34,120 bases of DNA from Bacteroidota bacterium (GTDB taxonomy: Bacteria; Bacteroidota; Bacteroidia; Flavobacteriales_D; Sanyastnellaceae): contig JAQCBJ010000017.1 of assembly GCA_027621555.1 (NCBI GenBank), positions 1-34,120 on the forward strand, written 5' to 3'. Below the pieces are notes generated by a model. That model had not been told where the DNA came from. It ran no database searches and was given only the letters and a program-made list of their open reading frames with translations. The stretch's first letter is position 1, and every line of letters begins with the position of its first letter. The translations under genes were made by a program, and so were the position numbers. Below are positions 1 through 34,120 of the stretch, piece by piece.

Positions 1-6
1 AATTCC

Positions 7-504
7 ATGGAGGCGTTGCTGACACCCGCTTTCGGGACAGTCGTCTGGTCCACCATTGCGTTTTTGGTGGTCTTGTTCTTGTTGCGCAAAATGGCGTGGG
101 GACCCATTCTCCAAGCCCTGAAAGAGCGCGAGGAGAGCATTGCCACAGCCTTGAACGAAGCCGACAAGGCGCGTTCTGAAATGACGGCCCTTCAGGCCGA
201 CAACGACCGGTTGCTGCAAGAGGCCCGTGCGGAACGCGACGCTATGTTGCGCGAGGCACGTGATTTGGCAGACAAGGTGGTGGCTGAAGCCAAAACCAAG
301 GCCAAGGACGAGGCTGCTCGCGAAGCAGAAAACGCCCGCCAAGCCATCGCAACGGAGCGCAAGGCCGCAGTTGCGGAATTGAAGGCCGAGGTGGCAAAGT
401 TGTCTGTGGCCATCGCCGAACAGTTGGTTCGGACGGAATTGGCGGCAAACGACAAGCAGGAGGCGTTGGTCCAGAAGTTGATCGAAGAAAGCCCATTGAA
501 CTAA
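7..504 (+). CDS. atpF: ATP synthase F0 subunit b
   Basis: This is the peripheral-stalk subunit that holds the F1 alpha/beta hexamer against the membrane stator. The 165-aa protein has one N-terminal membrane segment (about residues 10-27, ending in LLRKMAW). A long charged alanine/glutamate/lysine-rich helix follows (about 35-150), typical of the b-subunit coiled coil. Length matches the family (150-170 aa). The ATG lies only six bases from the window edge, so any upstream atpB/atpE genes are outside the window. atpH starts three bases after its stop, so the two are surely co-transcribed. Identification rests on architecture plus the unambiguous atpH-atpA-atpG context. Confidence 0.95.
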   Translation: MEALLTPAFGTVVWSTIAFLVVLFLLRKMAWGPILQALKEREESIATALNEADKARSEMTALQADNDRLLQEARAERDAMLREARDLADKVVAEAKTKAKDEAAREAENARQAIATERKAAVAELKAEVAKLSVAIAEQLVRTELAANDKQEALVQKLIEESPLN

Positions 505-507
505 GCC

Positions 508-1065
508 ATGGCTACAGCACGAGTCGCCGCACGCTACGCCAAAGCCCTTCTTTCTCTTGCGCAAGAGCGCAACGAGTTGGAGGCGGTTGGACGCGATTTG
601 GACACGCTGAACGCGTTGTTCGCGGATTCGCGCGACCTTGTTTTGCTTCTGCAGAGCCCCATTGTCAAGGGGGACAAGAAGCAGGCGGTGTTGGATGCTG
701 TGGTGAAAGGCCATTTGGGTGAACTCGTGTCGAGCTACTTGAGAATCTTGGTCGACAAAGGCCGAGAGGGACTTGTGGTGGACATGGTTCAAGAAGGTCA
801 AGCGCAACTTCGCGCACTTCGGAACATTCAAGAAGTTTCTGTGACGACAGCGGTTCCCTTGACGGAAACGCTGCGGACGCAGATTTTGGCCCAGGTGGCG
901 AAGGTCCATCAGGGCGATGTTGATTTGACTGAAAAGGTGGATCCTGAAATCCTTGGCGGGTACGTCCTGCAAATGGGGGACCAGATGATCGACGCGTCGG
1001 TGAAGCGCCAACTTCAGGCACTTGGCCGCGAACTAACTGAACACGACTACGAGCCCGAGTTTTAA
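508..1065 (+). CDS. atpH: ATP synthase F1 subunit delta
   Basis: The delta subunit (OSCP equivalent) joins the b-subunit stalk to the top of the F1 alpha subunits. The 185-aa length is normal. The N-terminal part (about 1-105) starts with the family-typical ARVAARYAKALLSLA helix. The C-terminal part contains VTTAVPLTE (about residues 112-120) and the near-terminal signature DPEILGGYVLQMGDQMIDASV, which is the most conserved stretch of the family. It sits between atpF (3-base gap) and atpA (21-base gap) in the standard F-type order. No unusual features were seen. Confidence 0.97.
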   Translation: MATARVAARYAKALLSLAQERNELEAVGRDLDTLNALFADSRDLVLLLQSPIVKGDKKQAVLDAVVKGHLGELVSSYLRILVDKGREGLVVDMVQEGQAQLRALRNIQEVSVTTAVPLTETLRTQILAQVAKVHQGDVDLTEKVDPEILGGYVLQMGDQMIDASVKRQLQALGRELTEHDYEPEF

Positions 1066-1086
1066 TCGGGCTAAAATCACAAAGTG

Positions 1087-2664
1087 ATGGCTGAAATCAA
1101 CCCAGCAGAAGTCTCTTCCATCCTCCGCGAGCAACTCGCCGGTGCGTCAAGTGCAGCGCAACTTGAGGAGGTTGGCACCGTTCTCCAAGTTGGAGACGGA
1201 ATTGCCCGCATTTACGGATTGACGAGCGTGCAGTCCGGTGAATTGATTGAATTCGAAAACGGCGTGCGCGGCATCGTCCTCAACTTGGAGGAGGACAACG
1301 TGGGCGCGGTGTTGCTGGAGCCTTCAGGTGACCTGAAGGAGGGAAGCACGGCAAAGCGCACGGGAACGATTGCTTCGGTCAAAGTGGGTGAAGGCATGTT
1401 GGGCCGCGTGGTCAACATGTTGGGTGAGCCGATCGACGGCAAAGGCCCCATTACAGGGGAGACCTTCGACATGCCCGTTGAGCGCAAGGCGCCGGGCGTG
1501 ATCTACCGTCAACCAGTGAACGAGCCGTTGCAGACGGGCATCAAGTCCATTGACGCGATGATCCCCATTGGCCGTGGCCAGCGTGAGTTGATCATCGGCG
1601 ACCGCCAGACGGGAAAGACGACGGTGGCCATTGACACCATCATCAACCAAAAGGAATTCTACGACGCAGGAGAGCCTGTGTTTTGCATCTACGTAGCTGT
1701 GGGTCAAAAAGGCTCTACGGTTGCCGGCATCTTGAAGACGTTGGAGGAAGCGGGAGCGATGGCGTACACGGTGATTGTGGCGGCAACGGCCTCTGACCCT
1801 GCTCCGCTTCAATTCTACGCACCGTTTACGGGCGCGGCCATCGGGGAATACTTCCGCGACACGGGTCGCCCAGCGTTGGTGGTCTACGACGACCTGTCCA
1901 AGCAAGCTGTAGCTTACCGTGAGGTGTCTTTGTTGCTTCGCCGTCCTCCTGGGCGTGAGGCGTATCCTGGTGACGTATTCTACTTGCACTCACGCTTGTT
2001 GGAGCGAGCGGCCAAGGTGATTGCTGAGGACAGCATTGCTGCCCAAATGAACGATCTCCCTGAAAGCCTCAAAGGAAAAGTGAAGGGTGGTGGTTCCTTG
2101 ACCGCACTTCCCATCATTGAAACGCAGGCGGGTGACGTATCTGCGTACATCCCGACCAACGTGATTTCCATCACCGACGGTCAGATTTTCTTGGAATCCA
2201 ACCTGTTCCTCTCCGGCGTGCGCCCTGCAATCAACGTAGGGATCTCGGTAAGCCGTGTGGGTGGATCTGCGCAGATCAAGTCCATGAAGAAGGTTGCGGG
2301 TACGTTGAAGCTTGACCAGGCGCAATTCCGCGAGTTGGAAGCGTTTGCCAAGTTTGGTTCAGACCTTGACGATGCCACCAAGGCGGTTCTCGGCAAGGGG
2401 GAGCGCAACGTGGAAATCCTCAAGCAAGCCCAAAACTCTCCACTTCCTGTGGAAGAGCAAATCGCCATCATTTACTGCGGAACGAAGAACTTGTTGAAAG
2501 CGGTGCCCGTCGACAAAGTCCGGGAATTCGAAGTGGAGTTTTTGGATTACATGCGCAACAAGCATGCAGACACGTTGGCAGCCTTGAAGGCCGGAAAGTA
2601 CACAGACGCCGAAACCAGCGTGATCGAAGCTGCTGCCGCTGAAATGACCGCACGTTACGCCTGA
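1087..2664 (+). CDS. atpA: ATP synthase F1 subunit alpha
   Basis: This is the non-catalytic nucleotide-binding subunit of the F1 head. The chosen start is the ATG at 1087 ([17 protein letters not shown]); a GTG codon lies directly before it at 1084. The product is 525 aa. Visible motifs are the P-loop GDRQTGKT (residues 171-178), a Walker B-like ALVVYDDL (263-270) and the alpha/beta signature [11 protein letters not shown] (about 380-390) carrying the arginine finger. The segment [22 protein letters not shown] before the [10 protein letters not shown] region matches the longer form I know from other Bacteroidota alpha subunits. That explains the length above the roughly 503-513 aa of proteobacterial homologues. 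It lies between atpH and atpG. Confidence 0.98.
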
Positions 2665-2674
2665 TTTCTGAACC

Positions 2675-3559
2675 ATGGCTGGAGGACTTCAAGAAGTACG
2701 CGATCGCATCTCCTCGGTGCAGAACACCATGCAGATCACATCTGCAATGAAGATGGTGTCTGCTGCCAAGTTGCGCCGTGCCCAAGACGCAATCACCCAG
2801 ATGCGTCCTTACGCGGTCAAGTTGCAAGGCATGCTTGCGAACGTCAGCGCCAGCTTGGAAAAAGGCGAAGGCCAGTACTCGGAAATCCGTGAGGTCAAGC
2901 GCGTGTTGATTGTGGCCATTACATCCAACCGTGGTTTGTGCGGAGCGTTCAACAACAACGTCATCAAGTTGGCGACCAAAGCCGTGGCAGAGTGCAACGA
3001 AACGGGCCAGGCGTTTGATGTGTTGCCCCTTGGTAAAAAAGCCTTGGACGCGGCCAACCGTTTGGAGTGGAACGTGGCAACTGGTTACGGGGACGCATCG
3101 ACTTCTTTGTTTGACCATTTGGACTTTGAACACGCTTCTGAAGTGGCCAACACGGTGATGGAGCAGTTTGCCAACGGCACGTACGACAAAGTCGTTTTGG
3201 CCTACAACCAGTTCAAAAACGCAGCAGTTCAGTTGCCTACGAACGAGCCCTTCTTGCCCATGCTTCCTTCGGAGGAAGAGGGTTCGGATGCTTCGTCCGT
3301 GGATTACATCTTCGAGCCCAACAAAGAGGAAATTGTGGAGCGCATGCTTCCCAACGCTCTTCGTGTGCAGCTGTACAAGGCGCTCTTGGACAGCCATGCC
3401 GCAGAGCACGGCGCACGCATGACGGCGATGCACCAAGCGACTGACAACGGGGGTGAGTTGCTTCGCGATTTGCGCATCACCTACAACAAGGCTCGCCAGG
3501 CCTCGATCACCACCGAGATCCTCGAGATCGTGGCGGGGTCGGAGGCGCTCGACGGCTAA
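2675..3559 (+). CDS. atpG: ATP synthase F1 subunit gamma
   Basis: This is the central rotor shaft of F1, which couples proton-driven rotation to ATP synthesis. The protein is 294 aa. The N-terminal helix (GLQEVRDRISSVQNTMQIT, then SAMKMVSAAKLRRAQ) and the C-terminal helix (LLRDLRITYNKARQASITTEILEIVAGSEAL) form the conserved coiled-coil shaft. The central globular part contains ITSNRGLCGAFNNNV. It is the last recognisable atp gene here. atpD and atpC do not follow, consistent with the split F-ATPase loci common in Bacteroidota. I find no clear terminator before the next gene. Confidence 0.97.
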   Translation: MAGGLQEVRDRISSVQNTMQITSAMKMVSAAKLRRAQDAITQMRPYAVKLQGMLANVSASLEKGEGQYSEIREVKRVLIVAITSNRGLCGAFNNNVIKLATKAVAECNETGQAFDVLPLGKKALDAANRLEWNVATGYGDASTSLFDHLDFEHASEVANTVMEQFANGTYDKVVLAYNQFKNAAVQLPTNEPFLPMLPSEEEGSDASSVDYIFEPNKEEIVERMLPNALRVQLYKALLDSHAAEHGARMTAMHQATDNGGELLRDLRITYNKARQASITTEILEIVAGSEALDG

Positions 3560-3594
3560 GCCGGCAACCTGTTTTTCTTGGCATGCTTTGTGGT

Positions 3595-3602
3595 TAGCTT
3601 CG
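3595..3602 (+). promoter_or_regulatory. -7 promoter box of histidine kinase gene
   Basis: TAGCTTCG resembles the Bacteroidota -7 consensus TAnnTTTG. It ends four bases (GGCC) before the ATG at 3607. If transcription starts about four bases after the box, the mRNA is leaderless. A TTG lies at 3578-3580, but its 14-base spacing is shorter than usual for a -33 element. Confidence 0.45.
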
Positions 3603-3606
3603 GGCC

Positions 3607-5037
3607 ATGGGTCTGAGGTTCCGCATTTTTCTCGGCATGATGGCGGTCGTGGTGTGCGCATTGCTTGCCACGGGTTTTGTGGCGTATCGCTACGGAGTGG
3701 ATGCGGAGGCGACCTACAACGCCCAGCGATTGTTGCGCAAGGAGGCTGCGTTGCAGCGGAGTTTGAGCTACATGTTGGAGCGCATGGGTGGAAGTGTGGG
3801 CCAAGACAGCTTGGCGATTGTGTTTACAGATCGCATTTGCGAATTGGCGGACGTGCATAGTCTGACGTTTTCGCTTTACAACGGCAGGGGCCATTTGGTG
3901 ACCACCTCAGCAGGTCCAGGGTCTCCGGACAGCACTGTGGCGCTCGATTTGGACGAGGATGTGTTTCGGTCGGCCATCGAGGGTCCAGGTCGTACGGAAA
4001 TCCCCAATGTGCGTGGAGGGACAGAGGTGGTTTGGCCCTTGCGAGGTGGTTCGGGAGAGGTCTTGGCTTTGGGGCATGTTCACTACGACCCCCGTGAAGC
4101 GGAAGAGGCCGATTGGAAGGCCTTTCTGGTTCGGTTGACGCCTGTTTACTTGCTGCTCTTTTTGTTGGTGGGGCTGTTGGCGTTTTCCTTGTCCAATTCC
4201 ATCGTTTGGCCTTTGAGGCGTTTGAGTTTGGACATGCGCTCCAACCCACTTCAGAGAGAGGGTAGCCAAACCCTGGAATACCGCTGGAAGGATGAAATTG
4301 GTGCATTGGTCAGCGCGTACAACGGCTTGTTGCTCAAGCTCGAAGAGAGCATGAACGCCCGCGCCTCCCTCGAAAGGGAAGGTGCGTGGCGCGAGATGGC
4401 GCAGCAAGTTGCGCACGAGATCAAAAACCCGCTCACCCCATTGAAACTTGGTGCGCAGCATCTGGAACGCGCGTGGTCAGACAAGGCCCCTGACTTTGAA
4501 GCGAGGCTTCAGCGCTACACCCAAACCACGGTGCAACAAATCGACGCATTGAGCCACATCGCCGAAGGCTTCGCGTTGCTTGCGACGGACGGCAAGGCAG
4601 AACCCACTGTTCTGGACATGGTGAATGTGGCCGCTGATGTGGTGAATTTGCACGAGGCAGAAGGTGCGGTGCTTGAGGCCCCTGAGTTTCCCCTTTTCGT
4701 CAGGGCGGACCGAACGCGCCTCACGCGGGCCCTGAATAACCTGATCCGGAATGCCTTGGAGTCCAACGGAGGAAACCCTGTGGATGTGGGCATTCGCATT
4801 CGTTCAGAGAACGACACAGTCTATGTCGAGGTTTGGGATCGTGGGCTTGGAATTGAGCAAGGCCGTTTGGCGCGGATTTTTGAGCCCAAGTTCACAACGA
4901 AGACCCACGGACTTGGCCTTGGTCTGGCGATGGTTCAAGCCATTGTGAAAGGAGCGAAGGGTGCGATCCGTGTGGAATCTGACGGGGCAACAGGCACGAC
5001 GTTCACCCTCTCCCTTCCCTTGATAGATTTGATGTAG
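3607..5037 (+). CDS. NtrY-like sensor histidine kinase
   Basis: This is a membrane-bound two-component sensor that autophosphorylates on histidine. The 476-aa protein has a first membrane helix (about 6-28), an extracytoplasmic sensing region of about 145 residues, a second helix (about 178-198), and a HAMP linker starting at SIVWPLRRLSLDM. The dimerization domain carries the phospho-acceptor in QVAHEIKNPLTPLKLGAQHL (His270), the form typical of NtrY-type kinases. The ATPase domain shows the N box (NNLIRNALESN, 377-387), G1 DRGLGI (411-416), the F box (FEPKFTTK) and G2 GLGLGL (435-440). All catalytic residues look intact. No response regulator is adjacent, so the partner is unknown. It starts 47 bases after atpG and has its own promoter-like box. 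Confidence 0.93.
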   Translation: MGLRFRIFLGMMAVVVCALLATGFVAYRYGVDAEATYNAQRLLRKEAALQRSLSYMLERMGGSVGQDSLAIVFTDRICELADVHSLTFSLYNGRGHLVTTSAGPGSPDSTVALDLDEDVFRSAIEGPGRTEIPNVRGGTEVVWPLRGGSGEVLALGHVHYDPREAEEADWKAFLVRLTPVYLLLFLLVGLLAFSLSNSIVWPLRRLSLDMRSNPLQREGSQTLEYRWKDEIGALVSAYNGLLLKLEESMNARASLEREGAWREMAQQVAHEIKNPLTPLKLGAQHLERAWSDKAPDFEARLQRYTQTTVQQIDALSHIAEGFALLATDGKAEPTVLDMVNVAADVVNLHEAEGAVLEAPEFPLFVRADRTRLTRALNNLIRNALESNGGNPVDVGIRIRSENDTVYVEVWDRGLGIEQGRLARIFEPKFTTKTHGLGLGLAMVQAIVKGAKGAIRVESDGATGTTFTLSLPLIDLM

Positions 5038-5040
5038 AGG

Positions 5041-5071
5041 AGGTTGCCAACAAGAGGTTGGTGGTCTTTTT
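5041..5071 (+). terminator. Probable intrinsic terminator after histidine kinase
   Basis: An 11-pair stem (5041-5051 with 5057-5067, loop AAGAG) includes several G-U pairs as RNA and runs into a T tract (5067-5071). It begins three bases after the kinase stop codon. The lower half of the stem depends on wobble pairs, so efficiency is uncertain. Confidence 0.5.
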
Positions 5072-5197
5072 GATACTGAAATCACATGTTAAGATTTTGT
5101 AATCGAATGGAATATGCGCACCTTCGCTCGGATGTGGAGCGCGCTGTCGAAGTGCCTCTGCGGTCCTTAACACTACGTTTCATTCATTCTTTCATTC
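5072..5197 (+). promoter_or_regulatory. Leader region of SusC gene with CATT repeats
   Basis: This non-coding stretch upstream of the SusC gene holds a possible -7 box, TACGTTTC (5174-5181), 16 bases before the ATG. Directly after it come tetranucleotide units CATT-CATT-CTTT-CATT-CATG (5181-5200), the last running into the start codon. No convincing -33 TTG lies at the expected distance, so the promoter call is tentative. The AT-rich, Shine-Dalgarno-free leader is normal for Bacteroidota. Confidence 0.35.
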
Positions 5198-8100
5198 ATG
5201 AAAATCAGAAGTCTTATGCTCCTGGGTCTGGGCTTGATGTCCTCGGTCCTTTGGGCGCAAACCACCGCCTCGCCGGTGAGAACCACCGTCAAGGGCACGG
5301 TGACCGACAAATCTTCTGGCGATTCGTTGCCAGGGGTGGCCGTCGTTGTTGACGGCAAATCGACGGGTGTATTCACGGGCGTCGATGGAGGGTTTTCCAT
5401 TGCGGCCGATCCGGCATCCGATGTCTTGGTGTTCAGCTTTGTCGGCTACACCACCCAACGTGTTTCTCTCAATGGCCAAACCACGGTCAACGTTTCCCTC
5501 GAAAGCGGGGTGGCGCTCGACGAAGTTGTGGTGACGGCGTTGGGCGTGTCGCGTGAGAAGAAGGCCTTGGGCTATGCCGTCCAAGAACTCGGCAACGAGT
5601 CCTTTACCCAAGCGAAGAACGACAACGTGGTTCGAGCGCTTTCTGGAAAGGTGGCAGGGGTTCAGGTGACCTCGGGCACGAGCATGGGTTCTTCTTCGAA
5701 AGTCCTTCTGCGCGGTGCCAGCTCGATCACAGGAGACAACCAGCCACTTTTCGTGGTGGACGGTGTGCCCATCGACAACAGCGACTACTCGTCGTACAAC
5801 CAACAGCGTGGCGCAGGCGCATACGACTACGGCAACACGGCGGCGGACATCAACCCAGAAGACATTGAGTCTGTGACGGTGTTGAAAGGTCCAGCGGCGG
5901 CGGCGCTTTACGGTTCTCGCGCCTCGAACGGTGCCATCGTCATCACCACGAAATCAGGCAAGGGAATGAAGGGCAAGGATGGCCTCGGTATTGAGGTGAA
6001 CTCCGGCGTGGCATTCAACAATGTGCTTTTCCTCCCCGACTACCAAAACAGCTACGGCGGCGGTGCGGGTCCAACGTGGATTTACCAGAGCAGCGACACG
6101 ATGAGCAACGGCGCCATTGCAGACGCCAACGTGCCTGACATGGGTTACGACGGATCATGGGGACCTGCTCTCGACGGTTCAGCGACGCGTCACTGGGACA
6201 GCTGGTACGAAGGAAGCGACACCTACGGTGAGATTCGCCCATGGGAAGCCAACCCCAACAACGTGGCGGACTTCTTCCAAACGGGTGTGACCTACACGAA
6301 CAACGTGGCGGTTTCAGGCGCGAGCGAAGCGGGCAACTTCCGCTTGTCGTACACCAACCACGACCAGACGGGCATCTACGAGAACTCTTCGTTGGAACGC
6401 AACACGTTGAATTTCAACGGTTCGTCCAACATAAGCGAGAAGATCAAGAGCTCCGTGAGCGTGAACTACGTGAACTCAGCGTCTCAAGGCCGTCCGTTGA
6501 CGGGTTACGGCGAATCCATCATGAGCCAATTCACGCAGTGGGGCCAACGTCAACTTGACGACGCTCGCTTGCGCGACTACAAGAACCCAGACGGCACGCA
6601 CCGCACCTGGAACCGCAACTCCATTACGGATGGCACGCCTCACTACTGGGACAACCCGTACTGGGAGCGTTTTGAGAACGTCCAAAACGATTCTCGCAAC
6701 CGCCTCTTCGGTAACGTAAGCTTGAATTACAAGATCAACGACAACCTCTCATTGCAGGGGCGTTCCATGGTCGACTACTACACGGACCGTCGCCAAGAGC
6801 GCATTGCCGTGGGTGGCGTCCGCGTCTCTAGCTACAGCGAGCAAAACCGCGAGTTGAAGGAAACCAACCACGACTTGATTTTGAACTACACCAACGACAT
6901 CAGCGAGGACGTTTCCTTGACCGGTTTTGTGGGTGTGAACCAGCGCAACTACAGCTACATCAATGTCGGAGGAGCAACCCAGGGGGGGTTGAATACAGCG
7001 GGTTACTACAGCTTGCTCAACAGTGTAAGCCCAATGGAAGTTACCGACTTCGAGCAGCAAAAAACCATCAACTCTGCCTTTGGTAGCGTGAGCTTGGGCA
7101 TCAACCGCAGCTTGTACTTGGATTTCACGGGTCGAAACGACTGGAGCTCGACGCTTCCTGAAGCGAGCAACAGCTACTTCTACCCTTCAGCCACGGCGAG
7201 TTACGTGTTCTCAGAAGTGGTGGACAACGACTTGTTGGACTTCGGAAAGATCCGCCTTGGATGGGCGCAAGTCGGAAACGACACGGATCCTTACCGCACT
7301 TCCACGACCTACTCGATCAACCCCAACTTCGGGTCCTATGGAAACGCGAGTGTGCCTAATGTGCTCAACAATCCAAATCTTCGTCCAGAAAAGACGTCCA
7401 GCTTGGAGGTGGGCGTGGAAGCCACGTTGCTTGAAGGTAGGGTCCGCTTCGACGGTACGTACTACAACAGCACGACGGAAGACTTGATTTTCTCGGTGAC
7501 GCAGTCTGCCGCTTCAGGTTACACTGCGGCAATTCAGAATGCGGGCAAAGTCAACAACAAGGGTGTTGAGTTGATGTTGGAAGTCTCCCCGGTGGTGACG
7601 GACAACTTCCGTTGGGACATTGGTCTCAACTACGCGAAGAACACCAACGAGCTCCTCGAATTGGCGGAAGGCGTGGAGAACCTGCGTTATGCTTCTTTGT
7701 TTGGCGTGACGTTGGAGGCTCGTCCAGGCGAAGCGCTTGGAACATTCTACGGCTACAACTACGTGTTTGACGCCGACGGCAACAAATTGGTAGACGCGGA
7801 CGGATACTACCTCTTGTCAGACGCGCCTGAAGCGTTGGGTTCCATTTTGCCTGACTTTACTGGTGGTGTGACAAATACCTTCACGATGGGCGATTTGAGC
7901 TTGTACGCATTGATTGACTTCCAGAAGGGAGGCTCATTGCACAGCCTCTCCAACCAATGGGGCAAGTACTCCGGTACCTTGTACGAAACCGTGTGGGATG
8001 CGGACGGTAACGACATCCGTGCAGACGACTACGCGGGTGTTGTGGTGGACGGCGTGACGGCCGCTTACGATGCGGACGGAAACTTGTTGACGGATGCAGA

Positions 8101-8449
8101 AGGAAACGTTCAAAGCTCAGGTGAAGCCAACACGGTGGGCATCAACCCGCAAGACCACTTCTTCCTCAACCAAGGGTACGTGTTGCACGCTGCTGACCAA
8201 TACGACGCGTCTTTCGTGAAGTTGCGTGAGGTTCGATTGAATTACAACTTGCCTGCCAGCGCAACCTCTGGTTTGCCCTTCTCCAACGTGAGCGTGGGTG
8301 TGTACGGTCGGAACTTAGCGATCCTGCATAAAAACGTTCCTCACATCGATCCTGAAGTTGCGACATCTGCCTCCAACATTCAAGGATTTGAAGGCGGTCA
8401 GTTGCCCACGGAACGTACCGTTGGTGTGAATTTGAAATTCACCCTGTAA
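5198..8449 (+). CDS. SusC/RagA-family TonB-dependent outer-membrane transporter
   Basis: This large TonB-dependent receptor imports oligomeric nutrients across the outer membrane together with a SusD lipoprotein lid. The 1083-aa protein starts with a signal peptide (to about residue 21, LGLMSSVLWAQ). A carboxypeptidase-regulatory-like domain (about 28-105, GTVTDKSSGDSLPGVAVVV) follows. Then comes the plug domain with ALSGKVAGVQV, PLFVVDGVPIDN and IESVTVLKGPAAAALYGSRA. The remainder is beta barrel, ending in VGVNLKFTL with a terminal hydrophobic strand. The C-terminal third holds Asp/Gly-rich loops (DADGNKLVDADG, DADGNLLTDAEG). It is followed 26 bases later by its SusD partner. Substrate cannot be read from the sequence, and no glycoside hydrolase, sulfatase or regulator is adjacent. 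Confidence 0.95.
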   Translation: MKIRSLMLLGLGLMSSVLWAQTTASPVRTTVKGTVTDKSSGDSLPGVAVVVDGKSTGVFTGVDGGFSIAADPASDVLVFSFVGYTTQRVSLNGQTTVNVSLESGVALDEVVVTALGVSREKKALGYAVQELGNESFTQAKNDNVVRALSGKVAGVQVTSGTSMGSSSKVLLRGASSITGDNQPLFVVDGVPIDNSDYSSYNQQRGAGAYDYGNTAADINPEDIESVTVLKGPAAAALYGSRASNGAIVITTKSGKGMKGKDGLGIEVNSGVAFNNVLFLPDYQNSYGGGAGPTWIYQSSDTMSNGAIADANVPDMGYDGSWGPALDGSATRHWDSWYEGSDTYGEIRPWEANPNNVADFFQTGVTYTNNVAVSGASEAGNFRLSYTNHDQTGIYENSSLERNTLNFNGSSNISEKIKSSVSVNYVNSASQGRPLTGYGESIMSQFTQWGQRQLDDARLRDYKNPDGTHRTWNRNSITDGTPHYWDNPYWERFENVQNDSRNRLFGNVSLNYKINDNLSLQGRSMVDYYTDRRQERIAVGGVRVSSYSEQNRELKETNHDLILNYTNDISEDVSLTGFVGVNQRNYSYINVGGATQGGLNTAGYYSLLNSVSPMEVTDFEQQKTINSAFGSVSLGINRSLYLDFTGRNDWSSTLPEASNSYFYPSATASYVFSEVVDNDLLDFGKIRLGWAQVGNDTDPYRTSTTYSINPNFGSYGNASVPNVLNNPNLRPEKTSSLEVGVEATLLEGRVRFDGTYYNSTTEDLIFSVTQSAASGYTAAIQNAGKVNNKGVELMLEVSPVVTDNFRWDIGLNYAKNTNELLELAEGVENLRYASLFGVTLEARPGEALGTFYGYNYVFDADGNKLVDADGYYLLSDAPEALGSILPDFTGGVTNTFTMGDLSLYALIDFQKGGSLHSLSNQWGKYSGTLYETVWDADGNDIRADDYAGVVVDGVTAAYDADGNLLTDAEGNVQSSGEANTVGINPQDHFFLNQGYVLHAADQYDASFVKLREVRLNYNLPASATSGLPFSNVSVGVYGRNLAILHKNVPHIDPEVATSASNIQGFEGGQLPTERTVGVNLKFTL

Positions 8450-8475
8450 GAACCCAACCTGAAAAACAAAAAATC

Positions 8476-9924
8476 ATGAATTTGAAAAACATGTTGACGT
8501 TGGGTCTGGCTGGGGCCCTCGTCTTGACTGGATGTCGAAAGGACTTCGACTCCATCAACACCAACCCCAACGAGCCACTCACTGTCTCTACTGGGTTCTT
8601 GTTGACTTCAGCACAAAAATCACTCATGGACAACACCACCGACGAGTGGTGGAATGGCCGCCGCGGAAACCAACTCGCTCAGTACTGGGCTTCGAACCAG
8701 TACTCCAACGAGAGCCGTTACCAGTTCCGCACGGAGATTGACAACGAGTACTGGAGCGCCTTCTACGCAGGAGCTCTTAAAGATCTCCAAGACATCATCG
8801 ACCTGAACAGTGGAGAAAATGCCGTAGATGTTTCGAGCTACGGCTCCAACGGCAATCAGATTGCTGTGGCGACCCTCCTTCAGGCGTGGACGTTCCAAAT
8901 GTTGACGGATTGCTACGGAGATATCCCGTTCTCTCAAGCGCTGAAGGGGAGTGAGAACACGACACCTGCCTACGATTCTCAAGCCGACGTCTACGCAGGC
9001 TTGATCACCATGATTGACGGCGCCCTTGCGAGCATTGACGCGGCAGGCGCGGGCCCAGAGGGTGATATCGTATATGGCGGCGACATGAGTAAGTGGGCCA
9101 TGTTCGGAAACTCGCTCAAGCTCCGTATTGCCATGCGCATGTCGGACGTGAACGGTGCGGCGGCTAAGTCGGCCGGTGAAGCGGCTTTGGCTGCGGGTGT
9201 AATCTTGGACAACGGCGACAACGCCTTGTTTGGGTACCTCGACGCCGTGCCGAACAACCACCCCATCAACCAGGACTACCAAACCCGAAACGATTTCGCG
9301 GCGTCCAACACGATGGTGGATTACCTCACGACGAATGCTGACCCTCGTTTGAGTGTGTACTACGCGCCGAACGCAGCGGGAGCTTACGTGGGTGAAGTGT
9401 ACGGTTTGAACGAAGCCAACGCGGCTTTGACACCCAACGACGACGTGAGCCAGCGCGGTTCAGCGGTGTTGGCAGCGACGATGCCCGGCATTTATATGGA
9501 TGCGGCCCAAGTGCGCTTTTTGTGCGCCGAGGCGGCAGCCAAGGGTTGGGCTAACGCAGGCGGATCGGCTGAAGAACACTACGCGGCCGGCATCCAGGCG
9601 TCTATGGACTTTTGGGGTGTGGAAGCGGCTGATGCCCAAACTTACATCGATGCACACCCCTTCTCTGCGGAGTCATGGGTGTACGAGAAGTGGGTGGCGT
9701 TGTACATGCAGGGAATCGAAGGATGGTGCGAATGGCGCCGTTTGGATGGCCCTGCACTCAACGCATGTGCGGACGGCAGCCTCGGCGGCGGTACGGACGG
9801 CGACTTGCCTCCTCACCGCTTCACGTTGCCTCTCGATGAGGCGACGCTGAACGAAGCCAACTGGGACGCTGCGGGCGGAGCCACCAACACCTTGAACACC
9901 CCGCTCTGGTGGGATGTCAACTAA
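8476..9924 (+). CDS. SusD/RagB-family nutrient-binding lipoprotein
   Basis: This is the surface-exposed lipoprotein that caps the SusC transporter and binds substrate. The 482-aa protein has a lipoprotein signal peptide with LVLTGC (predicted lipidated Cys20). It is followed by KDFDSINTNPNEPL, the DFxxINTNPN opening typical of the SusD-like_2 branch. The rest is consistent with the TPR-rich SusD fold, including WTFQMLTDCYGDIPFSQAL and, near the C-terminus, SWVYEKWVALYMQGIEGWCEWRRLD. It shares the SusC transcription unit and is closed by a strong terminator 21 bases downstream. The SusD-like_2 branch is a less-studied group, so carbohydrate or peptide substrates are both possible. Confidence 0.93.
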   Translation: MNLKNMLTLGLAGALVLTGCRKDFDSINTNPNEPLTVSTGFLLTSAQKSLMDNTTDEWWNGRRGNQLAQYWASNQYSNESRYQFRTEIDNEYWSAFYAGALKDLQDIIDLNSGENAVDVSSYGSNGNQIAVATLLQAWTFQMLTDCYGDIPFSQALKGSENTTPAYDSQADVYAGLITMIDGALASIDAAGAGPEGDIVYGGDMSKWAMFGNSLKLRIAMRMSDVNGAAAKSAGEAALAAGVILDNGDNALFGYLDAVPNNHPINQDYQTRNDFAASNTMVDYLTTNADPRLSVYYAPNAAGAYVGEVYGLNEANAALTPNDDVSQRGSAVLAATMPGIYMDAAQVRFLCAEAAAKGWANAGGSAEEHYAAGIQASMDFWGVEAADAQTYIDAHPFSAESWVYEKWVALYMQGIEGWCEWRRLDGPALNACADGSLGGGTDGDLPPHRFTLPLDEATLNEANWDAAGGATNTLNTPLWWDVN

Positions 9925-9944
9925 GTTGAAATGAACTGAAACGG

Positions 9945-9973
9945 AAAGCCCGGCCTCGTGCCGGGCTTTTTTT
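9945..9973 (+). terminator. Rho-independent terminator of the SusCD unit
   Basis: A perfect 10-bp GC-rich stem (AAAGCCCGGC, 9945-9954, with GCCGGGCTTT, 9960-9969) has a five-base loop, CTCGT. It is followed by an unbroken T tract (9967-9973). It lies 21 bases after the SusD stop and touches the stop codon of the convergent gene at 9972, so it separates the two converging units. Confidence 0.9.
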
Positions 9974-10730
9974 ATGCCTCCAGAGGAAACAGCACAGGAC
10001 GACTGGGTGAAGCGTCGTTCATGAAGGGAGCAACTCCGAGGTGAAGCAGGTACATCCCGTCTGGGGCGTTTTCAGGCACATAGACGAGCTCAGTGATGGT
10101 GCACCCTGGTCTTGGGTCGTTTGGAAGCCCCCAAAACGCGTGGTGAGCCTCCAACCGTCCCCCGTCCACCTCCCGGTCTACCGAGGGGAGGTCAACCAGG
10201 ATGTGTTCCACGCCATGCTCCACCAAGTGATTCATGAATTCGACGGTGAAGTAGGCGGGGTTCGAATTGGACCAGTTGCGGTGCTGCTTCGAAATGTCGT
10301 TGGGCAGCGTGCGCACAACCAAGGCCGTTGGCCAACCTAAAGCCTCCAGTCCGTCCAAGGCTTGTTTGTCAATCACGAGGTCTTCACCCTGTGATTCTGG
10401 TGTGATTGTAATCAATGCGCATGGGAAGTGGGCACGCTGATCGCGGAACAACGGATCGACAGGGTGGATTTTTTCCGTGATGTGCCCCAAACATTCGGTG
10501 TGGGTACCGTGCCCGTGCGGGTTGAACGTCACGTTTCGGAAGTTGACGGAACCACCCGAGGCCACCTCACCCACGAAGCCCTCGCCCCGAACAGGCTCCA
10601 TGATGGGCGATTCGACATACCATGCCGAGGGATTGGATTCGCCATTGGCAGCCAAGGACAGACTCAAGTCAACGGGCTCATCGAGCTTAGCGCGATGCGT
10701 CTTTCCCCTCCAAATGAACTCACAAACCAT
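9972..10730 (-). CDS. Cyclase / kynurenine-formamidase-like family protein
   Basis: This belongs to the putative cyclase (kynurenine formamidase-like) family of metal-dependent amide hydrolases. Members hydrolyse N-formylkynurenine, isatin and similar compounds; the substrate here is unknown. The ATG at 10730 gives MVCEFIWRGKTHRAKLDEPV and 252 aa. An upstream in-frame TTG at 10760 lies inside the terminator hairpin of the neighbouring gene, so I rejected it. The metal-binding segment reads HGHGTHTECLGH (residues 72-83). It resembles the family motif HxGTHxDxPxH, but has Glu where Asp is usual and lacks the proline. A later conserved-looking part is HILVDLPSVDRE. No signal peptide is visible. 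It is likely cytoplasmic, and no tryptophan-catabolism genes are nearby. Confidence 0.8.
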   Translation of the reverse strand: MVCEFIWRGKTHRAKLDEPVDLSLSLAANGESNPSAWYVESPIMEPVRGEGFVGEVASGGSVNFRNVTFNPHGHGTHTECLGHITEKIHPVDPLFRDQRAHFPCALITITPESQGEDLVIDKQALDGLEALGWPTALVVRTLPNDISKQHRNWSNSNPAYFTVEFMNHLVEHGVEHILVDLPSVDREVDGGRLEAHHAFWGLPNDPRPGCTITELVYVPENAPDGMYLLHLGVAPFMNDASPSRPVLFPLEA

Positions 10731-10745
10731 GAGGTCAAGAAACGA

Positions 10746-10772
10746 AGAAAGGCGCCACAAGGGCGCCTTTCT
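10746..10772 (-). terminator. Hairpin terminator after outer-membrane protein gene
   Basis: A perfect 11-bp inverted repeat (10746-10756 with 10762-10772) has a five-base loop. Read on the minus strand it is followed by T-rich sequence (TCGTTTCTTG). It lies 24 bases beyond the stop of the barrel-protein gene and 16 bases before the ATG of the next gene on the same strand. It could therefore limit read-through rather than stop it completely. Confidence 0.6.
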
Positions 10773-10795
10773 GAAAAGTTCGAGGGGGATTGTTC

Positions 10796-11830
10796 TTATT
10801 CGAACAAGAAACCGATACGGAGCATGCCCGTAGAGTAGGTTCCCAAGAAGTTGGATCCACTGAAGAACCCGTCACGAGGGGCGTCACCTGGGATGCCATT
10901 TGGCTTCACAGCTTGGTCGAGTGTCTGTGGTGATTGCTCGCTCCAATCGCTCCACAAGTCGTCCACTGCGACGTAAGCCGCCTGGTTGTAGATGTCGCCT
11001 CCCACGCTTCCTTGCGAGAAGAACACGTTGTCCGTGATCCAAGGCTCACCGTTGATGACGTAGTTCACTTCCGTGGACGTGCTCCACAAGTAGTTGCCGC
11101 CTTCCACAGTGTTCACAACCAAACCGTCTTCCGTGCCTTGACCGCCGTCGAAGTAGATGTTGAAGGCGTTGTTGTCGCTGGCTGTGATGGTGGAAGTGAT
11201 GCCAGAGGTGCGTCCGTAACGGAGACCAGCTTCAAATCCGACGTAGATGGCGTCGTTGAAGTAGTAGTCTGCACCGAAGAGAAGGTCGAGGTTGATGGTG
11301 GAAGACTTTATGTCGTTGGAGTACGACCAAATCCCCCAGTTTGCTGGGTCTTCCTCGGCACTCCATTCGGCGTCTTCTGCAGTTCCGCTTTCAAGGTTCA
11401 AAGCGCTGAAGCGCTCACGCGTCAAAGTGAGCGAATTCATGCTAATTCCTGCGCCAACCGCGAAGTACGGGGACAAGTTGTCGGTGCCTTTGAAGTGCAT
11501 CTCGTAGCCGAGGCCGAGGTCAATCTGAGAGTAGTTGTTCGAAAGGAACAAATCATCGTGGGTCAACGTTCCGCCGGCAGGGCCGTTTTGGAGTGAGTTC
11601 TCGGGAACGACCAAGTAGCTGTTGCTGGTTTGGTTCAATCCGAGCGTCACGCGGAGCGCGCGGTCGTCGTCCATGAACTTACGGTACTTGATGACCGAGG
11701 CGTTAATGGGTTTGCCGCTGAAGGGGTTGAAAGAGACTTCAACGTTGTGCTCACCGCCAAGCTGCTTTTGGGCTTGAGCGGAGGTGAATGCCACGGCGAA
11801 CATGGCAAAGGTGAACATCAGTTTTTTCAT
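10796..11830 (-). CDS. Outer-membrane beta-barrel protein
   Basis: This 344-aa secreted protein has a clear signal peptide (MKKLMFTFAMFAVAFTSAQA, cleavage near residue 20). The body is rich in alternating aromatic/hydrophobic strands typical of porin-like barrels: QIDLGLGYEMHF, SPYFAVGAGISMNSLTL, TINLDLLFGADYYF, AIYVGFEAGLRYG and a terminal MLRIGFLFE. A long polar acidic insertion (about 210-310) could form extracellular loops. I do not recognise a specific family beyond general Bacteroidota outer-membrane barrel proteins. It stands alone, followed by a hairpin terminator, with 129 bases of non-coding DNA upstream holding a candidate promoter. Confidence 0.75.
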   Translation of the reverse strand: MKKLMFTFAMFAVAFTSAQAQKQLGGEHNVEVSFNPFSGKPINASVIKYRKFMDDDRALRVTLGLNQTSNSYLVVPENSLQNGPAGGTLTHDDLFLSNNYSQIDLGLGYEMHFKGTDNLSPYFAVGAGISMNSLTLTRERFSALNLESGTAEDAEWSAEEDPANWGIWSYSNDIKSSTINLDLLFGADYYFNDAIYVGFEAGLRYGRTSGITSTITASDNNAFNIYFDGGQGTEDGLVVNTVEGGNYLWSTSTEVNYVINGEPWITDNVFFSQGSVGGDIYNQAAYVAVDDLWSDWSEQSPQTLDQAVKPNGIPGDAPRDGFFSGSNFLGTYSTGMLRIGFLFE

Positions 11831-11847
11831 GACTGAAATTTAGGTTT

Positions 11848-11855
11848 CAAAGATT
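11848..11855 (-). promoter_or_regulatory. Possible -7 box of outer-membrane protein gene
   Basis: On the minus strand the sequence reads AATCTTTG, one mismatch from TAnnTTTG. It sits 17 bases before the ATG at 11830. A TTG about 23 bases further upstream is slightly too distant for a standard -33 element. This is a weak call. Confidence 0.3.
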
Positions 11856-11900
11856 CGGTGGTGCAAGAAAGCACAGAACAAGAGATTCACAAAGGCTTTA

Positions 11901-11936
11901 GGTTATCAACATTCACAAAAAGAATTGTTCATAACC
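11901..11936. repeat. Imperfect inverted repeat between glmS and barrel-protein gene
   Basis: GGTTATCAACA (11901-11911) and TGTTCATAACC (11926-11936) form an 11-bp dyad with one central mismatch and a 14-base A-rich spacer. It lies 24 bases beyond the glmS stop. As RNA from the minus strand it could form a hairpin that ends glmS transcription, but no T tract follows directly. It could instead be an operator. Apart from this and the short GTGC/GCAC hairpin at 11861-11874, the 11831-11959 gap shows nothing else. Confidence 0.4.
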
Positions 11937-11959
11937 AACAAAAACAGCGATGCAAGGTG

Positions 11960-13807
11960 TCATTCGACGGTGACGCTTTTCGCCAAATTCCGAGGCTGAT
12001 CCACATTGCACCCCCTCATCAACGCAATGTGGTAGCTCAAGAGTTGCATGGGCACCACGGTAAGAAGTGGGGCAAGGGCGTTGTGGACTTTGGGGATTTC
12101 AACGACGTGATCAACCAAAGAGCGGACTTTGGTGTCCCCCTCGGTCACGACGGCGAGGATTTGACCGCCCCGTGCTTTGACTTCTTGAATGTTGCTGACC
12201 ACCTTTTCGTACACCTCGTCTTGAGTGGCGATGAACACCACAGGCATGGCTTCATCAATCAAGGCGATGGGACCGTGCTTCATTTCTGCCGCAGGATAGC
12301 CTTCGGCGTGGATGTAGCTGATTTCTTTCAGCTTGAGCGCACCCTCAAGCGCGACAGGGAACTGGAAGCCTCGTCCCAGATAAAGCGCGTTTTCGGCCCG
12401 AGCGAACTTTTCCGCGATGTGTTCCACAGGAGCGGCGTTGTTCAGGACTTTTTGCACCAACCCCGGGATGTTGTCGAGACCCGTCATGAGCCGCATGAAC
12501 GTGGCGTCGTCGAGGGTGCCGAGGCGCTTGCCTAGGTGCATGGCCATTACCGTCAGCACCGCGACTTGGGCTGTAAACGCTTTGGTGGAGGCCACGCCAA
12601 TCTCAGGACCCGCGTGGGTGTATGCTCCTGCGTGTGTTTCCCGGGCGATGCTGGACCCAACCACATTGCACACCCCAAACACGTGGGCGCCGTGCTCTTT
12701 GGCCAGTCGAATGGCCGCCAACGTGTCTGCGGTTTCGCCGCTTTGGGAAATGGCGATCACCACGTCGCTGTTGCGCACAATGGGGTTGCGGTAGCGAAAC
12801 TCCGAGGCGTATTCCACCTCGACCGGGATTCGAGCGAGGCCTTCAAAAAGGTATTCCGCCACGAGACCAGCGTGCCAGCTCGTTCCACACCCGAGAATCA
12901 GAATGCGCTGGGCCTTGCTCCAAACGTCCCAATGGTCGTCGATGCCCGACATGTGAACCTCGCCGGATTGAAGGCGAACGCGGCCCCGAATGGAGTCGCG
13001 AATGGACTTCGGTTGCTCGAAGATCTCTTTGAGCATGAAGTGGTCGTATCCGGCCTTTTCCAGAGAAGCAATTTCGAGCTCAATGGCCTGAATGGCAGGA
13101 GTTACGGCTGCGTCGCTGATGGTTCGGATTGTCAGTTCGCCCGACCGGGTCATGGTCGCAACCTCTTCGTCTTCGAGGTACACCACGTTTTTGGTGTGAG
13201 CAACAATGGGTGTGGCGTCCGAGCCCACAAAAAATTCGTTGTCTTGGCCAACCCCGATGACCAAAGGCGAAGACTTGCGCGCAGCGATCAGCCGGTCCGG
13301 TTGTGTTTGGTCCAGAACCACTAACGCGTAGGCCCCAATGACCTCTTTCAATGCGGTACGCACGGCGTCAGGGAGGTCGAGGCCTGTGGAGGTTTGGACT
13401 TCTTCAATGAAGTGAGCCAAGACTTCGGTGTCGGTTTCACTCACCAAGTCGTGGCCTCGGTGCGTCAACAACCCACGAAGCGCCTCGTAATTCTCAATGA
13501 TTCCGTTGTGAATGACGGCAATGCGGCCTTTCCCCCCCGCATGAGGGTGGGCGTTGACATCGCTCGGGGGACCATGCGTAGCCCAACGCGTGTGCCCAAT
13601 GCCAACGGTACCTTGCGGAAGATTGGCGCCTATGTGGGATTCGAGGTTGGCAACCTTGCCTTGTTTTTTCTCAATCCGTAGCTCGCCGTCGGTTTCCAGC
13701 GTGGCGACGCCTGCGCTGTCGTAGCCGCGGTACTCGAGGCGTTTGAGGCCGTCGATCAGGATGGGGTAGGCTGGCTTGGGTCCGAGGTATCCGACGATTC
13801 CACACAT
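11960..13807 (-). CDS. glmS: Glutamine-fructose-6-phosphate aminotransferase (isomerizing)
   Basis: GlmS makes glucosamine-6-phosphate from fructose-6-phosphate and glutamine, the first step towards UDP-GlcNAc for peptidoglycan and lipopolysaccharide. The 615-aa length is typical. The N-terminal glutamine amidotransferase domain begins MCGIVGYLG with catalytic Cys2 and contains GIGHTRWATHG and HNGIIENYEALR. Two SIS domains follow: CGTSWHAGLVAEYLFEG with SQSGETADTLAA, then LGRGFQFPVALEGALKLKEISY. The C-terminus PRNLAKSVTVE is canonical. It is 21 bases downstream of the DUF4270 gene on the same strand and probably co-transcribed with it. I saw no riboswitch- or ribozyme-like leader. Confidence 0.98.
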   Translation of the reverse strand: MCGIVGYLGPKPAYPILIDGLKRLEYRGYDSAGVATLETDGELRIEKKQGKVANLESHIGANLPQGTVGIGHTRWATHGPPSDVNAHPHAGGKGRIAVIHNGIIENYEALRGLLTHRGHDLVSETDTEVLAHFIEEVQTSTGLDLPDAVRTALKEVIGAYALVVLDQTQPDRLIAARKSSPLVIGVGQDNEFFVGSDATPIVAHTKNVVYLEDEEVATMTRSGELTIRTISDAAVTPAIQAIELEIASLEKAGYDHFMLKEIFEQPKSIRDSIRGRVRLQSGEVHMSGIDDHWDVWSKAQRILILGCGTSWHAGLVAEYLFEGLARIPVEVEYASEFRYRNPIVRNSDVVIAISQSGETADTLAAIRLAKEHGAHVFGVCNVVGSSIARETHAGAYTHAGPEIGVASTKAFTAQVAVLTVMAMHLGKRLGTLDDATFMRLMTGLDNIPGLVQKVLNNAAPVEHIAEKFARAENALYLGRGFQFPVALEGALKLKEISYIHAEGYPAAEMKHGPIALIDEAMPVVFIATQDEVYEKVVSNIQEVKARGGQILAVVTEGDTKVRSLVDHVVEIPKVHNALAPLLTVVPMQLLSYHIALMRGCNVDQPRNLAKSVTVE

Positions 13808-13828
13808 GGGCGGTTGGTGAAGTTGAGG

Positions 13829-15139
13829 TTACAGTCCGAGGGTTATCGTCAGTCGTGCTGGATTTTCTGCTTCGGTCCCAGCAAGCACAACGCTTGAAAT
13901 CGAAATTCCAGCTCGGCTGGAGACAAGGTACAACTCCCGGCCCTCCAATTGACCCTTCATCAACGCCTGCACCGTGCTGCTCAAGTTGAACACGTAGGCC
14001 TTCTCACTGCGGCTGTACAAACCGCCTACGGAGATGGGGGCTGTTTGGTCTGGCGACTGGACAAACCCTCCATCCGTGCCCTCAAGAAGCACAAACAATT
14101 GGTCTTGCGCCGGGATCGGTTTGTCAAAATAGGCGTCTTCGACGGGCAGCATCAATTCGGCTTTCAAAACCGTTGGCGTGTGACCGGCGCTGTCCAGGAA
14201 CGCGGAAAGGTGCGGGAAACGCAATCGAACCTTGCAACCGGAAGCGGACAACACGTAGGCGCGTTCAGTGCCGGCAAGGTCGTCGGGCCCCTCGGCTTCC
14301 TGCAGGTCACTCAATTCCCCAAGGAGCCCGCTCTCGAACAAGTTGACCCGTGCGCTCAACGGGCTGATCAAGAAGTCGTACGAAGACGTGTCGTTGTCGT
14401 TGTGGTAGTGCAGGCGCATCACACTCAGACCACTGCTGATGTCGAACGCCGCCACGCCATGACCGCCTTCTGCATGTTGAACGAGCAGGCCCGGCAAGTG
14501 ACCAAACCACGAGGCATTCCCGTCAAACGTAGTCGTGTCTAGGTCAAGAATAGCTTGGGCAACGTCGGCCCGAAGCGGGATTCGAAGTTGAGCCGCGAGG
14601 GTGTCGGAGCCGACGATGGTGGGTCCGCTGGGCTCAAACGACAAAGGTCCTGATTCGGTCGGAACCCACTCTTCTCCTGTGGTGGCAAAGGTGCCGTTGG
14701 AGTAATAGGTGCTGTCGAGAGACAACGAGTCCGCCAAGGGTTGGACGGACAACCGTTCCGGGCTCAATCGCCCGTAAAAATCACCGGTGTAGCGCAGCTG
14801 CAGAAACATGCTGTCGGCCACGGGGTTGGGGCCAAAGTCCACGTCGGTGGCCGAAAGCCGAAGCTGAGAGGCCAGCGAGGCACGGACGAGCCCAAACCGC
14901 GGAACAAAAACCTGCCCAATCAACCCTGTGCTGAGTTCGTCCGTTTCGAGGCTGTCCTCAAGGACAGTAGCGAGTTCAACGGTAACGGTGTCGACCACGA
15001 CGGCGTCCAACAGTTCTGACGTGGGTTGCAGGCCGAGACCGATGTCGGTTTCAGGTTTGGTGCACCCCCAAGAAAATGCAATCAAGCATCCAAGGACAAG
15101 GCAGACTGTCGGGTGGATGCGGAAATCGGTCCTCTTCAT
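13829..15139 (-). CDS. DUF4270-family lipoprotein
   Basis: This 436-aa lipoprotein has a signal peptide ending FSWGC (predicted lipidated Cys26). It then shows ETDIGLGLQPTSELLDAVVVDT and a repeated beta-rich pattern. I recognise this as the DUF4270 family, known from Bacteroidota and without an assigned function. Supporting stretches are LSTGLIGQVFVPRFGLVRASLASQLRLS near the start and PVEDAYFDKPIPAQDQLFVL near the end. The gene lies between the GT5-like gene (29-base gap) and glmS (21-base gap), all on the minus strand, so they look like one unit. A GAACTTCG box (15147-15154) seven bases upstream of the ATG could be an internal promoter. I infer an envelope role linked to surface glycan supply; this is not shown by the sequence. 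Confidence 0.82.
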   Translation of the reverse strand: MKRTDFRIHPTVCLVLGCLIAFSWGCTKPETDIGLGLQPTSELLDAVVVDTVTVELATVLEDSLETDELSTGLIGQVFVPRFGLVRASLASQLRLSATDVDFGPNPVADSMFLQLRYTGDFYGRLSPERLSVQPLADSLSLDSTYYSNGTFATTGEEWVPTESGPLSFEPSGPTIVGSDTLAAQLRIPLRADVAQAILDLDTTTFDGNASWFGHLPGLLVQHAEGGHGVAAFDISSGLSVMRLHYHNDNDTSSYDFLISPLSARVNLFESGLLGELSDLQEAEGPDDLAGTERAYVLSASGCKVRLRFPHLSAFLDSAGHTPTVLKAELMLPVEDAYFDKPIPAQDQLFVLLEGTDGGFVQSPDQTAPISVGGLYSRSEKAYVFNLSSTVQALMKGQLEGRELYLVSSRAGISISSVVLAGTEAENPARLTITLGL

Positions 15140-15168
15140 GAGGGCACGAAGTTCAGCAAGAACTCCTC

Positions 15169-15999
15169 TTACTCCGCGACAGCCTCAGTTTTTCCCTCCA
15201 GCATCGTGTCATAGAAAGCGTTAATTTCTGACACGAAGCCCTCTGACCCTTGGTAGGGCAGGATGGGCTTGTCCAAGCTGGCGAGTGTCGCCTGGGACCC
15301 AGGAGTCAAGGATTCCGATCCCACCACAATGGCGTCGGCTTCGCGCATGGCGAGGCTGTTTAGGTTGTCGAAGGTGGGTTCTGCAATGCTTTCCAACGCC
15401 TCAGCCGGAATGCCGTGTGCCACTGCTTTGGCCGCCATGGCTGGGTCGAGCGACCCTTCAAATCCTTCGTCGTAGGCGTGGTAAATCACCTTGGCGTTGG
15501 CGAAGTAGGGCTCGTCTGCGAACACGTGCTTCAAGTACAAAGGAGCCAAGCTCGTCATCCAGCCGCTGCAGTGGATGATGTCTGGAGCCCAGCCCAGTTT
15601 GCGCACTGTCTCGAGCACCCCGCGCACGAAGAACAAGCTGCGCTCGTCGTTGTCTGCGAAGAAGTTCCCGTCGCCGTCTTTCAACACCGCTTTCCGCTTG
15701 AAGTAGGTGTCGTTGTCGATGAAGTAGACTTGAATGCGCGCCGAAGGGATGGAGGCCACCTTGATGATCAGGGGGTGGTCCGTGTCGTTCACGTTCAGGT
15801 TCATCCCTGAAAGACGAATGACTTCGTGGAGCTGGTGCCGACGTTCATTGATCTTGCCAAATCGAGGCATGAACACGCGAATCTCTTTTCCTTTCTCATG
15901 CGTTCCCTGAGGCAACATCCGTGAGACGTGGCTCATGGTGGTTTCTGGGAGGTAGGGAGTGAGGTGCTGAGAAATGTAGAGGACGCGAGGCTTACTCAT
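15169..15999 (-). CDS. Truncated starch/glycogen synthase-like (GT5 N-terminal) protein
   Basis: The 276-aa protein resembles only the N-terminal Rossmann half of GT5 starch/glycogen synthases. Visible GT5-like stretches are RVLYISQHLTPYLPE at the start, RVFMPRFGKINERRHQLHEV, VYFIDNDTYFKRKAVL and GWAPDIIHCSGWMTSLAPLYLK. The ADP-glucose-binding KxGGL motif of true synthases is absent; the start reads QHLTPYLPETTMSHVSRM. The whole C-terminal catalytic half is also missing. The gene ends cleanly and is followed by the next operon gene, so this is not a local frameshift. Proteins of this size next to panC are familiar in Bacteroidota, usually labelled glycogen/starch synthase. I doubt that function. 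It is divergent from panC (98-base gap) and leads the unit with DUF4270 and glmS. Confidence 0.8.
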   Translation of the reverse strand: MSKPRVLYISQHLTPYLPETTMSHVSRMLPQGTHEKGKEIRVFMPRFGKINERRHQLHEVIRLSGMNLNVNDTDHPLIIKVASIPSARIQVYFIDNDTYFKRKAVLKDGDGNFFADNDERSLFFVRGVLETVRKLGWAPDIIHCSGWMTSLAPLYLKHVFADEPYFANAKVIYHAYDEGFEGSLDPAMAAKAVAHGIPAEALESIAEPTFDNLNSLAMREADAIVVGSESLTPGSQATLASLDKPILPYQGSEGFVSEINAFYDTMLEGKTEAVAE

Positions 16000-16027
16000 T
16001 CTGTTATGTCATTCGTGAAACGGATAG

Positions 16028-16035
16028 CCAAGATA
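16028..16035 (-). promoter_or_regulatory. Promoter of the GT5-like / DUF4270 / glmS unit
   Basis: On the minus strand TATCTTGG matches TAnnTTTG at all but one position. A TTG lies 20 bases upstream, a suitable -33 element. The box ends 28 bases before the ATG at 15999, giving a leader of about 24 bases, unlike the near-leaderless genes elsewhere in the window. The rest of the 16000-16097 gap shows no equally clear promoter for panC. Confidence 0.6.
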
Positions 16036-16097
16036 GGTATTTTTACGCCGAAATCCAAGCAAAACCGAGGGTTTCAGACTCAAAACAGCTCGTTTTC

Positions 16098-16946
16098 ATG
16101 GTCCTTTTGCATTCTTTGGAAGCCCTACGCGAGTGGCAGATAAATGCCGGGTGGAACAACGTTGCGTCAGGTTTTGTGCCGACGATGGGAGCGTTGCACG
16201 AAGGCCACGCGAGCTTGATTCGCCAAGCGAAGAGCCAGTGCAACCTCGTCGTGGTGTCGGTCTTGGTGAACCCCACTCAATTCAACGACGCCAAGGATTT
16301 TGACGCCTACCCCCGCACACTGGAGGACGATGCAGCCAAGGCAAAGGCGGCCGGGGCGGATGCGGTGTTCGCACCGATGGCGGAGGACTTGTACGGTGGG
16401 CAACCGTCGGCGAAGCCCGTCCATTGGGGGGTTTTGACGCACGCCTACGAGGGCGCGCACAGGCCCGGACACTTTGACGGTGTGGTGGCTGTGGTGGACT
16501 TGCTCTTTCAGGCTGTGAGGCCAGATGTGGCGGTGTTTGGGGAGAAGGATCTGCAGCAGGTTGCGATCGTGAAACGTCTGGCCGAGGAGCGCCATCCAGG
16601 GATCAACGTGGTGGTCGGCGAACTCATCCGCGACGCGTCGGGCTTGGCGCTGAGCTCCCGAAACGCGAGGTTGTCCGAGGAAGGAGTTGAGCAAGCCTTG
16701 GCTTTGAGCCGGTCCTTGAGGGGATTGCAAGCCGCAGCTCGCAGCGAGGAAGATTGGAGACAGGCGTTGGCTCGAGAGCGGGAGGTGTTGGCCAACAGCC
16801 CCGGGGTGACGCTCGAGTATTTGGATGCGGTGGACGCAGCGTCGTTTGAGCCCGCAGCTCCGGGCGGCGCAGCGGCGGTACACGCTGTCGTGGCGGCGCA
16901 CGTGGAAGGGGTTCGCCTCATCGACAACGCGCCGTTGAGGACTTGA
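16098..16946 (+). CDS. panC: Pantothenate synthetase (pantoate-beta-alanine ligase)
   Basis: PanC condenses pantoate and beta-alanine with ATP to give pantothenate, the precursor of coenzyme A. The 282-aa length is normal. Motifs are [20 protein letters not shown] with the nucleotide-binding HEGH (34-37), [51 protein letters not shown] and [15 protein letters not shown]. All active-site motifs look intact. It is divergent from the GT5-like gene. No panB or panD is adjacent. tatA follows after 58 bases. Confidence 0.97.
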
Positions 16947-16979
16947 CCTTTCCTGTGTTGGGAACTGCAAAGGATTTCG

Positions 16980-16987
16980 GAACTTCG
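16980..16987 (+). promoter_or_regulatory. Possible promoter of the tatA unit
   Basis: GAACTTCG has the TTnG half of the -7 consensus, and a TTG (16958-16960) lies 19 bases upstream, the preferred -33 spacing. It would give a leader of about 13 bases before the tatA ATG at 17005. AATCTTTA directly before the start (16993-17000) is an alternative. Confidence 0.4.
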
Positions 16988-17004
16988 TCCCAAATCTTTA
17001 CGCC

Positions 17005-17178
17005 ATGGGTGCCGTCGGTCCAACACAACTCCTTCTCATTGCCTTGGTCATTTTGCTGCTCTTTGGCGGCCGAAAAATTCCTGAACTCATGCGCGGTTTG
17101 GGTCAAGGAATGAAGGAATTCAAAGACGCTTCAAGCGGAAAAGACGACAACGCCAAAGGGTCCGACAAGGAATCTTGA
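17005..17178 (+). CDS. tatA: Sec-independent protein translocase subunit TatA
   Basis: TatA oligomers form the pore through which the Tat system exports folded proteins. This small gene encodes 57 aa. It has a short N-terminal membrane helix (about residues 5-20, rich in Leu/Ile/Val), the hinge FGGRKIPEL, an amphipathic helix ([15 protein letters not shown]) and a polar tail. These are all hallmarks of TatA/TatE and fit the family's small size. No TatC is in the window. Its TGA overlaps the ATG of the transglycosylase gene (TGATG), so translation is probably coupled. I infer shared regulation with the cell-wall genes downstream. Confidence 0.95.
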
Positions 17179-18515
17179 TGGGGCGAAGGGCGTCTTGGAC
17201 AGGGGCCCTGGTTGGGGGAATGTGCGCGTTGGCGCACGGTTCGGCGGCGTACAGTCAGGACACGCTGACGGTGGTCACGGAGCAAGCAGACACGTTGACG
17301 GCGGTGACGCTGGGGTTGGATTCCCTGCATGCCGAAGAACGGGCGATGGAAGACCCCCTTCGTGCGTTGGACGTCTTCGTGGATTGGGAAGCCCAGTGGG
17401 CGGAGTGGTGTGAGACGGCGCATTGCGTCAGTTCCGATTCGTCGCTTTGGAATTTGCCGGACGTGGGGTTGACCCGGTCCGGATCGGGGTTGGATTCGGC
17501 GACCGTGGCATCCGGCATGGCGGCGATGAATTTGGTGACGGAACTGGACTTGAGGTGGAATCCCGTGGCGCATCGTCGGATCGTGACGTTTGGCACGCGC
17601 CGCGCCTACCACTTGGGGGCGATGCTCGGCCGGTCGGCGATGTATTTCCCGTTGTTTGAGGAGGTGTTGGCCCGAAACGAATTGCCCCTTGAACTGAAGT
17701 ACCTCCCGGTGGTGGAGAGCGGGTTGAATCCCGAGGCAAGGTCGCCGGCGGGAGCGCGTGGACTGTGGCAATTCATGTACTACACGGCGAAGGCAGAAGG
17801 GCTTCGGATCGACGGGTACATCGACGAACGGAAGGACCCGTTGCTGGCGACGGAGGCGGCGTGCCGCCATTTGCGCCGCCTTCACAACATGTACGGGGAT
17901 TGGTACTTCGCCTTGGCGGCGTACAACGCGGGGCCTGGGAACGTGAACAAGGCCATTCGTCGGTCCGGAGGAAAGACGAATTACTGGGAAGTGCGGCCGT
18001 TTTTGCCCAAGGAAACGCGCGACTACGTGCCGAATTTCATTGCCGTGGTGTACCTGATGGAGCATCATGCCGAGCACGGCATTTTCCCGCAAAAGACCTT
18101 GCCAGGCGCGATGTCGGTGGACACGATTCGTGTGGAAGGGCCTCTGAGGTTCGATCAAATGGCGGCGGTGACGTCCTTGACGGAAGCGGAGATCGCGGTC
18201 CTGAACCCCATGTACCGCCTGAAGATTGTTCCTGGGCCGGGGGAGAAATTCCCTGTGAGGTGGCCGGTGGCGAACGTGGCCGAGTTTTTGGACGAGGAAA
18301 AGGCCATGAGGAAGCACAAACCCGACCTGACGCCGGTCATCAAGTACGAACCAGAACCGGTCGTGTACCGCGTGAAGAGCGGTGATGTGTTGGGCTCGAT
18401 TGCGCAGAAGCACGGAGTGAAAGTGTCCCAAATCAAGGCTTGGAACGACCTGAATTCCTCGGTCATTCGCGTCGGCCAAAAACTCATCATCCATGCGGAT
18501 CCCAGCAAGCTGTAA
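17178..18515 (+). CDS. MltD-like lytic transglycosylase with LysM domain
   Basis: This murein hydrolase cleaves the glycan backbone of peptidoglycan to 1,6-anhydromuramyl products. The 445-aa protein starts at the ATG overlapping the tatA stop; a TTG one codon upstream is less likely. It has an N-terminal signal sequence (about 1-26, ending GSAAYSQ). The SLT domain (about 160-300) carries the catalytic glutamate in VVESGLNPEARSPAGARGLW (Glu180), plus ALAAYNAGPGNVNKAIR. One C-terminal LysM repeat (about 397-440, VYRVKSGDVLGSIAQKHGV) anchors it to peptidoglycan. I would not insist on the mltD symbol because several LysM-SLT paralogues exist. It overlaps the next gene by 23 bases. Confidence 0.92.
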   Translation: MGRRASWTGALVGGMCALAHGSAAYSQDTLTVVTEQADTLTAVTLGLDSLHAEERAMEDPLRALDVFVDWEAQWAEWCETAHCVSSDSSLWNLPDVGLTRSGSGLDSATVASGMAAMNLVTELDLRWNPVAHRRIVTFGTRRAYHLGAMLGRSAMYFPLFEEVLARNELPLELKYLPVVESGLNPEARSPAGARGLWQFMYYTAKAEGLRIDGYIDERKDPLLATEAACRHLRRLHNMYGDWYFALAAYNAGPGNVNKAIRRSGGKTNYWEVRPFLPKETRDYVPNFIAVVYLMEHHAEHGIFPQKTLPGAMSVDTIRVEGPLRFDQMAAVTSLTEAEIAVLNPMYRLKIVPGPGEKFPVRWPVANVAEFLDEEKAMRKHKPDLTPVIKYEPEPVVYRVKSGDVLGSIAQKHGVKVSQIKAWNDLNSSVIRVGQKLIIHADPSKL

Positions 18516-19548
18516 CCGGGTGTTTTGGGTGCTGGCGACGGCGTGGGCGGTCCTGATGGGCACGTCGTGCGAAGGCGACGGTGCGCGTGTGGCCCTTCCC
18601 AGCAAGGTGGGCGCAGCGGGGGAATTGGTGGTGGTGGCGACGCCTGGGGTTTGGGAGAGTGTGGCAGGCGACACGCTGCAGGCCATTCTGGGACAACCGT
18701 ACCCGGTCCTGCCGCAGTATGAGCCGTTGATGGACGTGGTGCATCTGGAGCCGGAGCTGTTTGACCGGTTTTGGAAGCCTCACCGCAACATCTTGATCCT
18801 CGAGATTGCGGATCGCGTTGACACGCAGAAGCCGTCGTTCTCGTTTTTCCGCAACAAGTACAGCCGCGGCCAAATCTACATGGTGGCCAAGGCCCGCACT
18901 GCGGACGCCTTGGCTGAGGTCCTGTTGCTACGCGCCGGAGAAATGGTCAGCTTGCTTCACGCCGAGGAGGCGACACGTTTTGCCGACATCGTGGCGCTTT
19001 CACCCAACGAAGTGATGGCTCGCGAGGTGCTGGAGGAGTGGGGCGTGCAGGGGTTGTGGCCGAAGGATGCACGTTTGGCCAAACAAGAAGACGGCTTCTG
19101 GTGGATCGACCGCCAACTGACCCGGCTCAAGGGCGGGGACAACCACGACATCCAGCAAGGCTTTTTCATTCACAGCGAACCCTACGTCAGCCAGGACCAG
19201 CTCAGCCTCGAGCACGTCTTGAACCGCCGTGACGAAGTGACGCGCGCCCACGTTCAGGGCCCCACCAAGGGAAGTTACATGGCCACGGAACGTCGGTTCT
19301 TCCCCGCTTACGAAGAGCTCGAATTCGACGGCCACTTCGCCCTCGAAGTCCGAGGCTTGTGGAAAATGGAAAATGACTTCATGGGCGGGCCGTTCTATAG
19401 CCTGACGGTTGTCGATGAGGCTCGCGGCCGGTTGTTGACTCTCGAAGGGTACGCTTACGCGCCGTACTTCGACAAGCGCCCCTACATCCGGGAAGTCGAA
19501 GGCGTGGTCCGTCGCGCCACGCTGTTGGACTCTCCCTCGAGGCCTTGA
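18493..19548 (+). CDS. DUF4837-family lipoprotein
   Basis: This 351-aa protein has a lipoprotein signal peptide ending MGTSC (predicted lipidated Cys26). It matches my recognition of the DUF4837 family, found in Bacteroidota and without assigned function. Characteristic parts are GAAGELVVVATPGVWES near the start, PQYEPLMDVVHLEPELFDRFWKPHRNI, and later GSYMATERRFFPAYEELEFDG with ALEVRGLWKMENDFMGGPFY. Its ATG lies 23 bases inside the end of the transglycosylase gene in another frame, so the two are probably coupled in translation. I infer a periplasmic role beside the murein hydrolase. The convergent M1 peptidase gene ends 15 bases downstream, and no clear terminator is seen in that gap. Confidence 0.85.
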   Translation: MRIPASCNRVFWVLATAWAVLMGTSCEGDGARVALPSKVGAAGELVVVATPGVWESVAGDTLQAILGQPYPVLPQYEPLMDVVHLEPELFDRFWKPHRNILILEIADRVDTQKPSFSFFRNKYSRGQIYMVAKARTADALAEVLLLRAGEMVSLLHAEEATRFADIVALSPNEVMAREVLEEWGVQGLWPKDARLAKQEDGFWWIDRQLTRLKGGDNHDIQQGFFIHSEPYVSQDQLSLEHVLNRRDEVTRAHVQGPTKGSYMATERRFFPAYEELEFDGHFALEVRGLWKMENDFMGGPFYSLTVVDEARGRLLTLEGYAYAPYFDKRPYIREVEGVVRRATLLDSPSRP

Positions 19549-19563
19549 AGGCGAGCGCCGGAT

Positions 19564-22089
19564 TTAACGCGCCACCACGAACGACCCCGCCCCCTGAGGT
19601 CGGCCTTCTCCATCGACCAACCGGAGTTCGTACGTGCCCACGGGAAGCGTGCTCACGTTGAGTTGGCCGTTCGTTTGCGCAACGTCGAGAACTTGTTGGC
19701 CCGCGGCGTTGAAGACCAACGCTGAGAGCGCTTCAGGCAAGGAGCGATCGAGCCCTTCCCACCGCAAGAATTCGCTGCATGGGTTGGGGAGAAGGGTGAG
19801 GTCGAGTTCGTTGGACGTGACCTCAGCGAGGCCCACCGACACGTCGCCCTTGGCGAAGGCGTAGTGGCCTTTTCGGAGCTTGGAGATCTTGAACAGGCCG
19901 CTCCCGTTGGAAAGGGAGCCCGCTTGCCAGTCGTAATCGGGGTATTGGACCCAAGGTGCGCCGGCGTGAGGGCGCCAAGCGAGGAACCCGCCTTCTTCGG
20001 TGTCGCCATAGAGGTCGTAGTCCAAATCGTTCACGTCGTTCCCCACGTAGTTGAGGCGGGCGTCAAGCAAGGGCGCGTTCGCCGCGCCATCGTCCCACGT
20101 TCCGTCGACTACCCAAAAGTGCGACCCACTCAGCTCTTCGACGTACGGCGCCTTGGGTCCTTGATCGGGCGCCGCCCAATGGTGCTCGACTCGGACCAGG
20201 ATGCTGTCGCCTTCGGCAATCTCATCGCACCCCACGCGCATGTCAACCCAAGGCAGGTTGGCGAGGCCCGTGGGCTCGGTCACCGCAAACGTGTGGTCGA
20301 GACGGCCCTGGTTGAGGCGGCCGTCGGCATTCAGGCCGAGCAACACAAAGGGTTCTTCATGCCAAAATGTGATCTCGTCAAATTCGCCGCCGACTCGGGC
20401 GTGGACCAGGGTGGTGTCCCAGTTTGCGTTCCACAGCGTGACGTCGAGCGGCTCGTTGTCGTGGAAGTTGTCGCAGGCTCGGAGTTTTTGGTGAAGGTGC
20501 ACGGTCGTGGCGAGGCAGCCGTTGTCCGGCCCGGTGCTCAGGCTGTCGACGACCCACGTGCTGAAGCCCGGTTGCAGGGCCTGCGCCGCGAAAAACGGCG
20601 TCAGGTCTTCGCCCGTCGCCTCTTCGAGGAGCAACTCGAAGTCGGCCACGTCCATGTGGCTGTCGAACCGCGCCGCGATGACGTCTTGCGAGGCCTGGCG
20701 AAACAAGTCGTCGCCGAGGTACGCACGGAGGTTGTGCATGATGCTCGCACCCTTGTAGTAGGTGTGCCGCCCATAAATGTGTTCGTCGGGCATGGGCGAC
20801 AGCGGGTGAAATCCGTCGTCCTGCACGTGGCATTCTTTCAGCACAAACTGCTGGTTGTCCTTGACCAAATCGACAAACGCTTCGTGCCCGTCCTTCCACT
20901 CCACGAACAAGTGGCTGCTGTACTCGGCGGGCCCCTCTTTGAGCCACATGTGGTTGTGGATGGTGGGCGCGACCAGGTCGCCCCACCAATGGTGCCCCAA
21001 CTCGTGTGCGAACAGGTCGCCGTTGGCGAAGTTGCTTTGCTCGACCATGAACCGCGGGTAGGCGATGTTGGTCGGAATCTCCAGCGCCCCGTCGGTGGTC
21101 AGGACGTAGCCCACGCGCTCCCAAGCGTAGGGCCCCCACCAGTACTCGAGCGCGTCAATGGCGTACCCCAAATCCGCAAACTTCTGTTGCATCACCCCCG
21201 AGTCCGCCGCCTTGCTTGTCAGGCGCACAGGGATGTCGCCGTACGCGCCCTCGTGGGTGTAGTCGTGATCCACGTAAGGCCCCACAGCCATGGCGCTGAG
21301 GTGGGTCGGGATGGGGTGGTCCAGAGCCCAGGTGCACAGGAGCGTGTCGCCCCCGAGCTGGACTTCTTCGACCAGGTGGCCTTGGTTGTGGGCGCGGCGC
21401 CCGCCCGCGCTTTGGATGTGGTACGTGTAGGTTGCCCGTTCCACGAAGTTGTCGAAGCACGGGTACCAGACCCGGCCAAAGTTGGGCGGGATCGAGGTCA
21501 GCCCGATGCCGAGGTTGTAGACGAGGTCGCTGGCGTAGTACACCCCGCCCCAGTAAGGGTCGGCGTCGGGTTGTCCCCCGTACCAAACGTCGAGCGTGAC
21601 GGATTCGCCTTCCGCCATGGGGGCAGGCGATTGCACGTGAAGTTCCTGCCCCCACTGGGCGAAGGCGACTCCCGTGCCGTTCCACGTCACGCTGTCGACG
21701 TCGAGCCCCTTGAGGTCCCACCACATCGACGTGCCGCCTCCTTGCAGCACGGTGAAGGTGATCGTGGCGTGCGCATCGAGGGACTGCCCAGCGTAGTCGG
21801 TGACGTCGAGGAACAGCTCGTAATGGGCGACGTCGAAGCTGTCGCTGCGCGCGATGCTCGGCCCCATGTCGTAGTTGTCGACCGGCAAAAACCCACGCGT
21901 GGCGGGCTCGTCGTGCGTGCACCCCACGGCGTGGCACCCCTGGACCAAAAACGGCGTACGGACGGCCCGCGCATGGTCGTGGAGGCGCGTCAGGGAGGTG
22001 TTTTGGGCCAGGAGGCTTCCGCTGGCGATCAGGAGGGCGCCGAGAAGGAGGGAGGGGCGCGCGTTTTTGGGCTGAACGGAGGTGAACAT
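19564..22089 (-). CDS. Secreted M1-family metallopeptidase with T9SS sorting domain
   Basis: This is a zinc aminopeptidase-like enzyme of 841 aa, probably cell-surface or extracellular. A signal peptide (to about residue 29, IASGSLLAQ) precedes an M1 N-terminal beta domain. The catalytic part carries HELGH (362-366) with Glu385 as third zinc ligand in MWLKEGPAEY, the exact HExxH-18-E spacing. The substrate-recognition motif, usually GxMEN, reads GALEIP (334-339), keeping the glutamate but not Met or Asn. The C-terminus (LLPNPCSEFLRWEG through LPVGTYELRLVDGEG) fits a type A T9SS sorting domain, implying export by the type IX system. It is divergent from the SlyD-like gene with 28 bp between starts. 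Confidence 0.93.
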   Translation of the reverse strand: MFTSVQPKNARPSLLLGALLIASGSLLAQNTSLTRLHDHARAVRTPFLVQGCHAVGCTHDEPATRGFLPVDNYDMGPSIARSDSFDVAHYELFLDVTDYAGQSLDAHATITFTVLQGGGTSMWWDLKGLDVDSVTWNGTGVAFAQWGQELHVQSPAPMAEGESVTLDVWYGGQPDADPYWGGVYYASDLVYNLGIGLTSIPPNFGRVWYPCFDNFVERATYTYHIQSAGGRRAHNQGHLVEEVQLGGDTLLCTWALDHPIPTHLSAMAVGPYVDHDYTHEGAYGDIPVRLTSKAADSGVMQQKFADLGYAIDALEYWWGPYAWERVGYVLTTDGALEIPTNIAYPRFMVEQSNFANGDLFAHELGHHWWGDLVAPTIHNHMWLKEGPAEYSSHLFVEWKDGHEAFVDLVKDNQQFVLKECHVQDDGFHPLSPMPDEHIYGRHTYYKGASIMHNLRAYLGDDLFRQASQDVIAARFDSHMDVADFELLLEEATGEDLTPFFAAQALQPGFSTWVVDSLSTGPDNGCLATTVHLHQKLRACDNFHDNEPLDVTLWNANWDTTLVHARVGGEFDEITFWHEEPFVLLGLNADGRLNQGRLDHTFAVTEPTGLANLPWVDMRVGCDEIAEGDSILVRVEHHWAAPDQGPKAPYVEELSGSHFWVVDGTWDDGAANAPLLDARLNYVGNDVNDLDYDLYGDTEEGGFLAWRPHAGAPWVQYPDYDWQAGSLSNGSGLFKISKLRKGHYAFAKGDVSVGLAEVTSNELDLTLLPNPCSEFLRWEGLDRSLPEALSALVFNAAGQQVLDVAQTNGQLNVSTLPVGTYELRLVDGEGRPQGAGSFVVAR

Positions 22090-22093
22090 GCCA

Positions 22094-22101
22094 CCAAGTT
22101 A
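22094..22101 (-). promoter_or_regulatory. -7 box of the M1 peptidase gene
   Basis: On the minus strand TAACTTGG ends four bases (TGGC) before the ATG at 22089. It matches TAnnTTTG except one position. It predicts a transcript starting at or next to the start codon. It shares the 28-bp gap with the divergent box at 22106-22113. Confidence 0.55.
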
Positions 22102-22105
22102 GGTG

Positions 22106-22113
22106 TACTTTCG
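22106..22113 (+). promoter_or_regulatory. -7 box of the SlyD-like gene
   Basis: TACTTTCG ends four bases (CCGC) before the ATG at 22118. The 15 bases from box to start codon differ by one base from those of thiL (23510-23524). No TTG sits at the -33 position. Confidence 0.55.
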
Positions 22114-22117
22114 CCGC

Positions 22118-22570
22118 ATGAAACACGTCGAACTCGGCTCCCTCGTAGAAGTGGCCTACACCTTGCGCGCCAACGGCCCGGAAGGGGATGAATTGGAAAC
22201 CTGCACGGAGGAAGCTCCGTTCGTGTTTCGCGTAGGTGCGGACGAAGCGCTGGAGGCTTTTGAGAAGGGTTTGATGGGCAAGCGCGAGGGCGAGCCGTTC
22301 GAGCTTCACATCGCGTGCGAGGACGCCTACGGGGATGAAACCGACGACGCGGTCGTGCCGCTTCCCAAGGAGACGTTCATGATCGACGGCAAAATCGACG
22401 AAGAGGTTATGCAAGTGGGGGAGGTCGTGCCCATGGAGGACGACGAAGGCAACGAGCTCGTCGGCGTGGTTGTGGAGATCGAAGCCGACGTGGTGCACGT
22501 GGATTTCAACCACCCACTCGCGGGTCTCGACTTGCACTTCGAAGGCGTGGTGGTGGCCATCGGCCAGTGA
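22118..22570 (+). CDS. SlyD-like FKBP-type peptidyl-prolyl isomerase
   Basis: This protein-folding helper catalyses cis/trans isomerization of prolyl bonds. The ATG at 22118 gives MKHVELGSLVEVAYTLRANG and 150 aa; an earlier in-frame GTG at 22103 would overlap the promoter box. The FKBP part (about 1-70 and 115-150) flanks an inserted chaperone flap (about 70-115), the SlyD arrangement. Diagnostic stretches are ALEAFEKGLMGKREGEPFEL, EDAYGDE and VDFNHPLAGLDLHFEG. The His/Cys-rich metal-binding tail of E. coli SlyD is absent, and the protein is very acidic. It has no signal peptide, so it is probably cytoplasmic. Confidence 0.9.
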   Translation: MKHVELGSLVEVAYTLRANGPEGDELETCTEEAPFVFRVGADEALEAFEKGLMGKREGEPFELHIACEDAYGDETDDAVVPLPKETFMIDGKIDEEVMQVGEVVPMEDDEGNELVGVVVEIEADVVHVDFNHPLAGLDLHFEGVVVAIGQ

Positions 22571-22645
22571 TCCAAGGGTGTTGTGAACGTCACGTCAAGC
22601 TCGACTTGACATCTTGGAAACCGTTTGCAAACGCATTCTTGACGT
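22571..22645. repeat. Cluster of nested inverted repeats downstream of SlyD-like gene
   Basis: Directly after the stop codon lie TCCAAG (22571-22576) with CTTGGA (22613-22618) enclosing GTCAAG (22594-22599) with CTTGAC (22605-22610). Then come the 10-bp palindrome GTTTGCAAAC (22623-22632) and CTTGACGT (22638-22645). The last can pair perfectly over 8 bp with ACGTCAAG (22592-22599), competing with the inner hairpin. No T tract follows, so a simple intrinsic terminator is unlikely. The remainder of the gap to 22699 holds a promoter box. Confidence 0.55.
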
Positions 22646-22688
22646 AACCTGAACGCTCCGTTGGCGGTTGTCGGTGGGTACGCTGGCG

Positions 22689-22696
22689 TCCTTTGC
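22689..22696 (+). promoter_or_regulatory. -7 box of the HAD-like gene
   Basis: TCCTTTGC resembles TAnnTTTG with the A replaced. It ends three bases before the ATG at 22700. A TTG (22668-22670) lies 18 bases upstream of the box, a good -33 spacing. The predicted leader is zero to a few bases. Confidence 0.4.
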
Positions 22697-22699
22697 AGG

Positions 22700-23488
22700 A
22701 TGCCTAACGACTCGATTTCTAGCATTCAACCGCACCCGAGCCTTGTGGTGATGGACCTGTTTGGTACGTTGGTCGAATACAATGAAGCCATTCGCGGGGC
22801 GTTGGCTGCGGCGTTTCAAGCTCACGGGGAAAGAGTGGACACGGACTTGGCCGGGATGGCTGTGGGATACCCGGGCGTTCAGGGGATTCACCGCATCCTT
22901 CGCTGGCTTCACCCCCACGAACAGCCTCACGCCGAATCAGCAAGGTCCATTCACGATTTGGCGGTCAAAGAATGCTGTCGAATGGTGGCGTACTCGAGTG
23001 CCATTCAACCCGCAAACGGCGTGGTTCGCTTGTGCGAATTGCTTTCCCGTGCGGGAGTGAAGGTGGCCGCGACCACCACTTTGGATGCGGCCGTTGTCAA
23101 AGTGCTGTTGCGGCGTCTGGGTTGGGACGAGCACCCGCCTTTCAGCACCTTGGTCCTTGCGGAAGAGGTCGAACGTCCTACGCCTGGGCCGGATTTGATC
23201 TTGGAGTGCATGCGCCGCATGGAGGTGTTGGACGTCGAGCGTGTCGCCAAAGTGGCGTGCAACGTCATCGGTCTCGCCGACGCGAAGCGACTGGGGTGCG
23301 GTTGGAACGTGTTGGTCGATTGTGGAACCTTGACGACAGACCAAATCGCAGCCTTGGCGCCAACCGCCATCCTCGATCAAGTGTCCGACCTCGCACAAGT
23401 GTGGACCTTTCCCGCCGCGACAGACACAGCCCTCGAGGATGAAATTGCACGAATCTTGCACCGCTCATCTCAGGACGGCGTATCCTAA
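22700..23488 (+). CDS. HAD-superfamily (PhnX-like) hydrolase-like protein
   Basis: The 262-aa protein has the haloacid-dehalogenase fold. Motif I is VVMDLFGTLVEYNEA with nucleophile Asp19. A cap domain (about 25-105) follows. Motif II is KVAATTTLDAAVVKVLLRRL. A substrate-loop segment, EEVERPTPGPDLILECMRRM, resembles phosphonatase-like (PhnX-like) members. Motif IV, normally GDTxxD, reads ACNVIGLAD (about 187-195), so the metal-binding acids are not in their usual places. It may be inactive or act in an unusual way. The start ATG at 22700 fits both the fold and the upstream box. Substrate and pathway are unknown. thiL starts 33 bases downstream with its own box. Confidence 0.7.
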   Translation: MPNDSISSIQPHPSLVVMDLFGTLVEYNEAIRGALAAAFQAHGERVDTDLAGMAVGYPGVQGIHRILRWLHPHEQPHAESARSIHDLAVKECCRMVAYSSAIQPANGVVRLCELLSRAGVKVAATTTLDAAVVKVLLRRLGWDEHPPFSTLVLAEEVERPTPGPDLILECMRRMEVLDVERVAKVACNVIGLADAKRLGCGWNVLVDCGTLTTDQIAALAPTAILDQVSDLAQVWTFPAATDTALEDEIARILHRSSQDGVS

Positions 23489-23509
23489 CCAAGAGCCGCG
23501 GGGGTGCAG

Positions 23510-23517
23510 TACCTTCG
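23510..23517 (+). promoter_or_regulatory. -7 box of thiL
   Basis: TACCTTCG ends four bases (CCGC) before the ATG at 23522, with the same spacing and nearly the same sequence as the SlyD-like gene. No TTG is seen at the -33 distance. Confidence 0.55.
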
Positions 23518-23521
23518 CCGC

Positions 23522-24574
23522 ATGGAACGCACGGAAATCAGTGAGTTGGGGGAGTTTGGCTTGATTCGCCGAATGACCCAAAACCTGAACCACCAGCAGC
23601 CTTCGACGCTGCGCGGTGTAGGGGACGACGCCGCGGTCATTGATCCGCTCGGCAAGCGCGTGGTGGTGACCACCGACATGCTCTGCGAGGGGGTTCACTT
23701 TGACTTGAGCTACGCCCCGTTGAAGCACCTTGGCTACAAGGCCGTGGTCGTGAACCTGAGCGACGTCTGTGCCATGAACGCCACGCCGACCCAAGTCGTT
23801 GTCGGATTGGGCTTGAGCAACCGCTTTTCCGTCGAAGCCGTGGACGAGCTCTACGCTGGCATTCGGTTGGCCTGCGAAGTGTACAAGGTCGATTTGATTG
23901 GGGGAGACACGACGTCTTCGCCCTCTGGATTGACGTTGTCGGTGACGGCGATGGGGCTGGCGGATGCGGATGCGTTGGTCGGTCGAGACGGCGCGGGAGA
24001 TGGCGACTTGCTCGTGGTTAGCGGGGACCTCGGGGCGGCCTACATGGGGCTCCAAATCCTCGAGCGTGAGAAAACCGTGTTCCAAGCCGCGCCTACCGCG
24101 CAGCCGGAACTCGCGGACTTCACCTACCTGCTGGAGCGTCAACTCAAGCCCGAGGCACGTGTGGATGTGGTGCGGGAGATGGGGGATTTGGGCTTGAAGC
24201 CGACCTCCATGATCGACATCAGCGACGGGCTTTCCAGCGAAATCATGCACCTCGGCACCTCTTCAGGCGTGGGTTTCAAAGTCTACGAGGACAAGCTGCC
24301 GATTGACCCCAAGGTGTACGAGACGGCGCGTGAATTCAACCTCGATCCGACGCTGTGCATGCTCAGCGGTGGCGAGGATTACGAATTGCTGTTCACGGTT
24401 AAGCAAGACGATTACGAGAAGGTGCGGAACCACCCCAAACTGAGCGTCATTGGCCACGCTGTGGCGGCACCCGACGCCTTTACCCTCGTGACCAAAAACG
24501 GCCCCGAAGTCCCCCTTCAAGCCCAAGGATGGGATGGGGTCAAGGGTCGACAGGACTCCGAATCCGCGGAATGA
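23522..24574 (+). CDS. thiL: Thiamine-monophosphate kinase
   Basis: ThiL phosphorylates thiamine monophosphate to thiamine diphosphate, the active cofactor, using ATP. The ATG at 23522 gives MERTEISELGEFGLIRRMTQ and 350 aa, a normal length; a GTG six codons earlier (23504) would place the promoter box inside the gene. The conserved parts are LRGVGDDAAVIDPLGKRVVV, TTDMLCEGVHFDL, HLGYKAVVVNLSDVCAMNA and VDLIGGDTTSSPSGLTLSVT. MIDISDGLSSEIMHL and MLSGGEDYELLFTV follow. All belong to the AIRS-type kinase fold with Asp-rich magnesium sites. No other thiamine gene is nearby. asnB follows after eight bases. Confidence 0.97.
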   Translation: MERTEISELGEFGLIRRMTQNLNHQQPSTLRGVGDDAAVIDPLGKRVVVTTDMLCEGVHFDLSYAPLKHLGYKAVVVNLSDVCAMNATPTQVVVGLGLSNRFSVEAVDELYAGIRLACEVYKVDLIGGDTTSSPSGLTLSVTAMGLADADALVGRDGAGDGDLLVVSGDLGAAYMGLQILEREKTVFQAAPTAQPELADFTYLLERQLKPEARVDVVREMGDLGLKPTSMIDISDGLSSEIMHLGTSSGVGFKVYEDKLPIDPKVYETAREFNLDPTLCMLSGGEDYELLFTVKQDDYEKVRNHPKLSVIGHAVAAPDAFTLVTKNGPEVPLQAQGWDGVKGRQDSESAE

Positions 24575-24582
24575 CCTGAGGC

Positions 24583-26478
24583 ATGTGCGGCATCGCGGGA
24601 GCTCACGGACTGGAAGCCTTTCAAGGGCTGGATGATGCCACGGGGCGCGTTCGGGGCATGGTGAGCGCACTCGCCCACCGCGGACCGGATGCCGAAGGGG
24701 TGTGGAGTGACGAAGAGCATGTTGTTCTTGGGCACCGCAGGCTGAGCATCCTCGACACCGGCGACGGAGCCAACCAGCCGTTTTCAATCGGCGAGGACAC
24801 GTTGGTGTTCAACGGGGAGGTCTACAACTACCTCGAACTGCGCCGCGAATTGGAGGCCGAGGGTGCGCACCGTTTCGTGACTTCAGGCGACACTGAAGTC
24901 GTGCTCGTGGCGCTTCGACATTGGGGACTGGAGGATGCGGTTCGCCGCTTCAACGGCATGTTTGCCTTGGCGTGGTGGTCCTCGGCCTCGCGCCGGCTCG
25001 TGCTCGTCCGTGACCGCCTTGGCATCAAACCGCTGTACTGGCACCAGACCCCAGGAGGCACGGTTCTCTTTGCGTCTGAGGTTCGATCCTTGCTGGCTTC
25101 GGGCCTTGTTCCGCCCAAACTCAACCGCGACGCTCTCGCCGACCAATGGATGTACGGCACCGTGCACGCTCCCGCCACCGCCGTCGAGGGGGTGCGACTG
25201 CTCGAACCTGGCGCGCTTCTCGTGATTCACGACGAAGAACTTCACGAGGCGACGTGGTGGGACCCGGCCGACGCGGCCCTGGGCGAGCCCGACCTGTCCC
25301 CGCTGGAACGTCGCCGCCGCATTCGCGAGACCTTGGCCGACTCGGTGGCGCTTCGCATGCGCTCGGACGTGGCGTACGGAGCGTTCTTGTCGGGGGGCAT
25401 CGATTCCAGCGCCATCGTGGGTTTGATGTCCGAAGTGTCGACGCAACCCGTGAGCACGTTCAGTGTGACGTTTGCCGAACAGGAACTCGACGAAAGCCCC
25501 TGGTCTCGGGCCATCGCCAAGCGGTTCCACACCGACCACCACGAGATCCGATTGACGCCTTCCGATTTTCTTGCCCAGGTGCCTTTGGGGTTGTCGGCGA
25601 TGGACCATCCCAGTGCCGACGGCTTGAACACCTACGTGGTGAGCGGAGCGACCCGCGGGGCGGGCGTCAAAGTGGCTTTGAGTGGCTTGGGTGGGGACGA
25701 GTTGTTTGCGGGCTACCCCGTGTTTGCACGAAGCGCCCAGCTTGCCCGCCTCAATTGGTTGGCGGCGTGGCCCAAGGGCCTGCGTCGCTTGGCAGGCACG
25801 GCCTACGCCGCCCTCAAACCAGGAATGACGGCACGCAAACAAGCCGAGATTTTGGCTGGGCACTACTTTGATGTCGCCCACACGTATCCGTTGTCGCGTC
25901 AAATGTTTCTTCGCAGCGACCTCGAGCGCATGCTGACGTCTGACGTGCCCCTCCGGAACGACGTGTTTTCGTGGTTGGTGAAGGAATTGGCGCCCGGGAA
26001 GAAGGCGTTTGGTCTGCCTTTTTTGAGTCAGGTCAGCCTTGCCGAGATGCGGACGTACATGGGGCATACGTTGGTGCGTGACGCCGACCAGTTCAGCATG
26101 GCGCATGCGCTCGAGGTGCGTGTTCCGTTCCTCGATCACCGGCTCGTGGCGGCGGCTCTTGCCGCTCCAGATGCCGACAAGTTTCCGTCGTCGCCCAAGC
26201 GCTTGCTGGTCGAGTCGCTCGACGGCTTGTTGCCGGACGACGTGGTGAACCGTCCCAAGATGGGGTTTGTCTTGCCGTGGGAGTCGTGGATGCGAGGCGA
26301 GTTGAAGCCCGTGTGCGAACGAGGCTTGCAGAGCCTGAAGGACCGCGCTTGGGTGCAGTCCGACGCCGTTTCGGCCATGGAACGCTCGTTCATGGCCGGA
26401 GAAACCCAGTGGTCGTGGAGCCGCGTGTGGTCGTTGGTCGTGCTCGGAGAGTACCTTGAACGCCATGGCTTGGAGTGA
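24583..26478 (+). CDS. asnB: Asparagine synthase (glutamine-hydrolysing), AsnB family
   Basis: This two-domain enzyme transfers ammonia from glutamine to aspartate or, in glycan clusters, to other carboxylates. The 631-aa protein begins MCGIAGAHG with catalytic Cys2. The glutaminase domain includes ALAHRGPDAEGVW, LGHRRLSILDTG and FNGEVYNYLELR. The synthetase domain has the PP-loop SGGIDS (270-275) and VALSGLGGDELFAGYPVF. Near the C-terminus are HALEVRVPFLDHRLV and RPKMGFVLPWESWM. The glycosyltransferase gene overlaps its last 14 bases. The long form plus the GT partner suggests a surface-polysaccharide role rather than plain asparagine supply; that is inference. It starts eight bases after thiL. 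Confidence 0.92.
   Translation: MCGIAGAHGLEAFQGLDDATGRVRGMVSALAHRGPDAEGVWSDEEHVVLGHRRLSILDTGDGANQPFSIGEDTLVFNGEVYNYLELRRELEAEGAHRFVTSGDTEVVLVALRHWGLEDAVRRFNGMFALAWWSSASRRLVLVRDRLGIKPLYWHQTPGGTVLFASEVRSLLASGLVPPKLNRDALADQWMYGTVHAPATAVEGVRLLEPGALLVIHDEELHEATWWDPADAALGEPDLSPLERRRRIRETLADSVALRMRSDVAYGAFLSGGIDSSAIVGLMSEVSTQPVSTFSVTFAEQELDESPWSRAIAKRFHTDHHEIRLTPSDFLAQVPLGLSAMDHPSADGLNTYVVSGATRGAGVKVALSGLGGDELFAGYPVFARSAQLARLNWLAAWPKGLRRLAGTAYAALKPGMTARKQAEILAGHYFDVAHTYPLSRQMFLRSDLERMLTSDVPLRNDVFSWLVKELAPGKKAFGLPFLSQVSLAEMRTYMGHTLVRDADQFSMAHALEVRVPFLDHRLVAAALAAPDADKFPSSPKRLLVESLDGLLPDDVVNRPKMGFVLPWESWMRGELKPVCERGLQSLKDRAWVQSDAVSAMERSFMAGETQWSWSRVWSLVVLGEYLERHGLE
26452..26459 (+). promoter_or_regulatory. 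Possible internal -7 box before the GT4 gene
   Basis: TACCTTGA lies inside the end of asnB and ends five bases before the ATG at 26465. It resembles the boxes of other genes here but could be chance, as it codes for the asnB C-terminus. Confidence 0.3.
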
Positions 26479-27655
26479 CCTTCCCACGGATCGCCCGCTG
26501 CGGATTTTGGCCGTGGTGGAGTGGTACCCGCCGGCGTACCGCGCTGGAGGTCCGATTCGGAGCGTGCACAACCTGATGCGCCTCCTTCAAGCCCAAACCC
26601 CCCACCACCTCGAAGTCGTCTGCGGCAACCGTGACTTGGGCGATTCCGATCCGTTGGAAGGCGTGCCCGTCGATGCAATCCACGACCAGGACGGCATTGC
26701 TGTCACCTACCGTTCCGAAGTGTCGTTGGCGTGGTGGCGGGAGAAACTCCGCGGCTCGGACGACGCCCCTGCCCCGGACGTCCTGTACCTCAACAGCCTG
26801 TTCAGCGTACCCTTCGCGTTGCAGCCCCTTCGCGCGGCCCGCGAACTGGGCACTCGCGTCGTGCTGGCGCCCCGTGGCATGCTCGGCGCCGGCGCCCTGG
26901 CCATCAAACCCGTGAAGAAGAAGCTCTTCCTGACTGTCGCCCAATGGCTGGGCTGGTTCCGGGACGTGCGCTGGCATGCCAGCACAGAGGTCGAGGCGGC
27001 CGATGTGCGGAAGGCGTTTCCGCGTGCGGACATTGCCGTGGCCCAAAACGTTCCGCTGCCGACTCCCGACCCCCTCGAAACCCCCGCCCGCGAGGAAGTG
27101 GTTTGGGTGGCGTTGGGCCGCATCCACCCCATCAAAAACCTGCACTTTGCGCTCGAGGCGCTGCAAAATGTCGACCTCACCCGTCGGGAAGTGGTGGTCG
27201 AGTTGGTGGGGCCGGCGGAGGACGAGGTGTATTTGGGGCAGCTGTTGGGCATGGCCAAGCCTGGGTTGAAGGTGGTGCACCGCGGGCCCGTGCCGCCTCA
27301 GGAGCTGGGGAAGGTGTGGGGCCGGGCGCATGCGCTGTTGATGCCGACGACGCACGAGAATTTTGGGCATGCCGTGGTGGAGGCGTGGGCGCACGGCCGT
27401 CCCGTGCTGTTGAGCGACCAAACCCCGTGGCGCGATCTCAAGCGCAACGACTTGGGATGGGAGCTGCCCCTGGACCGTGCGGTTTGGGTGGAGGGCCTGT
27501 CCGAAGCGTTGAATTGGAGTCCGGAGTTGTGGGGGAGGATGTCGGAAGCGTGCCGCGCCAAGCACAGGGCCTTGGTGGAGGATGCGGGGCTTGTGGCCGC
27601 GAATCGGGCGCTGTTCGAGCGCCCGAGCTTGGGGAGCCCTGCGCCGAGCGCGTAA
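26465..27655 (+). CDS. GT4-family glycosyltransferase
   Basis: This retaining glycosyltransferase of the GT-B fold probably adds a sugar to a lipid-linked or surface glycan. The ATG at 26465 gives MAWSDLPTDRPLRILAVVEW and 396 aa; an in-frame TTG three codons earlier is less likely. The N-terminal domain has YPPAYRAGGPIRSVHNLMRL, the glycine-rich acceptor-side loop. The C-terminal donor domain has WVALGRIHPIKNLHFALEAL, VELVGPAEDEVYL and LLMPTTHENFGHAVVEAWAH, the E-x7-E region of GT4 enzymes. No membrane segment or signal peptide is seen. It overlaps asnB by 14 bases and likely works in the same glycan pathway. Donor and acceptor cannot be deduced. Confidence 0.9.
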   Translation: MAWSDLPTDRPLRILAVVEWYPPAYRAGGPIRSVHNLMRLLQAQTPHHLEVVCGNRDLGDSDPLEGVPVDAIHDQDGIAVTYRSEVSLAWWREKLRGSDDAPAPDVLYLNSLFSVPFALQPLRAARELGTRVVLAPRGMLGAGALAIKPVKKKLFLTVAQWLGWFRDVRWHASTEVEAADVRKAFPRADIAVAQNVPLPTPDPLETPAREEVVWVALGRIHPIKNLHFALEALQNVDLTRREVVVELVGPAEDEVYLGQLLGMAKPGLKVVHRGPVPPQELGKVWGRAHALLMPTTHENFGHAVVEAWAHGRPVLLSDQTPWRDLKRNDLGWELPLDRAVWVEGLSEALNWSPELWGRMSEACRAKHRALVEDAGLVAANRALFERPSLGSPAPSA

Positions 27656-27660
27656 CTTGG
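27653..27660 (+). promoter_or_regulatory. -7 box of the nitronate-monooxygenase-like gene
   Basis: TAACTTGG ends four bases (CGTC) before the ATG at 27665. A TTG (27629-27631) lies 21 bases upstream. It overlaps the stop codon of the glycosyltransferase gene. This is the same box sequence as that of the M1 peptidase gene. Confidence 0.5.
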
Positions 27661-27664
27661 CGTC

Positions 27665-28627
27665 ATGAACACGAGCAACCGAGTGTGTGCCCTTTTGGGC
27701 ATCGAGTACCCCATCATCCAGGCCGGGATGGTGTGGTGCAGCGGGTGGGAGTTGGCGAGTGCCGTGAGCCAGGCGGGTGGGCTCGGGATTTTGGGCGCAG
27801 GAAGCATGTACCCGGAGGTGTTGCGGGACCAAATCACCAAGGTCCAAGAAGCGGCGCCCGGCAAGCCGTTCGCTGTGAATGTTCCGCTGCTTTATCCGGC
27901 GGTGGAAGAGCACATGGCGAGCATTGTGGAGTTGGGCGTGCCGATTGTGTTCACCAGTGCGGGCAACCCCAAAACGTGGACGTCGCATCTGCACGAACAC
28001 GGCATCAAGGTCATTCACGTGGTCAGCAGCGTCAAGTTTGCCTTGAAGGCGCAGGCGGCGGGTGTGGATGCGGTGGTGGCAGAGGGGTTTGAAGCGGGAG
28101 GTCACAACGGCCGAGAGGAGACGACGACCATGTGTTTGGTGCCTGCGGTGGCGGACGCATGCGACGTTCCGGTCATTGCGGCAGGCGGGTTGCACGACGG
28201 TCGATCCATCTTGGCGGCCATGATGCTCGGTGCGGAAGCGGTCCAGCTGGGATCGCGATTCGTGGCCACTCCTGAGAGCTCGGCGCACGTGGCGTTCAAG
28301 GAGGCGGTTCTCGCGGCGGGCGAGGGTGCGACGAGCTTGGAGCTGAAGGACGTGACGCCCGTGCGGTTGTTGCACAACGAATTTGCGCGTCAGGTGATCG
28401 CCGCCCAGCAAGGCGGAGCCACGCCCGAGGAGCTTCGCGAACTTCTCGGCCGAGGCCGTGCCAAGCGCGGCATGTTCGAAGGCGACATGAGCGAGGGAGA
28501 ACTGGAGATTGGCCAAATCGCGGCCATGCTCACCTCCCTCGAACCCGCGGGCGATTTGGTGCGTCGGTTGGTGGACGAATGCCGCGTGTTGGGAGGCTCG
28601 GCCTTGGGCGGGCGGTTCGACTTTTGA
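27665..28627 (+). CDS. Nitronate monooxygenase / 2-nitropropane dioxygenase family flavoprotein
   Basis: This FMN-dependent TIM-barrel enzyme is of the family that oxidises nitronates. The related FabK enoyl-ACP reductases share the fold, so the reaction is not certain. The 320-aa protein starts MNTSNRVCALLGIEYPIIQA with the typical PIIQAGM strand, followed by SQAGGLGILGAGSM. The conserved VVAEGFEAGGHNGREETTTM holds the family AGGH motif. VPVIAAGGLHDGRSILAAMM and AEAVQLGSRFVATPES supply the FMN-phosphate site. The length is normal and no signal peptide is visible. It starts nine bases after the glycosyltransferase stop, with a -7 box in the gap, and may be transcribed separately. No fatty-acid genes are adjacent to favour FabK. 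Confidence 0.88.
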   Translation: MNTSNRVCALLGIEYPIIQAGMVWCSGWELASAVSQAGGLGILGAGSMYPEVLRDQITKVQEAAPGKPFAVNVPLLYPAVEEHMASIVELGVPIVFTSAGNPKTWTSHLHEHGIKVIHVVSSVKFALKAQAAGVDAVVAEGFEAGGHNGREETTTMCLVPAVADACDVPVIAAGGLHDGRSILAAMMLGAEAVQLGSRFVATPESSAHVAFKEAVLAAGEGATSLELKDVTPVRLLHNEFARQVIAAQQGGATPEELRELLGRGRAKRGMFEGDMSEGELEIGQIAAMLTSLEPAGDLVRRLVDECRVLGGSALGGRFDF

Positions 28628-28660
28628 GCGCCGCAGCAAGCGCTTCATGGACTTATGTCG

Positions 28661-28668
28661 TATCTTCC
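28661..28668 (+). promoter_or_regulatory. Possible -7 box of the FG-GAP protein gene
   Basis: TATCTTCC resembles TAnnTTTG with two mismatches and would give a leader of about 55 bases before the ATG at 28728. No TTG lies at the -33 distance. The 28628-28727 gap otherwise holds a weak AGCGC/GCGCT dyad (28627-28644) without a T tract. Confidence 0.3.
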
Positions 28669-28727
28669 AAAGCCTTGGGAGTCAACCTTTCGCGAGAAAG
28701 TGTGTTCTTCCAGCAACTGAATACGCC

Positions 28728-31583
28728 ATGAACCGCATTTCCATCGCTTCGTTTTTGCTCGTTTTCGCGGGCGCTCTTGGGGGCTTCAACCTTGCCCAAG
28801 CCCAGTCCTTTACCAACGGCAGCAACGCCCTGCCTGCCACCTACAACAGTGGGGGATGCGTGGGGTTTGCGGACCTGGATGGAGACGGGTACGACGACTT
28901 GGTGATTTTGGACCAAAGCCGATCGCTTCACACGCTCTACCAAAGCCCCACGGGAACGTTCACCGATTACGCCTTGGGCAACGTATCCAGTGCGAGCCAA
29001 TGGGGAATGTGTGTGGGCGACTTTGACAACGACGGGCACAAGGACGTGTTCAGCGGAGGTTCTTACGACGGGGTGCACTTGATGCACATCACCGCGCCTG
29101 GTCAAGGAAACCTGCAGAGCTTGGGGAACGGTTCGATGTTCATGCAGGCGTGCAACATGGCGGACATCGACCAAGATGGTGTGCTTGACATTTTTGCATG
29201 CCACGACGATGCTGTGAGCCGTCTGTGGAAGGGCAACGAAGCGGGGACCATGACCAACGATCAAGCGTTGATGCCGCTGACGAGCTACGACACGGGGGGC
29301 TACCCCAACACCGACCACAGCGGCAACTACGGCTCGGTGTGGACGGACTTTGACCGGGACGGGGATTTGGACTTGTACATCGCGAAGTGCCGTCAGTTTG
29401 TGAACGATCCGCAAGACCCGCGTCGCATCAACCAGCTTTGGGTGAATGATGGGCAAGGAAATTACACGGAAGAGGCGGCGGCACGGGGTTTGGTCTTTTT
29501 TGAGCAGAGCTGGACGGCCGACTTTGCGGACATCGACAACGACGGCGATTTTGATTGCCTTGTGACCAACCACAGCACGACGCTGTTCCTCTTGGAGAAC
29601 GATGGCACGGGCAATTTCACCAACATCACCTCGGGAAGCGGCCTGGAAGTCACCGGGTTTTTCCTGCAAGCCAAACTCGAGGACTTTGACAACGACGGCT
29701 ACGTGGACTTGGTCTACAGCGGAGGCGCTCATGCCTACTTCCGCAACAACGGAGACCAAACCTTCTCGCAGGTCCCCAACATGTTCCCCTACGGCGACAC
29801 GATGCACAGCTTTGCGACCGGTGACGTGAACCGAGACGGGCAGGTGGACGTCTACGCGAGCTACGGCAACAGCTACGTGAGCCCTGACAACAACAACGAC
29901 GACGTGTTGTGGATCAACGACGGCAATCCGGGTCAGCACTGGATCACGTTTGAGTTGGAAGGATTCCAGTCCAACCGCGACGCGGTGGGGGCGACGGTGG
30001 AAATCACAGGGGCGTTTGGCACGCAGGTGCGAAGCGTTCGGGCCGGGGAGAGCTACGGCATGACGTCGACGTTTTCGTGCCACTTTGGGCTCGGGGCGAA
30101 CGACGTGGTGGAGACGGCGACGGTGTTTTGGCCCAGCGGATTGACGACGGAATTGACGACTCCTGCGGTGGACCAGTACCACACCGTGTTGGAGGTGCCG
30201 TGTACGGTGCCGCTGGAGATCACGGCTTCTGCGACCCAAATCTGCCCAGGCGATGCCGCGATTTTGATGGCGCCCGCCGGCTTCGCCTCGTACCAATGGA
30301 GCGACGGGTCTTTGGCCGGCAACATGATTGAGGTCACCGAAGCGGGCGTGTACTCGCTGACGGCATTCAACCAGGACGGTTGCGCCGGCATTTCGAATTC
30401 CCTTGTGGTGGAGGTGCTTGACGGCACGGTGGCGCCGACGGTGGCTGTGGCCGGTGACGAGTTTTTGTGCGCGGGAAGCACGTGGACGTTGACCTCGAGC
30501 GAGGGGTTCTCGTACCTCTGGAGCAACGGCGCTACCGACGCGTCCATTGAAGTGGGGGAGTCGGGCCAATACAGCGTGCAAGTGGAAGATCAGTGCGGCA
30601 ACTTTGTTGCTTCGGAAGCAGTGGACGTCACGGTCTTTGATGGACCAACGGCACCTCCGGCGACGTCCGCTGACACGACGCTTGCGGAGCCTGGTTCTGT
30701 GTTGCTGACGGCTTCTGCTGACGCAGGCCAAACCTTGCGGTGGTACGACGCCGAAGTGGGCGGAAATCTCCTTGCGGAAGGGGCGACCTTAAACCTGCCA
30801 GGAGTGACCGAATCGTCGACATACTGGGTCGAGGCCAGCCAATCCACCACGGGTCTGTCTGGCACAGGGGGAGAAATGGCCACGCAGCCAGAAGGCCAGT
30901 ACCACACAAACAGCGCCCGTTGGTTGGAGTTTGACGTGCTGGAGCCCATGCGTTTGGTGGATGTGACGGTCTTTGCCAGCGGCACCTACGACCGCGGCTT
31001 TGAAATCATTGACGCGATTGGTCAGGTGTTGTGGTCGACCACGGTGAACGTGACGGACGGGGAGTTTGTGCTTCCCATCGGTTTTGACTTTGAGCCTGGA
31101 AGCGGCTACGGCTTGCGCTGCACGACGGGCGACCCGCAGCTTTGGCGTGAAGGCCTGTCGTCGACGTTGAACTACCCCTACGATTTGGCCGGACTCGGAA
31201 GCATCACAGGAAGCACGGTGGCGGCAACGCCGGAGAGCTACTACTACTTCTTCTACAAGTGGAACGTGGAGAGCACGCTCGACGTGGAATGCGTCAGCGC
31301 GCGTGCCGACGTTCAAGTGACCGTGACGCAATGCACGGATCCCGCGGCCTGCAACTTCAACCCGTCCGCCACGGTGGACGACGGGTCGTGTGAGTACGCC
31401 ACGTGTGCAGGCACGTGCGAGGGAGACATCAACGCCGACGGCAGCATCACGGTGAGCGATTTGCTCTTGGTGTTGGCGGACTTTGGGTGCGTGGACGGAT
31501 GTTCGAGTGACGTGGACGGAGATAGCGCGGTGAGCGTGGCCGACTTGCTCGGTTTGTTGGCGGTGTTCGGCGCCGTCTGTTAA
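28728..31583 (+). CDS. Secreted FG-GAP/ASPIC protein with Ig-like and dockerin-like modules
   Basis: This 951-aa extracellular multidomain protein starts at ATG 28728, which begins a clean signal peptide (MNRISIASFLLVFAGALGGF, cleavage near AQAQ). An upstream reading-frame extension has no protein-like features. The N-terminal 380 residues carry seven calcium-loop FG-GAP/VCBS repeats such as DLDGDGYDDL, DFDNDGHKDV, DFDRDGDLDL and DVNRDGQVDV. An ASPIC/UnbV-type domain follows (about 400-485, GATVEITGAFGTQVRSVRAG). After it come about three Ig-like domains (about 490-720) and a jelly-roll-like segment (about 725-865). The module CTDPAACNFNPSATVDDGSC starts at Cys869. The C-terminus is two EF-hand-like loops, DINADGSITVSD and DVDGDSAVSVAD, as in dockerins. 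No T9SS sorting domain is visible. Function is probably adhesion or complex assembly at the surface. Confidence 0.85.
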   Translation: MNRISIASFLLVFAGALGGFNLAQAQSFTNGSNALPATYNSGGCVGFADLDGDGYDDLVILDQSRSLHTLYQSPTGTFTDYALGNVSSASQWGMCVGDFDNDGHKDVFSGGSYDGVHLMHITAPGQGNLQSLGNGSMFMQACNMADIDQDGVLDIFACHDDAVSRLWKGNEAGTMTNDQALMPLTSYDTGGYPNTDHSGNYGSVWTDFDRDGDLDLYIAKCRQFVNDPQDPRRINQLWVNDGQGNYTEEAAARGLVFFEQSWTADFADIDNDGDFDCLVTNHSTTLFLLENDGTGNFTNITSGSGLEVTGFFLQAKLEDFDNDGYVDLVYSGGAHAYFRNNGDQTFSQVPNMFPYGDTMHSFATGDVNRDGQVDVYASYGNSYVSPDNNNDDVLWINDGNPGQHWITFELEGFQSNRDAVGATVEITGAFGTQVRSVRAGESYGMTSTFSCHFGLGANDVVETATVFWPSGLTTELTTPAVDQYHTVLEVPCTVPLEITASATQICPGDAAILMAPAGFASYQWSDGSLAGNMIEVTEAGVYSLTAFNQDGCAGISNSLVVEVLDGTVAPTVAVAGDEFLCAGSTWTLTSSEGFSYLWSNGATDASIEVGESGQYSVQVEDQCGNFVASEAVDVTVFDGPTAPPATSADTTLAEPGSVLLTASADAGQTLRWYDAEVGGNLLAEGATLNLPGVTESSTYWVEASQSTTGLSGTGGEMATQPEGQYHTNSARWLEFDVLEPMRLVDVTVFASGTYDRGFEIIDAIGQVLWSTTVNVTDGEFVLPIGFDFEPGSGYGLRCTTGDPQLWREGLSSTLNYPYDLAGLGSITGSTVAATPESYYYFFYKWNVESTLDVECVSARADVQVTVTQCTDPAACNFNPSATVDDGSCEYATCAGTCEGDINADGSITVSDLLLVLADFGCVDGCSSDVDGDSAVSVADLLGLLAVFGAVC

Positions 31584-31605
31584 GCCCTGCTTGAGCGCGG
31601 CGACG

Positions 31606-33405
31606 TCAAGCGTTTGAGCCGTGGAAGTGCACGCGGATGGCGCGCGCAACCTTGAGGTTGACGACGTCGAGCAGGTCTTTTTCTGACGCGGTGGAGATGG
31701 CTTGAACGTCGCCGAACGCGGACATCAGGGCATCTCGAGTTTTAGGTCCTACGCCGGGGACGGCGTCCAGTTCCGAATGCAGAAACGCCTTGCTTCGCCG
31801 GGTCCTGTGGTGGGCCAACGAGAAGCGGTGCGCCTCGTTCCGCATGTGTTGAATCACGCGCAGGCTCGGGGAGCGCTTGTCCAAATAGATCGGCGCGCTG
31901 TCTCCCGGGAAGTACAATTCTTCGAGGCGCTTGGCGATGCCGACCACGGCGATTTTGCCGCGCAAGCCGAGCTCATCGATGGCCTCCAGGGCGTGTGAAA
32001 GTTGGCCCTTCCCTCCATCAATGACCACCAATTGCGGCAGGGACTCGCCTTCGTCGCGCAGGCGCTTGTACCGGCGGTACACCGCTTCCTTCATGCTGGC
32101 AAAATCGTCCGGGCCTTCGACCGTACGGATATTGAACTTCCGGTAATCCCGCTTCGCGGGTTTGCCGTTGCGGAAGACGACGCACGCTGAGGCGGGGTTG
32201 GTGCCCTGGATGTTTGAGTTGTCGAAGCACTCCATGTGCACGGGATGTTCTTTGAGGCGCAGGTCGTGCATCAGGGTTTCCATGAGCCGGTCCTTGGCCG
32301 CGTCGGGGTCGACTTGTTCGAGCTGGGCGTGGCGGTCCCGCATCGCGAACTGCGCGTTGCGCAGGCTCATGTCCAGGAGCTTTTTCTTGTCCCCGCGCTG
32401 TGGGACCAGGCATTCAGCTCCAAGCACGTCAACTTCGGCTTGCGTGAGAACGGTTCGGCTGGCGACGTCGAAGCGGTCCCGAATCTGCGGAATCGCGGCT
32501 TCGAGCAACTCCTCGTCCGACTCGTCGAGGCGGCGGCGGAACTCGAGGGTTTGGCCTTGGACGACGGCGCCGTTGTGGATCCGCATGAAGTTCACAAAGG
32601 CCGACTTGGCGTCGCTCACCAGCCCGTAAACCTCCACGTCCGAGACCGTCGGGTGGACGACGGTGCTCTTGGCTTGGAACTTGTCGACGGCCTGAAGCTT
32701 CAACTTGAGTCGCTCGGCTTCCTCAAATCGCAGGTCGGCCGCGGCTTCGTTCATGGCGTCTTTCAGCGCGGTTTTCACCTCGCCGAGGTTGCCCTTCAGC
32801 ACGTGACGAATGGCCGCGATGCTCTCGCTGTAGTCGTCTTCGGTTTGCTTGCCGACGCACGGGCCCTTGCAGTTCCCGATGTGGTATTCGAGGCACACCC
32901 GGAATTTGCCGCCCGCAATGTTTTCCTCGGTCAGCGCGAGGCTGCACGTCCGAATGGGGTACAGCTTCTTGCACAGGTCAAGGACCGCGTGCATCGCTTT
33001 GACGTTCGAGTACGGCCCAAAATATTCGCTCCCATCCTTGCGCACTTGCCGCGTCGGAAAGATGCGCGGGAAGCGTTCTTTTTTCAGAACGATGAAGGGA
33101 TACGTCTTGTCGTCCTTGAGCTGGATGTTGTAGATCGGCTGGTGCTCCTTGATCATGTTGTTCTCGAGGAGCAAAGCGTCGGCTTCGGTGGCGGTGACGA
33201 TCCACTTGACGTCCCGAATCTTCTTCACCAGCAGCCGCGTTTTGCCGTTGTGGTCTTGCTTGGTGAAGTAGCTGGCGACGCGCTTTTTGAGGTTCTTCGC
33301 CTTGCCGATGTAGAGCAATTTGCCGTCCGCATCGAAGTGCTGGTAGACGCCCGGTTCGTGGGGCATCCGCTCCAGGAGCGCTTGGATGTGATCGGTGGCG
33401 GCCAT
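31606..33405 (-). CDS. uvrC: Excinuclease ABC subunit C
   Basis: UvrC makes both incisions around DNA lesions in nucleotide excision repair after UvrA/UvrB damage recognition. The ATG at 33405 gives MAATDHIQALLERMPHEPGV and 599 aa, the normal length. The open frame continues upstream to 34038, but that part is a shadow of the divergent SDR gene. Domains are GIY-YIG nuclease (GVY 19-21, LLYIGKAKNLKKRVASYF from 31) and the UVR UvrB-binding motif (about 205-235, AAADLRFEEAERLKLKLQAV). The RNase H-like nuclease region follows (HMECFDNSNIQGTNPASACV, LVVIDGGKGQLSHAL). The C-terminal helix-hairpin-helix is LDAVPGVGPKTRDALMSAFG. It converges with the FG-GAP gene, 22 bases between stops. Confidence 0.97.
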   Translation of the reverse strand: MAATDHIQALLERMPHEPGVYQHFDADGKLLYIGKAKNLKKRVASYFTKQDHNGKTRLLVKKIRDVKWIVTATEADALLLENNMIKEHQPIYNIQLKDDKTYPFIVLKKERFPRIFPTRQVRKDGSEYFGPYSNVKAMHAVLDLCKKLYPIRTCSLALTEENIAGGKFRVCLEYHIGNCKGPCVGKQTEDDYSESIAAIRHVLKGNLGEVKTALKDAMNEAAADLRFEEAERLKLKLQAVDKFQAKSTVVHPTVSDVEVYGLVSDAKSAFVNFMRIHNGAVVQGQTLEFRRRLDESDEELLEAAIPQIRDRFDVASRTVLTQAEVDVLGAECLVPQRGDKKKLLDMSLRNAQFAMRDRHAQLEQVDPDAAKDRLMETLMHDLRLKEHPVHMECFDNSNIQGTNPASACVVFRNGKPAKRDYRKFNIRTVEGPDDFASMKEAVYRRYKRLRDEGESLPQLVVIDGGKGQLSHALEAIDELGLRGKIAVVGIAKRLEELYFPGDSAPIYLDKRSPSLRVIQHMRNEAHRFSLAHHRTRRSKAFLHSELDAVPGVGPKTRDALMSAFGDVQAISTASEKDLLDVVNLKVARAIRVHFHGSNA

Positions 33406-33412
33406 CGTTGAA

Positions 33413-33420
33413 CGAAGGTA
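33413..33420 (-). promoter_or_regulatory. -7 box of uvrC
   Basis: On the minus strand TACCTTCG ends seven bases before the uvrC ATG at 33405, predicting a leader of only a few bases. It faces the SDR box (33431-33438) in a 36-bp divergent gap. Confidence 0.5.
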
Positions 33421-33430
33421 GGTCGCGCAG

Positions 33431-33438
33431 TACTTTGC
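33431..33438 (+). promoter_or_regulatory. -7 box of the SDR gene
   Basis: TACTTTGC ends three bases (AGC) before the ATG at 33442. A TTG (33408-33410) lies exactly 20 bases upstream, inside the uvrC leader, giving a well-spaced -33/-7 pair. Confidence 0.55.
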
Positions 33439-33441
33439 AGC

Positions 33442-34120
33442 ATGGATTTGGTCACGGGTGCAACGGGAATTGTGGGGATGCCTTTGGTGGTGAAACTCCT
33501 TGCGAAAGGCCAAACCGTTCGCGCCCTCCACCGCCCTTCGTCCCACCGCGATCGCGTTGAACAGGCGGTGCGCGATTCCGTTCCAGACGGCTTGTCCCGA
33601 CTTCAGTGGGTCGAAGGCGACGTCACGGACCCGGACTCCCTCGAAGCGGCTCTCGAAGGCGTGGAGCGGGTGTTTCATTGCGCTGCCCTGGTCTCGTTTC
33701 ACAAGGCGGACCACGCTGCCATGCGCGCCATCAACGCCGAGGGAACGGCGAACCTCGTCAACGCCATGCTTGACCTCGGGACGCCTCGCCTGATTCACGT
33801 CAGCAGCGTGGCCGCGCTGGGCCGAAAGGCCGGCCAACCGACCGACGAATCGACGCTCTTCGAGGAGCAGCCCGGCACTTCGGGGTACGCCCGTTCCAAA
33901 CACCGCGCCGAGATGGAAGCCTGGCGCGGTGCCGCAGAAGGCCTCCCGGGAGGCCTTGTGGTCGTCAACCCGACCGTGATTCTCGGCCCGGGCGACTTCC
34001 GCCGCAGCTCGGCAGCCCTGTTCCGCCACATCGACCAAGGCCTCGCATGGTACCCGTCCGGAAGCGGAGGGTACGTCGGTTCCGAAGACGTGGCGGAGGT
34101 GTGCGTTCGGCTCGGCGACA
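33442..34120 (+). CDS. Extended SDR (NAD(P)-dependent epimerase/dehydratase family), partial
   Basis: This Rossmann-fold oxidoreductase is related to dihydroflavonol-reductase-like and sugar epimerase enzymes. 226 codons are present and the frame is still open at the right edge, so the C-terminus is missing. The N-terminus MDLVTGATGIVGMPLVVKLL carries the NAD(P) motif GxxGxxG (Gly6, Gly9, Gly12). Further conserved parts are WVEGDVTDPDSLEAAL, VFHCAALVSF, LIHVSSVAALG with the catalytic serine region (121-122), and YARSK with Tyr149 and Lys153. VVVNPTVILGPGDF follows. All catalytic residues look intact. The gene is divergent from uvrC with 36 bp between starts. Substrate is unknown. Confidence 0.9.
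   Translation, partial: MDLVTGATGIVGMPLVVKLLAKGQTVRALHRPSSHRDRVEQAVRDSVPDGLSRLQWVEGDVTDPDSLEAALEGVERVFHCAALVSFHKADHAAMRAINAEGTANLVNAMLDLGTPRLIHVSSVAALGRKAGQPTDESTLFEEQPGTSGYARSKHRAEMEAWRGAAEGLPGGLVVVNPTVILGPGDFRRSSAALFRHIDQGLAWYPSGSGGYVGSEDVAEVCVRLGD

Follow-up and report, generated by a model that had tools for sequence, protein, structure and literature searches.

Start-codon-adjacent −7 boxes suggest leaderless initiation in uncultured Bacteroidota related to Flavobacterium

In the window, which is the whole 34,120-nucleotide stretch of Bacteroidota DNA that we analysed, boxes of the TAnnTTnG type lie exactly 4 nt before the ATG of five genes, and the same placement recurs across the genome and its genus. 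We consider it very probable that these are ordinary Bacteroidota housekeeping promoters (TAnnTTnG, with the variants TAnnTTG and GAnnTT) which, in a large minority of this lineage's genes, would be placed with the first T 12 bp upstream of the start codon. RNA polymerase would begin the transcript on the A of the AUG or within ~3 nt of it, and the ribosome would start on the 5′-terminal AUG; having no leader, such mRNAs would carry neither a Shine-Dalgarno sequence nor any other leader signal. At divergent genes such as slyD and the M1 peptidase gene, two such promoters would occupy one shared 28-bp segment. Start-codon-adjacent promoters in uncultured relatives of Flavobacterium are unusual for the phylum and directly testable, and they can guide the calling of gene starts in these MAGs in practice.

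Boxes before start codons in the window

A sequence-only reading of this DNA had listed nine TAnnTTnG-like boxes next to start codons and proved largely right, being partly confirmed as to the boxes themselves. Six of the nine carry the exact TAnnTTnG (histidine kinase, M1, slyD, thiL, NMO and uvrC), while those of HAD, GT4 and SDR deviate from it. The five boxes said to have exactly 4 nt to the ATG do so (histidine kinase, M1, slyD, thiL and NMO); the spacing is 7 at uvrC, 3 at SDR, 3 at HAD and 5 at GT4. These boxes, together with two others, are:

3595..3602, plus strand: sensor histidine kinase (Pfam HATPase_c/HisKA), ATG 3607; −7 box TAGCTTCG at a gap of 4 nt
15147..15154, minus strand: variant box GAACTTCG, 7 nt before ATG 15139; absent from the earlier list
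16028..16035, minus strand: starch-synthase-like protein (Pfam Glyco_transf_5), ATG 15999; −7 box TATCTTGG at a gap of 28 nt
22094..22101, minus strand: M1-family peptidase (Pfam Peptidase_M1), ATG 22089; −7 box TAACTTGG at a gap of 4 nt
22106..22113, plus strand: FKBP/SlyD-like protein (Pfam FKBP_C), ATG 22118; −7 box TACTTTCG at a gap of 4 nt
22689..22696, plus strand: unsupported box TCCTTTGC, before a HAD hydrolase
23510..23517, plus strand: ThiL-like AIRS-domain protein, ATG 23522; −7 box TACCTTCG at a gap of 4 nt
26452..26459, plus strand: rejected box TACCTTGA, before GT4 and inside the upstream gene 24583-26478
27653..27660, plus strand: nitronate monooxygenase (Pfam NMO), ATG 27665; −7 box TAACTTGG at a gap of 4 nt
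33413..33420, minus strand: uvrC (Pfam UvrC domains), ATG 33405; −7 box TACCTTCG at a gap of 7 nt, predicted leader ~3 nt
33431..33438, plus strand: NAD-dependent epimerase/dehydratase (SDR), divergent from uvrC, ATG 33442; −7-like box TACTTTGC at a gap of 3 nt

Box and spacing (within 1 nt) are kept in congeners for seven of the nine genes (M1, slyD, thiL, uvrC, histidine kinase, NMO and SDR), a count that, like the slyD/M1 counts below, leans towards the box because the orthologue scripts preferred a boxed ATG if one was in reach, although chance boxes are rare. The mRNAs predicted to start at or beside the ATG, given earlier as most of the nine, are these seven, GT4 and HAD being left out. 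The histidine kinase box reads TAGCTTGA in congeners, with the 4-nt spacing in both copies found. At thiL the box TACCTTCG is present in 8/8 congener copies, with a gap of 4 in seven and of 5 in G007, and the DNA further upstream diverges. NMO has [TG]AnnTT at spacing 4 in all six congener copies with readable starts, four of which carry G instead of T−12, and uvrC keeps an identical box and 7-nt gap in 5/5 such copies. The SDR spacing is 3 in our genome and G010 and 4 in G001, G002, G007 and G008. Its box matches the TAnnTTGY variant in the published account of F. psychrophilum (PMC9723704); the SDR and M1 boxes both resemble the TAnnTTGY variant SM5.

The slyD and M1 boxes stand 4 bp apart, back to back in a 28-bp intergenic segment. 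The M1 box is kept in 10/10 congeners, and its 4-nt gap in all 39 named genomes with a divergent slyD, some of which are also among those 10. Among 38 tabulated genomes (L111, with no slyD on its contig piece, was omitted, and L137 was read separately by eye), the M1 loci show six box sequences and 13 spacer sequences, and slyD has [TG]AnnTT at spacing 4 in 36 and at spacing 5 in two. The congener stretches L064-L074 were picked for the M1 locus and are therefore not unbiased; L075-L083 (105 genes) were counted separately. With two promoters back to back in 28 bp, the upstream contacts of each would fall within the coding sequence of the other gene, and two polymerases probably cannot bind simultaneously. 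The segment would make an extremely compact bidirectional promoter to study.

Two boxes of the list lost their support. The GT4 "box" is best read as a coding coincidence: it appears to be the codons Tyr-Leu-Glu at the end of gene 24583-26478, and among five congener copies it varies codon by codon (TACCTTGAC, TACATCGAA, TACCTTGAT, TACCTTGAA). The HAD box was dropped, there being no TA at that place in our copy or in any of the five congener copies. The 15139 gene has GAACTTCG at equal spacing in 7/7 congener copies found. Upstream of the starch-synthase-like gene a TAnnTTnG box occurs in 7/7 congener copies at variable spacing; this is an ordinary leadered promoter with a predicted leader of ~24 nt. 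Such a box, kept well upstream, makes the proposed division into two initiation classes plausible, although glmS does not fit where it had been put: assigned to the other class, it has TATCTTCG 5 nt before the ATG in congener G001. The window gave no Rfam match at gathering thresholds and no tRNA by ARAGORN.

Spacing across the genome and its relatives

In the window, TAnnTTnG-N4-ATG occurs five times against 0.29 expected, and 0/100 shuffles reached five, whereas the octamer itself is not enriched (17 found vs 17.35 expected); its position is non-random, its total count is not. The distance peak on which the sequence-only reading had staked its claim beforehand was found at 4 nt on 537 kb (25%) of the genome: 49 sites at spacing 4 and 15, 11, 8 and 9 at spacings 5-8, over a background mean of 4.95 sites at spacings 0-3 and 9-24. 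A pattern count over the whole genome G000 gave 152 against 44 for the reversed-pattern control. With ATG the pattern exceeded its control in 11/11 genus genomes, and with GTG in 0/11. Within the window's genus the excess is at its greatest; the family shows a weaker one, and a sample of the class (median ratio 1.02), made up of the first 40 same-class genomes listed, not all, shows none. The unremarkable octamer total and the coincidental GT4 and HAD boxes would suit a chance or compositional artefact of the window, a reading already refuted by the positional excess in the window, in the 537 kb and in every genus genome, and by its absence from the class sample; we give it virtually no credence.

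Gene-level counts agreed. In our genome, TAnnTTnG stands 4 nt before the start in 37/388 genes (mean of the control 0.5 per spacing), and TAnnTT at 4 nt in 50/388 (control 1.4) and at 4-7 nt in 80/388; the corresponding numbers in a G001/G007 sample of 105 genes are 13, 18 and 26. Above background, TAnnTT at 4-7 nt accounts for ~18-24% of genes. In two samples a mixture model assigned a box at exactly 4 nt to 36-41% of genes, which is an upper estimate, as the model smears into spacings 3 and 5 and returns 0.26 even for tight co-directional genes. Genes and their start codons came from a home-made caller in three versions (377, 394 and 416 genes): the gene-level counts, the mixture model and the 23/94 vs 4/104 test given below rest on the 416-gene version, and the base profile at starts and the 35/100 and 9/102 counts on the first two.

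The boxes could also be promoters from which transcription starts inside the gene, with translation from a later codon and the ATGs not being starts. The start point relative to a −7 box can vary by a few bases, and the 3-nt SDR spacer in our genome and G010 would agree with this. Against it, the spacing to the ATG is fixed in 39/39 M1 loci despite a varying N-terminus and spacer, in thiL and slyD the conserved coding sequence runs from the ATG onwards, and GTG at the equal position shows no excess; we regard a later start as very unlikely and retain the ATGs as starts.

The box as a promoter element

TAnnTTnG was present 9-55 nt upstream of 11/13 tRNA genes, and because of this we conclude that the box is a general promoter element. 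In 57 stretches 14 tRNA genes were found, of which the second of a tandem pair in L028 was omitted; the remaining 13 include two pairs that each seem to be one gene sampled from two species. In our own genome, the box favours genes obliged to head a transcription unit: TAnnTT stands at 4 nt in 23/94 divergent genes vs 4/104 genes whose same-strand neighbour lies within 20 nt (Fisher p 1.7e-5), and at 4-7 nt in 35/100 divergent genes. The small G001/G007 sample went in the same direction without significance (p 0.15 and 0.11), and the preference was not significant in the sister genera G631 and G486. TAnnTT at 4-7 nt also occurs in 9/102 genes with a tight co-directional neighbour (control 0), so some matches are start-call errors, internal promoters or chance.

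The profile at boxed starts is gTAcCTTcG, the seventh base being often C. For this profile 15 of 96 boxed sites were dropped as near-identical, and the 441 other starts were not thinned. Transcription start sites prefer a pyrimidine/purine step, and C at −1, found at 89% of 81 boxed starts vs 65% of the 441 others, fits such a site, though it is common at other starts too. A at −3 occurs at 20% of boxed and 18% of other starts. We detected no −33 TTTG element at boxed starts, where no position from −50 to −14 rose above 0.15 bits; in the published account of F. johnsoniae (PMC6847099) this motif is also much less evident, so −33 is not a strict criterion.

The octamer could instead be a translation signal in a leadered mRNA, Kozak-like or ribosome-binding, and no promoter box. 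Non-Shine-Dalgarno sequence preferences upstream of the start codon are known in Bacteroidota (PMC6847099), and here starts in general favour C at −1. This explanation is nonetheless highly improbable in view of the octamer's presence upstream of untranslated tRNA genes, the scarcity of TAnnTT at 4 nt in tightly co-directional genes as opposed to divergent ones in our genome, and the box at spacing 28 before the 15999 gene, kept upstream in congeners; besides, the Kozak-like determinant described in PMC6847099 is A at −3, with the low frequencies just given. We therefore keep to the promoter reading.

Predicted leaderless transcripts and known systems

The −7 element spans −12 to −5 in the accounts of F. 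psychrophilum (PMC9723704) and F. johnsoniae (PMC6847099), so a 4-nt gap would put +1 on the A of the AUG; in the latter, a spacing of 4 or 5 nt between transcription start and box marked probable promoters. By analogy with these Flavobacterium promoters we infer the position of the mRNA 5′ end, and the box register, the tRNA boxes, the unit heads and the conserved spacing support a transcript start at or beside the start codon. Ribosome entry directly at these AUGs would follow the same model.

A similar arrangement is described in PMC3160421 for the TA-led leaderless genes of Deinococcus-Thermus and Actinobacteria, which likewise have a −10-type box whose first T lies ~12 bp upstream of the start codon and a transcript from the AUG (predicted here) in a substantial share of genes. 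Our boxes have the same ~12 bp position, AUG start and, in our genome, transcription-unit heads, while the box there is TANNNT and here the Bacteroidota TAnnTTnG. That survey, as published, places leaderless genes in 1/37 Bacteroidetes/Chlorobi genomes, at 2.4%. The lineage would be a new one for a known mechanism.

With the Bacteroidota promoters described in PMC6847099, PMC9723704 and PMC7366714 our boxes share the −7 core T−12, A−11, T−8, T−7 and G−5; the sigma-A −7 element TAnnTTTG is recognizable and the −33 TTTG is not, and the favoured fill here, TACCTTCG, is unlike the promoters of those accounts. Mapped Bacteroidota are mostly leadered according to the same sources, with median leaders of 24 and 32 nt in two maps. 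Reported shares are 5.5% leaderless of 890 CDSs in F. psychrophilum (PMC9723704), 3.7% in B. thetaiotaomicron for 5′ UTRs shorter than 10 nt (PMC7366714) and 13% of leaders <=10 nt in F. johnsoniae (PMC6847099), percentages that refer to genes with a mapped or predicted start site, while ours (35/100 divergent genes, and ~18-24% of all genes above background) refer to boxes 4-7 nt from the ATG. The Kozak-like initiation described in PMC6847099 also dispenses with Shine-Dalgarno sequences; its signal lies within the leader (A at −3), whereas leaderless mRNAs have no leader and A at −3 is not enriched here.

More tentatively, leaderless initiation may be a major mode in the genus, and less so in the family, with back-to-back promoters down to 28 bp in length serving as bidirectional switches that are mutually exclusive and have stayed fixed across genus-level divergence; we find this combined proposal rather doubtful. 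If true, a major leaderless mode would overturn the view of Bacteroidota as translating almost entirely from non-Shine-Dalgarno leaders.

Bacteroidota serve as a model of how translation proceeds without Shine-Dalgarno sequences; bS21 is part of the machinery that hides the anti-Shine-Dalgarno in them. If leaderless genes are common in a lineage, it would offer a natural experiment for seeing how ribosomes of this kind initiate on bare AUGs. Loss of bS21 was considered and not seen: the protein was found in 9/11 genus genomes, and the genomes in which it was missed, G009 and G010, have a completeness of 70-73%. An altered 16S 3′ end, with loss of the anti-Shine-Dalgarno, was considered as a cause of the non-Shine-Dalgarno initiation; no 16S gene turned up in the 11 genus genomes, either by a search that gave a match in only 9/14 control genomes or by pattern. 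The family members G011, G064, G415, G417 and G436 keep CCTCC at the 16S 3′ end.

Spacing of the −7 box before start codons

In the window, the −7 promoter octamer TAnnTTnG (the box) occurs at chance level (17 copies, 17.35 expected). The sequence-only reading had placed a box beside the start codon of nine genes, five with a gap of exactly 4 nt; these five were borne out (5 against 0.29 expected; 0 of 100 shuffles reached 5), and the exact octamer was present at six of the nine genes and missing from the other three. The predicted distance peak also emerged from histograms covering 25% of the window's own genome (537 kb), in which 49 of 266 boxes had an ATG at 4 nt, followed by 15 at 5 nt and 11 at 6 nt, over a background mean of 4.95 per spacing at spacings 0-3 and 9-24. 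None of four altered boxes gave a comparable peak at 4 nt in the same 537 kb. A called gene start lay at or near 37 of the 49 spacing-4 sites, versus 0 of 9 sites at spacings 0-3.

Using gene starts from a home-made gene caller, we found TAnnTTnG at 4 nt in 37 of 388 own genes (control mean per spacing 0.5), TAnnTT at 4 nt in 50 (control mean 1.4) and TAnnTT at 4-7 nt in 80. With the window excluded, the respective counts were 32, 44 and 73 of 365, and TAnnTT controls gave 7 genes at 9-12 nt and 7 at 13-16 nt. A sample from two congeners (G001 and G007), picked independently of the slyD/M1 locus, yielded 13, 18 and 26 of 105, with 1 and 3 in the TAnnTT control ranges. After background subtraction, TAnnTT lies 4-7 nt upstream of ~18-24% of genes in these genomes. 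A position-fixed mixture model assigned a box at exactly 4 nt to 41% of own genes, 36% of the congener sample, 31% and 19% in the sister genera G631 and G486, and <10% in other groups, percentages that we read as upper figures.

Promoter identity of the box

We read the DNA in front of 13 tRNA genes; 11 of these had the box 9-55 nt upstream, six times as TATCTTCG or TATCTTTG, and none of these 11 boxes had an ATG 4 nt downstream; the box is therefore a general promoter element, with the ATG outside it. The 81 boxed starts have the profile gTAcCTTcGnnscATG, and no −33 element was seen upstream of them; in F. johnsoniae, the −33 motif is described as weak (PMC6847099). C at −1 was found in 89% of these starts versus 65% of 441 other ATG starts, which had no box at 4 nt (stretches L003-L042, the window and L064-L083). 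It is a general preference, and leaderless promoters alone do not explain the 65% in unboxed starts.

Before an ATG, too, the box is most likely a promoter and not a ribosome signal. TAnnTT at 4 nt preceded 23 of 94 divergent own genes versus 4 of 104 genes ≤20 nt from a same-strand neighbour (Fisher p 1.7e-5); at 4-7 nt the counts were 35 of 100 (control 2) versus 9 of 102 (control 0). The G001/G007 sample leaned the same way without significance (9/35 vs 2/22, p 0.11). When ATG was replaced by GTG in the search pattern, the excess appeared in 0 of 11 genus genomes (median ratio 0.41).

In published Flavobacterium studies, the box occupies −12 to −5 in F. psychrophilum (PMC9723704) and spans T-12 to G-5 in F. 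johnsoniae, whose probable promoters have 4 or 5 nt between transcription start and box (PMC6847099). By this register, a 4-nt gap would put +1 on the A of the ATG, and gaps of 5-7 nt are predicted to give leaders of 1-3 nt.

The slyD/M1 pair and conservation in congeners

In the window, the ATGs of slyD and the M1 peptidase gene are 28 bp apart (22087-22120), with two promoters back to back. A divergent slyD accompanied 39 of 80 M1 loci from named genomes, and some of the 39 belong to the congener set. All 39 had TAnnTT at a gap of exactly 4 nt from the ATG of M1 (38 by script, L137 by eye), at 56-86% M1 identity to the window's protein. Among the 38, the M1 box took 6 sequences and the spacer 13, always 4 nt long; the slyD gap was 4 in 36 and 5 in two (G allowed for the first T in 10), and the sole variable of the arrangement was the box-to-box distance (4, 5, 11 or 14 bp). 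Of the 41 other M1 loci, 5 had TAnnTT 4-8 nt before an in-frame ATG.

Start-adjacent boxes in congeners, counted with an orthologue script that favoured a boxed ATG wherever one was within reach
M1: box with 4-nt gap, 10/10 congeners
slyD: box kept in 10/10; 4-nt gap in eight, 5-nt gap in two
thiL: box kept in 8/8; 4-nt gap in seven, 5-nt gap in one
uvrC: TACCTTCG with 7-nt gap, 5/5
HK (histidine kinase): TAGCTTGA at 4 nt, 2/2
SDR: gap 3 in own genome and G010, 4 in four others
NMO: [TG]AnnTT at 4 nt, 6/6; T-12 is G in four
Gene 15139, minus strand: GAACTTCG with 7-nt gap, 7/7; absent from the original nine-gene list

Two listed boxes were discarded: at HAD, TA is absent at the claimed place, and the GT4 box consists of Tyr-Leu-Glu/Asp codons in the end region of the upstream gene, with codon-like variation. 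The statement that glmS lacks the pattern held for the glmS start in the window's own genome, which has no box nearby; in G001, TATCTTCG lies 5 nt before the ATG.

A second compact divergent pair, uvrC/SDR (33403-33444), is boxed on both sides, an arrangement conserved in congeners with both starts read. Boxes whose first T is G (GAACTTCG, GACCTTTG) hold the same spacing at 15147-15154 and in ten slyD promoters among L117-L138. Such sequences suggest that T-12 is replaceable in the window's lineage.

Distribution and relation to other Bacteroidota

Across whole drafts, in which related genomes are not independent trials, we divided the count of TAnnTTnG-N4-ATG by that of the reversed pattern. 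The median ratio was 6.8 (3.5-11.4) in 11 genus genomes, 2.2 (1.05-6.9) in 103 other listed family genomes and 1.02 (0.63-1.34) in 40 genomes of the class. The reversed-pattern control reflects base composition, so the ratios cannot be compared strictly between AT-rich and GC-rich genomes. Within the genus the median excess came to 129 sites, compared with 72 for the other family genomes. By eye, many genomes of family f9 (same order) had ratios of 1.5-2.5. Some genomes of f32, a family of another class (genera g78 and g104), showed a ~2-3 fold excess by eye, possibly an independent case.

At the gene level, TAnnTTnG at 4 nt was found in 0/49, 6/130, 2/57, 1/74 and 3/75 genes of sister genera and in 2/61, 2/147 and 2/125 of other families. 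TAnnTT at 4-7 nt exceeded controls in G631 (13/75 vs 1 and 6) and G486 (9/74 vs 2 and 2), with no clear excess in the three other families (8/61, 16/147 and 11/125; controls 5 and 7, 14 and 15, 10 and 11).

Published maps, whose percentages refer to those genes for which a start site was mapped or predicted and not to all genes, give 5' UTRs <10 nt for 3.7% in B. theta (PMC7366714), leaderless transcripts for 5.5% in F. psychrophilum (PMC9723704) and leaders >10 nt for 87% in F. johnsoniae (PMC6847099). In a survey of 953 bacterial genomes, 37 were from Bacteroidetes/Chlorobi, and leaderless genes were reported for one of these, at 2.4% (PMC3160421). Nucleotide bias has led to the suggestion that Bacteroidetes transcripts carrying such signals might lack a leader (PMC5397173), and Bacteroidota have been classed as SD-scarce or as using AT-rich non-canonical sites (PMC10783764, PMC9581028). 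Our literature search, whose coverage excluded most subscription journals, turned up no paper whose title or abstract dealt with a Bacteroidota lineage rich in leaderless genes.

The window (GC 0.59) is contig C27 of a draft genome of 2.12 Mb in 129 contigs, 92% complete and 5% contaminated. Its named relatives, found via the M1 peptidase, are uncultured MAGs, the majority titled Flavobacteriales; several of their project names presumably denote ocean surveys. Positions 1-1082 of contig C104 in the same draft (G000) are 87% identical to window 1-1082, and near-duplicate boxed sites occur in stretches L018 and L042; these sequence matches probably mean that the bin contains another strain or species as well.
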